Below are positions 1 through 64,000 of a stretch of DNA of 64,000 nt, one piece after another (position 1 is the stretch's first letter; each line of letters starts with the position of its first letter). The position numbers and the translations under genes were made by a program. The DNA lies in the NCBI RefSeq assembly GCF_004364175.1, contig NZ_SNZW01000011.1:310001-374000 (forward strand). Reading direction: 5' to 3'. The notes under the pieces were generated by a model. The model made no database searches. It was not told where the DNA came from and saw only the letters and a program-made list of their open reading frames with translations. This DNA comes from Maribacter caenipelagi. Lineage in GTDB: Bacteria; Bacteroidota; Bacteroidia; Flavobacteriales; Flavobacteriaceae.

Positions 1-180
1 AAACCAACGCCATATTGAACTACTGATCAAGGTGAGCCGATCTGTTTTTAGGATAGTTTTTGTTGGTTTTGTGGTGTACATTGATTTGAACCTCTTTTTT
101 TTGGCAGTGAATCTATGTTGTTAATAGATTTTTACGATTTAAGTATGAATCGTAATGTAAATTGCACTACAACCATATTA

Positions 181-255
181 AGCGACGATTTCTATAATTA
201 ATTATATTACCCTTTAAATATGGTATTTTCCGCCTAATATTTTATACATTTTGTT
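181..255. repeat. attC-like element A (right half)
   Basis: The sequence from about 200 to 255 resembles the right halves of the other palindromic elements: a run of the type TTTAAATAT..TTTTCCGCC followed by a terminal GTT at 253-255. A matching left half with a complementary stem was not found in bases 1-180, so the element is either decayed or spliced to other sequence. Bases 1-180 hold no gene I can support. They contain two small hairpins, AATCTAT/ATAGATT near 111-130 and ACGATT/AATCGT at 134-153. The GTT at 253 starts cassette 1. Confidence 0.5.
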
Positions 256-265
256 AGCATTATGC

Positions 266-2701
266 TTACGCTATAATTTGAATTGTTTGGTTCTCTTTTA
301 ATGATACCTCATAGGTTTCGCCATTACAATGAACAATTGTTTTGCCTCCATTTTTAGAGAAGATGGTAAGGTTTGTCACCTTTTTATTTTCCCAACTGAA
401 AGTCAATTCAAACCCTCCTCTGGCTTTAACCCCATGTAATTTTCCCTTTTGCCAAGTATCGGGAATAGCAGGAAGAAGATGAATACTTTTTTCTGTTGAT
501 TGTACTATCATTTCCATAACTCCTGCCGCTCCGCCAAAGTTTCCATCAATTTGAAATGGAGGATGTGCATCAAACAAATTGGGATAAGTTCCTCCAGCAT
601 TCGAGTTATTAGCTTCCAAACCTGTCGGGTCAACATAGTTCAGTAATTCTCTATACAATTTATAGGCTCTTTTGCCGTCTTTTAACCGTGCCCAAAGGTT
701 TATTCTCCAACCTTGTGACCAGCCTGTACTTTTGTCGCCTTTTATATTTAAAGTCTTTTTGGCGGCCTCGGCTAGTTCAGGGGTTCTTTCTGGTGAAATA
801 TGATGTCCTGGATATAGCCCAAATAAGTGCGACTGATGACGGTGTTGAGGATCGTCATCATCCCAATCATGATACCATTCTAACAAATGCCCACCTTTCT
901 TGCTTATTTGATAAGGATGAAGTTCATTAAGCCTTTCCTTTAATTCATTTTGAAAGGCAAGGTCAGTATCCAGAATTTCAGCTGCCCTAATGGTATTATT
1001 AAAAACCTCTCTGACAATTGCTAAATCAGATGTTGCCCCATATAATGTAGCACCACGATATCCAGTTGAAGTAACGTACATGTTTTCGGGAGAGGTCGAT
1101 GGAGAAGTAACCCAGTTCCCTTTTTTATCTTTCACCATCATATCAATACAAAACAAGGCGGCTCCTTTCATTAATGGATATGCTTTCTGTTTTAGAAAAT
1201 CTAAATTTTGATTGTATAAATAATGTTCCCATAAATGAGTGCTAAGCCATGCTCCGCCCATGTTCCAGTTTGCCCAAACAGGGTGGCCATTTCCAAAGTC
1301 ACCGACAGGATTACTCATTGCCCAGATATCAGAATTGTGACCTACGGTCCAACCTCGTGCACCATAAAAAGTGGGGGCTGTAATTTTTCCTGTCTCTTCC
1401 AAATTTTCTATCCAACTAAGCAAGGGAAAATGGCATTCACTTAAATTGGCTACTTCAGCGAGCCAATAATTCTCTTCTACGTTTATATTTGTTGTATAAT
1501 TACTACTCCAAGGTGGTCTAAGGTATGGGTTCCAAATGCCTTGTAAGTTGGCAGGTACACCAGGAGTCCGTGAGCTTGCAATCAATAAATATCGACCGAA
1601 ATGGAAGTACAGTTCTTCCAGCCCTTTATCTTGTTTTCCTTTACTATAACGAATCAATCGCTTATTCGTAGGTAAATTAAGTGTATCTATTTCTTGTAAT
1701 TGAAACGTAAGCCGATTAAACAAAGCATGGTGGTCATCAAGATGATCGCTTAATAATTGTTTATATGCTTTCTTTGAAGCATTATCTAATTGTCTTTGTG
1801 CAATTTCTTTGTACGGTTTCCCTTCTTTAACAGGATCTTTATCAAAACCATTAAAACTAGTAGCTACCGATACAAGAATCTGAGCAAATGAACCTTCTGA
1901 AAGTATTAGTTTAGATCCTTCAAAAGACACTTTCCCGTCCGTATTATTTATCTTGACATAATTTGAAAAATGGATGCCACGACAATCGTCAAAACGAACA
2001 GGGTTTTCAATGTTTGAGCTGTAATTTGGTTCACAACGATAAGGAGCATAGCCGTCTGTTTTTTGAATAGGCTCATTTACTGTAGTCGTAAACTTTAGAA
2101 GACTAGAAAAATCTGCTGTAAAGTTTAACTTACCTAAAGCATCACTTTTTAGGTTTATGACCATAACGTTATCAGGGTGCGAAATAAAATATTCCCGAAC
2201 ATAGTTTACTCCGTCAATTTGATAGGATACTTCAGAGGTGGCGTCACTTATGTTTAAAGATCTGCGATAATTTTCTGATTTATGTTCATCATGGTCATAT
2301 TCAAAAAATAGGGTGCCTAGCGGAGCAAAAGACTGAGAATAGGAACCTTGTATGTTCTTAATTAACTCATCTGCTTTTTGATATTCTTCATCTTCAAGTA
2401 CTTTTCGTACATCATCAATATATTCATGGGCATTGGGATTCATATTTGGATTCACAGGTTCACCAGACCAAAGTGTGGCATCATTGAGATAAATAGAGTC
2501 TACCTGTACCCCTCCAAATATGCTTGCACCCATTTTCCCGTTTCCAAGAACTAAAGATTCTTCAAAATGACTGGCAGGTTTTTCATACCAAAGGGTATAT
2601 TTTTTTTGCGCGCTAGCTTCTTGTTTATCAACCAAATCTTGGCAACTAAAGATGAACAAGGAGAGAACGCTTGCAAATAGAAATATCTTTTTATTAATCA
2701 T
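266..2701 (-). CDS. GH95 alpha-L-fucosidase-like lipoprotein
   Basis: This 811-residue protein is a glycoside hydrolase of family 95, whose members remove alpha-1,2-linked L-fucose (some remove L-galactose) by inversion. The N-terminus is a lipoprotein signal with the lipobox cysteine at residue 20, so it is probably anchored on the cell surface or in the periplasm. The family start LWYEKPA..LGNGKMGA is present. The N-x-N pair (TTNIN, about residue 404), the SPEN glutamate (about 538) and the QIDGNFG aspartate (about 717) match the catalytic residues known for bifidobacterial AfcA. Length is normal for the family. It ends 5 bases after a cassette core at 253-260, and its start lies near a weakly complementary end at 2719-2726, so it appears to be cassette 1. 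That is unusually large cargo. No SusC/SusD genes are beside it. Confidence 0.88.
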   Translation of the reverse strand: MINKKIFLFASVLSLFIFSCQDLVDKQEASAQKKYTLWYEKPASHFEESLVLGNGKMGASIFGGVQVDSIYLNDATLWSGEPVNPNMNPNAHEYIDDVRKVLEDEEYQKADELIKNIQGSYSQSFAPLGTLFFEYDHDEHKSENYRRSLNISDATSEVSYQIDGVNYVREYFISHPDNVMVINLKSDALGKLNFTADFSSLLKFTTTVNEPIQKTDGYAPYRCEPNYSSNIENPVRFDDCRGIHFSNYVKINNTDGKVSFEGSKLILSEGSFAQILVSVATSFNGFDKDPVKEGKPYKEIAQRQLDNASKKAYKQLLSDHLDDHHALFNRLTFQLQEIDTLNLPTNKRLIRYSKGKQDKGLEELYFHFGRYLLIASSRTPGVPANLQGIWNPYLRPPWSSNYTTNINVEENYWLAEVANLSECHFPLLSWIENLEETGKITAPTFYGARGWTVGHNSDIWAMSNPVGDFGNGHPVWANWNMGGAWLSTHLWEHYLYNQNLDFLKQKAYPLMKGAALFCIDMMVKDKKGNWVTSPSTSPENMYVTSTGYRGATLYGATSDLAIVREVFNNTIRAAEILDTDLAFQNELKERLNELHPYQISKKGGHLLEWYHDWDDDDPQHRHQSHLFGLYPGHHISPERTPELAEAAKKTLNIKGDKSTGWSQGWRINLWARLKDGKRAYKLYRELLNYVDPTGLEANNSNAGGTYPNLFDAHPPFQIDGNFGGAAGVMEMIVQSTEKSIHLLPAIPDTWQKGKLHGVKARGGFELTFSWENKKVTNLTIFSKNGGKTIVHCNGETYEVSLKENQTIQIIA

Positions 2702-2723
2702 TGGTCGTTTTAAAATTAATGCT

Positions 2724-2915
2724 GTCGGTCTCGTATATGAAACGTAGCGTGTAAAATAACCCTAACTTTTCGGATTAAACACGAGCCGAATTTTTTGAAT
2801 TTTACTTTTTATCTTTATTTATTTAAAAGCCAAATTTAAAAATTTGGCGGTCTTTGTTAATAAGCCCAAGCCTTTAAATTTAGTACTTCCCGCCCTATTT
2901 GCTATAAGTATTGTT
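2724..2915. repeat. attC-like element B (hybrid)
   Basis: A 192-base spacer element ends in GTT at 2913-2915. Its left part (GGTCTCGTATA..GTAGCG) resembles the left half of element E, while its right part (GCCAAATTTAAAAATTTGGCGG.. to CGCCCTATTTGCTATA) resembles the right half of element F. The left core reads GTC instead of AAC. The two halves pair poorly with each other, unlike in elements C, E, F and G, so it looks like a recombinant or decayed site. Confidence 0.6.
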
Positions 2916-2946
2916 AACCACAGTTATTTTTTAGTCAGATTAATGA

Positions 2947-3783
2947 TTATTTAGCTTTTAATGAGTCTAGCTTTTTTTCTAAATCCGTCTTTTTATCATT
3001 CCACCATTCCCAATTTGATTCTTTCTTCAGTTGTGCTTCTACAATCAACATTGCTTGGTTGAAATTACCTTGTTCCTCCAAGGCCAACATTTCATAAAAT
3101 GCAAAGGTTTCTAGTGCAGAATCTTCTTTTGCTATTTTTGCAAAATGTATAGATAATTTTTCCGCTTCTTTATATAGTTTTTGGTCTGTGAGTGAATCAA
3201 GTAAAATAAATAGAATTTCAGTATCAGTATGAAATTCATTCTTCATTTTACTATTAATAACGCTTTGATAGAAATTGATTGCCGCCTTAGAGCCTTTAGT
3301 TTTAACAATGGTTTGTAGTGTATCGTTTATTAGGTTTTTAGGTTCAGAAACTTTTTTCACTTTTAGTGGATTATAAACTAAAGTAGTACCTGGAGGCATT
3401 CCATTACCACCCTCTTTTCCGTAAGCAATGGAATCCGGTAAAATCGCAATTACTTCGTCCCCTTCTACTAAATAGTTATTGAGCTCTTCAAATCCTGAAA
3501 TCATTGAGGTCACGCCATGAATAAATCCAATAATCGAATCCTTTTCTGTTGACGTGGACCAAAAAATAGTATCAGATTCGTTTAGGTATAAATCCATTGA
3601 TTCTTCAACTCTTGAATTTGTTCTAATCTGTTTGCCATTACCTTCTTTTAAAAAAATATATTTCAATCCGCTAGCTGTAGTTATGGTGTCGCCCAAAACT
3701 ATATTTCCTCTTTCTTTTTTTACTTGTTGATTGCAAGAATAAAATGAAGTCGAAATGATTAATAGAAGTAAATAGTTTTTCAT
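2947..3783 (-). CDS. FKBP-type peptidyl-prolyl isomerase lipoprotein
   Basis: A 278-residue lipoprotein (cysteine 17) with an FKBP-like domain from about residue 30 to 145. ASGLKYIFLKEGNG, GFEELNNYLVEGDE, PDSIAYGKEGG and MPPGTTLVYNPLKV are the usual FKBP blocks. The family isomerises X-Pro bonds and often acts as a chaperone. Residues 150-275 are helical, with a TPR-like look (repeated alanine- and leucine-rich helices), and may bind other proteins. The gene is the cargo of cassette 2: the left end GTTAACCACAGTTAT (2913) and the reverse complement of the right end (3782-3796) agree at 13 of 15 bases. The right arm runs into the start codon. Confidence 0.8.
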   Translation of the reverse strand: MKNYLLLLIISTSFYSCNQQVKKERGNIVLGDTITTASGLKYIFLKEGNGKQIRTNSRVEESMDLYLNESDTIFWSTSTEKDSIIGFIHGVTSMISGFEELNNYLVEGDEVIAILPDSIAYGKEGGNGMPPGTTLVYNPLKVKKVSEPKNLINDTLQTIVKTKGSKAAINFYQSVINSKMKNEFHTDTEILFILLDSLTDQKLYKEAEKLSIHFAKIAKEDSALETFAFYEMLALEEQGNFNQAMLIVEAQLKKESNWEWWNDKKTDLEKKLDSLKAK

Positions 3784-3793
3784 AATTGTGGGT

Positions 3794-3878
3794 AACAGCT
3801 TCTGCTATGAGTAGTTGCTTGGTTTAGCACTTAACTTTTCAAAGTAGGCGAGAACAAGCAATTACTATAGCCATTGTC
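3794..3878. repeat. attC-like element C
   Basis: This is the shortest element, 85 bases. After AAC, the left arm GCTATGAGTAGTTGCTTG pairs with CAAGCAATTACTATAGC on the right, with a two-base bulge and one mismatch. The loop between is about 30 bases. The right core reads GTC rather than GTT. Length and imperfect pairing with extrahelical bases are those expected of an integron attC site. Confidence 0.72.
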
Positions 3879-3887
3879 GTGCTTTCG

Positions 3888-4652
3888 TTATTTAATTTCT
3901 GTTTGTAATAATTCTAAAATTGAATTCAGTTCTTTCATAAGTGGATCATAGTGTGATGTTTCTGTTGCTTTACTGGTCAAATAAAACATTAAAATATTAT
4001 TTTCAAATTCCAGTGATTCTAATAAATTCAAATTACTTACACTACTTTTTGTCTGGTGAAAATTTATTTCTGAATTGGGATTTGTTTGCTCAAAAATAGT
4101 TTTAATACTGTTTTTGTTTGTTCTAAACATATCAAGCACTTTTACTCTTTGATTGCCGAGTTCTTCCTCTTGTCTCGCTATATCTTCTAAAGTCGATTTC
4201 CAATTTGTTAACCTTATTCTAAGTTTACTATTTGTAATATCTTTTAAACTACCAGAATTAATAATCTCATTTAATAGCGAATTATTAGCGTTAAATGAAA
4301 TATCTGAAGAAAACGAACGGAATAATAATTCTGAGAATTGTTTTTCATTTAATGAAATATTTGGATTTGAAATGTTTTCCATTATCGTTTTAGCACCCAA
4401 ATAGTTCTGTTTATTAACCTCAAGTAGCTCATTTAGTTTTAGCTTACTCGTTTTAAATTCTTCCTGCAATCCTTTGAGGTATGTTTGTTCTTTTTTTAAT
4501 AAATTTTTATTCTGTTGACCATTGTTTATAGCAACGGCAATTAAAATGCCAACTACAACAAGTATTATTTCTCCTAGTGCATATATTAGGTATTTGCCGA
4601 ATTTGTTTTCAGTTAGCATTTTTTGTCTAATTTTTCTAAAGAAATTTATCAT
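3888..4652 (-). CDS. DUF6090 family membrane protein
   Basis: A 254-residue protein resembling the DUF6090 family, common in Flavobacteriia and without known function. It starts with a short basic region (MINFFRKIRQKMLTENKFGKY) followed by one membrane segment at about 22-44 (YALGEIILVVVGILIAVAIN). The rest is helical, charged and probably periplasmic, with coiled-coil character around 45-90. It is the cargo of cassette 3, with core bases GTCGTGCTT on the left and GTTATGCTT (reverse complement) on the right. Confidence 0.75.
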   Translation of the reverse strand: MINFFRKIRQKMLTENKFGKYLIYALGEIILVVVGILIAVAINNGQQNKNLLKKEQTYLKGLQEEFKTSKLKLNELLEVNKQNYLGAKTIMENISNPNISLNEKQFSELLFRSFSSDISFNANNSLLNEIINSGSLKDITNSKLRIRLTNWKSTLEDIARQEEELGNQRVKVLDMFRTNKNSIKTIFEQTNPNSEINFHQTKSSVSNLNLLESLEFENNILMFYLTSKATETSHYDPLMKELNSILELLQTEIK

Positions 4653-4680
4653 TGGTTAGCGGTTTCTGATAATGAAGCAT

Positions 4681-4884
4681 AACGTCAAAGCTAAGCGTAG
4701 TGCGGAGGCAAGGAAACTTTTCGTTTCCGTCTGCCAACGAAGCTAAAGCTTATTGTTTAGTTTTATTTTTTCTTGTCCAAAGCTAAATCCATAAGATTTA
4801 GCGACTATATAAACCTGCCTGCCGGCAGGCAGGTATACACAGACCTTTCGGTTTTGCCTTAAAGTTCGCATTACGTTTAGGTTT
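4681..4884. repeat. attC-like element D, interrupted by IS110
   Basis: A long element of the G/H/I type: AAC at 4681, CTAAGCGTAGTGCGG arm, GGAAAC/GTTTCC hairpin, GCTAAATC/GATTTAGC hairpin, and the returning arm CGCATTACGTTTAGG at 4868-4882. In elements G and I that arm is followed within a few bases by the terminal GTT. Here an IS110-family element begins instead, and the terminal GTT resumes at 6089, after the insertion. The 20-base perfect palindrome CCTGCCTGCCGGCAGGCAGG (4814-4833) lies inside it, which makes this element longer than its relatives. Confidence 0.72.
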
Positions 4885-4924
4885 CCTAAGTTAGTAATCT
4901 GTTATCTTTTATAGTTTAACAAAA

Positions 4925-5010
4925 GAACAAAAGAGCAGAGTAAGGTTATTTTAGGTTTAGAAACTTCAGATTCCGTCAACAAAGAAAATCCCTGCTCTTT
5001 TACTATTCAA
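4925..5010 (+). ncRNA. possible IS110 bridge RNA region
   Basis: The 200 bases upstream of the transposase are non-coding. AAAAGAGCAG at 4929-4938 is an exact reverse complement of CTGCTCTTTT at 4992-5001 and would close a stem over a 53-base loop. IS110-group elements are known to encode a structured bridge RNA in the non-coding region upstream of the transposase. This stem is the only part seen directly; the RNA itself is inferred. Confidence 0.4.
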
Positions 5011-5093
5011 ATACGATCAGTTCATTAGGTCATAAGAACCTGTTTCTAGGATGATGTATAGTATTAGTGTTTGTTCTTTAAAAATTTAATGAT

Positions 5094-6059
5094 ATGAATA
5101 AAAGTACAATTTTTGTGGGTATAGACATCTCGAAAGATGTTTTCGATGTATATGATTCCAAGAGAGGCCATATCCAATACTGTAATGATGAAAATGGTTT
5201 CAAGTTGTTCCGAAAGAGCATAACCGCCGATCATTGGTGCGTAATGGAAGCTACGGGATGCTATCACCACCAACTTGCCATTGACCTTTTCAATAACGGT
5301 TTACGTGTTTCGATGATAAACCCCTTGATCATCAAGCGTTTTATACAGATGAAACTGAATCAGGTAAAAACGGATAAGAGCGATGCCAAGATGATCTGTC
5401 GCTATGGTGAAGAACAGGCAATGGAGCTATGGTCGCCAGAGCCTGATTATATTGTGGAGAGCAAGACCCTTCAAGGAGTCGTGCGCCTTTATTTCAAGCA
5501 ACGTACGGCTTTGAAAAATACGCTTCACGCCATGTCCACGAGTAAACGTGGCAAGGGCAAGCTAATGCGTTCCATTGTCCGTCAGTTGAGGATCCTGGAC
5601 AAAGAGATCGGTTTGCTAGAGGCAGAGATCGAAAAATTGATACGTGCGAACGAACAGGAGCTTTATACAAGATTGAACACTATACCGAGTGTTGGTAGAA
5701 AGACCGCTATGCTCTTGATCGTTTCCACGAACGGTTTTCGGGATTTTGAAAGTTCACGGCAGTTGTCCTCCTATTTCGGTCTTGCCCCGAACGAGCGAAG
5801 TTCGGGCAGTAGTATCCGAGGAAAGTCCCGAATAAGTAAAACCGGAGATTCTCTAGTGAGGAACCATCTTTTTCTGTGCAGTTTTACAGCATGTATCCAT
5901 AACCCTCAATGCAAGGCATTATATGATAGAATAGTCTTAAAAGGTAAAAGCAAAAAATTGGCTTTGATCGCAGTCTGTAATAAACTTATTAAACAAGCTT
6001 ACGGAATAGCTAAATCAGGTTTGGATTACGATAGAAATCATGTAGGTAGATTGAGCTAA
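5094..6059 (+). CDS. IS110-family DEDD transposase/recombinase
   Basis: A 321-residue transposase of the IS110 family. The N-terminal RuvC-like domain carries the DEDD set: D11 in GIDISKD, E52 in MEATG, and D94 and D97 in KTDKSDAK. A coiled region at about 165-190 leads to the C-terminal Transposase_20 domain (TIPSVGRKTA.., SSYFGLAPNE.., SSGSSIRGKSRISKTG), which contains the serine-rich catalytic segment at 236-240. The gene is full length with no frameshift, so the element may still be active. It is on the plus strand, opposite to the surrounding cassette genes. The N-terminal sequence starts at a single clear ATG. Confidence 0.93.
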   Translation: MNKSTIFVGIDISKDVFDVYDSKRGHIQYCNDENGFKLFRKSITADHWCVMEATGCYHHQLAIDLFNNGLRVSMINPLIIKRFIQMKLNQVKTDKSDAKMICRYGEEQAMELWSPEPDYIVESKTLQGVVRLYFKQRTALKNTLHAMSTSKRGKGKLMRSIVRQLRILDKEIGLLEAEIEKLIRANEQELYTRLNTIPSVGRKTAMLLIVSTNGFRDFESSRQLSSYFGLAPNERSSGSSIRGKSRISKTGDSLVRNHLFLCSFTACIHNPQCKALYDRIVLKGKSKKLALIAVCNKLIKQAYGIAKSGLDYDRNHVGRLS

Positions 6060-6143
6060 ATATTATTTGTTTTTCAGCTCAGTTCTTTGTTAGCATTTGT
6101 TTTTTTCGTCTGAGTATGCCGTATCCGCTAAGTTTTGGTCTAT

Positions 6144-6572
6144 TTATTTAGCATTGTTGAAACCCAGTTTTTTGACTTCGCTTATTTGAATAGTAGGCTG
6201 AATATTAGTGTAGTTTTTAAAGTCTCCGATTATTGCATCTATATTTGGTCCTATTGCTTTGTTATACTCAGCAACATTTTTTACATAAAAATAACCGATA
6301 GCCAAATAAGGCACTTTATCATTCGGGGTTCGACCTGCTATGCCCTTATCAATTTCATAAAATTTTAAATTTTCGCCCAAAAATTCTGCCACCATAGGCA
6401 TATGTTTGTTTGCATAATAATCCATGTCAAAAGTTTTTCCTTCATCGTTCGGATATAGAATTGCCACTTTAAACATTTCATTTCCTAGTGTTGAAGAATG
6501 CATCAGTTTATTGGTTTTGCAACTTAACAAGGCTATAAGAGCAAAGGTTAATAAGAAGAATTTGATTTTCAT
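6144..6572 (-). CDS. EthD-like lipoprotein
   Basis: A 142-residue exported lipoprotein (cysteine 18). After the signal it has one EthD-like dimeric alpha/beta-barrel domain (KVAILYPNDEGKTFDMDYYANKHMP at about 35-60, then AIGYFYV). EthD relatives occur in ether degradation and in many small oxygenase-like proteins; the substrate here is unknown. It lies in cassette 4, whose left core at 6089 (GTTAGCATT) matches the reverse complement of its right end at 6863-6871 at 8 of 9 bases. The gene is preceded by a decayed reading frame in the same cassette. Confidence 0.75.
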   Translation of the reverse strand: MKIKFFLLTFALIALLSCKTNKLMHSSTLGNEMFKVAILYPNDEGKTFDMDYYANKHMPMVAEFLGENLKFYEIDKGIAGRTPNDKVPYLAIGYFYVKNVAEYNKAIGPNIDAIIGDFKNYTNIQPTIQISEVKKLGFNNAK

Positions 6573-6662
6573 TTATTTTTGGTTTATATAATTGTTATTT
6601 GCTCAATTTTCTTCCATCTCCATAAGATTGAAAAAGTCTGAAATTTTGTTTTTCTAAAATAC

Positions 6663-6865
6663 CTAAAAAAATTGACCGCCGTTCGGTCTATTTAACATTC
6701 CTACAGAGTTAGAAATCACTCCGCGTTTCCATTGCGAAAGAGTGACAAGTTCCGCGTACAGTTTTTCAAATCCGTCAGAGTATGAATTCCGTCCGAAATT
6801 TCGTCAAATTCTAAACATTCCATCTGCGGAATTTTGAACTCCTGGGGAATATTTTTACAATTAAT
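6663..6865 (-). pseudogene. decayed small ORF in cassette 4
   Basis: On the minus strand, directly after the cassette core, an open frame runs from ATT AAT TGT (6865) through NIPQEFKIPQMECLEFDEI and then HTLTDLK, where it stops making sense. A frame offset by one base continues as LYAELVTLSQWKRGVISNS and ends at 6663. The two pieces join into one plausible protein of about 67 residues with a single frameshift and a start codon changed from ATG to ATT. I do not recognise the family. The 290 bases upstream of the EthD-like gene hold nothing else. Confidence 0.4.
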
Positions 6866-6868
6866 GCC

Positions 6869-6991
6869 AACGGTCTCGTATAAGAATAGTAGCGGATTGA
6901 AATACGCTAGCTTTTCGGTTAAACACAGACCTTATTTATATTACTTACTTTCGTTTTAGCGATAAAACCGCTATTATTTTTATACATTGTT
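6869..6991. repeat. attC-like element E
   Basis: A 123-base imperfect palindrome. AAC at 6869 is followed by CGTATAAGAATAGTAGCGG, which pairs with CCGCTATTATTTTTATAC before the terminal GTT at 6989. Only two wobble-type differences and a few unpaired bases break the stem. The inner part contains no long hairpin of the GGAAAC/GTTTCC type, so this is a different subtype from F, G, H and I. Confidence 0.75.
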
Positions 6992-7003
6992 GTGCGTTCG
7001 TCT

Positions 7004-7990
7004 TTATTCATCATCTATTTTTATTTTCCAATCAACTGACAATAATCTCGTTTTAATCATTTCCAAAGTTTTTAATAGTTCCTTTTCTTCAGGAAAATTA
7101 CCATAAACCAAGTTTTTGAAATCAGTTTCATATGTTGGTTTCAAATCACTCCAAACTTTTTTGGGCTCATCAAATATTAGAGATGAAGAAGGATGATTTT
7201 TCAACCACTTATTATTGTTTTTAAAACTTAAAACATCGTCCTGAGCAACTTTCAATAACATATCATCAAATTCTTTTGTATTAAAGAAATTCAATAATTC
7301 TTTTTCCAATAACAATTGGTTTAAATCATAAACGTGTCTTATTTTATTCCTCAAAGCTTCAATTGGATTTTCACTATAAGAGAAGCGTACCAAGCTCATA
7401 ATTTTTTCGCAAATTGTTCTAATTGGTTCTAAAACGAGTACGTCAAAAGGAAGTAAATTATTTTCATTTGCTATTTCAATCTGTTGGTTATCAATCATCA
7501 TTTGTCCTACAAAAGAACATAAACTTTTTGTTGTATATGGTTCAAAATATCCTAACCAAGTAGCTTCAACTACAATAGCATCTCTAACTTGACCATAATC
7601 GCCTTGAAACTCTTTACTATAAGAATGAGTCGTTTTACGATTCATTCCCATTTTTTGTGTTAAACCAGGAATATCTATTTCAGGCAGTACAGCACTAACA
7701 ACTTTACTAATCGCTTTTATTTTGTTTGTAAGTTTATTATTAGATTCTCCTTCTCTTCTTAAGACAACTAAATCTATATCTTCTGAAAACCTTTGAATTA
7801 TACCAAAGCATTTGGATAGGGCAGTACCTCCTTTGAAAACTGTATCACTACCAATTTTATCATTGAATATATTGAAAAGGGCATATGTTACCCAATAATC
7901 TTTTTCAACATATATTGCTGGTATTTGCATTTGGTCAGATGTAAACTGAACAGCTTGTCTAAATAGTTTTTTATCTTGATGAAGTTTCAT
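7004..7990 (-). CDS. abiEii: AbiEii nucleotidyltransferase toxin
   Basis: A 328-residue protein of the AbiEii/AbiGii family, the toxin half of type IV AbiE abortive-infection systems. It has the nucleotidyltransferase signature GGTALSK at 54-60, then RFSEDIDLVV with D71 and D73 as the expected metal ligands. Downstream EPIRTICEKIMSLVRFSYS and RHVYDLNQLL match the conserved lysine and aspartate blocks of the family. Known family members block translation, for example by modifying tRNA, and are reversible. Its start overlaps the antitoxin stop by 4 bases (ATGA), so the two are translationally coupled. Together they are cassette 5, whose ends match at 9 of 9 bases. Confidence 0.9.
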   Translation of the reverse strand: MKLHQDKKLFRQAVQFTSDQMQIPAIYVEKDYWVTYALFNIFNDKIGSDTVFKGGTALSKCFGIIQRFSEDIDLVVLRREGESNNKLTNKIKAISKVVSAVLPEIDIPGLTQKMGMNRKTTHSYSKEFQGDYGQVRDAIVVEATWLGYFEPYTTKSLCSFVGQMMIDNQQIEIANENNLLPFDVLVLEPIRTICEKIMSLVRFSYSENPIEALRNKIRHVYDLNQLLLEKELLNFFNTKEFDDMLLKVAQDDVLSFKNNNKWLKNHPSSSLIFDEPKKVWSDLKPTYETDFKNLVYGNFPEEKELLKTLEMIKTRLLSVDWKIKIDDE

Positions 7991-8712
7991 AATATATTCC
8001 AGTCAGATGATTTACTTAATACTTCATTTGCATTTGATAACTCATATTTGGTAATAGGATTAAGTGATTCTTTTAAAGTTAATGTTATAGCTTTTTCTTG
8101 TAATTCATCCAGTAATGCTCCTAGTAATGCTCTTGTTGATGGCGGATATTTTAGAGATAGTCGTATTAATTCTTTCTTATCATCTAAATTCAACTTCTTA
8201 AGTATTTCCAAAAATCGTAGACAAGATATTTTTACGTTCGTGTCGGGTATCTTTTTGATGTATTTAATAGAGTCTAAAATCTGTAATAGAGGAATATTCT
8301 TTTTAGTAATAATATTTTTTTGTTTGATGAATGAAATAGTATAACGCTCTCTTTTAAATTTAGGGCGAGTTTGATTTTTTCCAATTTGTATTACGTTACT
8401 AACTTGTGTAGTTAATCCTAATCTATTATATATGCTATATCCTGTAAGATATCCTACGGTTTTTCCATCTTCATCGAGTAGGTCTTTTACTATTTGTTCT
8501 TGATTAGGTTGAAGAATACCGAAAGGTGTTTTTTCAGGTTTAAAATATTTCCCTTTAGCTAGTTTGGAAATTTTACCAGAATCAACCATACGATTCAGAG
8601 CTTTAATAATTGCTTCTTTTTTTTTTACATCAATATTAAAGTCCTCATAGGTGAATACGTATCCTTTAGGTAGCCTATCTATTGTATTCCTTATATAATC
8701 AGTTACTTTCAA
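7987..8712 (-). CDS. abiEi: AbiEi (DUF6088) antitoxin and autorepressor
   Basis: A 241-residue protein with the DUF6088/AbiEi layout: an N-terminal winged helix-turn-helix (about 1-62, YIRNTIDRLPKGYVFTYEDF.., ALNRMVDSGKISKLAKGKYFKPEKTPFG) followed by the AbiEi C-terminal region (GKTVGYLTGYSIYNRLGLTTQVSN). Antitoxins of this family counteract AbiEii and bind inverted repeats in their own promoter. A perfect 10-base inverted repeat lies at 8743-8772, just upstream. It is the first gene of the two-gene operon in cassette 5 and, unlike most genes of the array, appears to carry its own promoter. Confidence 0.87.
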   Translation of the reverse strand: MKVTDYIRNTIDRLPKGYVFTYEDFNIDVKKKEAIIKALNRMVDSGKISKLAKGKYFKPEKTPFGILQPNQEQIVKDLLDEDGKTVGYLTGYSIYNRLGLTTQVSNVIQIGKNQTRPKFKRERYTISFIKQKNIITKKNIPLLQILDSIKYIKKIPDTNVKISCLRFLEILKKLNLDDKKELIRLSLKYPPSTRALLGALLDELQEKAITLTLKESLNPITKYELSNANEVLSKSSDWNIL

Positions 8713-8728
8713 TGATTTTAATTTATTT

Positions 8729-8772
8729 CAAATATAGTGAAATGTCCAGTTTTTTAAGTAATAAACTGGACA
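8729..8772 (-). promoter_or_regulatory. abiE promoter box and operator
   Basis: On the minus strand TATATTTG (8736-8729) fits the Bacteroidota -7 box TAnnTTTG, 17 bases before the abiEi start. Directly upstream of it are TGTCCAGTTT (8743-8752) and AAACTGGACA (8763-8772), a perfect 10-base inverted repeat with a 10-base spacer, placed where a repressor would block the -33 region. No good TTG -33 box is seen at normal spacing. AbiEi autorepression through inverted repeats is known for other AbiE systems. Confidence 0.6.
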
Positions 8773-8854
8773 AAAAAATAATTTATTTGGAAAGCTACCC
8801 ACCCTTCTTTTATTAAAATTGATTTTCAGAACGTTGTTTTTTTAGATGACGCAC

Positions 8855-9046
8855 AACGGTTCGGCTATGGCAAGTAGGGCAGGCAAGGAAACTTTTCGTT
8901 TCCGTCTGGTCTGCTAGCCAGAGCTTTTTGTTTTGTAATTATTTTTTACTTTTCAATTGCCAAATCCAAAAGATTTGGCGGACTTAGTAAACAAGCTCAA
9001 GCCATTAAATATAGCACTTTTCGCCCTATTTGCTATAGCCATTGTT
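8855..9046. repeat. attC-like element F
   Basis: A 192-base imperfect palindrome from AAC to GTT. The left arm GGTTCGGCTATGGCAAGTAGGGC pairs with the right arm GCCCTATTTGCTATAGCC, leaving five unpaired left-side bases near the core. Two internal hairpins are clear: GGAAAC/GTTTCC near 8896-8913 and GCCAAATC/GATTTGGC near 8959-8980. The gap between abiEi and the next gene holds only this element and the abiE promoter. Confidence 0.78.
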
Positions 9047-9058
9047 AGCAAATGTTTT

Positions 9059-9487
9059 TTATTCATATCGCCAATAAGCTACTCCGCCATGATGGGAACA
9101 TGCTCCACGCCCAGTTGCCTTAGAAATAGTTCCGTCGTTACAAACAGCTCCAACCCTTACCTTGTAATTCTCCTTTTTAGTCTCAAATTCTTCATAATTT
9201 ATTCTTTCAATACTTTCTTCCGAAAACCGTTCATAAGACTGTTTTTTGGGTTTGTGATTTTCAGAATTTGAACTATTTAATTCTAATGTATTGAGGTAAT
9301 TTTCTTGGGAAACTTTATTGATATTTTGTTCAATGTTAATATTCTTTTTTACATGACCTTTTGAATCATTATCGTCATTCACGTAAAGTATAAAAAGTCC
9401 AATTCCTAGAAGGATACTTAAATTAGGTCTTTTCCTAATGAAAATAAGTAGTAAAATCCCTAAAATTATTCTAGCAATCCAAACCAT
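9059..9487 (-). CDS. DUF3761-like membrane-anchored protein
   Basis: A 142-residue protein with two short hydrophobic segments at the N-terminus (about 3-17 and 23-36), a charged low-complexity linker, and a C-terminal domain VGAVCNDGTISKATGRGACSHHGG that matches the DUF3761 pattern (C..DGT.S....G.CSHHGG). The conserved cysteines and histidines suggest metal binding or a disulfide, but the role is unknown. It follows the gene at 9526 by 38 bases and shares cassette 6 with it, so the two are probably one transcript. Confidence 0.6.
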   Translation of the reverse strand: MVWIARIILGILLLIFIRKRPNLSILLGIGLFILYVNDDNDSKGHVKKNINIEQNINKVSQENYLNTLELNSSNSENHKPKKQSYERFSEESIERINYEEFETKKENYKVRVGAVCNDGTISKATGRGACSHHGGVAYWRYE

Positions 9488-9525
9488 TATTCTTAGACTT
9501 TTTCAATTCTTCGATGCGCGGTAAT

Positions 9526-9996
9526 TTAAAAGTAATCGCCATCTTTTACTTCTATTCCAAGTTCTTTAAATAGATGCAAAAATGCTTTTTTATATTTCTC
9601 TATTAGTTCTTTGCTGCAATTTAAGGAAATATCAAATCCATACATTTTTGTTTCGGATGGCTCTCCTTCGATGTCTGAATTTTCATTTAAATAATACTTT
9701 TTTACGATAGTACCGCCTTTTTTAAAATTTAGCTTAACGGAATTCCAACCATCTTGTCCATATTTCAAGCTTATGGAGTTTACATCGACTGGATTTATTT
9801 CATTTACAAAAGTAGCTTGGCTGTTACCAGCTTGACGCACGGAAAAAAAATATAGTATGTTTTGGTTTTTGTCGTACTCAATCTGTTCTCTTCCACTTGA
9901 ATTTCTGCCTATCCATTCAATCGTTTCTTCTAAGGATTGAGAAAAACTAACGTTTAGAAATAATAAGAAAACTACTATAATTTTGAAATTGGTCAT
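9526..9996 (-). CDS. exported protein of unknown function
   Basis: A 156-residue protein with a signal peptide (about 1-19, ending VSFSQ) and no cysteine at the cleavage point. The mature part is a small mixed alpha/beta domain with many aromatic residues (LYFFSVRQ, WNSVKLNFKKGG) and a C-terminal helix. I do not recognise the family. It is the first gene of cassette 6; its start codon lies 15 bases from the cassette end ATTTGCTAAC at 10,012-10,021, as is usual for the first gene of an integron cassette. Confidence 0.6.
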   Translation of the reverse strand: MTNFKIIVVFLLFLNVSFSQSLEETIEWIGRNSSGREQIEYDKNQNILYFFSVRQAGNSQATFVNEINPVDVNSISLKYGQDGWNSVKLNFKKGGTIVKKYYLNENSDIEGEPSETKMYGFDISLNCSKELIEKYKKAFLHLFKELGIEVKDGDYF

Positions 9997-10018
9997 TTTG
10001 TTTTTTTAAATATTTGCT

Positions 10019-10206
10019 AACGTTTCGGCTAAGCGAAGTGCGGTAGTAAGGAAACTTTTCGTTTCCGTCTGCGCACGAAGCAAAAGCTTTTTGTTTTGGT
10101 TTATTTTTTCTTGTTCAAAGCAAAATCCTAAAGATTTTGCGACTTCATAAAAATACACAAAGCATTCGTTCTAGCCCAAAAGTCCGCATTACGTTTAGGT
10201 TTTGTT
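10019..10206. repeat. attC-like element G
   Basis: A 188-base element. Left arm CTAAGCGAAGTGCGG pairs with right arm CCGCATTACGTTTAG, with an unpaired spacer between the stem and the AAC/GTT cores, as in attC R and L boxes. Internal hairpins GGAAAC/GTTTCC and CAAAATC/GATTTTG are present. Nearly the same sequence recurs as elements D, H and I. Confidence 0.78.
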
Positions 10207-10323
10207 ACCAACTGTTTTTTTTTGTCCGAGTTAGCCTTCTCCTTATAGTTTTTCAACTACTCCCCTGTAAGAAGACCAACTACTCAGCAGTTGCGCCTGA
10301 GTAAAAAGTCCATTGTGCGATTT

Positions 10324-10929
10324 TCAATATTTCAACTGGTTCTTCTTGTATTTTCGGATAAGTTTTTCAGCCCCTTTTAGCATAATCATATGGGAACTAG
10401 GATTAATTGTCGGTATTTGATTATCATCAGGGAAAATTGACTCTTGATTTTCTGTTTTTCCATAGACTTGAGAAGATGAGATAAGAGTTTCTGTATTTAG
10501 GTCGTATATTGATATTGAAACAGATGCCCTATTACTTGAATTATCGTTTTGATTGGGAAAAGACAATGTTCCTGCGCCATCACTAATAACGTTTCCGCCT
10601 ATATTTATTAGGTAATCACAGTCGGTATCTCTTTTTAATTCTTTTAAATCTGAATCGGTTAAGTCAAATTTAATTTTTGGTGCCACCAATTTTGTACTTC
10701 TTAAGTCGTTCATTTCTATTAAAGAATCTCCTAGAATTTTTTTGAACTCTTTTAGTGAATTGTCATAAAGCTCGGTATCAAATATTCTTGAATTCGATTT
10801 GGTACTATTTAAAATCCATTTTCCATCACTAAAGTCCAATTGTTTTCCAGCATCGAAAAAGTAATTGTATTTCGCCCCTCCGCACGAATAAAGGGCAGAA
10901 ATAATCAATATTGAGAATAATTTTTTCAT
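10324..10929 (-). CDS. lipoprotein of unknown function
   Basis: A 201-residue lipoprotein with its cysteine at residue 16 (ALYSC). The mature part has a region that may form a small alpha/beta domain (KIKFDLTDSDLKELKRDTDCDYLINIGGNV) followed by strands (ASVSISIYDLNTETLISSSQVYG). I do not recognise the family. It is the only gene of cassette 7. The 110 bases between the cassette core at 10,204 and the stop codon hold no other gene. The cassette ends (10,204-10,213 and 10,953-10,962) are exact reverse complements. Confidence 0.6.
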   Translation of the reverse strand: MKKLFSILIISALYSCGGAKYNYFFDAGKQLDFSDGKWILNSTKSNSRIFDTELYDNSLKEFKKILGDSLIEMNDLRSTKLVAPKIKFDLTDSDLKELKRDTDCDYLINIGGNVISDGAGTLSFPNQNDNSSNRASVSISIYDLNTETLISSSQVYGKTENQESIFPDDNQIPTINPSSHMIMLKGAEKLIRKYKKNQLKY

Positions 10930-10959
10930 TGGTTATTTATGTTTTTCAAAATAGTTGGT

Positions 10960-11301
10960 AACGTACGGATATGTGCACAATTATACATATCCGCATATAT
11001 TGATGTATATGTGTAGTTATTTATTTGATACACTTACTAATATACTACTAAAGAATAAACCTACAATCAACTGGGTACATTCCGTAGCGTGAAACCTTAA
11101 TGATAAATTATATGCAATGGAAATGATTAAAAACAACAAACCAACCATTCAGTCTGTTTTTTACTGGTAAATGGAGTGGAGAATTTAAGAAGCCAACGAC
11201 GGCATTTGCTATTATATCGATAAAATGCGAAGCGAACAAAGTTAAATGGTTGTCTTAGACATTAAACAAACCAACTGGTTTGTTTTTTGGTTGGGAAAAG
11301 T
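10960..11301. repeat. decayed second copy of the array leader
   Basis: From the AAC at 10,960 this non-coding stretch aligns with the leader at 15,013-15,392: the hairpin GGATATGT/ACATATCC, CATATATTGATGTATATGTGTA, AAAGAATAAACCTACAAT, and GCGAAGCGAACAAAGTT occur in the same order. A perfect palindrome AACAAACCAACTGGTTTGTT (11,265-11,284) stands where the other copy has AAACCAAGTGGTTT. No gene is present. It adjoins cassette 7 just as the other copy adjoins cassette 10, so it acts or acted as the head of a second array. Confidence 0.75.
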
Positions 11302-11361
11302 AGCTGTTTTAGAACAAATTTGCTGTTTAGACGGACTCCTATGGTTCAATAACCACTGTTT
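11302..11361 (-). pseudogene. fragment of ogt 3' end
   Basis: On the minus strand this encodes KQWLLNH, a changed SPSKQQ and then a one-base deletion relative to the last codons of the intact ogt at 15,393. It is joined to the second copy of the leader in the same order as in the intact locus, so leader and gene end were duplicated together. It is far too short to be functional and runs directly into an IS110 fragment. Confidence 0.72.
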
Positions 11362-11433
11362 GCAGTGCAGTTTTATAATCCTCAATGCAAAGCATTAGAT
11401 GATTTCATAGTTTTAAAAAGGAACAAACATGCA
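11362..11433 (+). mobile_element. IS110 transposase fragment
   Basis: Plus-strand codons read FYNPQCKALDDFIVLKRNK, which aligns with IHNPQCKALYDRIVLKGKS (residues 268-286) of the intact IS110 transposase at 5,094-6,059. Everything upstream of that has been replaced by the ogt fragment, and the reading frame is lost about where the next gene ends. A matching right end of the same IS lies at 12,121-12,140, beyond that gene. Confidence 0.72.
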
Positions 11434-12021
11434 TTAGTCTTTAGCGAGGGTTTTAAAGCCTTCCATCACATAGATTAACTTACGTTTATCTTCGAATCCC
11501 GGATATTCTTCATCTGTGAACATTGATGGTAAAAAACTCTTATATTCTGTATAATTTTCGCCTTGGTATACACCGAAAGTATAGGTTTGTCCACCACTTA
11601 TGGCATTTTTCCATGAGTTCGCTTTTTCTCCTAAGGTCGCTAATTGACTTTGATTTATACTGAATTTTCCTTCGCTAGCACAGAGATTCAAAAATGCCCA
11701 ATACGCTGAATACTTTTTTTTCTTAACACGTATCCTCTTTATTTTAGGGGAAGCCATTGGTTGGGCGGACTCCTTAATTCTGTAGCGCCTTACCTTACCA
11801 TTATTAAGGTAAACGATATAATCTGATTCTGGTTCTATATGTGGCAGTATAGAGTAGGCGAGGCGAACCACCAATGCGTCTGCATCATTCAAGCCAAATA
11901 ACTCAGTATACCTGTTTACTTCTTCTGAATTCGATTTAAAGTCGATTTCTGGTATTTCAGATGCTTGCGAAAAGGCTAGAATGGGCAAAAGAATAAAAAG
12001 ATAGTATAGAAGTTTTCTCAT
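11434..12021 (-). CDS. exported protein of unknown function
   Basis: A 195-residue protein with a signal peptide (MRKLLYYLFILLPILAFSQ). The mature part begins with an acidic helix, has a strongly basic patch (SPKIKRIRVKKKKYSAYWAF) and a glycine-rich segment (ISGGQTYTFGVYQGENY). I do not recognise the family. It sits between two pieces of a decayed IS110 element and has no clear cassette ends of its own: GGTTACGAACG near 12,042 is the nearest AAC-containing sequence upstream. It was probably carried in with the rearrangement that joined the two arrays. Confidence 0.6.
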   Translation of the reverse strand: MRKLLYYLFILLPILAFSQASEIPEIDFKSNSEEVNRYTELFGLNDADALVVRLAYSILPHIEPESDYIVYLNNGKVRRYRIKESAQPMASPKIKRIRVKKKKYSAYWAFLNLCASEGKFSINQSQLATLGEKANSWKNAISGGQTYTFGVYQGENYTEYKSFLPSMFTDEEYPGFEDKRKLIYVMEGFKTLAKD

Positions 12022-12120
12022 TGTAAAGTTATAAAACTCGGTTACGAACGTATTCTGTTTATTGATTTTAGAATCTATTAGCTTAGAATAGTAATGTCAC
12101 GGTTTAAGAATGAATTTGGT

Positions 12121-12140
12121 TGTTTTTCAGCTTAGTTCTT
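12121..12140 (+). mobile_element. right-end remnant of an IS110 relative
   Basis: These 20 bases match 6068-6087, the last bases of the intact IS110 element, at 19 positions. As there, they are followed at once by a cassette core (TTTGGCAACA, expected GTTGGCAACA). A relative of the IS had therefore inserted at the same position of another attC-like element and has since decayed. Confidence 0.65.
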
Positions 12141-12154
12141 TTTTGGCAACAGTC

Positions 12155-12826
12155 TTAATCTGTTTTCAAAGTTTTATTTGGATTCGGTTCAAATACAGCC
12201 TTGTCTATATTCTTTTCCACTATAGAAGTAACTTCTTCAATTGACTTAAAAAGCGGGTAAAATTCTGTTTCGTTTCGAATACTTATCGCATTTGATTCCT
12301 TCACAAATAGATTCCAAAAACCATCTGTATATTCGGAATAGCGTTTCGCATTTAATTTATATTTGGGGTTGAAATAGTATTTCCCTCGCATTTCTGTAAA
12401 AAATGATATAGAATCTTTAGGCTTGTATTGTAATGTTATCGATTCACATTTTTCTCCTAATATGATTTTTTTATCATTTTGATTGCGTTCAAACTTAATT
12501 AAATCATTTTTTTCAGTTCCGAATTTACTTTTGGTTATTGTGTCCAATTTTTCAAATTCCGTATAAGAATAACCTTCGTCTAGGCGGACAATTATTTTCA
12601 TCCAGCCTTGTTGTCCTTTTCCATGGTATATCATTGCATACCTGTCTTCCTTTACATATGCAGTAAATGATGTTCCGAATTCTCGTTCTAGCATGGAAGT
12701 TGGTAAATTCTCATTATTTGATTGATATTCTATTTTATAATTTAATTCTCCTTCAAAAAAATCTTGTGCATTTAATGAAAAGGCGTAAAATATAATTAGT
12801 ACAACTGAGATTTTGATTTTATTCAT
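12155..12826 (-). CDS. exported protein, possibly DUF4412/GLPGLI-like
   Basis: A 223-residue protein with a signal peptide (about 1-20, FSLNAQ). The mature start FFEGELNYKIEYQS, followed by an alternation of strands and the motif ILGEKCESITLQYKP, resembles periplasmic beta-rich proteins of the DUF4412/GLPGLI type, where a conserved G..C follows the middle strand. The role of those families is unknown. It is cassette 8: TTGGCAACA at 12,143-12,151 and TGTTGCCAA at 12,838-12,846 are exact reverse complements. Confidence 0.55.
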   Translation of the reverse strand: MNKIKISVVLIIFYAFSLNAQDFFEGELNYKIEYQSNNENLPTSMLEREFGTSFTAYVKEDRYAMIYHGKGQQGWMKIIVRLDEGYSYTEFEKLDTITKSKFGTEKNDLIKFERNQNDKKIILGEKCESITLQYKPKDSISFFTEMRGKYYFNPKYKLNAKRYSEYTDGFWNLFVKESNAISIRNETEFYPLFKSIEEVTSIVEKNIDKAVFEPNPNKTLKTD

Positions 12827-12844
12827 GTTTTTTTGATTGTTGCC

Positions 12845-13029
12845 AACACATTACCTAAGCGTAGTGCGGTGGCAAGGAAACTTTTCGTTTCCGTCTGCGC
12901 ACGAAGCTAAAGCTTTTGGTTTCGCTTTTCTTTTTTTTGTCCAAAGCTAAATCCATAAGATTTAGCGACACCATAAATATACACAGACCATTCGTTTTAA
13001 GCCTAAAGTCTGCATTTATAGGCTTTGTT
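12845..13029. repeat. attC-like element H
   Basis: A 185-base relative of elements G and I with the same AAC..CTAAGCGTAGTGCGG start, GGAAAC/GTTTCC hairpin, GCTAAATC/GATTTAGC hairpin and terminal GTT at 13,027. The returning arm is shortened and altered (CTGCATTTATAGG) compared with CCGCATTACGTTTAGG in G, so the stem is weaker. The bases between its end and the gene at 13,123 are AT-rich and show no other feature. Confidence 0.7.
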
Positions 13030-13122
13030 GGTAAATCGTTTTTATGATAAAATTTAATTAATTAAACTTCGTTATTTCTTTATTAACTTGGATATAATCA
13101 AAATAAAAAAAGTAATAGTTGT

Positions 13123-14160
13123 ATGAAAGCTATCAATAAAAGTATTATAGTTATTATTTCTCTATTTTTCATTTCTTGTGCAACCGAGGATAACGATATT
13201 GAAGTTGCTAAAGAAAATCCCACAGTAGAGTCTGTTGATATATTAGATTTAGTTAAATGGCAAAAAATAGCAGATACACCTGTTACAAATTTTCAGGCCC
13301 ATATCGTTCATGAAAACAAGTTATTTTCATTGAGTATTAAAGATACCTATGTTTTTGATTTCGAATTAGTTCAATGGACATTATTAGCGACGGATTCAGA
13401 TAATGTTTTTCCAGACTATGGATTAGGAGGTCTTAAGGTTAATTTTATTCGAAATGAAAAATGGAATATGTTTACAGAAAAAGGGTTGTATGAATTTGAT
13501 TTTCAATTGAATAAATGGTCGGTTGTGAAAGAATTCCCTCAAGTAAATGGGTTGTTTTCAATTTCAGGTTTTTATGTCGAAGAAGATATGGCAATCTACT
13601 TTTTGGATAAATCAAATGGGAATGATACTATCTATAAATATGATTTATTTACAAATGAATTACTATCCCATAGTAATTATATTAATACGGGCGATAGAGG
13701 AGAAACATATAATGGTTCTTTGAAAGTAGAAAACTCAAACTATTATATTACACCTGGTTCAGGTACGGGGAGAAGTAATGAAATTTTAATATCTAAATTC
13801 AATGAAGATTTTACTACTTTAGTTCCTGTTGGAAATTTTGTTACAGAAAACGATATGGCAAATAGTGTCGCTGTACAGTATGGGAATTACATAATTTTTG
13901 GTCTGGGAGGTACTGCAACATTAGATGGTTCTACGGGAATAATTACAGACATAAGACCTACTTTGAAATTCTATGCTTACGACACTGTAAATGATGTTTT
14001 CACCGAAATGTCTTCTCCATTTTATGAAAGTTGTTGGGCTGCTAATGTAATAGTACACAACAATGAGTATTACTTAATAAATGGGCATACAATTAAAAAT
14101 CAAAAAGTAGAACTTAGAACCAAAATAGAAAAGATAGAATTTGATTTTATAACACAGTAA
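13123..14160 (+). CDS. lipoprotein with Kelch-like propeller repeats
   Basis: A 345-residue lipoprotein (cysteine 19, FFISC). The mature part has repeated four-stranded units of the kind WQKIADTP..AHIVHENKLFSLS, TYVFDFELVQWTLLA, LYEFDFQLNKWSVVKEFP and IYKYDLFTNEL, which suggests a Kelch or galactose-oxidase-like beta-propeller. No catalytic site is evident; a binding role at the cell surface is likely. It is the only cargo gene on the plus strand, in cassette 9, whose ends (13,027 and 14,205-14,213) agree at 8 of 9 bases. It must therefore use its own promoter or be silent from the leader. Confidence 0.65.
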   Translation: MKAINKSIIVIISLFFISCATEDNDIEVAKENPTVESVDILDLVKWQKIADTPVTNFQAHIVHENKLFSLSIKDTYVFDFELVQWTLLATDSDNVFPDYGLGGLKVNFIRNEKWNMFTEKGLYEFDFQLNKWSVVKEFPQVNGLFSISGFYVEEDMAIYFLDKSNGNDTIYKYDLFTNELLSHSNYINTGDRGETYNGSLKVENSNYYITPGSGTGRSNEILISKFNEDFTTLVPVGNFVTENDMANSVAVQYGNYIIFGLGGTATLDGSTGIITDIRPTLKFYAYDTVNDVFTEMSSPFYESCWAANVIVHNNEYYLINGHTIKNQKVELRTKIEKIEFDFITQ

Positions 14161-14210
14161 TGGTGCTTAGGTTTTAAATCTTCGGTAATATTGTTCCTAA
14201 AATGTTTGCC

Positions 14211-14397
14211 AACGTTGCGGCTAAGCGTAGTGCGGAGGCAAGGAAACTTTTCGTTTCCGTCTGCGCACGAAGCTAAAGCTTTTGGTTTAGTTTTTATTTT
14301 TCTTGTCCAAAGCTAAATCCCAAAGATTTAGCGACATCATAATATACACAGACCATTCGATTTAGCTCTAATGTCCGCATTACGTTTAGGTATTGTT
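14211..14397. repeat. attC-like element I
   Basis: A 187-base element almost identical in layout to G: AAC, CTAAGCGTAGTGCGG arm, GGAAAC/GTTTCC and GCTAAATC/GATTTAGC hairpins, returning arm CCGCATTACGTTTAG, and GTT at 14,395-14,397. The stop codon of the next gene lies inside its right end, which is common for integron cassette genes. Confidence 0.78.
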
Positions 14398-14991
14398 GTA
14401 GTGCGTTTTTTTCCGAGCTGTGTCATTCAAATTGTTTTCGTTAATTAGGTAGAATATTGGAATTATTGCTAAGCTTTGCCAAGCAACAAACATTGTTACT
14501 CTTGTTGGAATATTGTAATCAAAAAACAATTTATTATTTATCATTTCAATTAAGATACTACTTAGTACACCGGCTATAAATATCATTAAAAGTGATATCT
14601 TCAATTTATCAACTTTGTAAATGTATTTAATCATCAAGCTCAACCCTATCGATGCGACGGCTGAACTTAAGACTACGAACAATGTTTTATTTGTAAATTC
14701 TGGCAAATCAAAAAGCCAAATTAGCCAGATTGAGAAAAGTCCAACAAGAAATGAGGCTACAAAAAAAGTGATGGAAACTATTATGGCTGAGTATAATAAT
14801 TGTCTAAGCTTAATTTTGTAGTTAGTTAAAAATATTGAAATTGTAAATATTATTAAAAAACCCAATCCACTTATAAAGCCTTTGTCATTCTTTGTAAACT
14901 CATTGGTTACTACGCATAAGATAGTCCAAATAGCTGTCAGAATTAAATAAGTATAAATCCCAATGAATGTCGTTCTGTCAATTTTTTGCAT
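14386..14991 (-). CDS. multi-pass membrane protein of unknown function
   Basis: Starting at the ATG at 14,991 this is a 201-residue protein with about six membrane segments (ILTAIWTILCVV, FLIIFTISIFLT, IVSITFFVASFLVGLFSIWLIWLF, FVVLSSAVASIGLSLMI, LLMIFIAGVLSSILI, MFVAWQSLAIIPIFYLI). An upstream in-frame ATG at 15,039 is rejected because it lies outside the cassette. The chosen start is 15 bases from the cassette end GCACTACAAC (15,006-15,015). I do not recognise the family. It is cassette 10, the one next to the leader, and so probably the best expressed. Confidence 0.6.
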   Translation of the reverse strand: MQKIDRTTFIGIYTYLILTAIWTILCVVTNEFTKNDKGFISGLGFLIIFTISIFLTNYKIKLRQLLYSAIIVSITFFVASFLVGLFSIWLIWLFDLPEFTNKTLFVVLSSAVASIGLSLMIKYIYKVDKLKISLLMIFIAGVLSSILIEMINNKLFFDYNIPTRVTMFVAWQSLAIIPIFYLINENNLNDTARKKTHYNNT

Positions 14992-15012
14992 ATTTTTTCT
15001 CAAATGCACTAC

Positions 15013-15392
15013 AACGTACTGATATGTGTAATTGCACACATATCCGCATATATTGATGTATATGTGTAATTATTTATTTGATGCACTTACTAATATACCA
15101 TTAAAGAATAAACCTACAATTAACATCTCACATTCCATTACGGGAAACCATAATTGCTATAAATTCTATAGAACTAATGTGTCATTAGTAGCACTCAGAA
15201 GAGAATTGCATTAAAAATACCGAACCGACCACCTAGTCGGTTTTTGAGTGGTAAAATGAGTTCTGAATTGTTAGAATGAACGATAGCAATGGCAATTGTA
15301 TCGACAAAATACGAAGCGAACAAAGTTCAATGGGTGTTTTAGACATTAAAAAAACCAAGTGGTTTGTTTTTTGATCGGTTAAAGCAGCTGTT
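15013..15392. promoter_or_regulatory. leader / attI-like region next to ogt
   Basis: This 380-base non-coding stretch separates ogt from cassette 10. It starts with AACGTAC and a hairpin GATATGTG..CACATATC (about 15,020-15,044), followed by CATATATTGATGTATATG. It carries two operator-like palindromes: AACCGAC/GTCGGTT (15,223-15,242) and AAACCAAGTGGTTT (15,352-15,365), the latter a typical TetR-box shape. A second, decayed copy lies at 10,960. By position it is where an integron would have attI and the cassette promoter; no TTG-TAnnTTTG promoter towards the array could be identified by eye. Confidence 0.5.
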
Positions 15393-15869
15393 TTAGAACA
15401 GACTTTGCTGTTTAAACGGACTCTCATGGTTCAATAACCACTGTTTTCTATGTAAACCGCCAGCGTAACCGGTAAGTGAACCATCGGTACCAATAACTCT
15501 ATGGCAAGGCACTACGATCCATAACGGATTTCGAGCATTTGCAGAGGCGGCAGCTCTGGTGGCATTGGGGTCACCTAATAATTTTGCAAGTTCTAAGTAA
15601 GATTTCGATTTTCCATACGGTATGTTCTGCAATTCCACCCATACCTTCTTTTGAAATTCGGTTCCTTCAGGGTTTAGTTTTAAATTGAACTGTGTTCTTG
15701 CGCCTTCAAAATATTCGTTTAATTGATAAACGGCATCTTCTAAAGACTCTGGTATAACATCGGTAAGGGGTTCATCAGAGTTTAAAACGGTTATAGCGGT
15801 AAGGCCGTCAGTGTCGCCCATAATTTTGGCAACGCCAAGGGGTGTTTGTATATAAGCAACATCGACCAT
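15393..15869 (-). CDS. ogt: methylated-DNA--protein-cysteine methyltransferase
   Basis: A 158-residue O6-alkylguanine-DNA alkyltransferase, which removes methyl groups from guanine by transfer to its own cysteine. The active site IVVPCHRVIG has C122, and the DNA-binding helix GTEFQKKVWVELQNIPYGK and the C-terminal GYAGGLHRKQWLL are standard. Length is normal for the Ogt type. The stop codon is directly followed by the array leader, and a fragment of the last codons recurs at 11,302-11,361. It marks the junction between conserved chromosome and the accessory array. Its start is 16 bases from the stop of the next gene. Confidence 0.94.
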   Translation of the reverse strand: MVDVAYIQTPLGVAKIMGDTDGLTAITVLNSDEPLTDVIPESLEDAVYQLNEYFEGARTQFNLKLNPEGTEFQKKVWVELQNIPYGKSKSYLELAKLLGDPNATRAAASANARNPLWIVVPCHRVIGTDGSLTGYAGGLHRKQWLLNHESPFKQQSLF

Positions 15870-15884
15870 AGTGGTAATTGATAT

Positions 15885-17009
15885 TTATTCGTCTGGCGAA
15901 GTAGGTTTTTCGATCACTCCCGTTGCCTGAGCGCGTTTTTCCCAGTTTTTACGAGCAAGACTCTGCAAATCGGCAACATTGTCGCTCTCATCCATTATTT
16001 CAAGCCCTAGAAGGGTCTCAATAACATCTTCCATAGTTACGATACCACTTACAGAACCATATTCATCTACAACAAGTGCAATTGCCTCTCGTTTTTGAAT
16101 GAATATTTCGAATAAAGTAGGTATTGGCGTACTTCTACGGGTTACTAAAATTTCGCGTTTGATTTCTTTCAGCGGAATGTCTCCGTTCTGATTGATCATT
16201 TCTTCCAGAACATTATCCTTTAAAACGAAACCGGTAATATTATCCATATTATCGGTATACACCGGAATTCTTGAAAAACGCAATTTCGGATTGTCAGTAA
16301 AGAAATCGGCAATCGTTTTTTCATCAGACGCTACTTTCATTACCGCTCTTGGCGTCATAATATCTTTCACCAAGACTTCATCGAACTTCAAAAGGTTTTT
16401 AATGATAGTAGATTCAGATTTTTCAAAAACACCTTCTTCATGTGCCATATCGGTCATTGCATGAAAATCTTCGCGACTTAACACACTACCGTGGTGATTT
16501 CCGCCACCTACCATTTTGGTAAAAAGACGAAGTAACCACAACAGACCGGTATACTTTAAGGCAATGACCATAATATTCAAAGCTTTAGTAGAGAAATTGG
16601 CTAGTTGTTTCCAATACGTTGCACCGATTGTTTTTGGGATAATTTCAGAAGCCACCAAAATAAGAATGGTCATAATGGTCGATACGACCCCGACCATTAA
16701 ATCTTCTGTAAATGATACACCAAGTATCGTTTTGGTCTCGCTACCGTATAATTCGGCATAGGCGACCTTTGCCTGTACACCTACCAATATAGCACCAACG
16801 GTATGCGCAATGGTGTTTATGGTTAAAATGGCAATTAAAGGTTGGTCGACATCTTTTTTAAGAGCCTCTAGTGTTTTGGCATAAGCATGGCCTTCTTTCA
16901 TTTTTACATTTATGAAAGTGGGGGTGATACTCAATAATACCGCTTCTAATATAGAACACAGAAAAGAGAAGAAAATAGAAATAAACGCGTAAAAAAGTAG
17001 TAGGCCCAT
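15885..17009 (-). CDS. CNNM-family transporter (DUF21 and CBS domains)
   Basis: A 374-residue membrane protein of the CNNM/CorC (hemolysin-related) family, implicated in magnesium or cobalt homeostasis. The DUF21 domain with about four membrane segments fills residues 1-165 (FSFLCSILEAVLLS, IASEIIPKTIGA). It is followed by the linker EEGVFEKSESTIIKNLL and a CBS pair from about 210 to 330 (VKDIMTPRAVMKV.., IALVVDEYGSVSGIVTMEDVIETLLG), which senses nucleotides in relatives. The C-terminal CorC_HlyC domain of longer members is missing. It lies upstream of ogt in the same direction. Confidence 0.87.
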   Translation of the reverse strand: MGLLLFYAFISIFFSFLCSILEAVLLSITPTFINVKMKEGHAYAKTLEALKKDVDQPLIAILTINTIAHTVGAILVGVQAKVAYAELYGSETKTILGVSFTEDLMVGVVSTIMTILILVASEIIPKTIGATYWKQLANFSTKALNIMVIALKYTGLLWLLRLFTKMVGGGNHHGSVLSREDFHAMTDMAHEEGVFEKSESTIIKNLLKFDEVLVKDIMTPRAVMKVASDEKTIADFFTDNPKLRFSRIPVYTDNMDNITGFVLKDNVLEEMINQNGDIPLKEIKREILVTRRSTPIPTLFEIFIQKREAIALVVDEYGSVSGIVTMEDVIETLLGLEIMDESDNVADLQSLARKNWEKRAQATGVIEKPTSPDE

Positions 17010-17046
17010 AGGGTTGTTTTATAAATCGAAGATATTAATAAAAATG

Positions 17047-18390
17047 CTAAGGTTGGTGCTGTATTGCGTTATCAAATGCCCGATAAAATATTTGTTGTAT
17101 TGATGAACGTATATTCAGCTTGTAAATATTGCGATTTTCTCTGGTAGGATATACTCTATTCGATAGAAATATATACACCATTTGATGTTCTGGATCTGCC
17201 CAAACAAAAGTGCCCGTAAAACCACTATGACCAAAACTGGTTGCACTGACTTCTGGCGCAGGGTAAGCGTCGGCAATTTTAAAGGTATTGTTATCCAAAT
17301 AAGGTTTGTCAAAACCTAGCCCTCTTCTATTGTCGTTATCTGGATATTGAACTTTTATAAATTCTTTCATCGTCTTTTCAGAGATGTATTGCTTACCGGC
17401 ATAAAGACCGTTTTGCACAAATAGTTGCATGATGATCGATAAATCATTTGCAGTACCAAACAGCCCTGCATTACCAGAAATACCACCTAATAAAGATGCA
17501 TTTTCATCATGTACCCAGCCTTGGGTTAGCGTATGTCTGTAAATAGTATCTACTTCTGTGGGGACTATTTTGTTGTTGAAATTTTTCTGGCTCGGTAGAA
17601 AACCAAAGGTTTTCATACCAAGTGGTTTATAAAATTCCTGCTCCATATAATCTGCATATGGTACACCGGTAATTTGAGTAATTAGTTCCGGAAAAATAAG
17701 AAATGTGAGTCCCGAATATTTATATTTTTTCACAGCCGATACTTCAGAACGATTTATGATTCGGTACATTTTTCTGTTGAATCTATTTTTTACATAGATG
17801 CCATCAAATGCCTCTTTGCTGAATCTGTTATTAAATTTTCTGCGGATGAATCTACTTTTAAACCGACCGTTATTTTTTAAGGTCTTAGCTAAAAATACAA
17901 TATAGGGTTCAAGACCTGCTTGGTGTGCTAAAATCTCGCGAAGCGTAATATTTGCTTTATCTTTCTGTCTTTTCCAAGGTTTCCAATAGGTACTAAAGGG
18001 AACATCTAAATCTAGCTTTCCTTCATCAACCAATTTCATTATTGCAGGTAGCGGACCTAGAATTTTGGTAACCGAAGCCAGATCATAAATGTCATCTAAA
18101 GCAACCGGTTGAATACTATCATAGGTGTGAAATCCGTATGTATTATGAAAAATGATATTACCTTCTTTCGCAATTAAAACCTGAGCACCTGGAAAAGCAT
18201 TATTTTTTATACCAGTTGTTACAATACTATCAATTTTACGATAGATGTAAATTGAATCTAAACCATAACTATCCAATGAAGATTCTTGCAAACTAGAACC
18301 AACCGGAAGCAATAAAGGTCTGGTAGCAGGTTCTTGTGAAACAAGAACACCACTTAATAAACCAAATAGTATAAAAAATAATTTATTCAT
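17047..18390 (-). CDS. exported serine hydrolase (class C beta-lactamase fold)
   Basis: A 447-residue exported protein of the beta-lactamase/esterase family (Pfam Beta-lactamase). The nucleophile motif SVTK gives S106 and K109, the second motif is Y225-S-G, and the third is H388-S-G in place of the KTG of penicillin-binding enzymes. Relatives act as esterases, D-amino-acid peptidases or wall-modifying enzymes; true resistance activity is unlikely. The protein begins with a signal peptide (MNKLFFILFGLLSGVLVSQ). It ends 38 bases before the CNNM gene start and begins 22 bases after hemB. Confidence 0.85.
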   Translation of the reverse strand: MNKLFFILFGLLSGVLVSQEPATRPLLLPVGSSLQESSLDSYGLDSIYIYRKIDSIVTTGIKNNAFPGAQVLIAKEGNIIFHNTYGFHTYDSIQPVALDDIYDLASVTKILGPLPAIMKLVDEGKLDLDVPFSTYWKPWKRQKDKANITLREILAHQAGLEPYIVFLAKTLKNNGRFKSRFIRRKFNNRFSKEAFDGIYVKNRFNRKMYRIINRSEVSAVKKYKYSGLTFLIFPELITQITGVPYADYMEQEFYKPLGMKTFGFLPSQKNFNNKIVPTEVDTIYRHTLTQGWVHDENASLLGGISGNAGLFGTANDLSIIMQLFVQNGLYAGKQYISEKTMKEFIKVQYPDNDNRRGLGFDKPYLDNNTFKIADAYPAPEVSATSFGHSGFTGTFVWADPEHQMVYIFLSNRVYPTRENRNIYKLNIRSSIQQIFYRAFDNAIQHQP

Positions 18391-18411
18391 TCACTGAAGT
18401 CAGTTCTGCTT

Positions 18412-19419
<1,008 letters not shown>

Positions 19420-19569
19420 TTATTTAGATTCCTGACTTTTTCTAATGATTTCTTTTAAGCGTTCTTTTCTAAGCGCAGCTTCTTTTTTCAATTTATTTTT
19501 CTTTCTATCCATAAGCTTGGCATGCTTTGCTTTGTTCACCGTATTTTTAGTCTTGCCTTTTTTTGCCAT
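19420..19569 (-). CDS. small basic protein, 49 residues
   Basis: A short frame from ATG at 19,569 to TAA at 19,420 encodes MAKKGKTKNTVNKAKHAKL followed by MDRKKNKLKKEAALRKERL and IIRKSQESK. It is very rich in lysine and arginine and would form one long helix. Clean start and stop, low-complexity basic composition and position directly upstream of hemB suggest a real small gene. An RNA- or ribosome-binding role is only a guess. The rest of the gap up to 19,726 shows nothing clear. Confidence 0.6.
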   Translation of the reverse strand: MAKKGKTKNTVNKAKHAKLMDRKKNKLKKEAALRKERLKEIIRKSQESK

Positions 19570-19726
19570 ATCAGCATATTTATATTCAAACTATTTATCA
19601 CTTTAACTAACTAGTTTTTACGTAATCAAAACGAGTGTATCTTGAAGTTTTACAAAAATAGGGGAATTTGAATTATAGCTAGAGCGGTTATTACTTATTT
19701 TTATAGGCTTAGCGGCTAATAGACCC

Positions 19727-22372
19727 TTGATGCAAGAAATCAGTGAAATTTTACAATTCAAATATACCTGGCGTAACTACCAACAAAAGTTTTTAGATGG
19801 TTTTCAAGAACATATAAAAGATGAACATTTACATGTGATTGCACCACCAGGTTCAGGTAAGACGATACTTGGTTTAGAAATTTTAAAACGTATAGGTAAG
19901 CCAACTTTGGTGTTGTCACCAACATTGACCATTCGCAATCAATGGCGTTCTAGATTGTTAGAGTTCTTTACGATCGATGGTGATTTTAATGCGTATTCAC
20001 TGGACATAAAATCTCCGGATCACATTACGTTTTCTACCTATCAATCCTTGTTTTCTTTATCAAGATCATTTGGTGATAACGCTAAACAACAGCTACTAGC
20101 GTTTATCAAGCTTCATAAAATCGAGACCTTGGTTTTAGACGAGGCGCATCACCTTAAAAACGAGTGGTGGCATTGTTTATATCATTTGAAAGAAATAGAA
20201 GGATTAACCGTAGTTGCCCTTACAGCTACTCCTCCATACGATAGTACCGCCACAGAAATTAATCGCTATTTTAGTTTATGCGGGCCAATTGATGATGAAA
20301 TTGCCGTACCAGATCTTATCAAGAACGGAGATCTTTGTCCGCATCAAGATTTCGTCTATTTCTCAAAACCAGAAGAAGCTCAAATTAAGTATATCGTTAA
20401 CTATCGTGAGCAGATATTAAAATTTACCAATGCCCTAATTGCCAATACGGCATTACAAGAAAGTTTAATTACCCTTAATTTTTATATCGCCCCAGAAGAA
20501 TCTTTAGAATACATCTATCAAAACCCTACGTTCTTTTCGTCCATCATTATTTATTTAAATTCTTGCGGTTATGCCGTAAATGAAGAAAACCTTAAGCTAT
20601 TGGGGTTTTCAAACAGCGATGTCACTTTTCCAAGTTTCAACTATGAATGGGCAGAAATACTGCTGCAGCATTTACTCATAGCTCAGCGAGAAGAATTTGT
20701 AGCCTTTGAACAGGTGTTGATGCCTATTGAAAAAGAACTAAAACGAATTGGGGTTTTAGAACATAAACGGGTAAACTTTGTTGGGGACGAGGTTTTGTAT
20801 AGAAACTTGTCTAACAGCCCTAGTAAACTAGAAAGTATATTCCAGATTGTAAAGCATACAGATGAGCATTTAGGTGAAGATGCCAGAACGGTTATTTTAA
20901 CCGATTTTATTCGTAAAGAGTTTTTGAATTTTAAAGGGAGCGAAACCAGCGTTCTAAATAAGCTGGGTGTTCTACCTATTTTTAAATACATATTGGCGAA
21001 ACAAGTAGGTAAAACTTCTTTAGGTGTTCTTACGGGTTCGTTGGTTATTCTTCATAAAACTGCATTAAACAAACTAAAGAAACTTTTAACTATTGAGAAT
21101 CTCACGAATGCACCTGTAGATGGGTCTGAAGGTTATGTTCTTATTAGTGTACCCGATGTCTTAAAGAATAAAATTGCAGAAGCTGTTACCCAATTGTTTA
21201 CTGAAGGAGTAATTAAAACACTTGTTGGTACCAAGGCATTTTTAGGTGAAGGTTGGGATGCTCCTTGTATAAATACCTTAGTGCTGGCTTCTTATGTGGG
21301 ATCGTTCGTGTCTTCAAATCAAATGAGGGGCCGTGCCATACGTGTAGATGCCAATAATCCTGATAAGACAGGAAGTATTTGGCACTTGGCTTGTTTAGAT
21401 CCTACTGCTATAAATGGAGGAAAGGATATGGAAAAGCTACAGCAACGGTTTGATGCCTTTACGGGAGTTTCATTAAAAGACGAGGTGTATATTTCAAATG
21501 GAATAGACCGATTGGTATTGCCTTTAGATTGGTCTGAATCTAGCGAATTAGCAAGGATTAACAAGAATATGTTGTTGTTGTCTCAGCAAAAATCCGTTTT
21601 CAAGAATCGATGGAACGAAGCTATTGAAGAAGGCAATGTTTTGGTACGGGAACTAAAAATACCGTACGGTCAAGAGCAACCCTATGCCAAGACCAAAAAA
21701 ATGCATGCACTAAATGCGGGTAAATATGTAATGCTAGAGGTTATTTTAGGTGTTTCAGCTTTTGTACCGGAGTTTCTAATAAAAAATATGGGCGCAGTTT
21801 TAAATAAAGGTATCGTACAAGTATTGTATTTGTTCATTGCTGCATTGTTCTTGGGCTTTGGTCCAAAAACTTTTAAAGCACTTAAACTTTATTTTCTATT
21901 TGGAAATCAATACAAGAAGACCAAGAAAATAGGTGAGGCCTTATTGGGCTATCTTTTAGATTCTAAAGTTTTGAGTTTCGAATCTGTTAACGCTACCATC
22001 CATTCTGAGCAAAATATAAAGGGTTCATTTTCAATTTACTTAAAAGATGCAAGTCAGCATGATAGCAACTTATTTATTTCGCTATTAGAGGAAGTCATCG
22101 CTCCAATTGATAATCCTAAATATTTACTGGTAAATGGTAATTGGATAAAAAGGAAAATGGGTATTCGTAACTATTACGTGGTGCCAAAAGATTGTGGTAA
22201 GAATAAAACGGAAGCGCTGCTTTTTCAAAAATATTGGAACAAAGAGGTTGACGGTTCTAAAATTTTATTCACCAGAACATTAAAGGGCAGAAAAGAGCTG
22301 CTTAAAGCAAGATTCTCACACCTTAAATATCAATTTGAAGAGGTTTCGAAAAAAGCGATTACGTGGAAATAA
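19727..22372 (+). CDS. SF2 DEAH-box helicase with C-terminal membrane segments
   Basis: An 881-residue superfamily 2 helicase. Walker A APPGSGKT is at 39-46, DEAH at 138-141 and motif III TAT at 166-168. The second RecA domain ends with FLGEGWDAPCINTLVLASYV..NQMRGRAIR (about 505-540). Unusually, two hydrophobic stretches follow at about 667-715 (VMLEVILGVSAFVPEFLI, IVQVLYLFIAALFLGF), then a soluble C-terminal domain of about 160 residues that I do not recognise. This predicts a membrane-tethered helicase. It has no partner gene beside it, so neither a defence nor a repair role can be assigned. The start is the first of two adjacent ATG-type codons. Confidence 0.82.
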   Translation: MMQEISEILQFKYTWRNYQQKFLDGFQEHIKDEHLHVIAPPGSGKTILGLEILKRIGKPTLVLSPTLTIRNQWRSRLLEFFTIDGDFNAYSLDIKSPDHITFSTYQSLFSLSRSFGDNAKQQLLAFIKLHKIETLVLDEAHHLKNEWWHCLYHLKEIEGLTVVALTATPPYDSTATEINRYFSLCGPIDDEIAVPDLIKNGDLCPHQDFVYFSKPEEAQIKYIVNYREQILKFTNALIANTALQESLITLNFYIAPEESLEYIYQNPTFFSSIIIYLNSCGYAVNEENLKLLGFSNSDVTFPSFNYEWAEILLQHLLIAQREEFVAFEQVLMPIEKELKRIGVLEHKRVNFVGDEVLYRNLSNSPSKLESIFQIVKHTDEHLGEDARTVILTDFIRKEFLNFKGSETSVLNKLGVLPIFKYILAKQVGKTSLGVLTGSLVILHKTALNKLKKLLTIENLTNAPVDGSEGYVLISVPDVLKNKIAEAVTQLFTEGVIKTLVGTKAFLGEGWDAPCINTLVLASYVGSFVSSNQMRGRAIRVDANNPDKTGSIWHLACLDPTAINGGKDMEKLQQRFDAFTGVSLKDEVYISNGIDRLVLPLDWSESSELARINKNMLLLSQQKSVFKNRWNEAIEEGNVLVRELKIPYGQEQPYAKTKKMHALNAGKYVMLEVILGVSAFVPEFLIKNMGAVLNKGIVQVLYLFIAALFLGFGPKTFKALKLYFLFGNQYKKTKKIGEALLGYLLDSKVLSFESVNATIHSEQNIKGSFSIYLKDASQHDSNLFISLLEEVIAPIDNPKYLLVNGNWIKRKMGIRNYYVVPKDCGKNKTEALLFQKYWNKEVDGSKILFTRTLKGRKELLKARFSHLKYQFEEVSKKAITWK

Positions 22373-22391
22373 AATCAGTATGATTAGTGCG

Positions 22392-23180
22392 CTATATTTC
22401 TATATCGCCTACTAAATAACAAACTGCACTACCTGATATTTTTACGCGGTCACCAAGATATTCGCATTGTAAATCACCGCCACGTTCAGAGAGTTGTTTT
22501 GCACTTAATAATTTCTTCTGTAGTTTTTCTGACCAATATGGTGTAAGTGTAGTATGTGCAGAACCGGTTACCGGATCTTCTGGAATTCCGCATTGTGGGG
22601 CAAAAAAGCGTGAGACAAAATCTACATTTTTTCCTTTTGCCGTAACAATGACTCCTCTACAATCTAATTCATTTAATAAATGAAAATTAGGAGTAATAGC
22701 TTCTATGTCTTCTTGTGATTCATAAATAAGCATGTAATCAGTTTTACCTTTAAAGGTTTCTATCGGTTGCTTTCCTATGGCTTTTGATATGCTGGGTTGT
22801 TCTGAAACGGGTGTTAGGTCATCGGTAGGGAAATCCATAGTAAAGAGATCTTTTCCATCTCTCTGTACTAATAACTCCCCACTTCTTGGAGAAATAAACC
22901 GTAAAGTATTTTCATTATAACCGTAATGATTGAAGATGACGAAGGCGGTTGCAAGGGTGGCATGACCACAAAGATCAACTTCTATTTCTGGGGTAAACCA
23001 TCTAAGTTCATAGTGGTCCTTATTTTTAACTGCAAATGCCGTTTCAGCCAAATTATTCTCAGCAGCGATTTTTTGCATTAAATCGGTTTCTAACCAACTT
23101 TCAAGAATACAAACCGCAGCGGGATTACCGCCAAATAGTTTTGTTGTAAATGCATCTATTTGATATATTTTTTGCTTCAT
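22392..23180 (-). CDS. PhzF family isomerase
   Basis: A 262-residue protein of the PhzF/YddE family, with two similar halves of the diaminopimelate-epimerase fold. The family start YQIDAFTTKLFGGNPAAVC, the catalytic glutamate E46 (NNLAETAF), and the motifs LCGHATLATA and EDPVTGSAH are all present. In phenazine producers PhzF isomerises a dihydro-anthranilate; in other bacteria the substrate is unknown, and no phenazine genes are seen here. It converges on the helicase gene with a 19-base gap. Confidence 0.9.
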   Translation of the reverse strand: MKQKIYQIDAFTTKLFGGNPAAVCILESWLETDLMQKIAAENNLAETAFAVKNKDHYELRWFTPEIEVDLCGHATLATAFVIFNHYGYNENTLRFISPRSGELLVQRDGKDLFTMDFPTDDLTPVSEQPSISKAIGKQPIETFKGKTDYMLIYESQEDIEAITPNFHLLNELDCRGVIVTAKGKNVDFVSRFFAPQCGIPEDPVTGSAHTTLTPYWSEKLQKKLLSAKQLSERGGDLQCEYLGDRVKISGSAVCYLVGDIEI

Positions 23181-23285
23181 GGAATATTGATTTACTCGAT
23201 AATAGAGATTATAATGCTTCGAGGCTTGAGTATAAAAATACAGTTATTCTAAAACGAATGCATATAGCGATTGCTCAGCTGTTGT

Positions 23286-24230
23286 TTATTCAATCCCTAA
23301 TTTACGACTTATCTCGTCGGCTTTGGCAATCCATTTTTTAGGTGCATCAAAACGATACCCAACATAAAACTCAAGAAAACTTATAGAATCGTCTAAAATG
23401 AAGTTTTCATCGGAAGTGTGACTTAATAATTGTGTGTTGATATTTACGCCACTGAAGAAATTTTCTGAATTATACCCACCGGTCATTCTAAAAATTAGTT
23501 GTGCCAAACCATTAAAAGATTTCTTACCGTCGGTACTTGAATAATTGAAACCTAAACCGCTGGTTGCTCCCGCAGAAACGAGGTAATTTTCTTCAAATAC
23601 CCAATTGTAATAATAACCCGGACCAATAGCGACTTTTAAGGATTTCTCCAATTGATTGTCTAGTATGGGGTCTTCTAATTTAAACTTGGTATAGTAGTAA
23701 GATATGCTTGGAATAAAACTGCCGACACTTTGTTTTTGCCATTCATTCTGAAACCCAATAGCACGAAACGAAAAATCAGGATTAAAAATATAACTAGATG
23801 TTCCACCGATCTTAAAGGTCTTTAAATCATCGATAGGCAAGGTTAGATCAGCAGTACGAACAAAGAATCCTTTTTGCTTATAGATGTCTAAAGTCTGCAT
23901 GTATTGACCAAAAAACGTACGAACGTTGAAGGTGATTAATTTAGAATCTCCGTTGTCTTTATTCTCGGCTAAAAAATTAGGGGCATAACCAAAATCAACT
24001 TCTAGAAAACGAAAAAGAACAGACAGTCCCAAATAGCTTTTGTCATTGGGTATAAACTCGGTTTTGTTGCGTGTTATCTTGTCTCTAAGCGTAAAACTAT
24101 TCGAAGTGGTCTGTAATGACAACCTAACGGTTACCTTGTCTGGAAAAGCTTCTTTGTAAAGTGAGTTTTGAGCTGAACATATACAAGTTGAACAAAGCAT
24201 ACTAAAAATAAGTATTGCTTTTAAACCCAT
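23286..24230 (-). CDS. DUF4421-like exported protein
   Basis: A 314-residue protein with a signal peptide (about 1-21, ending CSAQN). The mature part consists of alternating strands with regular aromatic residues (FRFLEVDFGYAPNFL, TFNVRTFFGQYMQTLDIYK, IGPGYYYNWVF, FYVGYRFD), which fits an outer-membrane or surface beta-barrel of the DUF4421 type, found in Bacteroidota. Function is unknown. Its first codons overlap the end of hemF by 10 bases, so it is the last gene of the hemA-hemF transcription unit, perhaps only by position. Confidence 0.7.
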   Translation of the reverse strand: MGLKAILIFSMLCSTCICSAQNSLYKEAFPDKVTVRLSLQTTSNSFTLRDKITRNKTEFIPNDKSYLGLSVLFRFLEVDFGYAPNFLAENKDNGDSKLITFNVRTFFGQYMQTLDIYKQKGFFVRTADLTLPIDDLKTFKIGGTSSYIFNPDFSFRAIGFQNEWQKQSVGSFIPSISYYYTKFKLEDPILDNQLEKSLKVAIGPGYYYNWVFEENYLVSAGATSGLGFNYSSTDGKKSFNGLAQLIFRMTGGYNSENFFSGVNINTQLLSHTSDENFILDDSISFLEFYVGYRFDAPKKWIAKADEISRKLGIE

Positions 24231-25123
24231 TCTTTTGGTGCTTTTAGTATCTCCAACAATCGCTCTTCTTCGCTACCTTTTTCGGGTTGATGGTCATAGC
24301 GCCATTGTACATGTGGCGGTAGGCTCATTAAGATACTTTCTATTCTTCCATTGGTCTTTAAACCGAATAGCGTTCCTTTGTCATGAACCAGATTGAATTC
24401 AACATATCTACCTCGTCTAATCTCTTGCCAATCCCTTTGTTCTTTGGTGTATTCAAGATCTTTTCTTTTTATAACAATCGGTACATAACAATCTAAAAAG
24501 CTATTACCTACTTCGGTTACAAAGTTGTACCAGTCTTGCATGTCCATCTCCGGAGTTGCTTTACAATAGTCAAAAAATAGACCGCCTAGTCCGCGAGCTT
24601 CGTTTCTATGTGCATTCCAAAAATACTCGTCGCAACGTTTTTTATAGGTATCGTAGAAGGAAGGATTGTGTTTGTCGCAAGCTGTTTTGCATACTTGATG
24701 AAAATGAACCGCATCTTCGTCAAATAGGTAGTACGGAGTCAAGTCTTGACCGCCGCCAAACCATTGATCTACAATTTCGCCGTCTTTACCATACATTTCA
24801 AAATAGCGCCAATTGGCATGAACCGTTGGCACCATTGGGTTCTTTGGATGTAATACTAAACTTAATCCGCAGGCAAAAAAATTGGCATCTTCTACTCCGA
24901 AATATGCCTTCATACTATCTGGAAGCTCGCCATGTACGCCAGATATATTTACACCGCCTTTTTCAAAAACAGCTCCGTTTTCAATAACTCTTGTACGACC
25001 GCCACCACCTTCTGGGCGTACCCAAATGTCTTCTTTAAAAATTGCTGTACCGTCTACTGTTTCTAATTTAGAGGTAATCGTATCTTGAAGTTGTTCTATG
25101 TAAGCGTAAAATTTATCTTTCAT
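24221..25123 (-). CDS. hemF: oxygen-dependent coproporphyrinogen III oxidase
   Basis: A 300-residue enzyme that oxidatively decarboxylates coproporphyrinogen III to protoporphyrinogen IX with molecular oxygen. The family blocks WVRPEGGGGRTRVIENG, GVNISGVHG, FFACGLSLVLHP, VPTVHANWRYFE, FGGGQDLTPYY and the C-terminal RRGRYVEFNL..GTLFGLKTNGRIESILMSLPP are complete. I prefer the ATG at 25,123 (MKDKFYAYIEQL) over the one at 25,135 because it matches the usual length. Either start overlaps the preceding acetyltransferase gene. Use of HemF indicates an aerobic pathway; no hemN is in the window. Confidence 0.96.
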   Translation of the reverse strand: MKDKFYAYIEQLQDTITSKLETVDGTAIFKEDIWVRPEGGGGRTRVIENGAVFEKGGVNISGVHGELPDSMKAYFGVEDANFFACGLSLVLHPKNPMVPTVHANWRYFEMYGKDGEIVDQWFGGGQDLTPYYLFDEDAVHFHQVCKTACDKHNPSFYDTYKKRCDEYFWNAHRNEARGLGGLFFDYCKATPEMDMQDWYNFVTEVGNSFLDCYVPIVIKRKDLEYTKEQRDWQEIRRGRYVEFNLVHDKGTLFGLKTNGRIESILMSLPPHVQWRYDHQPEKGSEEERLLEILKAPKEWV

Positions 25124-25655
25124 TCTGTAAAACATAAAGTTCCATATCTAACGGTTGTTCGTTAGGTGGAGTGTGTTCTTTTAATAGCGTTTCTTTCCAA
25201 AGATAACCACAATTTTCTGCTACCTTAATACTGCCAAGGTTCGATTTATGAGCAATGATTCTAAGTCGCTGTAAATGTTGTTCGTTAAAGCCCCATTCAG
25301 AAATGGTCTTAACAGCTTTTGTGGCAAAACCTTTATTGTTATGGTCGTACGATATGCAATAGGCGATTTCAGCTTCTTGGGCTGCTCGTTTTAGTTCTTT
25401 TAAATAAACCAGACCTATAATTTTTCTTTTTTCTGGTTCTTTAAGCGTAAATAAGTACTCTTTGCCAGATATAAAATCTGATACCTTTTCAAGAACAAAA
25501 ATATTGGATAATGTCGGATTTAGATTTGCAGCTACCGTTTTAGGGAAGTATCGTTTTATATGGTCTGCATTAGCACATATAAAATCGCATAAACGCCATC
25601 CATCTCTCTCTGATATCGGATTTATTTCGAAATCTGCTAGTTGAAATGAATTCAT
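25113..25655 (-). CDS. RimJ/RimL-type GNAT N-acetyltransferase
   Basis: A 180-residue acetyltransferase of the GNAT fold, RimJ/RimL branch. The acetyl-CoA-binding region is at about 95-140 (AEIAYCISYDHNNKGFATKAVKTI..WGF), and the typical LQRLRIIAHKSNLGSIKVAENCGY follows. Relatives acetylate ribosomal protein N-termini or small amines; the substrate is unknown here. It lies between hemE and hemF and overlaps hemF, so it is co-transcribed with haem genes. Confidence 0.86.
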   Translation of the reverse strand: MNSFQLADFEINPISERDGWRLCDFICANADHIKRYFPKTVAANLNPTLSNIFVLEKVSDFISGKEYLFTLKEPEKRKIIGLVYLKELKRAAQEAEIAYCISYDHNNKGFATKAVKTISEWGFNEQHLQRLRIIAHKSNLGSIKVAENCGYLWKETLLKEHTPPNEQPLDMELYVLQNER

Positions 25656-25704
25656 TATGCGATTTTAATATCGGCTACCTTAGCGCTTTCTGAACCTGTT
25701 AGGG

Positions 25705-26736
25705 TTAGTCTTGCTTGTATTCTTTTACTGCATCAATAAACGCCTTAGCATTTTCAACAGGAACATTTGGTAAAATACCGTGACCTAAATTAACTACGTA
25801 GCTATCTTTGCCAAATTCATTGATCATTTGGTGTACCATCTTCTTAATTTCAGATGGTGGAGATAATAAACGTGATGGGTCAAAGTTACCTTGAAGGGTA
25901 ATTTTTCCACCACTTAAATAACGTGCATTTCTTGCAGAACATGTCCAGTCGACACCTAGTGCAGAAGCACCAGATTTTGCCATATCACCTAAAGCAAACC
26001 AACATCCTTTTCCAAAAACGATAACCGGAGCTTCATCTTTTAAAGCATCTATAATTTGCTGAATATATTGCCAAGAAAATTCTTGATAATCGGTTGGCGA
26101 TAACATTCCGCCCCAAGAATCAAATACTTGTACCGCATTAACTCCTGCAGCAACTTTAGCCTTTAAATATGCAATGGTAGTATCTGTAATTTTCTGAAGT
26201 AATTCGTGGGCAACAACAGGTTGTGTAAAGCATAATTCTTTAGCCTTGTCGAACGTTTTGCTGCCTTGACCTTGTACACAGTAGCATAAAATGGTCCAAG
26301 GGGAACCTGCAAAACCGATCAAAGGTACTTCGTCGTTCAGTTTTTCTTTGGTCACTTTTATGGCTTCCAGAACGTAACCCAATGTATCGTGAACATCTGG
26401 CACGATAACGCTGTCTAAATCTTTCTGATTACGAATCGGATTCGGTAAATACGGACCAAAATTCGGCTTCATCTCCACATGAATATTCATTGCTTGCGGG
26501 ATTACCAAAATATCACTGAACAATATAGCGGCATCCATTCCGTATCTACGAATAGGTTGTACCGTGATTTCTGATGCTAATTCTGGAGTCTGACATCTGG
26601 TAAAGAAGTCATATTTTTCTTTGATGGCCATGAATTCAGGTAAATATCTACCTGCTTGGCGCATCATCCATACTGGTGGTCTTTCTACCGTTTCACCTTT
26701 TAAGGCTTTTAGAAATAAGTCGTTTTTTAAGCTCAT
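25705..26736 (-). CDS. hemE: uroporphyrinogen decarboxylase
   Basis: A 343-residue enzyme that removes four acetate carboxyls from uroporphyrinogen III. The active-site start [17 protein letters not shown] holds R26 and R30, and the catalytic aspartate is D75 in [37 protein letters not shown] and [19 protein letters not shown] complete the family set. Length is normal. The 163-base gap towards hemCD contains a dispersed palindromic repeat (26,750-26,838) and a short duplication of AGCCAACAGC, so hemE may be transcribed apart from hemCD. Confidence 0.96.
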
Positions 26737-26749
26737 AGTTTATATGGTT

Positions 26750-26838
26750 CGTCATTGCGAGGAGCCTTTTCGCTCCGAAGCAATCTGTTTATTCGGTGTT
26801 CCTAACAAACAGATTGCTTCGCTATGCTCGTAAAGACG
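26750..26838. repeat. dispersed palindromic repeat
   Basis: GAAGCAATCTGTTT (26,777-26,790) and AAACAGATTGCTTC (26,807-26,820) are exact 14-base inverted repeats with a 16-base loop. Outside them CGTCATTGCGAG and CTCGTAAAGACG pair at 10 of 12 bases. GTCATTGCGAGGAGC..GCAATCTG is a dispersed intergenic repeat I recognise from other Flavobacteriia genomes. It may act as a terminator-like structure between hemE and hemCD. Confidence 0.65.
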
Positions 26839-26899
26839 TTAATTTTTAATTTTTTAGCCAACAGCCAAGGGCTAGCAGCCAACAGCTAAAGGCAATTTC

Positions 26900-28480
26900 T
26901 TAATCTTGATAATCAGCGTTCACCAATTCAATAACACTTTCTACTGTTGGTATTTTAGCAACTTTTACTTCCTTGAAATGTTTTCTGGCAGCTTTTGCCG
27001 TAGTTTCACCAATACAATAGGCAACTCTGTCGGTAGAATTCTCTTTTAAATAGCTTTCCACGTTCGACGGACTAAAAAACATGATGCCTTTTGCGCTTTT
27101 TGGTATTGCTTTACCAGAAAGTTTAGTTCTATAGGCTTCTATGGCATTTACTTCAATATTGTTTTCTTCTAAAATACTTGGTAGTTCTTCTAAGCTTAAA
27201 TTACCATGAAAATAGGTAACTTCAGTGCCATCTATAAACTCTACCAAATGGTTCGCTAAATCTTTTGCATTATTTTCATAATGTGTAACCTTACCGAAAG
27301 TGTTTTTTATTAATCTACGTGTTTTTCTGCCAACACAGTAGATGTTTTCAAAATCTAACTCAGCGACATCTCTGCTTGCCAATACTGCTTCTACCGCATT
27401 TTTACTAGTGAAAACAACATTCTTATGTGGTTTTTTCAAGATAACGGGAGAAATACGATTCGGATTAATTTTTATAAAATCATCTGAATCGGCATTAACC
27501 GATATGTTTAGTAGCAGCTGTTGTGGCGGAGTCAGTTTTTTGGTAGAAAATACATTTACTTCCAATCCGGCATTTGCCAGTTCGGTCATTAATCGTTTAC
27601 CACCTCTGGCTAAAATACTTTTAGCACAGTCAATGCCCAAATTTTGATGCTTACCAAGTGGCGCGGTCAGTTCTGCTTCCAGTTTTTTACTTCCATCAAC
27701 ATTTAATAGAACACCTTTTAGGGTGACAATATTTTCTTTGTTGATGTATGACAATGCTCCGATCGGTGCACTACAACCACCTTCTAATTCTCTAAGAAAT
27801 TCTCTTTCTAGACTTACACAAGTATCTGTTTCCTCATGGTTTAGTTGAGCACAGGCTTCTAGAATTTCTTCATCGCCTTCCATGGCAACTACCATAATAG
27901 CACCTTGTGCAGGGGCTGGTAACATCCAGGTAAGTCCGATAGTATTTTCTGGTTCTAAACCGATACGTTCTAATCCGGCAGCGGCGAAAATAGCACCGTT
28001 CCATTCATTTTCATACAGTTTTTCTAATCGTCTATTGACATTTCCTCTTAAATCTACAACCGTATGTGTTGGGTATCTATTTAACCATTGTGCTTGTCTA
28101 CGTAAACTACCTGTAGCAATGACACCCTCGCGAGAACCTAAAAATTCTTCATTGTCTTTAAACGCCATGATGTCCATGTAATTACCGCGCTTTAAAACAG
28201 CAGCTTTTACAATACCTTGTGGCAAGGCGGTAGGTACATCTTTCATAGAATGTACGGCAATATCAATATCGCCATTGATCATGGCAACATCTAGGGTTTT
28301 GGTAAACACTCCCGTAATTCCTAATTCATATAAGGGTTTGTCTAAAATTAAGTCTCCCGTAGATTTTACCGGAACCAATTTTACTTTATGACCTAATTCT
28401 TGAAGTTGACTTTTAACGGTATTCGCCTGCCATAGCGCTAATTCGCTATCGCGTGTTCCTAATCGTATTACTTTACTCAT
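26900..28480 (-). CDS. hemCD: HemC-HemD fusion (hydroxymethylbilane synthase / uroporphyrinogen-III synthase)
   Basis: A 526-residue fusion of two consecutive haem enzymes. Residues 1 to about 305 are hydroxymethylbilane synthase: RLGTRDSELALWQA, the catalytic D81 in HSMKDVP, TGSLRRQAQ, LRGNVNRRL, and the dipyrromethane cofactor cysteine C236 in ELEGGCSAPIGA. From about 315 on, the sequence fits uroporphyrinogen-III synthase (KNVVFTSKNAVEAV, IYCVGRKTRRLI, FFSPSNVESYL, AYCIGETTAKAARK, VESVIELV). The fusion is common in Bacteroidota. The start overlaps the hemA stop by 4 bases, which indicates translational coupling. Confidence 0.95.
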   Translation of the reverse strand: MSKVIRLGTRDSELALWQANTVKSQLQELGHKVKLVPVKSTGDLILDKPLYELGITGVFTKTLDVAMINGDIDIAVHSMKDVPTALPQGIVKAAVLKRGNYMDIMAFKDNEEFLGSREGVIATGSLRRQAQWLNRYPTHTVVDLRGNVNRRLEKLYENEWNGAIFAAAGLERIGLEPENTIGLTWMLPAPAQGAIMVVAMEGDEEILEACAQLNHEETDTCVSLEREFLRELEGGCSAPIGALSYINKENIVTLKGVLLNVDGSKKLEAELTAPLGKHQNLGIDCAKSILARGGKRLMTELANAGLEVNVFSTKKLTPPQQLLLNISVNADSDDFIKINPNRISPVILKKPHKNVVFTSKNAVEAVLASRDVAELDFENIYCVGRKTRRLIKNTFGKVTHYENNAKDLANHLVEFIDGTEVTYFHGNLSLEELPSILEENNIEVNAIEAYRTKLSGKAIPKSAKGIMFFSPSNVESYLKENSTDRVAYCIGETTAKAARKHFKEVKVAKIPTVESVIELVNADYQD

Positions 28481-29733
28481 TGTTCGTCCAATTCTAATTG
28501 AAATACTTTTTGGATAAATTCTAAACTTGAACTGGAATCTACCGTGTCATCTTTTAAATGATTTGCAAATTGTTTTGTTATTTTTTGAATAATGCGATTG
28601 GTAACCACATCTGCTTGGTGCGAATTAAAATCGACCGTTTTTTTGGATTGATAGTCTAATTCTTCGTCCTTAATAGTCTTCAATTTTTTCTTTAAAGCTT
28701 TAATTACAGGGGCAAATTTTCTGGTTTCTAACCATTGATTGAAATCATTTTTCACCTCTTCGTTTATAGCTTCTGCATCTGGTATAAATTGCTTTCTACG
28801 CTCTAAGGTTTCATCTGTCATTTGAGATAAATGATCTAAATGTATTACCGTAACATTGTCCATTTCTGAAATAGAATCATCTACATTTTTAGGAACGGAA
28901 AGATCTAATATCAATAACGGTTTGTTCGTATATATCAATTCTTTGGTAATCGTAGGTTTTTGGGCACCTGTAGCGACTACCAAAATATCAGAAGTTCTTA
29001 TTTCTGTTTGTAAATCGCCATAATCTTTCACCTTAAGGTTGAACTTGCCTGCAATTTGCTCAGCTTTACCTTTTGTTCTGTTAATAAGGGTGATATGCGG
29101 ATTCTTAGTATGTTTTATTAAATTCTCACACGTGTTACGACCAATTTTACCGGTTCCGAATAAAAGAATATTCTTGTCGGTAACATTTTCAACATTACGC
29201 ATAATGTATTGTACAGAAGCGAATGCTACAGAGGTTGCACCAGATGAAATTTCAGTTTCATTCTTAATACGTTTGCTCGCCTGAATTATACTGTTGCAAA
29301 GTCTCTCGATAAACGGGTTGGCAATACCCAATTCTTTAGAACGCTTAAAACTTTGCTTTAATTGACTGATGATTTCAAAATCACCAAGTATCTGACTATC
29401 TAATCCTGTCCCAACTCTGAAGAGGTGATTAATAGCTTCTTTATTTTTATACACATATGCTACCTCTTGAAAAGCCTCAACGGTTCCATTAGAGTGGTCG
29501 CATAATAATTTTATCAGTTGAAAAGGATGTTGCGCAAAACCATGTAACTCTGTACGGTTACAAGTTGATGTTGCCAATAACCCATCAATGCCCTGATTTT
29601 TAGCTTCTATTAAAAGTGACTTTACAGCCACTTCGTCTAAACTAAATTTACCACGAGCCTCAGCATCAGCCTTTTTATAGTTAAGACCAATGGTGTAAAA
29701 TGAATTATGTTTAGAAATGTGATAGTCCTTCAT
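28477..29733 (-). CDS. hemA: glutamyl-tRNA reductase
   Basis: A 418-residue enzyme that reduces glutamyl-tRNA to glutamate semialdehyde with NADPH, the first step of C5 haem synthesis. The catalytic cysteine is C58 in LATSTCNRTELHG. The NADPH-binding domain has LLFGTGKIGRNTCENL and TLINRTKGKAEQIA, and the C-terminal dimerisation domain is present. I choose the ATG at 29,733 (MKDYHISKHNSFYTIGLNYKKA) over one at 29,775 because the promoter at 29,744-29,775 lies between them. It heads the transcription unit running through hemCD. Confidence 0.94.
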   Translation of the reverse strand: MKDYHISKHNSFYTIGLNYKKADAEARGKFSLDEVAVKSLLIEAKNQGIDGLLATSTCNRTELHGFAQHPFQLIKLLCDHSNGTVEAFQEVAYVYKNKEAINHLFRVGTGLDSQILGDFEIISQLKQSFKRSKELGIANPFIERLCNSIIQASKRIKNETEISSGATSVAFASVQYIMRNVENVTDKNILLFGTGKIGRNTCENLIKHTKNPHITLINRTKGKAEQIAGKFNLKVKDYGDLQTEIRTSDILVVATGAQKPTITKELIYTNKPLLILDLSVPKNVDDSISEMDNVTVIHLDHLSQMTDETLERRKQFIPDAEAINEEVKNDFNQWLETRKFAPVIKALKKKLKTIKDEELDYQSKKTVDFNSHQADVVTNRIIQKITKQFANHLKDDTVDSSSSLEFIQKVFQLELDEQ

Positions 29734-29743
29734 AAAGCGGATA

Positions 29744-29775
29744 CAAAAATATGAGCATCCATTCAATAAAAACAA
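29744..29775 (-). promoter_or_regulatory. hemA promoter
   Basis: On the minus strand TTG (29,775-29,773), 21 bases, then TATTTTTG (29,751-29,744) fits the Bacteroidota consensus TTG-N17-23-TAnnTTTG. It would start transcription about 5 bases before the hemA ATG at 29,733, a nearly leaderless message. Confidence 0.6.
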
Positions 29776-29925
29776 CGCTAGCGGTACAAATAGTATCGTC
29801 TGCCGAATTTTTGGTCAAAATATGATAAATATCAGTTTATTAGCCATAATTTTATAGTGGTTTGAATGAATAAGGACTATTTTATTTAGATGCTTTCTAA
29901 ATAGATATAAAATCGATTTAAGAAA

Positions 29926-30816
29926 ATGGAGTTAAAAAGTAACGCTGAAGGGTCATACGACGAAGTTTTAATTGAAGACGGATTTTACGTGCTCAAATTT
30001 CAGAATGAAGAGGATAACGTGGTGCATTATACCCGTGAAATCAATAAACGATTTATTCAGATTCATTTTTGTTTAAAGGGCAGTGGTAGCTATAACTTCA
30101 ATCAAGGTAACTATAGTTTAGATGTCAAAGAAGAGAATTCTTTGTTGCTGTATAACACGCAGTTAGACTTGCCTTTGAATTTAAGTCTTAGCCCAAAATC
30201 ATCGTTGGTTTCTGTGGTGATGACCTTGCGAAAGTTTCATTCTTTATTCACTGCAGAGGCAGATTATATTCCGTTTTTGAGTTCAGATAATAAGGAGAAA
30301 AAATATTATTCTCAAGAACCATTTTCACCTTCGATAGCCGTTATTTTGAGTCAGATTGTAAACTATAACCTGCACCCATCTATAAAATCGCTTTACGTAA
30401 AAGGTAAAATTTATGAATTAATAGCTTTATACTTTAATAGAAGCCCCAATGCAGATATTGAACAATGCCCGTATCTAGCAGATGAAGAAAATGTAAAGAA
30501 GATTAAGAAAGCCAAGGAAATTATTTTAGCTAATATGGCAGAGCCACCAACTTTGGCAGAGCTGTCAAGTGAAATAGGATTAAGCTTAAAACGCCTAAAG
30601 GAAGGTTTTAAGCAAATTTATGGCGATTCGGTCTACAGTTTTTTATTTGATCATAAGATGGATTACGCCAAAAGACTTTTAGAAACCGGTCAGTATAATG
30701 TCAATGAAATCGGACTCAAAGTAGGGTATAGTACCTCCAGTCATTTCATTGCGGCGTTTAAGAAAAAGTATAATACGACACCAAAGAAATATTTATTGGC
30801 ACTTTCAGGAAGTTAG
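29926..30816 (+). CDS. AraC-family transcriptional regulator
   Basis: A 296-residue AraC/XylS-type regulator. The C-terminal double helix-turn-helix spans about 190-293: ANMAEPPTLAELSSEIGLSLKRLKEGFKQIYG and NVNEIGLKVGYSTSSHFIAAFKKKYNTTPKKYL. The N-terminal 180 residues form a sensing domain related in look to PchR-type regulators of iron uptake, which bind siderophores; the ligand here is unknown. It is divergent from hemA with a 192-base gap, so control of the haem genes or of iron supply is plausible but inferred. Confidence 0.88.
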   Translation: MELKSNAEGSYDEVLIEDGFYVLKFQNEEDNVVHYTREINKRFIQIHFCLKGSGSYNFNQGNYSLDVKEENSLLLYNTQLDLPLNLSLSPKSSLVSVVMTLRKFHSLFTAEADYIPFLSSDNKEKKYYSQEPFSPSIAVILSQIVNYNLHPSIKSLYVKGKIYELIALYFNRSPNADIEQCPYLADEENVKKIKKAKEIILANMAEPPTLAELSSEIGLSLKRLKEGFKQIYGDSVYSFLFDHKMDYAKRLLETGQYNVNEIGLKVGYSTSSHFIAAFKKKYNTTPKKYLLALSGS

Positions 30817-30819
30817 AAT

Positions 30820-31662
30820 TTATAGCGGTCTGGCAACCATAATACCTGTGTTGCTCTTTATGTTTTTTAGGTAATCTGCTAGCGGTAATTTAGACACTTC
30901 AACTTCCATTGATCCGGTCGAGGCATGTAGTAAATGAATTCTGCCGTCTTTTTCTCGCGTAGCAATTCCGGTATGGGTGACATCTAAGCCATTAATAGAT
31001 GTAGCCAATGCAATGATATCTCCAGATTGAATCAAATGCTCATTTTTGGAGATGTCATCTTGTGCCAGTACACAAATAGCCTGGTTGTTCAAATAGTTTT
31101 CTGAAGCCTTAATTTTCGAGTAATTGACATCATCTGCCAAAAACGGATATAAATCGCGGTGGGTACTCATAAAATTGATATCCTTGGTAATTTCTTCACC
31201 GCCAATTTCACCGGTTATATCTTTAAGTAATCCTTTCTCGGCATTGTTGGCAATCCATTCAGAGAAATAGTGCAGGCGAGAAGCATAGCCATCTAAAGTG
31301 CCGTCTTTGTATCTTATGGTCTCTAGATTTTTTAAGTAGTCATCAAAAGACATTTCTTGTTGACGGAGTAAAAGGGAAAAAGCAAGCACGTTTTCTACAA
31401 AAGTGGTGCAATCTAAGCCTTGTAGATTTACGACCAAGGTTTCTGTATCGCCAATCTCCAGGGTTTTGGCAACATACGGAGTCTTCATAAATGACTTACC
31501 AACGCTTACCATGGTTTCGCCAAAATCACCCTGAAACATTCCGTCGATTTCAACTAGTTTGCTTTCTACGGCAGCTCTGTCTTTTGGCGAGCAGGTTATT
31601 TGTTGGGAGGAGATAGATGTTAACCATCCAAAGAAAAAAAGAAATAGAAATACATGTTTCAT
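30820..31662 (-). CDS. DUF1460 amidase-like exported protein
   Basis: A 280-residue exported protein with a signal peptide (about 1-19). It matches the DUF1460 family, whose structures resemble NlpC/P60 N-acetylmuramoyl-L-alanine amidases. The likely catalytic cysteine is C85 in LQGLDCTTFVENV, with a histidine in LDVTHTGIATR and LLHAS near the end as further active-site parts. It is probably a periplasmic wall-modifying enzyme. It converges on the AraC gene with a 3-base gap. Confidence 0.82.
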   Translation of the reverse strand: MKHVFLFLFFFGWLTSISSQQITCSPKDRAAVESKLVEIDGMFQGDFGETMVSVGKSFMKTPYVAKTLEIGDTETLVVNLQGLDCTTFVENVLAFSLLLRQQEMSFDDYLKNLETIRYKDGTLDGYASRLHYFSEWIANNAEKGLLKDITGEIGGEEITKDINFMSTHRDLYPFLADDVNYSKIKASENYLNNQAICVLAQDDISKNEHLIQSGDIIALATSINGLDVTHTGIATREKDGRIHLLHASTGSMEVEVSKLPLADYLKNIKSNTGIMVARPL

Positions 31663-31671
31663 AAAGCTAAA

Positions 31672-32742
31672 TTATGAATTGTTATTTTCATCCATAGACT
31701 TTTCCAACAAAACCCTATTTCTAGCAATACTCTCCGGGTAGTTTTGCTGTAAAAATATAATTAGTTTCTCGCGAACCAACACACGTAAATCCCAAGAGGT
31801 TGGTGAGTCTTTGGCGCTCATTAAGGCTCTAATTTCTACACAGTTTTGCTTGCTTTCGGTTACTTGAAGTACATTAACTTCTTTATCCCAAAGGTCTGTA
31901 CTCTTTAAAATTTTAGTCAACTCTTCGCGAAGTGCATCAAATGATACATTGTAGTCGGTATATAGAAAAACTGTTCCGAGAATATCAGATGAGGTTTTTG
32001 TCCAATTTTGAAATGGCTTATCAATAAAATATGGTGTCGGTACAATAAGTCTTCGTTTATCCCAAATCTTTACCACAACATAGGTCAAGGTTATTTCTTC
32101 AATACGCCCCCATTCGCCTTCTACAATAACTACATCATCTATTTTTATAGGTTGGGCAATGGCAATTTGAATACCTGCCAATACCGTTGCAATCATTTTT
32201 TGTGCAGAGAAACCAATGATAATACCTGCTACACCTGCAGATGCAAAAATACTGACCCCCAATTCTCTAATACTCTCAAAACTCATAAGCACTGCACCAG
32301 CTGCTAATATGATTATGGTAATCATGAAAATACGTTCAAGAATATTGAACTGCGTGTATATTTGACGGGCTTTTAGGTTATTGGCAACATTGACATCATA
32401 ATTTTTAACGATTACCGTTTTCGCTATTTTCAATAAGTTCAGTAATAACCAGGTTACCGAAACTATAAATAGAATTGTACTCGTTTTTTTAAACCAATAT
32501 TCATGATGTTCAACATGTAACAGTTCCCGTAATGACTGCGAGCGAATTAATATAGAAAGGAAAATAAATAGAATTGGGCGGCTAATTTTTTTAAAGGCCC
32601 CACTGGGCAAAAGGTATTTGGGATCCTTCCCATATTTTTTTATGAAATATGAAACCAACCAATAGGCAATCAAAATACCTATGGTAGTAGCTAAAAAGAA
32701 GTAAAGTGAACTTTTAGGCACGTTATCAAAAAAAGTGTTCAT
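31672..32742 (-). CDS. MscS-family mechanosensitive channel
   Basis: A 356-residue small-conductance mechanosensitive channel. Four to five membrane segments fill the first 190 residues, and the pore helix is ASAGVAGIIIGFSAQKMIATVLAGIQIAIAQPIKIDD, followed by the beta domain VVIVEGEWGRIEEITLTYVVVKIWDKRRLIVPTPYF and the soluble cage domain. Such channels release solutes on osmotic downshock. It is divergent from hemH and 9 bases upstream of the DUF1460 gene. Confidence 0.92.
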   Translation of the reverse strand: MNTFFDNVPKSSLYFFLATTIGILIAYWLVSYFIKKYGKDPKYLLPSGAFKKISRPILFIFLSILIRSQSLRELLHVEHHEYWFKKTSTILFIVSVTWLLLNLLKIAKTVIVKNYDVNVANNLKARQIYTQFNILERIFMITIIILAAGAVLMSFESIRELGVSIFASAGVAGIIIGFSAQKMIATVLAGIQIAIAQPIKIDDVVIVEGEWGRIEEITLTYVVVKIWDKRRLIVPTPYFIDKPFQNWTKTSSDILGTVFLYTDYNVSFDALREELTKILKSTDLWDKEVNVLQVTESKQNCVEIRALMSAKDSPTSWDLRVLVREKLIIFLQQNYPESIARNRVLLEKSMDENNNS

Positions 32743-32886
32743 TCTTAAATAGGTTATTGTTTTTGACGAATTACAACTTACTAAAATTAAACAGCACTAA
32801 AAATTAATTGGCTAGTTATTAGATTGCTTTATAAGAGTATAGAAAAACTATTGCCCAAAATTAAATTATCATCGATTTGCAAGTGT

Positions 32887-32894
32887 TATTTTTG
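32887..32894 (+). promoter_or_regulatory. hemH -7 box
   Basis: TATTTTTG matches TAnnTTTG and lies 26 bases before the chosen hemH start. It argues against the longer frame that begins at 32,824, upstream of the box. No TTG at ideal spacing is seen. Confidence 0.45.
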
Positions 32895-32919
32895 CAATCG
32901 AATAACAAACACATACGCT

Positions 32920-33963
32920 ATGAAAGGAGTATTATTGGTCAATTTGGGTTCTCCAGAAAGTCCTACCGCAAAAGATGTTAAGCCGTATTTAGATGAATTT
33001 TTAATGGATGAGCGTGTAATTGACGCTCCCAAATGGTTAAGAACTATTTTGGTTAGAGGAATTATTTTACAGACTCGACCAAAAAAATCTGCTGAGGCGT
33101 ATGCTAAAATATGGTGGGAAGAAGGTTCTCCGTTAGTCGTAATATCTGAGCGATTCTCCAATAAATTAAAAACACAGACCGAAATGCCGGTGGCTTTAGG
33201 TATGCGTTATGGAACTATGTCCATTAAAAAGGCAATGCAAGAACTGAAAGAGAAGGGAGTTGATGATGTTCTTTTAGTTCCGCTTTATCCACATTATGCA
33301 ATGTCTAGCTTTGAGACGGTAGTTGTAAAAGTGTTAGAAGAGCAAAAAGCAGGTTTTCCTGAGATGAAAATTACTACGTTACCTGCTTTTTATAAGCATC
33401 CGGAGTTTATTAAAGCGCTTTCAGAGAGTATAAAAGACGGATTAGAAGGTTTTGACTATGACCATATTTTATTTTCATATCATGGTATACCTGAACGTCA
33501 TATTCGTAAAAGTGATCCTACTAGTTTTCATTGTAAAATAGACGGTACGTGTTGTAACGTGAATTCTGTTGCGCATAATACCTGTTATAGACATCAAGTT
33601 TATGATACCACTGAAATGGTCAAAGCATATTTAGGTTTAAAAGAAGAGCAGGTGAGTTCTTCGTTTCAATCGCGTTTGGCAGGTGATCCATGGTTGAAAC
33701 CCTACACCGATTATGAATTTGAGCGATTAGCGAAAGAAGGCAAGAAGAAATTAGCTGTTATTACGCCCGCATTTGTGAGTGATTGTCTAGAAACATTGGA
33801 AGAAATTGCGATGGAAGGTAAAGAGCAGTTTATAGAGGCCGGTGGTGAAGAATACAAGCATATACCATGTATGAACGATAATGATACTTGGGTGAAGGTA
33901 ATGGCGAAATGGGTGAATGATTGGCAAACTACCGATAAGTTAGATGTAGTACCGAGCACATAA
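32920..33963 (+). CDS. hemH: ferrochelatase with an internal four-cysteine insert
   Basis: A 347-residue ferrochelatase, which inserts iron into protoporphyrin IX in the last step of haem synthesis. The start MKGVLLVNLGSPESP is the family start; an in-frame ATG at 32,824 is rejected because the extra 32 residues do not fit and a -7 box lies between. The catalytic histidine is H188 in LFSYHGIPERH. Then HCKIDGTCCNVNSVAHNTCYRHQ has C205, C211, C212 and C222, the kind of internal insert reported to bind a [2Fe-2S] cluster in some bacterial ferrochelatases. The C-terminal TPAFVSDCLETLEEI is normal. Confidence 0.95.
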   Translation: MKGVLLVNLGSPESPTAKDVKPYLDEFLMDERVIDAPKWLRTILVRGIILQTRPKKSAEAYAKIWWEEGSPLVVISERFSNKLKTQTEMPVALGMRYGTMSIKKAMQELKEKGVDDVLLVPLYPHYAMSSFETVVVKVLEEQKAGFPEMKITTLPAFYKHPEFIKALSESIKDGLEGFDYDHILFSYHGIPERHIRKSDPTSFHCKIDGTCCNVNSVAHNTCYRHQVYDTTEMVKAYLGLKEEQVSSSFQSRLAGDPWLKPYTDYEFERLAKEGKKKLAVITPAFVSDCLETLEEIAMEGKEQFIEAGGEEYKHIPCMNDNDTWVKVMAKWVNDWQTTDKLDVVPST

Positions 33964-33993
33964 AAAGTTTATAATTCTTAGAAAATCGCTGCT

Positions 33994-34767
33994 ATGAAAA
34001 TCGAAGAAATAGAATCTATATTAGAACCATTAAGAGTACAGTTAAGAAGTCATGAGCTTTATGGGGAGCTTACATCTGTTGCAGATATTCAAATATTCAT
34101 GGAAAACCATGTATTTGCGGTCTGGGATTTTATGTCTTTATTAAAAGCATTACAAATTAATCTTACTTGTACTTCATTACCTTGGAAACCCGTTTCCAAT
34201 ACAAATACTGCACGGTTTATTAATGAGATTGTTCTTGAGGAAGAAACGGATCGTAATGAATTGGGAGTTTTAAAAAGTCATTATGAAATGTATTTAGATG
34301 CCATGCTCGAAGTTGGTGCCGATACAAGTAAAATGACAGGTTTTTTAGCCGGAATTACTGAGTTAAATAGCGTTTTAAAAACAATTGAAAATTCAGATTT
34401 GAACCCTGCCGTGAAATCATTTTTAAGATTCACTTTTGAAACGATTCAAACTCAAGAACCACATAAGATTGCTGCCGCTTTTACTTTTGGTAGAGAAGAT
34501 TTGATACCTGATATGTTCTTGAAAATTGTGGGCAGTGCAGGTAAAGATGCATATCCGAAATTGGAATATTACCTAAGAAGACATATTGAATTAGATGGAG
34601 ATGAACATGGTCCGCTTTCACTAAAAATGATTCAAGAATTATGCGGAGATGATGCCGTAAAATGGCATGATGTTCTAGAATGTTCAGAAAAAGCATTGCA
34701 ACAGCGCATTAACCTATGGGACCATATAGCAAAGGCAATTCAGCAAAATAAAGAGATTACAGTTTAA
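33994..34767 (+). CDS. DUF3050 protein, haem-oxygenase-like fold
   Basis: A 257-residue all-helical protein that fits DUF3050. FMENHVFAVWDFMSLLKALQ at about 35-54 recalls the haem-oxygenase/TENA fold. The spacing of E37, then E89 with six residues before H96 (ELGVLKSH), then D201 with three before H205 (DGDEH) matches the ligand pattern of haem-oxygenase-like diiron oxidases. That is my inference; no activity is known to me. It follows hemH by 30 bases and is probably co-transcribed, so a link to haem or iron is suggestive. Confidence 0.72.
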   Translation: MKIEEIESILEPLRVQLRSHELYGELTSVADIQIFMENHVFAVWDFMSLLKALQINLTCTSLPWKPVSNTNTARFINEIVLEEETDRNELGVLKSHYEMYLDAMLEVGADTSKMTGFLAGITELNSVLKTIENSDLNPAVKSFLRFTFETIQTQEPHKIAAAFTFGREDLIPDMFLKIVGSAGKDAYPKLEYYLRRHIELDGDEHGPLSLKMIQELCGDDAVKWHDVLECSEKALQQRINLWDHIAKAIQQNKEITV

Positions 34768-34808
34768 CATTATCATCTAAGATGGTATACTAATTCAAAA
34801 CCACACCA

Positions 34809-36185
34809 ATGGCAAACGTTTCCGCAGAACAACTGGGCACGGATTCTATATCAAGTTTGCTTATAAAACAGGCGCTACCTGCTAGTATAGGCATACTGGT
34901 CATGTCGTTGAATGTTCTGGTAGATTCTATTTTTGTGGGTAATTGGATTGGCTCTATTGCCATTGCGGCAATAAATGTTGTACTACCTATTTCCTTTTTT
35001 ATAGGTGCTTTAGGTATGGCAATCGGTATTGGCGGTGCGAGTATTATTTCTCGTGCATTAGGTGCTAATAATAAAGAAAAGGCACTACGCACGTTTGGAA
35101 ATCAAATTTCTTTTACCATTCTGATTACTGTAGCTATGGTTGCAGTGGGGCTAACATACGTAGATACCCTGATACCTGCTTTTGGGGGTAAAGGCTCCAT
35201 TTTCGAGCTTGCAAAGATTTACTATGTTATTGTGTTGTATGGTGTGCCGTTTTTGGCACTTAATATGATGGGTAATACTGTAATTAGAGCAGAAGGCAAA
35301 CCAAAGTTTGCTATGATCGCCATGATAATTCCGTCAATTGGGAATTTGTTCTTAGATTATTTACTAATCAATGTCTTAGATTATGGTATGGAAGGTGCCG
35401 CCTGGGCAACAACGATCAGTTATTTTTTATGTTTTAGTTATATCCTTTACTTTTTTCTCTCTAAGAATTCAGAATTAAAACTGAGTGCACCATATTTTAG
35501 TATCGATTTTTCAATTATAAAAGAAATTAGCTCGCTAGGTGTAGTGACACTATCTCGTCAGGCGGTGGTAAGTATCATCTATTTACTGATGAACAATATT
35601 CTATTTGATTTGGGAGGCGAAGCTATGGTGGCCGTTTATGCTATAATAGGTAGAATGTTGATGTTTGCTCTTTTCCCCGTATTCGGTGTCACACAAGGTT
35701 TCTTACCTATTGCAGGATTTAACTACGGAGCTAAAAAATATGATAGGGTAAAAGAATCAATTTATACCGCCATAAAATTTGCGGCACTATTAGCTACAAT
35801 AGTTTTTACCGGACTCATGATTTTTCCAGCAGAAATCGCGGGTCTCTTTTTAAGTGATAAACAGAATATGAGTACGTTAGAACTTGCTACGAATGCCTTT
35901 GTTCTAGAAAATACACCATCTGCAATGCGTTGGGTATTTGCCGCTACACCGATTATTGCACTTCAACTTATTGGTGCCGCTTATTTTCAAGCTATAGGTA
36001 AGGCTGTTCCAGCGCTATTACTGACATTGTGCCGACAGGGATTTTTCTTTATTCCATTAATTTTAATATTACCTAATTATCTTGGTGAATTAGGAGTGTG
36101 GATTTCCTTCCCCATTGCAGATGTACTTGCTACAATTGTTACCGGGTATTACTTAAGAAAAGAGATCAATACCAATTTGGTCTAA
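34809..36185 (+). CDS. MATE-family efflux transporter
   Basis: A 458-residue multidrug and toxin extrusion transporter with twelve predicted membrane segments in two similar halves. Typical blocks are PASIGILVMSLNVLVDSIFVGNWIG near the start, GIGGASIISRALGANNKEKA at about 76-95, and FGVTQGFLPIAGFNYGAKKYDRV at the beginning of the second half. The family exports drugs or metabolites in exchange for sodium or protons. It starts 41 bases after the DUF3050 gene, in the same direction. Confidence 0.93.
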   Translation: MANVSAEQLGTDSISSLLIKQALPASIGILVMSLNVLVDSIFVGNWIGSIAIAAINVVLPISFFIGALGMAIGIGGASIISRALGANNKEKALRTFGNQISFTILITVAMVAVGLTYVDTLIPAFGGKGSIFELAKIYYVIVLYGVPFLALNMMGNTVIRAEGKPKFAMIAMIIPSIGNLFLDYLLINVLDYGMEGAAWATTISYFLCFSYILYFFLSKNSELKLSAPYFSIDFSIIKEISSLGVVTLSRQAVVSIIYLLMNNILFDLGGEAMVAVYAIIGRMLMFALFPVFGVTQGFLPIAGFNYGAKKYDRVKESIYTAIKFAALLATIVFTGLMIFPAEIAGLFLSDKQNMSTLELATNAFVLENTPSAMRWVFAATPIIALQLIGAAYFQAIGKAVPALLLTLCRQGFFFIPLILILPNYLGELGVWISFPIADVLATIVTGYYLRKEINTNLV

Positions 36186-36254
36186 TCTTTCTAAAAACCA
36201 AACCTCAAAAAACATTTTCCGTAAGTAGCTTTAGAAACACTAAAGAATATTGTT

Positions 36255-36395
36255 ATGAATTTTATTTTATCACTATTAATTGCCGTTGCTATATTTCTAT
36301 TAGCATGGAAACTCAAAGAATTTATAAGCAATCAAAATACCTATATAAAACTACTTAAGGAAAATGCTATTAAAGTTTCAAAGGTTAACTATTAG
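36255..36395 (+). CDS. small membrane protein, 46 residues
   Basis: A short frame with ATG at 36,255 encodes a single membrane helix (FILSLLIAVAIFLLAWKL) followed by a basic helical tail ending in VSKVNY. It lies 69 bases after the MATE gene and its stop overlaps the stop of the converging hydrolase gene. Hydrophobicity and clean ends suggest a real gene, but nothing else supports it. Confidence 0.4.
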   Translation: MNFILSLLIAVAIFLLAWKLKEFISNQNTYIKLLKENAIKVSKVNY

Positions 36396-37696
36396 TTAGT
36401 TGGTGCCGCATGTAACAACTCCATACCTGTAGACGATCTTGGTTTAAATCCTGGCCAGTCTTTTCCATTTGAATTTTCTTGTACATCTAAAAATTGAGCA
36501 TTGTCTTGGTTTTTAAGATGCTTGCCGATAAATGCTGTTACAAAGTGCTGATTTATGTTGTTTATTTTACGTTGATCCCATGATGGCTCTGCGTATCTAT
36601 AATATTCATCAATATGTAAACCTGGTGCTAAAGCTTCTGCCGGTGGAGGATTAGGGGCTACATTATGTCTTGCATTTTCGTACGTTAGCAAGTAACGATC
36701 TGCATGTACCGCACCTTCGTAAATTGCTTTGATTCCTTTTTCATATCCTGAAATATCATCTTGGCTTCCGGCAACAAAGAAAATGGGGGTCTTTAATCCT
36801 TTCAATCCTTCTGCATCCCAAACACCACGTTCCATTCCCCATGGGGCAAAGGCAACTATTGCTTTAATTCTAGAATCTGCCATTTTCTGATATTCGGCAT
36901 TTCCTGCTGTATTCACTGCAATTGCAGTACTACCACCTGTCATACCTGTAAAAAATTGACCTAAACCTTCGCTATATCCGGCTCCGCCAACATTTAATAC
37001 ACCGTATCCTCCCATAGAATACCCTATTATGGCTGTGTTACTGGCATCAACTAGTCCTTCAACCATATTCTTAGAACCTTTAGCTCCTAATTTTTCCATT
37101 TCATTGATTACAAAACGAATATCTTTTGGTCTGTTCAAAAGCGTACTTTGAAATGCATTGGCATCTTTAAAGGTGGAATCTGTATGATCAATTGCCGCCA
37201 CAATATATCCTTTCGAGGCTAAATTCTCCGTTAGGTAGGTCATTAAAAAACGTGACCCTACATAGCCATGAGATACTACGACCAACGGAAATTTATTGCC
37301 CTGTAATGCTTCGGCATCTCTGTAAGCTCTTCCTTTAAACGTAAAAGGTGTTAACGGTCTTAGCGAATCTCCTCTTGTGCCCATTACTTCGTCATAAACA
37401 ACGGTTTTTGCATCATCAGCTACACTTGCAGGATACCAAACTTCTATAGTTATAGGTCTGTCATAACTTGGGTCTTTACCTTCTTTTGAATTTAAAATAT
37501 CAACTTGATTCGGATTCACAAGGTTTACCGTTTGTACGCCGATTTTATATTCGCCTCTAGCACTTAATTCAGGTGCATCGGGCATTTGGTCTCCGTATAA
37601 AAAATCTTGTGTTTGGGCATTTATCGAGTTAACAGCCAACCCGTTAAAAAGGATAGCAATTAATGATACCGAAAATAATAACGATCTAAATTTCAT
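36392..37696 (-). CDS. exported alpha/beta hydrolase (PAF-acetylhydrolase-like)
   Basis: A 434-residue exported alpha/beta hydrolase with a signal peptide (about 1-28, ending INAQ). The oxyanion segment FPLVVVSHGYVGSR is followed by the nucleophile elbow GYSMGG with S227. The aspartate is probably in FFVAGSQDD and the histidine in YENARHNVAPNP. The layout resembles platelet-activating-factor acetylhydrolases and dienelactone-hydrolase-like lipases; the substrate is unknown. The 273-base gap to the next gene shows no clear promoter. Confidence 0.85.
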   Translation of the reverse strand: MKFRSLLFSVSLIAILFNGLAVNSINAQTQDFLYGDQMPDAPELSARGEYKIGVQTVNLVNPNQVDILNSKEGKDPSYDRPITIEVWYPASVADDAKTVVYDEVMGTRGDSLRPLTPFTFKGRAYRDAEALQGNKFPLVVVSHGYVGSRFLMTYLTENLASKGYIVAAIDHTDSTFKDANAFQSTLLNRPKDIRFVINEMEKLGAKGSKNMVEGLVDASNTAIIGYSMGGYGVLNVGGAGYSEGLGQFFTGMTGGSTAIAVNTAGNAEYQKMADSRIKAIVAFAPWGMERGVWDAEGLKGLKTPIFFVAGSQDDISGYEKGIKAIYEGAVHADRYLLTYENARHNVAPNPPPAEALAPGLHIDEYYRYAEPSWDQRKINNINQHFVTAFIGKHLKNQDNAQFLDVQENSNGKDWPGFKPRSSTGMELLHAAPTN

Positions 37697-37969
37697 AATT
37701 GTTAGTTTGTTGGCTTAAATATATGAATACTTTAAATAATTAGTATTTTCTGTTGAATATGTTGAAGAAATATTTACTTGAAGAATGATTCTCTAGTTTG
37801 TTCTGTATAACTAGAATTATCAAATACTACTGAGAATTAAATATTGAAATACTCTACTGATTCTCAATTTGATAATTATGCTAGTTTAGAAATGCTAATA
37901 AAATCTTAAAATCAACATTTACACTACAAAATGTTTAATTTTAGAGAAGACTAATATCAAACTATCAAA

Positions 37970-40900
37970 ATGAAAAAGCACCTTACCAATGCTGGCATTC
38001 TCATGCTGGCATGTTTCCTATTACCGTTATCTTTATTATCTCAAAGAAAGAGCAAAGCTCAAAATACCGCACCGACATATCCTGAAGAATTATACTCCAG
38101 TTTAGACTATAGATTAATCGGACCTTTTCGTGGTGGTCGTTCTGCAGCAGTTACGGGTGTGCCTGGCGAACCTAATTTGTTTTATTTCGGCGCAGCTGGT
38201 GGCGGAGTATGGAAAACCTTAGATGGAGGACGTACTTGGGATAATATATCTGATGGATATTTCGGTGGAAGTATAGGTGCCGTTGAGGTTGCAAAAAGTG
38301 ATCCCAATGTAATTTATGTGGGTGGTGGTGAAAAGACCTTGAGAGGAAATGTTTCGTCTGGTTATGGAGTATGGAAAACAGAAGATGCTGGTAAAACTTG
38401 GGCTTCAGCAGGTTTAGAAAAAAGCAGGCATGTACCTAGACTTCGTGTGCACCCAACTGATTATAATACGGTTTATGCGGCTGTACTTGGTGATATTTAT
38501 AAACCAACTAAAGACCGCGGAATCTATAAAAGTACCGATGGTGGTAAGAATTGGAAGCAGGTGCTGTTTGTAAATGAACAGGCTGGTGCAGTAGATTTGA
38601 CTTTCGACCCAAATAATCCTAGAATTCTGTATGCTTCTACATGGCATGCACAGCGTACGCCATACAGTTTAATAAGTGGTGGTGACGGTTCTGCACTTTG
38701 GAAAAGTATGGATAGTGGTGAAACCTGGACAGAGATTTCTAAGAATGAAGGATTCCCTACAGATACTTTGGGTATTATTGGTGTAACGGTATCGCCAAAA
38801 AACTCTGAAAAGGTTTGGGCAATCGTAGAGAATAAAGAAAAAGGCGGTTTATATCGTTCAGAAGATGGTGGTAAAACATGGTCTGTTGTAAATGAAGAAC
38901 GTAAAATTCGCCAACGTGCTTGGTATTACACTAGAGTTTATGCTGACACTCAAGATGAAGACGTGGTTTATGTATTGAACGTAAACTACCACAAGTCGAC
39001 CGACGGCGGTAAAACATTCAATACGTTCAACGCACCGCATGGTGATCATCATGACTTATGGATCTCTCCAGAAGATTCGCAACGTATGATTATTGGCGAT
39101 GATGGTGGTGCTCAAATTTCGTACGATGGTGGTGAAACTTGGAGTACGTATTACAATCAGCCTACTGCTCAATTTTATCGTGTTACGACGGATAACTCTT
39201 TCCCGTACAGAATTTATGTAGCACAACAAGATAATTCTACCTTACGTATAGAACATCGAAGTGATGGTAGAACAATCGATGATAGTAATTGGGAAGAAAC
39301 TGCTGGTGGGGAATCTGCTTGGATAGCTGTGGACCCAAAAGATAATGATATTGTGTATGGTGGTAGTTATGACGGATTTTTAACTCGCGTTAATCACAAG
39401 AAGAAAACGGTTAGAGGTATAAACGTTTGGCCAGACAACCCAATGGGTGCTGGTGCAGAAGCAATGAAATATCGTTTTCAGTGGAATTTCCCCATTCTAT
39501 TCAGTAGACATAATCCGAAGAAATTATATACATTTTCAAACTATGTACATGTAACGGAGAATGAAGGTCAAAGTTGGGAAGTATTAAGTGGTGATTTAAC
39601 AAGAAACGACCCAACAAAACTGGGTTCTAGTGGTGGTCCAATTACCCAAGATAATACCAGTGTAGAATATTACTGTACCATTTTTGCAGCTAATGAGAGT
39701 CCGTTAAAAGAAGGTCTGTTATGGGTAGGTAGTGATGACGGATTAATTCATGTTTCTAAAGATGCCGGTGCAACATGGGAAAATGTTACTCCGTCTAATA
39801 TGCCAGAGTGGAATATGATAAATAGCATCGAGCCTTCCAATTTTGACGAGGGTACATGCTATGTAGCGGCTACTAGATATAAACTAGGTGATTTTCAGCC
39901 GTATTTATACAAAACTACCGATTATGGCAAAACATGGACGAAAATAACCAACGGTATCCCTTCTGAACATTTTACTAGAGTAGTTCGAGAAGATCCTAAA
40001 AAGAAAGGTTTATTGTATGCCGGTACCGAAACAGGCATGTACGTTTCTTTTAATGACGGTGCCAGTTGGTCTCCTTTTCAAATCAATTTACCAATTGTGC
40101 CAATTACAGATTTGACTATTAAAGATGATAATCTAATAGTGGCAACGCAAGGTAGAAGCCTTTGGATAATAGATGATTTAACGGTGTTGCATCAATTAGA
40201 TGAAAACAAAAAAAGTGCAAGTACCGTATTGTTCAAGCCAAAAGATTCGTACCGTACAAAAGGTAGGGCAGCTAAGAAGCCATCAAAAACTTCAGGTCAA
40301 AATCTGGAGAACGGTGTCATTACCCATTTTCTATTGAAGAACTATTCTGAAAAAGACACGGTTCAGTTAACGTATACAAGTATGGCTGGTGATACATTGG
40401 CAAATTATAGTACTTCTGCCAAGAAAAAAGACAAAAAGTTAGAAGCTAAAAAAGGAGGTAATACTTTTGTTTGGGATACCCGCGGTAAAGGAGCTGAAAA
40501 ACTAGAAGGAATGATTTTCTGGTGGGCTAGTTTTGACGGTGCCAAAGCGGTACCTGGTAATTATAAAGTGCACTTGAATGTAAATGGAAATAATAGTAGT
40601 GAAAACTTTACCATTTTACCAGACCCAAGAGCAGAGAGTTCGGTGGCAGAAATGCAAAAACAATTCGATTTTATTACCGATATCAATACTACCATCGAAA
40701 ATGCACATCAATCTATAAAGAAGATTAGAAATGTGACAAAGCAGTTGAATTCTTTCACGGAGCAATATAAAGATGATGCTAGAACTAAAGACTTGGTGGT
40801 AAAAGCTAAGGCTATGAAAGAGAAATTGGGTGAAGTAGAAAAAGCATTGTACCAAACTCAAAACAGAAGTGGTCAAGACCCTTTGAACTTCCCTATTAAA

Positions 40901-41113
40901 TTGACTAATAAATTGGGTCATTTAAATAGCTTGGTTTCAATTGGTGACTTTCCGCCAACGGAGCAAGATGTTGCCGTGAAGAACGAGTTGACAGCTAAGA
41001 TCAATAAAGAGCTTGAAATTTTTAATAATGTAATATCATCAGAGCTTCAAGAGTTTAATAAAGGATTTAACGAGCTTCAATTGAATTACTTGTTCATTGA
41101 TGAAAGTAAGTAG
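37970..41113 (+). CDS. exported BNR/sortilin-like propeller protein (copy 1)
   Basis: A 1047-residue exported protein made largely of BNR (Asp-box) repeats of the form S.DGGKTW ([40 protein letters not shown] and more). These build one or two large beta-propellers like that of sortilin/Vps10. The N-terminus has a signal peptide, then [22 protein letters not shown]. The last 250 residues form a beta domain and a helical, coiled tail. Such proteins are often labelled glycosyl hydrolases, but no catalytic site is visible. A paralogue of nearly equal length follows 166 bases downstream. Confidence 0.85.
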   Translation: MKKHLTNAGILMLACFLLPLSLLSQRKSKAQNTAPTYPEELYSSLDYRLIGPFRGGRSAAVTGVPGEPNLFYFGAAGGGVWKTLDGGRTWDNISDGYFGGSIGAVEVAKSDPNVIYVGGGEKTLRGNVSSGYGVWKTEDAGKTWASAGLEKSRHVPRLRVHPTDYNTVYAAVLGDIYKPTKDRGIYKSTDGGKNWKQVLFVNEQAGAVDLTFDPNNPRILYASTWHAQRTPYSLISGGDGSALWKSMDSGETWTEISKNEGFPTDTLGIIGVTVSPKNSEKVWAIVENKEKGGLYRSEDGGKTWSVVNEERKIRQRAWYYTRVYADTQDEDVVYVLNVNYHKSTDGGKTFNTFNAPHGDHHDLWISPEDSQRMIIGDDGGAQISYDGGETWSTYYNQPTAQFYRVTTDNSFPYRIYVAQQDNSTLRIEHRSDGRTIDDSNWEETAGGESAWIAVDPKDNDIVYGGSYDGFLTRVNHKKKTVRGINVWPDNPMGAGAEAMKYRFQWNFPILFSRHNPKKLYTFSNYVHVTENEGQSWEVLSGDLTRNDPTKLGSSGGPITQDNTSVEYYCTIFAANESPLKEGLLWVGSDDGLIHVSKDAGATWENVTPSNMPEWNMINSIEPSNFDEGTCYVAATRYKLGDFQPYLYKTTDYGKTWTKITNGIPSEHFTRVVREDPKKKGLLYAGTETGMYVSFNDGASWSPFQINLPIVPITDLTIKDDNLIVATQGRSLWIIDDLTVLHQLDENKKSASTVLFKPKDSYRTKGRAAKKPSKTSGQNLENGVITHFLLKNYSEKDTVQLTYTSMAGDTLANYSTSAKKKDKKLEAKKGGNTFVWDTRGKGAEKLEGMIFWWASFDGAKAVPGNYKVHLNVNGNNSSENFTILPDPRAESSVAEMQKQFDFITDINTTIENAHQSIKKIRNVTKQLNSFTEQYKDDARTKDLVVKAKAMKEKLGEVEKALYQTQNRSGQDPLNFPIKLTNKLGHLNSLVSIGDFPPTEQDVAVKNELTAKINKELEIFNNVISSELQEFNKGFNELQLNYLFIDESK

Positions 41114-41160
41114 CGTACAGTTTTGTCATTTCGAGTGAATTTTTGAAGTATGAAAAAATT

Positions 41161-41201
41161 TGTATCGAGAAACCTTTTATGTATAAAGGGTTCTTGATAC
41201 A
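41161..41201. repeat. inverted repeat between the propeller genes
   Basis: TGTATCGAGAAACCTTTTAT and the following ATAAAGGGTTCTTGATACA form an imperfect hairpin. It is preceded by GTCATTTCGAGTGAAT (41,125-41,140), a dispersed intergenic repeat type seen in Flavobacteriia. It may attenuate read-through between the two paralogues. Confidence 0.5.
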
Positions 41202-41279
41202 GTTTTTCTATATGTTTTACTCCAAAAAACCACTCTAATAGACAATATAAATACCAAAACAACATCCAAACAAACTATC

Positions 41280-44200
41280 ATGAAAAAACAACTACTCTTT
41301 ATTATGCTGGTACTCACAGCCACCATAACTTTTGCGCAGACAGCCAATGATTATTTTGAACCCTTAAAATTCAGGAATATTGGTCCGTTCAGAGGTGGTC
41401 GTTCGGTAACAGCTACGGGAGTTATTGGTGACCCTATGACGTATTATATGGGAACTACAGGCGGCGGAGTTTGGAAAACAGAATCTGCAGGGCAACGTTG
41501 GGAGAATATTTCAGATGGCTATTTTGAATTAGGGTCGGTAGGGGCTGTTTCGGTATCGGCATCTAACCCGAACATCGTTTATGTAGGTATGGGAGAACAT
41601 GCACCACGTGGTGTAATGACATCTTACGGTGACGGAGTATATAAGTCTACTGATGCGGGTAAAACTTGGAAGAAAATGGGACTTGAAAAAACCCAGCATA
41701 TTTCAAGAATCATTATACATCCTACAAATCCTGATATTGTTTATGTGGCTGCGCAGGGTGCTCTTTTTGAAGGTAATGCAGAACGTGGTATCTATAAATC
41801 TGTTGATGGGGGTAAGACTTGGAAAAACACGCTTTTCGTTAATAATTTAACTGGTGCTTCTGAACTTTCTATGGATGCCAATTATCCTGAAATTATGTAT
41901 GCTGCAATGTGGGAGCATCAACGTAAGCCGAATATGGTAATAAGTGGAGGTGCAGGTAGCGGATTATACAAATCTACAGATGCAGGAGATACTTGGAAAA
42001 AAATTCATAAGGGTCTACCGGAAGAAAAAGGAAAAATGGCGATAGCTGTGAGTCCGTCAAATTCTGACAAAGTTTATGCACTTATTGAAAGTGATTCTAA
42101 TGCCGATAAAGGCGGTTTATTCGTTTCTAACGATGCTGGTGAATCTTGGACCATGGTTAGTGGTGACAATCGTTTAGTACAACGTGCTTGGTACTATATT
42201 GAGGTTTTTGTAGACCCTAATGATGAAGATACTGTTTATGTATTGAGTGCGCCTGCTTTACGTTCTGAAGATGGTGGTAAAACATGGGAAGTTGTTGAGG
42301 TGGCCCATGGCGATACGCACGATTTATGGATAAATCCTGCAAATTCTAAAAATATGGTTTTAGCAGACGATGGGGGTGCTTCTGTTTCTTTTGATTATGG
42401 TAAAACATGGTCTACACAAAGCAATATGCCTACTGCACAGTTTTATCGTATTAGCGTAGATAATTTATTTCCATATAATATTTATGGAGGTCAACAAGAT
42501 AACAGATCGGTAAAAATTACAAGTCTATCTACAGGTAGCGGAAGTATTACTACTAGAGATTGGACGGATTCTGCAGGTGGTGAAAGTGCATTTTTAGCAT
42601 TTGATCCAAATAACCCAAGGTATGTAATGGGTGGTCAGTACTTGGGAACTGTTGAGGTGATGGATATGGAGTCTAAAGCGGCTACTCAAATCATGCAAGC
42701 GCCTATTCAATATTTAGGTCGCGAAGCTAGAGACATGAGATATCTGTTTAATTGGAACGCTCCAATTATAGCATCTACACATGAATTAGGCACATTTTAC
42801 CACGGTGCGCAATATGTATTTAGAACTCGAGATATGGGTCTTACTTGGGATAAAATCTCTGATGATCTTACCCGAGATATCGATGCTAAACAAGGCAATG
42901 GTGGCGGACCGTATACTAATGAAGCAGTTGGGGCAGAAAACTACGGTACGCTTGCTTACATTTTAGAATCGCCACATGAAAAAGGATATATTTGGACGGG
43001 TAGTGATGATGGATTGGTGCACTTAACTAAAAACGGAGGTGAAACTTGGGAAAATGTAACGCCTAAAGGGTTAAATGAATGTTTGATCAATGCAATTGAG
43101 GTTTCCCCGCATGATCCTGCCACCGCTTATATTGCTACAACAAGATATAAGTTCAACGATTACACTCCTGGTTTTTATAAGACAACCGATTATGGTAAAA
43201 CCTGGACGGCTATTAATTCAGGTATTCCTTATGGTGCTTTTACCCGTGTAGTTCGCGAAGATGAGTTTAAGAAAGATTTGCTATATGCAGGTACTGAAAA
43301 GGGAATCTATGCCTCATGGAATGGTGGTAAATCTTGGGAACCTTTTCAATTGAATTTACCTAAAACACCAATTACAGATTTAAAAATGCATAAAGGCGAT
43401 ATGGTAGTAGCGACTTCTGGTCGTTCATTTTGGATTCTTGATGATGTTGTTGCTCTTGGGCAATACCAACCTTCTAAAACGGGACTCCAAATTTTGAAAC
43501 CTAAAGACGCATATAATGGTTCTTGGGGTAGTCCGTTGAGTGGTAATTCTGATAAATTTACCGGTAGCGATGCTTTTGAAGGTATTAATCCTGCAAACGG
43601 AGTAGTACTATATTATGAACTTCCTAAATTAAAAGATAGTACTGCTATAACTTTAGAAATTTCTGATGCTAAAGGGAAGGTGATTAGAACTATCAGTTCA
43701 GAAAAAGATTTAGATTATATACCTCATAATGGTGGTGGTGCTCCACCGGCACCGATTTTAAATAAGAATCAAGGGCTAAACCGTTTTGTTTGGGATATGA
43801 AATACCCAATTATGTCAGGTATACCAGGAGTGTATATTGAAGCAGGTTTCAGCGGACATAAAGTATCTCCTGGTACATATACTTTTAAACTAACGGTTGA
43901 TGGGCAAACTGTTTCTACTACAGGTACAATTAATGAGGTGCCTACCTATGAAACAAAGCCAGGTCAGTATGAAGAGTATGATGCTTTTATGACTACGGCA
44001 GAGGCAGAGTTGACCGAAATGCACAATATGGTCAATCAGTTATATGCTGCTCAAAAGAACCTATCTGAAGTCTTAAAAAAGGTAACCGACACTACTGCGA
44101 AATCAGCCGGTGAAAAATTATTGGCAGACATGAAAGCTTGGGATGGTGATATGGTACAGCGTAAATCGCAAGCTTACGATGATGTAGAAAATTTTCCTAA

Positions 44201-44405
44201 TAAATTTTCTGCCGAATATATATTTATGATCAATCAGACGAATAGTGGTATTCCAAGATTAAATGAGGCCAGTAAAGACCGTAAGGCTGAATTAGACGCA
44301 CAATGGACTAGTTTAAAAGCCAAAGGCAATCAATTCATCAACATTGCTATACCAGCCTATAATAAAACGTTATGGGATGCTGGACTTGGCGCTATAAGAT
44401 TATAA
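41280..44405 (+). CDS. exported BNR/sortilin-like propeller protein (copy 2)
   Basis: A 1041-residue paralogue of the preceding gene with the same architecture: signal peptide (about 1-20, FAQT), [22 protein letters not shown], Asp-box repeats throughout ([40 protein letters not shown]), shared blocks [32 protein letters not shown] and FTRVVRED, a beta domain, and a C-terminal helical region. The two proteins are clearly homologous along their length but well diverged, so the duplication is old. Membership in a complex or surface binding is likely; enzymatic activity is unproven. Confidence 0.85.
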
Positions 44406-44491
44406 AATAAGTTCTATTCACTTTTGCTAACTTTGGACATAATTTAGTGCTTGAAGGTTAACTTGCACTTAATTGAAGAACAAAGCGAATT

Positions 44492-45043
44492 ATGACAGAA
44501 TATTACAACTATATAAAATCTCTGCATCTCATCTTCGTAATAACATGGTTTGCAGGGCTTTTTTATATTCCCAGATTGTTCATTTATCATATAGAAGCGA
44601 ACCAAAAATCATCACCTGAAAAAGAAATTCTTTCTAAACAATTGAAGTTGATGACCAAACGGTTATGGTATATCATCACTTGGCCTTCATCTATACTGGC
44701 AACATTATTTGCAATTTGGTTACTGATAATTTACCCGGGTTGGTTATCGCAGCCTTGGATGCATGTAAAACTAGGTTTCGTTTTGCTGTTGATTCTTTAT
44801 CATTTAAAGAACCATCAAATTTTCAAAAAGTTTCAACGTGATGATATTCAATATACATCGAACTATATGCGTATATGGAACGAAGGCGCTACCCTTATTC
44901 TATTTGCTATAGTTTTCTTGGTGATATTAAAACATACCTTCAACTGGATTTTTGGAGTTATAGGTATTGTGGTTTTAGGGATACTTTTAATGCTGGGGAT
45001 AAAGCTTTATAAGAGAATTCGGAATAAAAATCCGGAGGCATAA
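44492..45043 (+). CDS. hemJ: HemJ-type protoporphyrinogen IX oxidase
   Basis: A 183-residue membrane protein of the HemJ (UPF0093) family, which oxidises protoporphyrinogen IX to protoporphyrin IX. The family start YYNYIKSLHLIFVITWFAGLFYIPRLFIYH contains the conserved H12, and MHVKLGF gives H91 and K93. About four to five membrane segments are present. No HemG or HemY is in the window, so this enzyme fills the step between HemF and HemH. It lies 10 kb away from the rest of the cluster and is preceded by TTTTGC, close to a -7 box. Confidence 0.9.
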   Translation: MTEYYNYIKSLHLIFVITWFAGLFYIPRLFIYHIEANQKSSPEKEILSKQLKLMTKRLWYIITWPSSILATLFAIWLLIIYPGWLSQPWMHVKLGFVLLLILYHLKNHQIFKKFQRDDIQYTSNYMRIWNEGATLILFAIVFLVILKHTFNWIFGVIGIVVLGILLMLGIKLYKRIRNKNPEA

Positions 45044-45082
45044 TTGCTTATATATTATGGTTTTTTTCTAATTTTTCAGAAT

Positions 45083-48000
45083 TTAAGACATTAATGATTT
45101 TCTTGCATTTTGTGCAGCTATTTTAGCCTTCGGTAGTACAAGTTTAAATGTAGCACCTTTTCCTTTACCCTCTGATTCTGCGAGAATGGTACCGCCATGA
45201 GATGTGGCAATTTGTTTTACCATATATAGACCTAAACCGGTTCCTTTTACATTATCATGAAAACGTTCAAAGGGGGTGAATAATTTTTTCATTGCTCGCT
45301 CGTCCATACCTGATCCATTATCAATGAACATAAAGCTGTTGGTGTGACCATTATCTTCGTACGATACGATTATTTTAGGGTTTTCTTGGTCTCCCATATA
45401 CTTAATGGCGTTATCTAAGAAATTACTGAAAACTTGAATTATTCTATTACGATCACCAAAAATATCGGGCATATTTTCAGCTATTGTAAGTTCTATATTT
45501 AGTTGTTTGATTTTGCTTTTAATTAGATTTCTTGATAAGTCTAATAGCTCGTTGGTTTTCAGTAACTCATTTTTATTATCTATTTTACCTAACCTTGCGA
45601 TTTCAGTAATATCAGAGATTAATTCGTTCATATTATTACACGAAACATCGATAAGGCCCAAATATTCTGCAACACCAGGATGATCTTCTAATGATACTTC
45701 TAAAGGTATAAGACTTGCTAGTCCTTTTATATTTCCTAATGGACTTTTCAAATCATGCGAAACAGCAAACGTAAAACGTTGAATTTCCTCGTTTTTTGAT
45801 GCTAAGTTGTCTGCAGCTTCTACAAGTTTATTTTTTTGATATTGTAATTCTTTGGTACGTTCGTCAACTTTCAACTCAAGTCTTCGTTGATTTTTTCTAA
45901 TATTTTGTAGTTTAATATGTTGCGCTATATAGAATAACAATAATACTAGAGCAATAATTAATGTTTTAAACCACCAAGTTTGCCAATAAGGTGGTGTCAC
46001 GATAATATAAAGATCTATTTCGTTATCGACCCAAACTCCGTCTGAATTGGTAGATTTAATTCTTAATGTATATTCTCCAGGATTTAAGTTTGTGTATGTT
46101 GCTGTAGGATTGTTACCGACATAATTCCAGTCTTTTTCAAAACCTTCAAGGTAAAATGCATAATTAACACTTTCTGGATGTCTAAAAGTAAGGGCTTTAA
46201 AATCTATATTAATTACAGATTGGTTGTAGTTAAAGGTTAACGAGTCTACTTGACTAATATCTTTATCTAATACTCCAAAATCATCATTAGGTAGTACGGG
46301 TTTATTGAAAATTTTTAATCCAGAAACAAAGAGGGTAAGGGTATCTTTTCGTTTTTCAACATCACTTGCAGTAAATATATTAAAGCCGTTAATACCACCA
46401 AATATATATTCGCCTTTTTTTGTAGTTATGGATGAACTTGCAATAAATTCTTTAGACTGAAGACCGTCACCTACATCGTAATTAATTGTTTTTCCGGTAT
46501 TCGTATCATATCTAATGATACCTTCTTCAGTGCTTAACCACAAATGTTTTTTCTGGTCATCTATGATACTTTTTATAGCATCGTTTTTTAAACCATCATT
46601 TTTGGAGATCACTGAAAACGAATCAGTTTGTGGATTATACTTGTGAAGTCCGCCTTGAGTGCCAACCCAAATAGTTTCTTCTTTATCTTGAATTATGGCA
46701 TTAATAAGACTATTATTTAAAGAATTTTTGGTATGATAATGAACAGCTGAATATTCGTCACCATTTTCTATCAATTTAAATAAACCGGTGTTCAAGGTCC
46801 CAACCCAAATATTACCTTGGTTGTCTTCAAATATTTGATATATGGAGTTAATTATACTGCCATCAATTTCTGATTTAAGCGTTATATCTCGGTGAGTTTT
46901 TGTTTTGGGATCATACACTTGCACTCCTGCAAAGTAGTTTACAATCCAAATTTTTTCGTTTTTATCCTTTAGGAGATCAGTTATTATGTTTGATTTTAAA
47001 AATGAATTCTCTGAAGTAAGTACACTGTTTGTTTTTGTTTTTGTATTTAGAACGGCTATACCATTTGTCCATGTTCCCGCCCATAACTCGTCATCTTTAA
47101 TCTGTAGTATTGAAAGAACTACATCACTGGCAAATGTTTTATTAGTTAGTGAATAGTTGTCAAATGTATTTGAAGATCGGTCCCAGAAATCTATTCCTCC
47201 GCCATCTGTACCGATCCAAATATTTCCTTTATCATCTTCGATAAAGCAATTCACTAACTTATTACTAAGCGATTTAGGGTTGAATGGGTCAGAATTTATA
47301 TGTTTAAATTTATAATATTCTTTATCATAAAAATTTAGTCCGCTTTTGTAAGGGGCTATCCACATTGTGCCATTTCGAGCACATAATAAAGCCCATATAG
47401 AATTACCAGAAATGGAATTGGGTCTAGTAACACTGTACTCTATATGTCTTATGAAATCTAGATTTTCATTGTAAATATATAAACCTTTATTTTCGGTGCC
47501 TATCCATAATTCATTTTCTAAGTTTCTTTCTAAAGAGCGTATGCCAAAACCGGGGCTAACATCTTTTTCTTTGGTGATGTTGATTGAAGTTTCAGCTATG
47601 GCTAGCTTATATAATGAGCCCATGCCCGACCCAAGTAAAAATGTATTTTCTGATGATTTTATGCTGGTAATAATCTCTTCTGTTTCTAATATTTCACTAA
47701 TTATCTCCATCTCATAATTTAATATAAGTGCGTTATAAGTGAAAACAGCTAGAATACGGCGAGCATCTAAAATCTCAACTTTAACAACTTTATTAAATCT
47801 AGGGTTTTCAATTTTTACGTGTTCATTAGGTGGTGAAAGATGTTTTACTTTTCCAGTTTCTAGCTCGTATGTATAGAGACCACTTGATTCTGATCCTAAC
47901 CAGAGTATGCCGTCTTTTTTAACTATAATCTCAAACACTTCGTCTTTGATGGTTTCACCTTCATTGATAAACGGGTAAGGCGTTATAATATTTAAATTAC

Positions 48001-48334
48001 GAGTATAAAGACTTAACCCTTCATTTGTGCCGATGATAATATTTTGACCATCTTCATGTAAGGCTACAATATATTCGTGTTTTAGACCAGTTATTCCATC
48101 TAAACTTTTGGTGTAGATTTCAAAATCTTTTCCATCATATCTGTTCAGCCCATTTCTGGTTCCTATCCAAATAAAACCAAAATTATCTTCTAAAAGTACC
48201 GTTGCTGTACTTTGAGACATGCCTTCTTGAATATGTTGAAAGGTAAGCGGCTCAGAATATTGAGAATTTAGTGCTATAGGGGTGCCAAAGGCAATGAATA
48301 TAGTAATTAAACTTAATAGTGACTTATATAACAT
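45083..48334 (-). CDS. sensor histidine kinase with periplasmic propeller (two-component-regulator-like)
   Basis: A 1083-residue sensor. After a signal peptide come about a dozen two-component-regulator propeller repeats of the form GFIWIGTRNGLNRYD (about 30-640), then a Y_Y_Y domain (about 715-782), one membrane segment (about 788-808), a coiled coil, a HisKA domain with the phosphorylated H860 in FAVSHDLKSPLGNIKG, and a HATPase domain (DNGSGMDERAMKKLFTPFERF, KGTGLGLYMVKQI). It resembles Bacteroidota hybrid two-component systems but lacks their receiver and AraC output domains. Its response regulator is not nearby. Confidence 0.92.
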   Translation of the reverse strand: MLYKSLLSLITIFIAFGTPIALNSQYSEPLTFQHIQEGMSQSTATVLLEDNFGFIWIGTRNGLNRYDGKDFEIYTKSLDGITGLKHEYIVALHEDGQNIIIGTNEGLSLYTRNLNIITPYPFINEGETIKDEVFEIIVKKDGILWLGSESSGLYTYELETGKVKHLSPPNEHVKIENPRFNKVVKVEILDARRILAVFTYNALILNYEMEIISEILETEEIITSIKSSENTFLLGSGMGSLYKLAIAETSINITKEKDVSPGFGIRSLERNLENELWIGTENKGLYIYNENLDFIRHIEYSVTRPNSISGNSIWALLCARNGTMWIAPYKSGLNFYDKEYYKFKHINSDPFNPKSLSNKLVNCFIEDDKGNIWIGTDGGGIDFWDRSSNTFDNYSLTNKTFASDVVLSILQIKDDELWAGTWTNGIAVLNTKTKTNSVLTSENSFLKSNIITDLLKDKNEKIWIVNYFAGVQVYDPKTKTHRDITLKSEIDGSIINSIYQIFEDNQGNIWVGTLNTGLFKLIENGDEYSAVHYHTKNSLNNSLINAIIQDKEETIWVGTQGGLHKYNPQTDSFSVISKNDGLKNDAIKSIIDDQKKHLWLSTEEGIIRYDTNTGKTINYDVGDGLQSKEFIASSSITTKKGEYIFGGINGFNIFTASDVEKRKDTLTLFVSGLKIFNKPVLPNDDFGVLDKDISQVDSLTFNYNQSVINIDFKALTFRHPESVNYAFYLEGFEKDWNYVGNNPTATYTNLNPGEYTLRIKSTNSDGVWVDNEIDLYIIVTPPYWQTWWFKTLIIALVLLLFYIAQHIKLQNIRKNQRRLELKVDERTKELQYQKNKLVEAADNLASKNEEIQRFTFAVSHDLKSPLGNIKGLASLIPLEVSLEDHPGVAEYLGLIDVSCNNMNELISDITEIARLGKIDNKNELLKTNELLDLSRNLIKSKIKQLNIELTIAENMPDIFGDRNRIIQVFSNFLDNAIKYMGDQENPKIIVSYEDNGHTNSFMFIDNGSGMDERAMKKLFTPFERFHDNVKGTGLGLYMVKQIATSHGGTILAESEGKGKGATFKLVLPKAKIAAQNARKSLMS

Positions 48335-48780
48335 CCCAGAATTTTATAGAAAAGATAAATTAGAACATAGTATTAACGTAAAAAAAAGTAAGAAATTACT
48401 TTCACGCTATGATTTTATAACAAAAATCATTGTGTTAAGTATAAAAGATAAATATCCTAATATGAACATCCTTTTTAGTTTAAATAAAACATTGATCTAA
48501 AGCCTCAAGAATTAGCTAGAAGTTTTAAGAAAATTATTGAAATGTAGACAATGGTAAACTAAGTCTGTTTATCACCTCGTATTAGTAAAAAGTTTAAAAG
48601 TTAGAATAATTTTTCTTTCTATCCTTTACAAAAATAGCATGGTTTTTATGCTGAAATATATAATCTGCTTGAAGTGTACTTATACAATAAAACGGTGCTT
48701 GAATGTTAATAAAGTTATCAAACTAATATTTCATATTTTTTGGTTCGATATTTGCTAACTTTAGACGAAATAGTAGAATC
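48335..48780. other. 446-base gap between divergent kinase genes
   Basis: Very AT-rich non-coding DNA between two divergent sensor kinase genes. It contains small inverted repeats (AAAGTAAGAAATTACTTT near 48,385) and GATATTTGC near 48,747, which loosely recalls a -7 box for the plus-strand kinase. No gene, RNA or repeat family could be supported. Confidence 0.5.
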
Positions 48781-50235
48781 TTGTTAACGAGAGTATCTTT
48801 ACGGTCACGCATTTTCTTATCCATGATATTTTTGGTGCTTATCGCATCGGTTTTGATTGCTGGTGTTACAGTCTATCAATACCGTGAGCAATCTAAAGAT
48901 TACCATGAGAATAGAATGGAACGTAAAGAGGAGCAAATACGGCAAAGTATTGACCTTGCGATTCAGAAAACGACGTATCCGGTTACTACAGAAAACCTAG
49001 ACCTTATTTTTAAAAATGAGATTTATGAGATTGCAGTGGTGCAAAACATGAATTTCAATATCTACAGCTTAGACGGGGAACTTATAAAAAGTTCACGCCC
49101 GAAATTTGCCAATGACTCTATTTCAATGTGTTTAGATGCTGAGGTCTTGAATAAATTGGAAATTAGTCCTAATAAGCATTATGTACGCGAAAACGCTTTG
49201 GCAGGAGATAAATACAAGGCATCTTTCTCTTATATCGCAGACCAAAAATTTAAACCTATTGGTATTCTTAATCTACCTTATTTCGAAGATAATTCATTCA
49301 ATGATTATGAATTAAAAGAGTTTTTATTTCGGTTATCTGGAGTGTATTTATTGATGTTGCTCATGGCGATTGCTTTTGCATTTTTTATATCGAAATATAT
49401 TACCCGATCTTTAGAAACGATTTCTACCATGATGGGGAAAACAAACTTGAGCAAACAGAATAAAAAGATTTATATAGACAACCCTGGCGAAGAGATAGAA
49501 AAGCTAATTGCGGCGTATAATGGTATGATAGATGAGCTTGGTCAAAGTGCTGTAAAATTAGCGCGTAGCGAGCGTGAACAGGCATGGCGTGAAATGGCAA
49601 AACAAGTGGCACATGAAATCAAAAATCCGCTAACGCCTATGCGATTGACAGTACAGAGTTTTGAGCGTAAATTTGATCCTAGCGACCCTCAGATTCATGA
49701 AAAATTAAAGGAATATTCTAATACCTTAATTCAGCAAATAGATACCATGAGTAGCATAGCCTCTGCCTTCTCAAATTTTGCTGAAATGCCCGCGCAGCAG
49801 AACGAAACCTTAAATGTGGTCAAAATTGTAAAATTGGCAATAGATATCTTCAATGAAGATTATATACATTTCATAGCCGATGAAGAGGAGATTATTGCGA
49901 AATTAGACCGGACGCAGTTAATACGTGTAGTTACTAATTTGGTTAAAAATGCTATACAAGCAGTACCAGATGTTGCATCGCCTAGAGTTTTGGTCAGTGT
50001 AGCATCAGAAGGTGATATGGTTAAAATATCAGTGGCAGATAATGGTCATGGTATTGAAAAGGATAATGAAGAAAAAATTTTTGAACCGAAATTTACTACA
50101 AAAACTAGCGGTATGGGATTAGGTTTAGGAATGGTAAAAAATATTGTGGAAACTTATAAAGGAACTATCAACTTTACATCTCATTTAGGTAAGGGTACGG
50201 TCTTCTGTGTTAAGTTTCCGAAAGAGAATACATAA
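48781..50235 (+). CDS. membrane sensor histidine kinase (NtrY-like)
   Basis: A 484-residue kinase. It starts at a TTG (VSLRSRIFLSMIF follows); no in-frame ATG precedes it, and the first internal ATG would remove the basic residues before the first membrane helix. Membrane segments lie at about 12-32 and 190-208 with a periplasmic sensor domain between, then a HAMP region. The phosphorylated histidine is H278 in AKQVAHEIKNPLTPMRL, as in NtrY-type kinases, and the ATPase domain has NLVKNAIQAV, DNGHGI and GMGLGLGMVKNIV. It is followed after 17 bases by a crotonase gene. Confidence 0.9.
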   Translation: MLTRVSLRSRIFLSMIFLVLIASVLIAGVTVYQYREQSKDYHENRMERKEEQIRQSIDLAIQKTTYPVTTENLDLIFKNEIYEIAVVQNMNFNIYSLDGELIKSSRPKFANDSISMCLDAEVLNKLEISPNKHYVRENALAGDKYKASFSYIADQKFKPIGILNLPYFEDNSFNDYELKEFLFRLSGVYLLMLLMAIAFAFFISKYITRSLETISTMMGKTNLSKQNKKIYIDNPGEEIEKLIAAYNGMIDELGQSAVKLARSEREQAWREMAKQVAHEIKNPLTPMRLTVQSFERKFDPSDPQIHEKLKEYSNTLIQQIDTMSSIASAFSNFAEMPAQQNETLNVVKIVKLAIDIFNEDYIHFIADEEEIIAKLDRTQLIRVVTNLVKNAIQAVPDVASPRVLVSVASEGDMVKISVADNGHGIEKDNEEKIFEPKFTTKTSGMGLGLGMVKNIVETYKGTINFTSHLGKGTVFCVKFPKENT

Positions 50236-50252
50236 TCAACAAATCAACAACT

Positions 50253-51035
50253 ATGTCATACAATACAATTCTTATAGATAGAGAAGCAACAACGGCAATT
50301 GTAACGATTAATCGTCCGAATAAATTAAATGCTTTAAACAAAGAAACCATAGGTGAATTACATGAAGCTTTTAAAGATTTACAAAAAGATAAAAATGTAA
50401 AAGCTATCATTTTAACCGGTAGTGGAGAAAAGGCATTCGTAGCGGGTGCAGATATTTCAGAGTTTTCTGATTTCAGCGAAAAGGAAGGAAAGAAATTAGC
50501 TGCGAAAGGTCAAAAACAGTTATTCGATTTTGTAGAGAAATTAGATACGCCCGTTATTGCCGCTGTAAATGGTTTTGCGCTGGGTGGCGGATTAGAATTA
50601 GCAATGGCCTGTCATTTTAGAGTAGCAAGTGATAATGCTAAAATGGGACTTCCAGAAGTTTCTTTAGGTGTTATACCCGGTTATGGAGGTACACAACGTT
50701 TACCGCAGTTGGTTGGTAAAGGCAGAGCTATGGAAATGATTATGACTGCAGGTATGATTACTGCAGAACAAGCACATGCTTATGGTTTGGTAAACCACGT
50801 TACTACTCAAGAAGAATTATTGTCGTTATGCCATAAAATTATATCTAAAATAACCAATAATTCATCTGTAGCCATTGCTTATGCAATAAAAGCAGTAAAT
50901 GCTGGTTTTAAGAATACTGTAAATGGTTATGAGCAGGAAATTGAGGCTTTCGGTGCCTGTTTTGGAACAGATGATTTTGCCGAAGGTACCAGCGCATTTT
51001 TAGAAAAAAGAAAGGCAAATTTTCCGGGTTCATGA
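50253..51035 (+). CDS. enoyl-CoA hydratase/isomerase (crotonase family)
   Basis: A 260-residue crotonase-family enzyme. Both catalytic glutamates of enoyl-CoA hydratases are present: E115 in GGGLELAMAC and E135 in GLPEVSLGVIPGYGGTQRLP. The oxyanion hole is set by KAFVAGADISEF and NGFALGGG. The most likely reaction is hydration of short-chain trans-2-enoyl-CoA in fatty acid or amino acid breakdown. It is probably co-transcribed with the sensor kinase upstream and the exported protein downstream, which are functionally unrelated. Confidence 0.92.
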   Translation: MSYNTILIDREATTAIVTINRPNKLNALNKETIGELHEAFKDLQKDKNVKAIILTGSGEKAFVAGADISEFSDFSEKEGKKLAAKGQKQLFDFVEKLDTPVIAAVNGFALGGGLELAMACHFRVASDNAKMGLPEVSLGVIPGYGGTQRLPQLVGKGRAMEMIMTAGMITAEQAHAYGLVNHVTTQEELLSLCHKIISKITNNSSVAIAYAIKAVNAGFKNTVNGYEQEIEAFGACFGTDDFAEGTSAFLEKRKANFPGS

Positions 51036-51052
51036 CATAAACCAAACTGGTT

Positions 51053-52606
51053 ATGTTTAAACGTAGCGCATTCTTATTCTTGTTCATTATTAATGTAGTT
51101 AGTTCTTTCGCTCAAGAAGAACTTGTATCATACACCATTGGTGAAAAATTCCATGATAAATATAGGTACTCTAACATGCTTGCCATCGCAGATGATGGTA
51201 ACGAGGGTACTGTTGTAGTTCGTGCCTATTATACAGGTGTTATATTAAGACCTAAAGGCTATTTTATTGAACATTACAACAAAGATTTAGAGCTCGTTTC
51301 TGAATACAATTATAAGTTGAAAGATGCCAACTTTATAGACGCTTACGTGCGTAATGGTCAAGTATATTTGTTGTTTTTAGAATATAGTTACAAAAACAAG
51401 AGTTACCAGTATGAGGTGCATAGAAGTCCATTTTCACAATTTCAGTTTACCAAAGAGACTATTTTATCTATAGCATCTGACCCTGTAGAGCAGCCTTTAG
51501 ACAGAAATTTTTATAACCGCAATTTCACGTCTGGGTTTACTACATCTATTTTATTTAACGATGATAAATCGGCTTTTGCCATAACTACGCATTATAAGAA
51601 AAGAAAGGTCGATCAACATTTAATTCATGTGTTCAATACAAATTTGAATAAGTTAGTGGAGCATGATTTTTCTGATGAGGTTGAGGAAAAGAACTATGCA
51701 TTTGAAAATATAGCCTTTTCTAAAGATTTACAAAATGTGTATTTGGTAGGTAAGGCATATTTTAAAAAGAAACGTTTTAATGCTACAGAGCGTAAGTTTC
51801 AATATGAAATGGTTCGAATTTCGAACAATAGCAGAAGTGTACAGTCTTTTTATACTCCGGGTAAATTTCCTGAAGCTTTGAAACCTATTTTTAGAGAAGA
51901 CGAATTGCTTTGTATCGGATTTTATGCGGATAGAAAAGATAATCGATATAACGGAATTTCTTATTTCAACTTAGACCCGAAATCTTTAGAAATGAAGACT
52001 GAAAAATTTAACCAGTTTTCAGATCAATTTATGATGGATAAGTTTGGTAGAGAGGAGGATAAGGCAATAAAAGATTTAGTGTTCAAAGGAATGGATTTTA
52101 CCGAAGAGGGCAACATTCTATTTAATGCCGAAGAATATTTTACAAGTAACAGTGTACAATCTAATTCAAGCGGCGGGCGTGTTATGGTTACTAGATATCA
52201 CCATAATGATATTATTAGTGCGAAATTAAGCCCAACAGGAGATTTGCTTTGGGCTCGAAATATCAATAAAACGGAAGTTACACAAGGCGATGGTGCTTAT
52301 GCATCTTATAGCTCGTATACCAAAAACAATACTACATACTTTTTTATAAGTACGTCTGCAGAGAATCCTCAACAACTGAGCGATGATCGTATTATGTTCA
52401 AGCAAGGATTAAGTAGAAATAGAAATGTGTTCTTAATTCGATTGGATGAAAACGGACATATGAAATACGACAAAGTTATTGATGATACCGAAGCTCGTTT
52501 ACCGCTAATGGTATCTGTACCCTACATTGATCGCCAGAACCATGAATTAGTGTTTTACGCTAAAAGAGGAACCAAAAAACAATTGGTTCAAGTGGGTGTT
52601 AAATAA
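51053..52606 (+). CDS. exported protein of unknown function, propeller-like
   Basis: A 517-residue protein with a signal peptide (about 1-20, SSFAQ). The mature part is a series of beta strands with repeated short units (YSNMLAIADDGNEGTVVV, GQVYLLFLEYSYKN, KSAFAITTHYKKR, NVYLVGKAYFKKK, LLCIGFYADRKD), which suggests a beta-propeller. No catalytic motif is visible and I do not recognise the family. It starts 17 bases after the crotonase gene. Confidence 0.6.
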   Translation: MFKRSAFLFLFIINVVSSFAQEELVSYTIGEKFHDKYRYSNMLAIADDGNEGTVVVRAYYTGVILRPKGYFIEHYNKDLELVSEYNYKLKDANFIDAYVRNGQVYLLFLEYSYKNKSYQYEVHRSPFSQFQFTKETILSIASDPVEQPLDRNFYNRNFTSGFTTSILFNDDKSAFAITTHYKKRKVDQHLIHVFNTNLNKLVEHDFSDEVEEKNYAFENIAFSKDLQNVYLVGKAYFKKKRFNATERKFQYEMVRISNNSRSVQSFYTPGKFPEALKPIFREDELLCIGFYADRKDNRYNGISYFNLDPKSLEMKTEKFNQFSDQFMMDKFGREEDKAIKDLVFKGMDFTEEGNILFNAEEYFTSNSVQSNSSGGRVMVTRYHHNDIISAKLSPTGDLLWARNINKTEVTQGDGAYASYSSYTKNNTTYFFISTSAENPQQLSDDRIMFKQGLSRNRNVFLIRLDENGHMKYDKVIDDTEARLPLMVSVPYIDRQNHELVFYAKRGTKKQLVQVGVK

Positions 52607-52655
52607 ATTTATGTTTAGGATTATTTCCATAAATTTGGAATAAATCCTATTTTTA

Positions 52656-53729
52656 ATGAATTCTAATTCTTCGGTAAAAGGAAGAGGTGCCCAAAAAAAT
52701 ACCGGTAATAAATTTTCTACATATAGTTATGAAACAAGAGATGATTTTCTCGAGTTTTGCCGTGTAGAAGGGGAAGTTGCCGATAGAAATAAGACCCAAT
52801 ACCTTCCTGTTTTTTCTAAAACAATAGTGAACAAAGTCACTAGTCCAGATGTGGGTATGAGTTATTCAATGAACATGTATCAAGGTTGTGAGCATGGTTG
52901 TATTTATTGTTATGCTAGAAATGCACATGAATTTTGGGGCTATAGTGCAGGGCTGGATTTTGAGCGTAAAATACTGGTAAAACACAATGCGCCTAAACTG
53001 TTAGAAGCTAAATTGAGAAGTAAAAGCTGGAAGCCCACTACTATTGTGCTTTCTGGGAATACTGATTGCTATCAACCTGCCGAACAAGAATTTCAGTTGA
53101 CAAGAAAATGTTTAGAGATTTTTTTGAAATACCGACATCCAGTAGGTATCATAACCAAAAATGCCTTGATTTTACGTGATTTGGATATCCTTAAGAAATT
53201 GAATGAACATGGGTTAATTGGCGTTAATATTTCGGTTACATCGCTATCGGAAGAAACTAGAAGAATTCTCGAGCCTAGAACCACCACTATAAAGAAGAGG
53301 TTAGAAGCTATTCGGGTATTATCTAAAAATGGAATTCCGGTAAATGCAATGCTAGCACCAATTATACCAGGTATTAATAGTCACGAGATTTTGAATTTGG
53401 CAAAGGCGGTATCAGAGAATGGTGCGCTATCTATGGCATTTACCGTAGTAAGATTAAATGGGGCAATAGGTGAGATTTTTACAGACTGGATCCGTAAAAC
53501 GTTACCCGACAAAGCAGAGAAGGTATTGCATCAAATACAAGAATGCCATGGTGGTAGATTAAACGATAGTAGGTTTGGTTTAAGAAGCAGAGGTGAAGGT
53601 ATAATAGCCACGCAAATACATGATATGGTATGTTTGGCAAAGCGTAAATATTTTAAAGGCAAAACATTTCCAAAACTAAATACTACTTTGCACGAAGCTT
53701 ATAAAGATGGACAATTGAAATTATTTTAA
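52656..53729 (+). CDS. PA0069-family radical SAM protein
   Basis: A 357-residue radical SAM protein. The cluster motif CEHGCIYCYAR has C78, C82 and C85 in CxxxCxxC spacing, and VLSGNTDCYQPAEQ and NISVTSLSEETRRILEPR follow as in the PA0069 family, which resembles spore photoproduct lyase. The conserved start GRGAQKNTGN is present. The reaction is unknown; a role in DNA repair has been guessed from the SPL similarity. It lies 49 bases after the preceding gene. Confidence 0.88.
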   Translation: MNSNSSVKGRGAQKNTGNKFSTYSYETRDDFLEFCRVEGEVADRNKTQYLPVFSKTIVNKVTSPDVGMSYSMNMYQGCEHGCIYCYARNAHEFWGYSAGLDFERKILVKHNAPKLLEAKLRSKSWKPTTIVLSGNTDCYQPAEQEFQLTRKCLEIFLKYRHPVGIITKNALILRDLDILKKLNEHGLIGVNISVTSLSEETRRILEPRTTTIKKRLEAIRVLSKNGIPVNAMLAPIIPGINSHEILNLAKAVSENGALSMAFTVVRLNGAIGEIFTDWIRKTLPDKAEKVLHQIQECHGGRLNDSRFGLRSRGEGIIATQIHDMVCLAKRKYFKGKTFPKLNTTLHEAYKDGQLKLF

Positions 53730-53825
53730 TTTCTCATAAGGATTTAGTTCACCTTCGCTTAAATCGAAAAATAAAATAATTGTTCAGAAGAATACCCCGT
53801 ATGCTTGGTTCGAGGCCGTGGATTT

Positions 53826-54260
53826 TTATTCTGTTTTTCTCGGGTGTATCGATTGTCCTACGAGTTTCCAGCTACCATCAATTTTTTCTAGAATCCGCAT
53901 TTCATAAGTATAATTGGTTATTCCTTCAGTATTGGTAGATTCTTCATCATGAGTAACCCAAGCGTGATTGCCACTTATATTCATCTTATAATTAGAATTT
54001 TTAGATGTCCCCCCTTTACCAACCAAGTGTTCTGGAGGATTGATCATCATTGCCGGTGGTACATCCATACTATTTCCATCTGCCATAGAAACAAAGATTC
54101 TACTATAGGGTTGAATTGACCAGCATGAAGCATGTGTTTCTAAATCACCTGAACGCCATGCAGAAGATTCTTTCTCTAAAAGTAAAATAATAGCCTCTTC
54201 ATCTGTTTGTGCGAAGCCAGAAGTAATGGTGAACAATAACAATAGAAAAGCGTATTTCAT
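53826..54260 (-). CDS. exported SnoaL/NTF2-like protein
   Basis: A 144-residue protein with a signal peptide (about 1-17, GFAQ). The mature part begins TDEEAIILLLEKESSAWRSGDLETHASCW and ends in EKIDGSWKLVGQSIHP, which is the pattern of SnoaL-like/DUF4440 domains with the NTF2 fold. These bind small hydrophobic ligands or act as enzymes; the role here is unknown. The 280 bases between it and the next, divergent gene show no recognisable feature. Confidence 0.75.
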   Translation of the reverse strand: MKYAFLLLLFTITSGFAQTDEEAIILLLEKESSAWRSGDLETHASCWSIQPYSRIFVSMADGNSMDVPPAMMINPPEHLVGKGGTSKNSNYKMNISGNHAWVTHDEESTNTEGITNYTYEMRILEKIDGSWKLVGQSIHPRKTE

Positions 54261-54540
54261 GAGAAATTTATTTTAGATGTTTAAATATAGGTTAAAAATG
54301 ATTGGCTGTTAAATGATCGGACTAACTGTATGAAAACGAGGTAAATATTGTAAATAAGTCAAAAATTTAGGGTTTTAAATTAGCAGATGAATTTTAAAAA
54401 GAGTGCAATAGTTATAGGTGAAATTATTCTTTAGAAAGTTTTGTTAAAATAAAGTCCAAAAGATACTTCTAAGCGTAGATAGGGAGAAGAAATAAATACG
54501 AGAACTATTTCTGAAAACCAAGAATACTACCAAAAACGAA

Positions 54541-55941
54541 ATGAAAACATTAAAGAACAATACAGAAAAAACGGAAAAGAAGTCTTTCTTTTCAAGACTT
54601 AAACATCTAATTGAAAATGCCAATGCATGGGGTATTTTTGTAATGGGTAGCACATTCGTGCTAATGTTTGGTTCAGCTTATTTAGCTTACATATTACAAA
54701 ACGACTTTACTGAACTACATTTGGAGAGAAGAAGCACGATGATCGGTTTAATTTTTATGATCGTAGCCGCTGCTTTTTTTGTGTTTAAATTGAGTTTCTT
54801 TATTTACACCTTTTTAAGATTTTTAAAATACAAGGCAATACCTTCTGTTTCTGACAAAGAATTACCAACGGTTACAGTTATTGTACCTGCATATAATGAA
54901 GGTAAACAAGTATGGGCAACGTTAAAGAGTTTAGCTGAAAGCGATTACCCAGAAGAAAAAATTCAATTGTTGGCTATTGATGATGGTAGTAAAGATGATA
55001 CTTGGAACTGGATGCTTGAAGCCAAAAAAGAATTAGGCGATAGAGTTTCTATTTGTCAGCAGCCAAAGAACATGGGTAAACGTCACGCATTGTACAGAGG
55101 TTTTAATGAAGGTACAGGTGAGATATTCGTAACCGTTGATAGCGATTCAATAGTAGATAAAGACACCTTAAGAAATTTAGTTAGTCCGTTTATCATTGAT
55201 GAAAACTGTGGTGCTGTTGCGGGTAACATTCGTGTATTAAATAATGACAAGATTCTACCTAAAATGCTAGACGTAAGTTTTGCACTTAGTTTTGAGTTTG
55301 TACGTTCTTCTGAAAGTACATTAAATTCTGTCTTATGTACTCCTGGTGCTTTAGCAGCTTATAGAGCCACTGCGGTTTTTGGCTGTTTAGATGCGTGGAT
55401 CAATCAAACATTTATGGGTCAAGCATCAGATATAGGTGAAGATAGAGCTATGACGAATATGATCTTAAAGCAAGGTTTTCACGTTTTATTCCAAAGAAAT
55501 GCTTTTGCATATACTAATGTTCCTGAAAAATATAAGGGACTTTACAAAATGTTCATTAGATGGGGTAGAAGTAATGTACGTGAGAATATTCAAATGTCTA
55601 AATACGTATTTAAAAACTTTAGAAAGGGTCCAAAAACAGGTACAAGATTATTGTTCTTTAGCCAATTCTCAAGAATCGTATTATGTTACCCATTTGTATT
55701 ATTTATGTTGGTATTCGTAGTTACACATCCATTATTATTCTTAAGTTCTACTTTCGTAAGTATATTGGTTTTATCAACTTTTCCAGTACTATTTTATGCA
55801 AAAAGATATTCTTTTTCAGAGTCTATATGGGCGTATTCTTACAGTGTGCTTTTCACTTTTGGTCTTTTCTGGATCACACCTTATGCCATTGTAACAGCAA
55901 GCAGAAGTGGTTGGTTAACTAGAGAGTTGCCACAGAAATAG
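54541..55941 (+). CDS. family 2 glycosyltransferase, membrane-bound
   Basis: A 466-residue processive-type glycosyltransferase of family GT2, like hyaluronan, chitin or cellulose synthases. Two membrane segments lie at about 30-52 and 66-93, the catalytic domain follows with D147-D148-G, D200-S-D202 and GEDRAM, and FIRWGRS stands for the QxxRW acceptor motif. Three more membrane segments end the protein. It transfers sugars from nucleotide sugars to a growing polysaccharide; the product is unknown. A strong terminator follows. Confidence 0.9.
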   Translation: MKTLKNNTEKTEKKSFFSRLKHLIENANAWGIFVMGSTFVLMFGSAYLAYILQNDFTELHLERRSTMIGLIFMIVAAAFFVFKLSFFIYTFLRFLKYKAIPSVSDKELPTVTVIVPAYNEGKQVWATLKSLAESDYPEEKIQLLAIDDGSKDDTWNWMLEAKKELGDRVSICQQPKNMGKRHALYRGFNEGTGEIFVTVDSDSIVDKDTLRNLVSPFIIDENCGAVAGNIRVLNNDKILPKMLDVSFALSFEFVRSSESTLNSVLCTPGALAAYRATAVFGCLDAWINQTFMGQASDIGEDRAMTNMILKQGFHVLFQRNAFAYTNVPEKYKGLYKMFIRWGRSNVRENIQMSKYVFKNFRKGPKTGTRLLFFSQFSRIVLCYPFVLFMLVFVVTHPLLFLSSTFVSILVLSTFPVLFYAKRYSFSESIWAYSYSVLFTFGLFWITPYAIVTASRSGWLTRELPQK

Positions 55942-55960
55942 TAGAAAATATATAAAATGT

Positions 55961-55995
55961 AAAAAGGGTCTTAACGTAAGTTAAGACCCTTTTTT
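55961..55995 (+). terminator. intrinsic terminator after the GT2 gene
   Basis: AAAAAGGGTCTTAAC and GTTAAGACCCTTTTTT form a perfect 15-base stem with a 4-base loop and a T tract. Because the other side also has an A run, it can work for both the GT2 gene and the converging HD-domain gene. Confidence 0.92.
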
Positions 55996-56027
55996 AATGG
56001 TTCTATGTTGTTGAATGTTCTATAAAC

Positions 56028-56708
56028 TCAACTCAATTTTTTTAAAGGATTCCATTCTTGATAAAATTGCTCTAAAAAATCAATCATGTATTGGTGTCTT
56101 TCTTCAGCCAATCGCTTTCCTGTTTCTGTGTTCATTTTATCTTTAAGCAATAAGAGCTTTTCATAGAAATGATTTAATGTAGGTGCTTCAGATTTTTTAT
56201 ACTCTTCTTTTGTCATTTCTAGATTTGGAGCTATACTTGGGTCGTAGAGGGCTCTATTTTTAAATCCGCCATAGTTAAATGCACGGGCTATGCCAATGGC
56301 ACCTATGGCATCTAAGCGGTCGGCATCTTGTACTACTTTAAGCTCTTTAGATGAGAATAACTTCTTCTTCATCTTGTCATCGGTTAAACCGGCTTTAAAC
56401 GAACTGTATTTGATAATATTGGTTACGTGGTTTATGGTACTTTTAGGTACACCCAGACTTAACAAAAAGTTCTCTGCCATTTTTGGGCCTAAAGATTCAT
56501 CGCCATCATTAAATTTAGCATCTGCAATATCATGTAAAAGTGCACCTAGACTAACGACCAATAAGTTTAGGCCATCTTCATCTTTTGCAATTAACATACT
56601 GTTATTAAATACCCGCTGTATATGAAACCAATCGTGCCCGCCTTCTGCATTTTGTAACGTTTCTTTGACGAAAATGATGGTTTCTTCTACTATTTCTGAG
56701 TCGGTCAT
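56028..56708 (-). CDS. HD-domain phosphohydrolase
   Basis: A 226-residue HD-domain protein. The metal ligands are H29 (GGHDWFHIQRV), H59 and D60 (GALLHDIAD), and a later aspartate in VVQDADRLDAIGAIGIAR. The family (YedJ/YpgQ-like) hydrolyses nucleotides or phosphate esters. Its start overlaps the stop of the upstream plsC gene by 4 bases, so the two are translated together. Confidence 0.88.
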   Translation of the reverse strand: MTDSEIVEETIIFVKETLQNAEGGHDWFHIQRVFNNSMLIAKDEDGLNLLVVSLGALLHDIADAKFNDGDESLGPKMAENFLLSLGVPKSTINHVTNIIKYSSFKAGLTDDKMKKKLFSSKELKVVQDADRLDAIGAIGIARAFNYGGFKNRALYDPSIAPNLEMTKEEYKKSEAPTLNHFYEKLLLLKDKMNTETGKRLAEERHQYMIDFLEQFYQEWNPLKKLS

Positions 56709-57442
56709 TTAAAGGAGTTTACGCCGCTAACTACGGATGCTTCAATTTGTTTTACTAGTTCATCAAGATTGCCCTTGTTCTCAATAGGCTGTTGTACCTC
56801 TAATCGAACCTTGGCACCTAATCCCATAGGAAATTGCCCGAAGCGAACCAATTTCCATGAATTATTGATACTAATAGGAACAATCAATGCAGAAGGAGCC
56901 TTTTTAAGAAGCATTTTAAGTCCCATCGGTTTAAATGGCTTTGGGTGACCATCTCTACTTCTTGTTCCTTCCGGAAAAATTACGGCACTTCTTTTATGTT
57001 CTTCAATATAGGTGCCTAATTTTCCTATTTCCATTATTGCCGATTTGCCATCGTTTCTATCAATAAGTACAGAACCCCCATGAACAAGGTTAAAAGATAC
57101 ACTCGGTATGCCCTTTCCTAATTCTTTCTTACTTACAAATTTTGGGTGGTGTTTACGCATATACCAAATAAGCGGTGGTATATCGTACATACTTTGATGA
57201 TTGGTAACAATGATCAAAGGCCTATCTGTGGGTAAATCATAATTATTTGTAAAGCGATAGGTCGTACCTAAAATGTTCGTACTACGCATTAAGCAAAAGT
57301 TCAGTTTGCTAACAGATGGTTTGAGTCCGCTGTAACCAAATATCTTAAACCCGATCCATTGAATAGGATGAAAAATAAGGAGGCACAGCCCAAATGCCAC
57401 GAAAAAAAAGGGGGTAATAATGTAAGAAAGCAATTTCTGCAT
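56705..57442 (-). CDS. plsC: 1-acyl-sn-glycerol-3-phosphate acyltransferase
   Basis: A 245-residue acyltransferase, which adds the second acyl chain in phosphatidic acid synthesis. The catalytic HX4D motif is H82-QSMY-D87 in TNHQSMYDIPPL, and the substrate motif FPEGTRSRDG is at about 155-164. One or two membrane segments lie at the N-terminus. It is coupled to the HD-domain gene downstream. A bidirectional terminator separates it from the bacilliredoxin gene upstream. Confidence 0.9.
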   Translation of the reverse strand: MQKLLSYIITPFFFVAFGLCLLIFHPIQWIGFKIFGYSGLKPSVSKLNFCLMRSTNILGTTYRFTNNYDLPTDRPLIIVTNHQSMYDIPPLIWYMRKHHPKFVSKKELGKGIPSVSFNLVHGGSVLIDRNDGKSAIMEIGKLGTYIEEHKRSAVIFPEGTRSRDGHPKPFKPMGLKMLLKKAPSALIVPISINNSWKLVRFGQFPMGLGAKVRLEVQQPIENKGNLDELVKQIEASVVSGVNSFK

Positions 57443-57453
57443 TCTACAAAAAT

Positions 57454-57482
57454 AAAAAACCGCTCAATTAGAGCGGTTTTTT
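57454..57482 (-). terminator. intrinsic terminator after the bacilliredoxin gene
   Basis: AAAAAACCGCTC and GAGCGGTTTTTT are perfect 12-base inverted repeats with a 5-base loop. On the minus strand it follows the bacilliredoxin gene and precedes plsC. Confidence 0.9.
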
Positions 57483-57523
57483 AATCCTATTATTTTATTA
57501 GAATATAGCTTAAGCTATAAAAT

Positions 57524-57934
57524 CTAGCAAAACTCGTCGTAAGCCTGTGCTAAATTCTGAGCAATCATTTCAGCTGGTCTACCTTCAATATGGTGACGTT
57601 CTATCATATGAACTAATTCGCCATTTTTGAATAAAGCCATAGAAGGAGAAGAAGGAGGGAAAGGAACCATAAGGTTTCTAGCCGCATCAACAGCTTCTTT
57701 GTCTACACCAGCGAATACAGTTACTGCAAAATCTGGTTTTTTATCGTTCTGCAAGCTCATTTTAGCCGCAGGTCTTGCGTTTGCCGCTGCACAACCACAA
57801 ACAGAGTTAACAACTACTAAAGTTGTTCCTTCTTTATTGATGGCATTTGCTACTGCATCTGCTGTATATAATTCTTCAAATCCGGCAGAGGCCAGATCAT
57901 CTCTCATTGGTTTTACTAATTCCGCAGGGTACAT
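57524..57934 (-). CDS. BrxA/BrxB family bacilliredoxin
   Basis: A 136-residue thioredoxin-fold protein of the bacilliredoxin (YphP/YqiW) family, which removes bacillithiol from oxidised proteins in Firmicutes; Bacteroidota also carry it. The active site is C46-G-C48 in VVNSVCGCAAANARP, with a cysteine at the very C-terminus. MYPAELVKPMRDDL and MVPFPPSSPSMALFKNG are the family blocks. On the minus strand a -7 box TATCTTTG lies at 57,969-57,962. Confidence 0.93.
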   Translation of the reverse strand: MYPAELVKPMRDDLASAGFEELYTADAVANAINKEGTTLVVVNSVCGCAAANARPAAKMSLQNDKKPDFAVTVFAGVDKEAVDAARNLMVPFPPSSPSMALFKNGELVHMIERHHIEGRPAEMIAQNLAQAYDEFC

Positions 57935-57961
57935 ATTGTTATTGTTTTAATTAAACTATTA

Positions 57962-58045
57962 CAAAGATAATCAATTAGTCGCAGCAGTGCTTCAGACCTT
58001 AACTTTTCATTGGCCTAACTTTCTGATGGTAATATTTTATCTTTG
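57962..58045. promoter_or_regulatory. divergent promoters of bacilliredoxin and djlA genes
   Basis: The same -7 sequence TATCTTTG occurs on both strands: minus at 57,969-57,962, 28 bases before the bacilliredoxin start, and plus at 58,038-58,045, 20 bases before djlA. For djlA a TTG at 58,010-58,012 is slightly far upstream (25-base gap). Confidence 0.5.
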
Positions 58046-58064
58046 GCAAAATTGAGAATACGAC

Positions 58065-58805
58065 ATGATTAAATGGTTAGGGGCTGTAGTCGGCTTTTTT
58101 TTAAGAGGTTTATCTGGAGCGGTTTTGGGGTTCTTTGCCGGTAGTATTATAGATAATTTTTTTGGACCTAGTAAAGGTAGCGCGCGTAGTGTGTTTGAAG
58201 ATTATACACGACCAAATGTAACCGCAGCAGATTTTGAGCTGAACTTACTATCGTTATGTTCTCTTGTTATTAAGGCAGACGGACAAGTGAGTCAGTCCGA
58301 AATGGATTATGTGCGTCAGTATTTTGTAAGTACCTATGGTAAAGACAAGGCGAATGCTATTTTTAGAAGTTTTAATGAAATAAATAAAAAAGGAAAAATA
58401 TCTGCTCAAAACGTTTGTACGTTTTTGGCACAACGCACCCGTTATGAGGTTCGTTTACAGTTATTGCACTTTTTATTCGGTATCGCTCAGGCAGATGGTA
58501 GTATTAGTAATCTCGAAATTCAAAAAATTCGAGAAATAGCTGGTTACCTTAGAGTTTCGCTCAATGAATTTGAAAGTATAAAAGCCATGTTCGTGAAATC
58601 AGCGAACAACTCGTATAAAATTTTAGATGTTGAAAAATCTGCAACAGATGCAGAAGTTAAAAAGGCCTACCGAGAGATGGCTAAAAAATATCATCCAGAC
58701 AGGGTGAATACCAAAGATGAAGCCATTAAGAAAGGTGCAGAAGAAAAGTTTAAGCAAGTACAAGCAGCTTATGAGACTATTCAAAAAGAACGCGGATTAA
58801 ATTAG
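58065..58805 (+). CDS. djlA: DjlA-type membrane-anchored J-domain protein
   Basis: A 246-residue DnaJ-like co-chaperone. An N-terminal glycine-rich membrane helix (about 5-33, GAVVGFFLRGLSGAVLGFFAG) is followed by a TerB-like metal-binding domain with two similar halves (KADGQVSQSEMDYV and QADGSISNLEIQKI). The C-terminal J domain has H210-P211-D212 in KKYHPDR. DjlA stimulates DnaK at the membrane. It is followed after 25 bases by a HupE/UreJ-like gene. Confidence 0.9.
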   Translation: MIKWLGAVVGFFLRGLSGAVLGFFAGSIIDNFFGPSKGSARSVFEDYTRPNVTAADFELNLLSLCSLVIKADGQVSQSEMDYVRQYFVSTYGKDKANAIFRSFNEINKKGKISAQNVCTFLAQRTRYEVRLQLLHFLFGIAQADGSISNLEIQKIREIAGYLRVSLNEFESIKAMFVKSANNSYKILDVEKSATDAEVKKAYREMAKKYHPDRVNTKDEAIKKGAEEKFKQVQAAYETIQKERGLN

Positions 58806-58830
58806 AATAAAATTATTTTAAAATAGAAGC

Positions 58831-59415
58831 ATGCAAGAATTTTGGTTTTATATAGAATTAGGTCTGCATCATGTTTTAGACATAAATGCATATGATCACA
58901 TATTGTTTTTAACGGCACTTGCACTTCCATTCACGTTTAAAAGTTGGAAGAATGTTTTGCTTTTAGCTACCGTTTTCACCTTTACACATTGTTTGGCCTT
59001 GGTTTTTTCTGTATACGAGATTATTGTCATAGAAGTAAGCTGGATAGAATTTTTGATACCTGTGACTATTGTAAGTACTGCACTATTCAATATAGTCGAC
59101 AGTAATGACCAAAAAGAAAATAGAAACATCTGGTTTCACGTATTGGCGACCGGTATTTTTGGACTAGTACATGGCTTCGGATTCTCAAATTATTTTAAAA
59201 TGATGATTATGGGAGAAGAAGATAAGCTGGCGCCATTATTAGGTTTTGCCGGTGGTATTGAAATATCTCAAGTAGTTATTGTTTTGCTGGTATTGATGTT
59301 GGCATATGTGGTTCAAACCATATTTAAGGTAAAACAAAGTTTATTTGTTATGGTAGGCAGTATATTAATCATATTAATAACACTACCACTACTTTATGAA
59401 ACATTTCCTTTTTAG
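58831..59415 (+). CDS. HupE/UreJ family membrane protein
   Basis: A 194-residue protein with about six membrane segments. Histidines lie at the positions conserved in the family: H13-H14 in GLHHVL, D22-H23 in AYDHILF, one in TFTHCLAL and one in FGLVHGFGFSN. Relatives are putative nickel or cobalt permeases found with hydrogenases and ureases, but neither enzyme is in the window, so the substrate is uncertain. Confidence 0.85.
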   Translation: MQEFWFYIELGLHHVLDINAYDHILFLTALALPFTFKSWKNVLLLATVFTFTHCLALVFSVYEIIVIEVSWIEFLIPVTIVSTALFNIVDSNDQKENRNIWFHVLATGIFGLVHGFGFSNYFKMMIMGEEDKLAPLLGFAGGIEISQVVIVLLVLMLAYVVQTIFKVKQSLFVMVGSILIILITLPLLYETFPF

Positions 59416-59499
59416 ATTGTTAAAGTTTACCCTAAGATATTGTCGGTACTGATCAAAGCAGCTACCTTAGGGTTAGGTGCTTAATAAAGCGTATTGTAA

Positions 59500-59937
59500 A
59501 TGAAGAAAGAGAAACAATTAAAATATGATAGGGCCTATTTAAGAATGGCTAAAGAATGGGGAAAATTGTCTTCATGTAAAAGAAAACAGGTAGGTGCAAT
59601 TATTGTTAAAGATAGAATGATTATCTCTGATGGATATAATGGTACACCAACCGGATTCGAAAATTATTGCGAAGATGAGGACGGGTACACGAAATGGTAT
59701 GTTTTGCATGCCGAGGCCAATGCTATTTTAAAAGTAGCAAGTTCTACACAATCTTGCCAAGGAGCTACTTTATACATTACGTTATCGCCTTGCAGAGAAT
59801 GTAGTAAGTTAATTCATCAGTCTGGCATTAAACGTGTAGTGTATCAAGTAGGATATAAAGATGATTCAGGATTACAATTTTTAGCAAAAGCAGGGGTTGA
59901 ATTACAACATATGCCAGAAATAAATGTTACTATCTAA
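59500..59937 (+). CDS. dCMP deaminase
   Basis: A 145-residue zinc deaminase. H70-A-E72 in VLHAEANAIL and C98-REC101 in LSPCRECSKL are the metal- and proton-transfer residues of the cytidine/deoxycytidylate deaminase fold. The N-terminal YDRAYLRMAKEWGKLSSCKRKQVGAIIV and the DGYNGTPTGF segment indicate dCMP deaminase, which makes dUMP for thymidylate synthesis. It precedes the protease gene by 11 bases. Confidence 0.9.
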   Translation: MKKEKQLKYDRAYLRMAKEWGKLSSCKRKQVGAIIVKDRMIISDGYNGTPTGFENYCEDEDGYTKWYVLHAEANAILKVASSTQSCQGATLYITLSPCRECSKLIHQSGIKRVVYQVGYKDDSGLQFLAKAGVELQHMPEINVTI

Positions 59938-59948
59938 CGTTTACATTA

Positions 59949-61547
59949 ATGATGAATAAAAAATACAGTGCTCTATTTCCTTTAATTATCGCTATTGCGC
60001 TTGCATTAGGGTTTTTTATAGGCGGAAAACTGAATTTTAACGACTCTCCAGAACGTCTTTTTTCTACAAATTCTAAAAAAGACAAACTCAACAGACTTAT
60101 AGATTACATTGACTATGAATATGTAGATGATGTAAATACCGATAGTATCGTTGATGTTACTGTTAACAGTATTCTTGAAAAACTCGACCCGCATTCTGTA
60201 TATATTTCTGAAAAAGAAATGTCTGGCGTGACCGAGAATATGAAGGGAGATTTCGTTGGTATCGGTATTAACTTTTACTCTTATCACGATACTATTGCTG
60301 TCATAAAAACAGTCAAAGACGGACCAAGTTTCGTGAAAGGAATTTTACCAGGTGATCGAATTCTAATGGCAGATAACGATACGCTGTATGGTAAAGATTT
60401 TCCGAGTGAAGTTATTGTAGAGAAATTAAAAGGTCAAGAAGGTACATCTATTGATCTTACCGTATTTAGAAAAGCAGAAAACAGAACATTTAATGTAAAG
60501 GTAAAGCGTGGCATTGTTCCTTTGAAAAGTGTCGATGCATTTTATATGCTTAACAGGGATATAGGCTATATTAAAGTTAATCGCTTTGCTGAGTCCACTT
60601 ATAAAGAGTTTAAAGATGCCTTGGTAAAATTACAAAAACGAGGTGCTAAAAAGTTAGTACTTGACCTGCGAGATAATCCTGGTGGTTATTTAGGTATGGC
60701 AGAAGAAATGGCAGATGAGTTTTTAGAAGATGGTAAACTTATTTTGTTTACTAAAAATAAAAAAGGAAAAATCAATAAGAGTTTTGCTACAGATGAAGGT
60801 AGTTTTGAAGATAAACCTATTTATGTTTTAATAAACGAAAGATCTGCCTCTGCAAGTGAAATTGTAGCAGGTGCCTTGCAAGACAATGATATTGGTACTA
60901 TTGTGGGTCGTCGCTCTTTCGGTAAAGGTTTGGTACAGCGAGAAATGGCTTTAGGTGATGGCTCCGCAGTTAGACTTACGGTTTCTAGATATTACACACC
61001 TACAGGTAGAAGTATTCAAAAAACTTATGCTAACGGAACCAAAGATTACTACCAGCGTTTTACAGATAGATTCCATAGTGGAGAAATGATTTCTGTAGAT
61101 AGTATTAAAGTTGCAGATTCACTAAAATTTGTAACTCCGAAAGGAAAAGTTGTTTATGGTGGTGGAGGTATTATTCCTGATGTATTTGTTCCCATAGGAA
61201 GCAATGAAGAGGAAGCTGTTGAGAGTATGGATAATCTAGGTTTCTTGTCCTTTTTTGTATTTGAACACTTAGACGAGGATCGAGAAAGGTATGCTCAATA
61301 TACCCAAGAAGAATTTGTGAACGATTTCAAAGTTGACGATATTCTCTTCGAAAGATTTGTACAGTATTCGGTAGATAGAAATCTAAGAATGAATTTCTAT
61401 GATTACGAGCAGAGCATTAAACGCTACTTGAAAGCTAATATCGCAGAACAATTATTCAATACCAACATACACGCCAAAATTAAGGCAGATGAAGATCTTA
61501 TGCTGCAAAAGGTATTAGAATTAGATGGTGGTGGAATTCTGCAATAA
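59949..61547 (+). CDS. carboxy-terminal processing protease (S41)
   Basis: A 532-residue S41 protease of the CtpA/Prc type, periplasmic and anchored by an N-terminal helix (about 9-25). A PDZ domain lies at about 95-175, then the catalytic core with the Ser-Lys dyad S301 (SASASEIVAG) and K326 (SFGKGLVQ), 25 residues apart as usual. Family members cut proteins at apolar C-termini. Two ATG codons are adjacent; 59,952 is equally possible. It is probably co-transcribed with the dCMP deaminase gene. Confidence 0.93.
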   Translation: MMNKKYSALFPLIIAIALALGFFIGGKLNFNDSPERLFSTNSKKDKLNRLIDYIDYEYVDDVNTDSIVDVTVNSILEKLDPHSVYISEKEMSGVTENMKGDFVGIGINFYSYHDTIAVIKTVKDGPSFVKGILPGDRILMADNDTLYGKDFPSEVIVEKLKGQEGTSIDLTVFRKAENRTFNVKVKRGIVPLKSVDAFYMLNRDIGYIKVNRFAESTYKEFKDALVKLQKRGAKKLVLDLRDNPGGYLGMAEEMADEFLEDGKLILFTKNKKGKINKSFATDEGSFEDKPIYVLINERSASASEIVAGALQDNDIGTIVGRRSFGKGLVQREMALGDGSAVRLTVSRYYTPTGRSIQKTYANGTKDYYQRFTDRFHSGEMISVDSIKVADSLKFVTPKGKVVYGGGGIIPDVFVPIGSNEEEAVESMDNLGFLSFFVFEHLDEDRERYAQYTQEEFVNDFKVDDILFERFVQYSVDRNLRMNFYDYEQSIKRYLKANIAEQLFNTNIHAKIKADEDLMLQKVLELDGGGILQ

Positions 61548-61573
61548 GAACTTGGCGAGATTAAAGCCAATAA

Positions 61574-61777
61574 TTAATCCTTATTAATTTTATCTTGAAT
61601 TTTTCTACTGGTAACGAATACCAAAAGAAGCACAATGGCACATAACGACGCCATTATTCCAATTAATGCTATCGTACTATTCTTCTCAAAAGGGTCGGCA
61701 AAATTCACTAGAGTTACATTGTAGGCTATAAGCGCTATTGCAATTACTATGAAAATTATGGATAATGTCTTGCTCAT
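61574..61777 (-). CDS. small two-helix membrane protein
   Basis: A 67-residue protein with two membrane segments (LSIIFIVIAIALIAYNVTLV and ALIGIMASLCAIVLLLVFV). The ATG at 61,777 (MSKTLSIIF) is preferred to the one at 61,801, which would add a charged tail before the first helix. Function is unknown. It lies 36 bases downstream of the marC gene on the same strand. Confidence 0.6.
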   Translation of the reverse strand: MSKTLSIIFIVIAIALIAYNVTLVNFADPFEKNSTIALIGIMASLCAIVLLLVFVTSRKIQDKINKD

Positions 61778-61813
61778 AAACTTATTTTTATAAAAATACA
61801 ACCTTCTTACGGG

Positions 61814-62392
61814 CTAGAAAAGCTCATTAATATTAGCTGCGAATAATTTAACAGCAATTGCCATTAGAATTACTCCAAATACCTTTCTAATTACATTTAC
61901 TCCGTTTTTACCGAGCATTTTTTCGATTTTCACAGATGATTTAAGTACAATGAAAACGAAAACGATATTAACTATAATGGCTACTATAATATTTTCAACA
62001 AAGTACTCTGCTCTTAAAGAAAGCAAAGAAGTAAGGGTACCTGCACCCGCAATTAACGGAAAGGCTATAGGTACAATAGAAGCACTTTCGGGTTCGTCAT
62101 CTTTATATAAAGTGATGCCCAATATCATTTCAATAGCTAAAAAGAAAATAATGAAGGCCCCGGCTACGGCAAATGAATTTACATCAATGCCAATAAGATT
62201 TAAAATTTCTTCACCAAGAAATAAAAATGCGACCATTATAACCGCAGCCACAACAGATGCTTTCTCAGACTGAATATGTCCGACCTTTTTTCTCAAGCCA
62301 ATTATAATGGGAATACTGCCCAAAATATCAATAACGGCAAACAATACCATACTAGCGGTTGCAATCTCCCTTAAATCAAAATGAAACTCCAT
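61814..62392 (-). CDS. MarC family integral membrane protein
   Basis: A 192-residue MarC/UPF0056-type protein with six membrane segments. ATASMVLFAVIDILGSIPIIIGLRK at the start and VPIAFPLIAGAGTLTSLLSLRAEY in the middle are the family's two repeated signatures. Despite the name, no clear role in antibiotic resistance is known; transport is presumed. Confidence 0.9.
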   Translation of the reverse strand: MEFHFDLREIATASMVLFAVIDILGSIPIIIGLRKKVGHIQSEKASVVAAVIMVAFLFLGEEILNLIGIDVNSFAVAGAFIIFFLAIEMILGITLYKDDEPESASIVPIAFPLIAGAGTLTSLLSLRAEYFVENIIVAIIVNIVFVFIVLKSSVKIEKMLGKNGVNVIRKVFGVILMAIAVKLFAANINELF

Positions 62393-62507
62393 ACTTCAAA
62401 TTTTTTGCAAATTTACGTTTATAAATATGCACTTAGACGTTTATTCTTAAAATTTTCTGGGACCATTACTTTTTAAAAAATGTATCTTGCGTCCTTTAAA
62501 TTAGGTC

Positions 62508-63077
62508 ATGTTTCAATTAGGGAAAACCATAGTATCTGAAGAGATCATAGAAAACGATTTTGTTTGCAACCTTAGTGCGTGTAAAGGTGGTTGCTGTGTA
62601 GATGGCGAAGCCGGTGCCCCAGTAGAAGATTCAGAAACCGAGATTATGGTCGATATCTACGCAAAAGTCAAACCTTTTCTAAGACCCGAAGGTATCGCTG
62701 TAATTGAAGAACAAGGTGCTTTTGTTAAGGGTGAAGATGGTGAGTGGGAAACCCCTTTAGTAAATGGAAGTGAATGTGCCTATGTTTTTTTCGATGAAAA
62801 GAAGATAGCTAAATGTGGTATAGAAGAAGCGTATAACCAAGGCGAAATTAACTGGAAAAAACCTGTCTCTTGTCATTTGTACCCAATAAGAGTGCGAGAG
62901 TATACCGAGCTAACAGCAGTTAACTATCATAAATGGCAAATTTGTGATCCAGCATGTGCTTTAGGTGATGAGTTAAAAGTGCCTATTTATAAATTCGTTA
63001 AAGAAGCTTTAATTAGAAAATTTGGCGAAGTGTGGTATGGCGAATTAGAAGAGGTTGCTAAAGAGCATCTTAAATAG
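62508..63077 (+). CDS. DUF3109 family cysteine-rich protein
   Basis: A 189-residue protein of DUF3109. The N-terminal FVCNLSACKGGCCVDGEAGAPVE has C20, C25, C29 and C30, and further cysteines follow in SECAYVF, KCGIEEA, VSCHLYP and ICDPACALGD. The number and spacing suggest an iron-sulfur or zinc cluster as in the related YkgJ family, but this is inferred. Its end overlaps the converging kinase gene by 8 bases. Confidence 0.82.
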   Translation: MFQLGKTIVSEEIIENDFVCNLSACKGGCCVDGEAGAPVEDSETEIMVDIYAKVKPFLRPEGIAVIEEQGAFVKGEDGEWETPLVNGSECAYVFFDEKKIAKCGIEEAYNQGEINWKKPVSCHLYPIRVREYTELTAVNYHKWQICDPACALGDELKVPIYKFVKEALIRKFGEVWYGELEEVAKEHLK

Positions 63078-64000
63078 TAGGTATATATATTACTATCTGT
63101 GTACCTATTGGGTTGGTATCATCGTCAAACTTATCAATGATATCTACATGAAAAAAATTTTCAAAATCACGAGAAAAATTTGCTAGTCGCTCTTTGGTAA
63201 TATCAATACCTACCGACTTTCTCTTAAGAACCTTGCTATCCTTTATTCTTTCGGCAGCATTTCTACCCACACCATTGTCAGTAATGATTATTTCAATAAA
63301 CCCGCTTTTACCTTTTTTAACATCTAAATCTATATTTTTCGCTCCATCTTTAGAAGATAGACCATGCCATAAGGCATTTTCTAAAAATGGCTGTAGAATT
63401 AGAGATGGTACTTTAATATTGTGGGTGTCTATGTCGTCTTTGATATCAATATTAAAATTGATTTCATTTGAAAATCTAATGTTTTCAATATTCATATACA
63501 GTGCTACCGTTTCTAACTCTTCTGCCAAAGAAATTTCTCGTTGAGACGATGCTTCAAGAATTTTACGTACCAATTTTGAAAATTTATTTAGATAATGAAC
63601 AGCATTCTTTTTCTCATTATTAATAATGTATAGTTTAATCGAGTTTAGGGAATTGAATAAAAAATGAGGATTCATTTGACTTCGTAACATACTTTGCTCT
63701 AATGTCAAAAGTTTTTTCTCGGCATTTAATTGACTCTGTCTGTATAGAATATATAAAATGCCAATAAGTAGAATTAAGAAGACACCAATGATAATTAGCA
63801 TGGTCCTATTTTTCTTTAACTTTAAACGTACAGATTCATTTTCTTCTGCTAATCGCTCTAATTGGTTCGCTCTCATTTGAGATTCGTACCGTAAAATCAT
63901 ATCATTTACATACCGTAGATTAAGAGAGTTGGTAATGCGTTCTTCGTACTTTTTAGATTCCTTAAAGTATTGCATACCTTTCTGGTAATCGTCTCGCTTG
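63070..64000 (-). CDS. LytS/YehU-type sensor histidine kinase (5' end outside window)
   Basis: The visible part is the C-terminal 310 residues of a kinase. The first visible residues (DDYQKGMQYFKESKKYEERI) read openly to the window edge and look like the end of TPR repeats, so the ATG at 63,975 is internal and the true start is outside. A membrane helix (IIIGVFLILLIGILYILY) and a short coil precede the His_kinase domain (SQMNPHFLFNSLNSIKLYI), and the HATPase domain ends the protein (PFLENALWHGLSS, ITDNGVGR). This class usually pairs with a LytTR response regulator. Confidence 0.88.
   Translation of the reverse strand, partial: KRDDYQKGMQYFKESKKYEERITNSLNLRYVNDMILRYESQMRANQLERLAEENESVRLKLKKNRTMLIIIGVFLILLIGILYILYRQSQLNAEKKLLTLEQSMLRSQMNPHFLFNSLNSIKLYIINNEKKNAVHYLNKFSKLVRKILEASSQREISLAEELETVALYMNIENIRFSNEINFNIDIKDDIDTHNIKVPSLILQPFLENALWHGLSSKDGAKNIDLDVKKGKSGFIEIIITDNGVGRNAAERIKDSKVLKRKSVGIDITKERLANFSRDFENFFHVDIIDKFDDDTNPIGTQIVIYIPTI

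Follow-up and report, generated by a model that had tools for sequence, protein, structure and literature searches.

Layout of the array

The window, a 64,000-nucleotide stretch of a Maribacter caenipelagi contig, contains between positions 253 and 15015 a cassette array of ten gene-bearing segments, nine of which read in the same direction. This is the arrangement that a sequence-only reading of the same DNA had proposed. Its features are given below; genes are on the minus strand unless stated, domain assignments are from Pfam, and R2 is a covariance model described later.

253–2726, minus: cassette 1, from a GTT end to a GTC end, defined by end matching; gene 266–2701, glycoside hydrolase family 95 domains
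2724–2915, plus: spacer or recombination site S12, 192 nt, decayed (GTC for AAC), missed by R2
2913–3796, minus: cassette 2; gene 2947–3783, FKBP_C domain
3794–3878, plus: site S23, 85 nt, supported by its fold and R2 (31.6 bits)
3876–4683, minus: cassette 3; gene 3888–4652, DUF6090
4681–6091, plus: site S34, its 3' core apparently interrupted by an IS110-family element
5094–6059, plus: IS110-family transposase
6089–6871, minus: cassette 4; gene 6144–6572, weak EthD match
6869–6991, plus: site S45, 123 nt, R2 90.4 bits (E 1.3e-16)
6989–8857, minus: cassette 5, defined by end matching; genes 7004–7990 (AbiEii nucleotidyltransferase) and 7987–8712 (DUF6088/AbiEi-like)
8855–9046, plus: site S56, 192 nt, R2 44.9 bits and fold
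9044–10021, minus: cassette 6, defined by end matching; genes 9059–9487 (DUF3761, below cut-off) and 9526–9996 (no Pfam match)
10019–10206, plus: site S67, 188 nt, R2 34.9 bits
10204–10962, minus: cassette 7; gene 10324–10929, no Pfam match
10960–12142: rearranged junction with a copy of the flank, IS110 remnants and a gene at 11434–12021
12142–12847, minus: cassette 8, first core base decayed (TTT); gene 12155–12826
12845–13029, plus: spacer S89, 185 nt, diverged, missed by R2
13027–14213, plus: cassette 9; gene 13123–14160 on the plus strand, the sole reversed gene
14211–14397, plus: site S910, 187 nt, R2 35.9 bits
14395–15015, minus: cassette 10; gene listed as 14386–15039, GTG start
15013–15446: array end and right chromosomal flank, kept in many genomes of the genus

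For S12, the folded strand was taken as plus. The earlier description was right about the cassettes but had overlooked the IS110-family element, which apparently lies in the spacer before cassette 4. Its right end abuts the GTT at 6089, and its extent near S34 was inferred by eye. At the rearranged junction, 10960–11361 is a 78%-identical copy of the right flank at 15013–15446 (437 alignment columns), accompanied by two short IS110 remnants.

Cassette ends match across the gene and begin at G|TT

The two ends of each cassette had been claimed to pair only with each other. The seven bases following GTT at one end of a cassette were compared with the reverse-complemented opposite end of the same cassette, using the boundaries listed above except that the start of cassette 8 was set at 12143. 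The mean match was 5.7 of 7 for cognate ends and 2.26 of 7 for non-cognate ends, and none of 100,000 permutations reached the observed value; the test is conservative because the register used for cassette 8 was off by one base (its TTT begins at 12142). A core base has decayed in cassette 1 (GTC replaces AAC at the right end) and in cassette 3 (GTC replaces GTT at the left end). The same relationship holds at related loci, where 152 of 175 cassettes match at six or more of the seven cognate-end bases, compared with 3.0% of non-cognate pairs.

We then examined 34 pairs of near-identical segments in related loci. GTT was found in both copies at 20 starts and 14 ends, against an expectation of about 2% per boundary, which agrees with the proposed G|TT boundaries and with a mobile unit consisting of a gene plus its site. 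In 11 of the 34 pairs neither edge lay at GTT, which counts against the cassette reading; eight of these 11 exceed 1.2 kb, the size of an insertion sequence, and are not annotated. The canonical core, GTTRRRY/RYYYAAC, was not followed by the 75 well-matched cassette ends: position 4 was G or A in 74, and position 5 was T in 35 and C in 14.

A family of predicted hairpin sites

The arms of the window spacers are complementary, and by sequence they belong to a family of predicted hairpin recombination sites. Each site consists of AAC, an unpaired spacer of 5–6 by 3 nucleotides and a stem of 16 bp in which pairs 7 and 12 are G.T wobbles, followed by a variable tip; its length is near 124 or 189 nt. 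The palindrome is imperfect and the central unpaired spacer asymmetric, as in canonical integrons. R2, in whose making no window sequence was used, finds five of the window spacers (S23, S45, S56, S67 and S910) and did not recover S12 or S89 in its scan of the window. Minimum-energy DNA folds had been suggested for all nine spacers; S23, S34 and S56 do close end to end, but the other stretches do not, S910 being nearly closed and S45 having been folded as a shortened slice. The two spacers missed by R2 and the small number of complete folds both weigh against the cassette reading.

The expectation that the sites are more foldable than shuffled sequence was confirmed on 145 sites, whose median stability z relative to mononucleotide shuffles is −4.4, with 92% below −2. 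In 135 of these sites the site strand folds more stably than the complementary strand, in nine less so, and the stems of the 145 contain 347 G.T against 9 A.C pairs. Covariation is evident in 146 double-change cells, against 37.4 in shuffled data. The possibility that the sites wholly lack extrahelical bases was rejected. In a count that took in stems with zero or one bulge, 142 of 208 sites downstream of integrases fit a bulge-free stem, and a second subset of 66 carries a single bulge, T in 62. By comparison, canonical attC stems have two or three extrahelical bases, with a conserved G, according to PMC2727003.

A first covariance model of joined hairpin arms (R1) had too short a window and missed most long sites, and was replaced by a script finder together with R2. 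With loose spacer sizes, the finder could not be separated from one of two control cores. It was sharpened by limiting the spacers to the enriched classes of 5–6 and 3 nt, although a CAA/TTG control and a control with swapped spacers still gave up to 10 matches in single loci. The percentage of paired positions is partly a product of the method: the finder accepted stems with no fewer than 14 of 16 pairs, and the loci on which it was run had also been used to choose its spacer sizes. R2 searches of the window, of other genomes and of named loci, and the cognate-end test, are independent of this tuning. Rfam gave no match over curated cut-offs for the two loci searched (L017 and L070).

An integrase and a second array on another contig

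The statement that there is no integrase in sight holds for the window and for the flanking stretch L018, where the genome's listed recombinase loci include no integrase; it fails for the genome as a whole. A 383-residue tyrosine recombinase is encoded on contig C2 at 6171–7322, in the order integrase (7322–6171), attI-like site and second array, with eight sites of the same family adjoining it. The recombinase sought was one with the IntI-specific insertion. That insertion is absent from 39 of 39 Bacteroidota integrases, whose motif spacing is 64–67 residues compared with 87–107 in 13 IntI proteins (two IntI rows lacked the motif); the Bacteroidota integrase has 31 residues where IntI4 has 74. 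The surmise that the recombinase might be unusual is supported. The C2 protein scores 206 bits against TIGR02249 (cut-off 265) and is below the Xer equivalog level for both XerD (199.5 bits, cut-off 329.6) and XerC (187.5 bits, cut-off 335.15). Its catalytic half is closest to XerA/Xer by sequence and fold (PDB 5hxy, 4a8e); it differs from these recombinases in having an extra N-terminal domain and in its linkage to cassette arrays. XerD- and XerC-like proteins are encoded by separate genes in the same genome. In a phage collection, 14 records matched, none of them spanning 80% of the integrase.

Related loci and evidence of movement

At 20 chosen related loci and C2, the common layout is an integrase, an attI-like site and a one-strand array. 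On the strand opposite the integrase, 208 sites lie downstream and six upstream of it; the corresponding numbers for the other strand are 23 and five. In 63 of 84 cassettes the longest open reading frame points the same way as the integrase, and in five it points the opposite way. Identical gene-plus-site units recur within arrays and, in three loci, also at attI: a 475-bp unit at four places in L056, a 570-bp unit at four places in L058 and a 426-bp unit at two places in L074, each with one copy at attI. In all three, copies of an internal cassette begin directly at the post-integrase site.

A sequence 99% identical to window cassette 7 is present in G211, a different species of the same genus; the hairpin expected after the gene is missing there, which counts against the cassette reading. 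One way for that reading to fail would have been for the spacers to be scattered at single genes; they form same-strand arrays behind the integrase, but isolated matches to single spacers also occur outside arrays in genomes of the genus. Sites were found in 177 of 199 genomes of the window's family, in at least 122 of the 125 family genomes with an integrase match, and in 0 of 12 genomes of other phyla. Many genomes with no integrase match at E ≤ 1e-40 nonetheless carry sites, which, like the solitary sites, counts against the cassette reading. Two copies with sites are plasmid-borne.

Interpretation and alternatives

As judged from sequence, the array layout, its one-strand polarity and a site structure with covariation are established, as are the G|TT edges of repeated units, their copies at attI and within arrays, and near-identical cassettes in different species. 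We conclude that these loci represent a widespread integron-like class of Bacteroidota. The window would then hold an integrase-less array of this system, and we consider it very probable that it does, with the functional platform on C2. With five R2 sites and no adjoining integrase, the window has the CALIN arrangement (a cluster of at least two attC sites lacking an integrase), differing in that its sites form a new family rather than canonical attC.

Chromosomal integrons (IntI, attI and attC; for example VchIntIA with VCR sites) share with the Bacteroidota system a tyrosine recombinase, an adjacent attI, a one-way array, a gene plus palindromic site as the unit, G|TT edges, G after AAC, an asymmetric unpaired spacer, a variable tip, and a non-coding strand that is the better folder. 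The Bacteroidota integrase differs in lacking the IntI-specific insertion, in its extra N-terminal domain and in being transcribed towards the array; the sites differ in their fixed G.T wobbles, stepped lengths, absence of RRRY after GTT, and at most one extrahelical base, as a rule T. We do not file the system as a canonical integron because of its integrase, which has no IntI-specific insertion and an extra N-terminal domain, and because its sites do not have the extrahelical pair.

In the cycle that we propose, the non-coding strand of a spacer would extrude as a hairpin and serve, folded, as the substrate. The two ends of the cassette would form its outer stem (some 14 bp, position 11 being a wobble). 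Together with the inner stem (G.T at 7 and 12) and the unpaired spacer of 5–6 by 3 nucleotides, this outer stem would provide two recombinase-binding boxes. The C2-type tyrosine recombinase presumably cuts at G|TT, so that a gene and its downstream hairpin may be excised as a circle, which could be inserted at attI beside the integrase gene or at another hairpin. The wobbles may choose the strand, and the N-terminal domain may also have a role.

Being palindromes that recur in the genome and at times stand alone, the spacers could in principle be selfish or regulatory elements, terminator-like or REP-like, lying between genes in the absence of any cassette system. Such elements would not be expected to have cognate ends across the gene in so many cassettes, a fixed strand relative to the integrase, or repeated gene-plus-site units with G|TT edges, and we find this the least credible of the explanations. 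Scarcely better is the proposal that housekeeping XerC/XerD move the cassettes, or that flanking inverted repeats invert segments, the C2 integrase being unrelated. Xer-like proteins are indeed present and cassette 9 is reversed, but genes of this integrase family are immediately followed by the arrays at 20 loci and on C2, and at three loci a cassette copy occupies the neighbouring attI. Inversion, already raised as an alternative in the sequence-only reading, is also unlikely in its own right, as frequent inversion would scramble the direction of open reading frames.

Descent is less clear-cut. It is possible, at somewhat short of even chances, that the system is a diverged canonical lineage whose integrase descends from IntI, having lost the insertion and gained the N-terminal domain. 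The AU test does not reject a tree that unites the Bacteroidota integrase with IntI (p 0.074), the two kinds of site have in common G after AAC, the asymmetric unpaired spacer and the variable tip, and one extrahelical base is present in 66 of 208 sites. Canonical sites, too, mostly have G after AAC according to PMC2727003, and the insertion is described in PMC8138268 as not fully conserved in an integron-like subgroup. On the other side, a quick tree gives a supported IntI clade that leaves out the Bacteroidota proteins, the TIGR02249 score falls short of its cut-off, and the insertion is missing throughout. The integron-like class itself does not appear in the literature matches listed, in a search with preprints and most subscription journals outside its coverage; the IntegronFinder 2.0 paper (PMC9024848) records a single complete integron from Bacteroidetes proper, that of Salinibacter ruber.

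Integrons are noted for their part in the spread of antibiotic resistance. If the Bacteroidota system is functional, detection based on canonical IntI and attC has missed gene exchange on a large scale in a major marine group. The system would also serve as a natural experiment on the requirements of integron recombination: it lacks most extrahelical bases as well as the insertion that has been called essential, and therefore strand choice must be solved differently. How a tyrosine recombinase came to use folded single strands would become testable by comparison. We tentatively suggest, with rather less than even confidence, that integrons arose twice: a XerA-like recombinase of Bacteroidota may independently have taken up folded single-strand cassette recombination, with the strand marked by G.T pairs (stem pairs 7 and 12, end position 11) in place of an extrahelical pair and with the N-terminal domain, akin to HARP/XPB binding of branched or damaged DNA, as reader, and may since have reached a large part of the family as well as plasmids.

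The idea that this N-terminal domain is HARP has weak support: the Pfam HARP match reaches E 7.8e-4 in one of 20 members, and the best PDB sequence match, 4o66, is weak (E 0.017). The integrase has no helicase attached, in which it differs from the HARP domain of SMARCAL1 and the archaeal XPB N-terminal domain, to which the likeness is weak. In structural comparisons 4o66 scores Z 4.3 and rows 1–7 are all XPB, with Z 6.3–6.7; like the sequence matches, these scores stay below clear significance.

The integrase lies on another contig

The array of ten cassettes at window positions 253–15015 is the integrase-less kind of a Bacteroidota integron-like system. The sequence-only reading saw no integrase, which holds for the window but not for the genome (4.28 Mb in 20 contigs, the window being G000:C1:310001–374000). 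Contig C2 carries:

C2:6171–7322, minus strand: tyrosine recombinase, 383 aa
C2:1–6130: second array, after the integrase; its eight sites belong to the window's site family

C2:1903–2109 is 85% identical to window 10018–10223. The catalytic half of the integrase scores 234 bits against NF040815 (XerA-type; cut-off 220) and 206 bits, below the cut-off of 265, against TIGR02249 (integron integrase). A stretch of 74 residues in IntI4 (2a3v) corresponds to 31 here. Two conserved motifs lie 64–67 aa apart in 39 family members vs 87–107 in 13 IntI proteins, after exclusion of two further IntI sequences and both Xer sequences, from which the motif is absent; the IntI-specific insertion, proposed earlier as a search criterion, is thus absent. 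An extra N-terminal region spans ∼110 residues. The integrase's nearest named relatives, from uncultured Maribacter (76%) and Psychroflexus gondwanensis (69%), point to Flavobacteriaceae, in the phylum Bacteroidota, as the family of the genome.

In a quick tree IntI forms a supported clade with the Bacteroidota proteins outside it; a tree joining the two was not rejected (p 0.074), and these proteins may have arisen separately from IntI or share its descent. The full integrase model (pLDDT 84, pTM 0.57) best matches XerA and IntI4. The isolated N-terminal domain (pLDDT 86, pTM 0.71) is closest to archaeal XPB N-terminal domains (Z 6.3–6.7), with a weak match to the SMARCAL1 HARP domain (Z 4.3; sequence E 0.017). 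Because Z under 8 may reflect just a common arrangement, a role on branched or mismatched DNA is put forward as a suggestion.

Cassettes and spacers of the window

The layout matches its first description, with minus-strand genes in nine of the ten cassettes, and the pairing of each cassette's ends with its own partner was confirmed: cognate ends agree at 5.7 of 7 bases beyond GTT, vs 2.26 for non-cognate ends, a value reached in 0 of 100 000 permutations. Other details had to be revised. An IS110-family element (transposase at 5094–6059) apparently occupies the spacer preceding cassette 4, the junction at 10960–12140 holds a second copy of the right flank, at 78% identity, together with IS110 scraps, and two cores are decayed. 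Among nine spacer stretches, only three close end to end at minimum energy, but R2, a covariance model built from 45 sites (43 from other genomes, two from C2), recognizes five of the window's spacers.

The cargo comprises a GH95 enzyme, an FKBP-type protein, DUF6090, an EthD-like protein, AbiEii with DUF6088, a DUF3761-like protein and unknowns. One cassette holds a possible toxin–antitoxin or phage-defence pair:

Window 6989–8857: cassette 5, AbiEii nucleotidyltransferase and DUF6088/AbiEi-like partner

A common site grammar

Sites read 5′-AAC, five or six unpaired bases, 16 pairs, a variable tip, three unpaired bases and GTT. Among 145 plain sites, the 5′ unpaired stretch begins with G in 138 and the 3′ triplet ends in T in 142; stem pair 7 is G.T in 118 of them, stem pair 12 in 135, with G always on the 5′ arm. 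All their pairs together include 347 G.T vs 9 A.C, an excess that selection for the folding of one strand would predict. Of the 66 sites with a bulge, 62 have T as the bulged base, and 62 have G.T at pair 12. The outer stem forms only when the two ends of one cassette meet; 152 cassettes have well-matched ends, and 135 of these show a G.T wobble at end position 11. Lengths of 203 sites are stepped: 164 measure 115–130 nt, 29 measure 183–194 nt, one falls between and nine elsewhere. In the sites of C2 and the 20 related integrase loci (L017, L055–L074), the two steps lie ∼66 nt apart, near 124 and near 189 nt. Across 45 sites, 94.3% of cells are paired, with 146 double changes vs 37.4 when shuffled. 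Because the finder accepts only sites with at least 14 of 16 pairs, the percentage paired is partly built in; this does not apply to where the wobbles fall, to site length, to strand or to end matching.

Distribution among relatives

The integrase matched 125 of 199 genomes of the family (E ≤ 1e-40), some of which, where the catalytic part alone is covered, may be other recombinases. R2 sites were present in 177 of the 199 (at most 17 candidates scored per genome) but absent from all 12 genomes traced from loci in other phyla, one of which (G614) has a true IntI (L154, 404 bits). Of the 22 siteless family genomes 20 were listed by name; since 19 of these lack an integrase match and one (G062) is a partial match, sites occur in no fewer than 122 of the 125 genomes that match the integrase. 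Sites are also present in many genomes lacking an integrase match.

In all 20 related loci, fetched from the best-assembled genomes over a range of integrase identities, sites lie downstream of the integrase, on the opposite strand. With C2 included, the final finder counted 208 sites downstream (142 plain, 66 one-bulge) and 6 upstream on that strand, and 23 and 5 on the other, the count reaching in most loci about 14 kb downstream vs 5 kb upstream. Among the 12 most promising-looking of 80 named loci, R2 gave hits at E ≤ 0.1 in 11, including Algibacter onchidii, Lutibacter, Seonamhaeicola aphaedonensis, Winogradskyella ursingii, Algoriphagus ornithinivorans and Zunongwangia mangrovi, and found nothing in L083; all 49 hits are downstream of the integrase, 48 of them in the expected orientation. 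Many of the remaining named loci lack sites, often because the contig stops close to the integrase. As a query by itself, the N-terminal region hit 73 of 395 genomes in the phylum, and G278, G327, G356, G506, G264 and others encode proteins of ∼490–590 aa with two or three tandem matches to it. Eight plasmid records cover at least 80% of the integrase; in the two examined, four (Chryseobacterium) and two (Persicobacter) sites lie downstream on the expected strand. The Chryseobacterium array also contains genes for an IS110 transposase and for the reverse transcriptase of a group II intron (L255:12269–16051), both oriented antisense to those of the cassettes.

Gene orientation was scored in 84 cassettes 250–1500 nt long: the longest ORF (≥ 60 aa) follows the integrase direction in 63 and the opposite in 5, with none in 16. 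The start is a median of 27 nt in from G|TT, the stop a median of 16 nt short of the other end.

Signs of cassette movement

Units recur within single related loci: 475 bp at four positions in L056 (99.8–100% identity), 570 bp at four in L058 (94–100%) and 426 bp at two in L074 (96%). Each has one copy directly after the integrase's attI, with flanks diverging past G|TT. By eye, two types of attI are visible within 120 nt past the integrase stop in L055–L074, one per integrase group: a near-perfect palindrome followed by CAATT|GTT or similar, and ATATAAC(C/T)AG|TT. For 34 repeat pairs of ≥ 93% identity downstream of integrases, GTT stands in both copies at 20 starts, 14 ends and 11 of both, where chance would give about 2% at each boundary; 11 pairs have neither edge at GTT, 8 of them over 1.2 kb.

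Copies also occur between species. Of 36 genomes searched within the genus, G211 carries a copy of window cassette 7 (L185:7994–8756; 754/763 identical, 99%) next to an attI-like palindrome; that stretch has no integrase ORF nearby. The hairpin expected after its gene is absent there, reflecting either later loss or a deviation from a simple unit of gene plus site. Other such copies are shared by L188 and L189 (755 bp, 98%) and by L058 and L115 (694 bp, 96%).

At three places in this genome (window 4681–6105, window 12120–12145 and L017:60–95), IS110-family ends lie directly against a site's GTT core, as if the element targeted such sites; known IS110 relatives target canonical attC.

Sites stand at contig ends in the same genome (C13:775–1679, C4:106–293, C6:855–2041 and C2:1–6130; L202–L204 and L017), so the assembly probably broke inside arrays and the real cassette number exceeds that seen.

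Comparison with canonical integrons

Taken together, the sequence patterns make it very probable that the Bacteroidota system works like an integron. We do not class it as a canonical one because defining features, when tested, did not hold: canonical IntI/attC systems have the insertion and extrahelical bases, whereas here the insertion and most such bases are absent. In passages of PMC2727003, canonical attC has two or three extrahelical bases; without them IntI1 and VchIntIA fail to recombine attC × attC, but attC × attI drops only ∼sixfold. One such base is touched by the IntI-specific helix, as a section of PMC3053210 describes, and part of PMC8138268 terms the insertion essential to integron function, its conservation being incomplete in an integron-like subgroup. 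That the insertion and most of these bases are missing together here is consistent with their pairing in canonical integrons. Bacteroidota are named among integron phyla in a portion of PMC8618304, and the IntegronFinder 2.0 survey, in the part concerned (PMC9024848), gives Bacteroidetes proper one complete integron.
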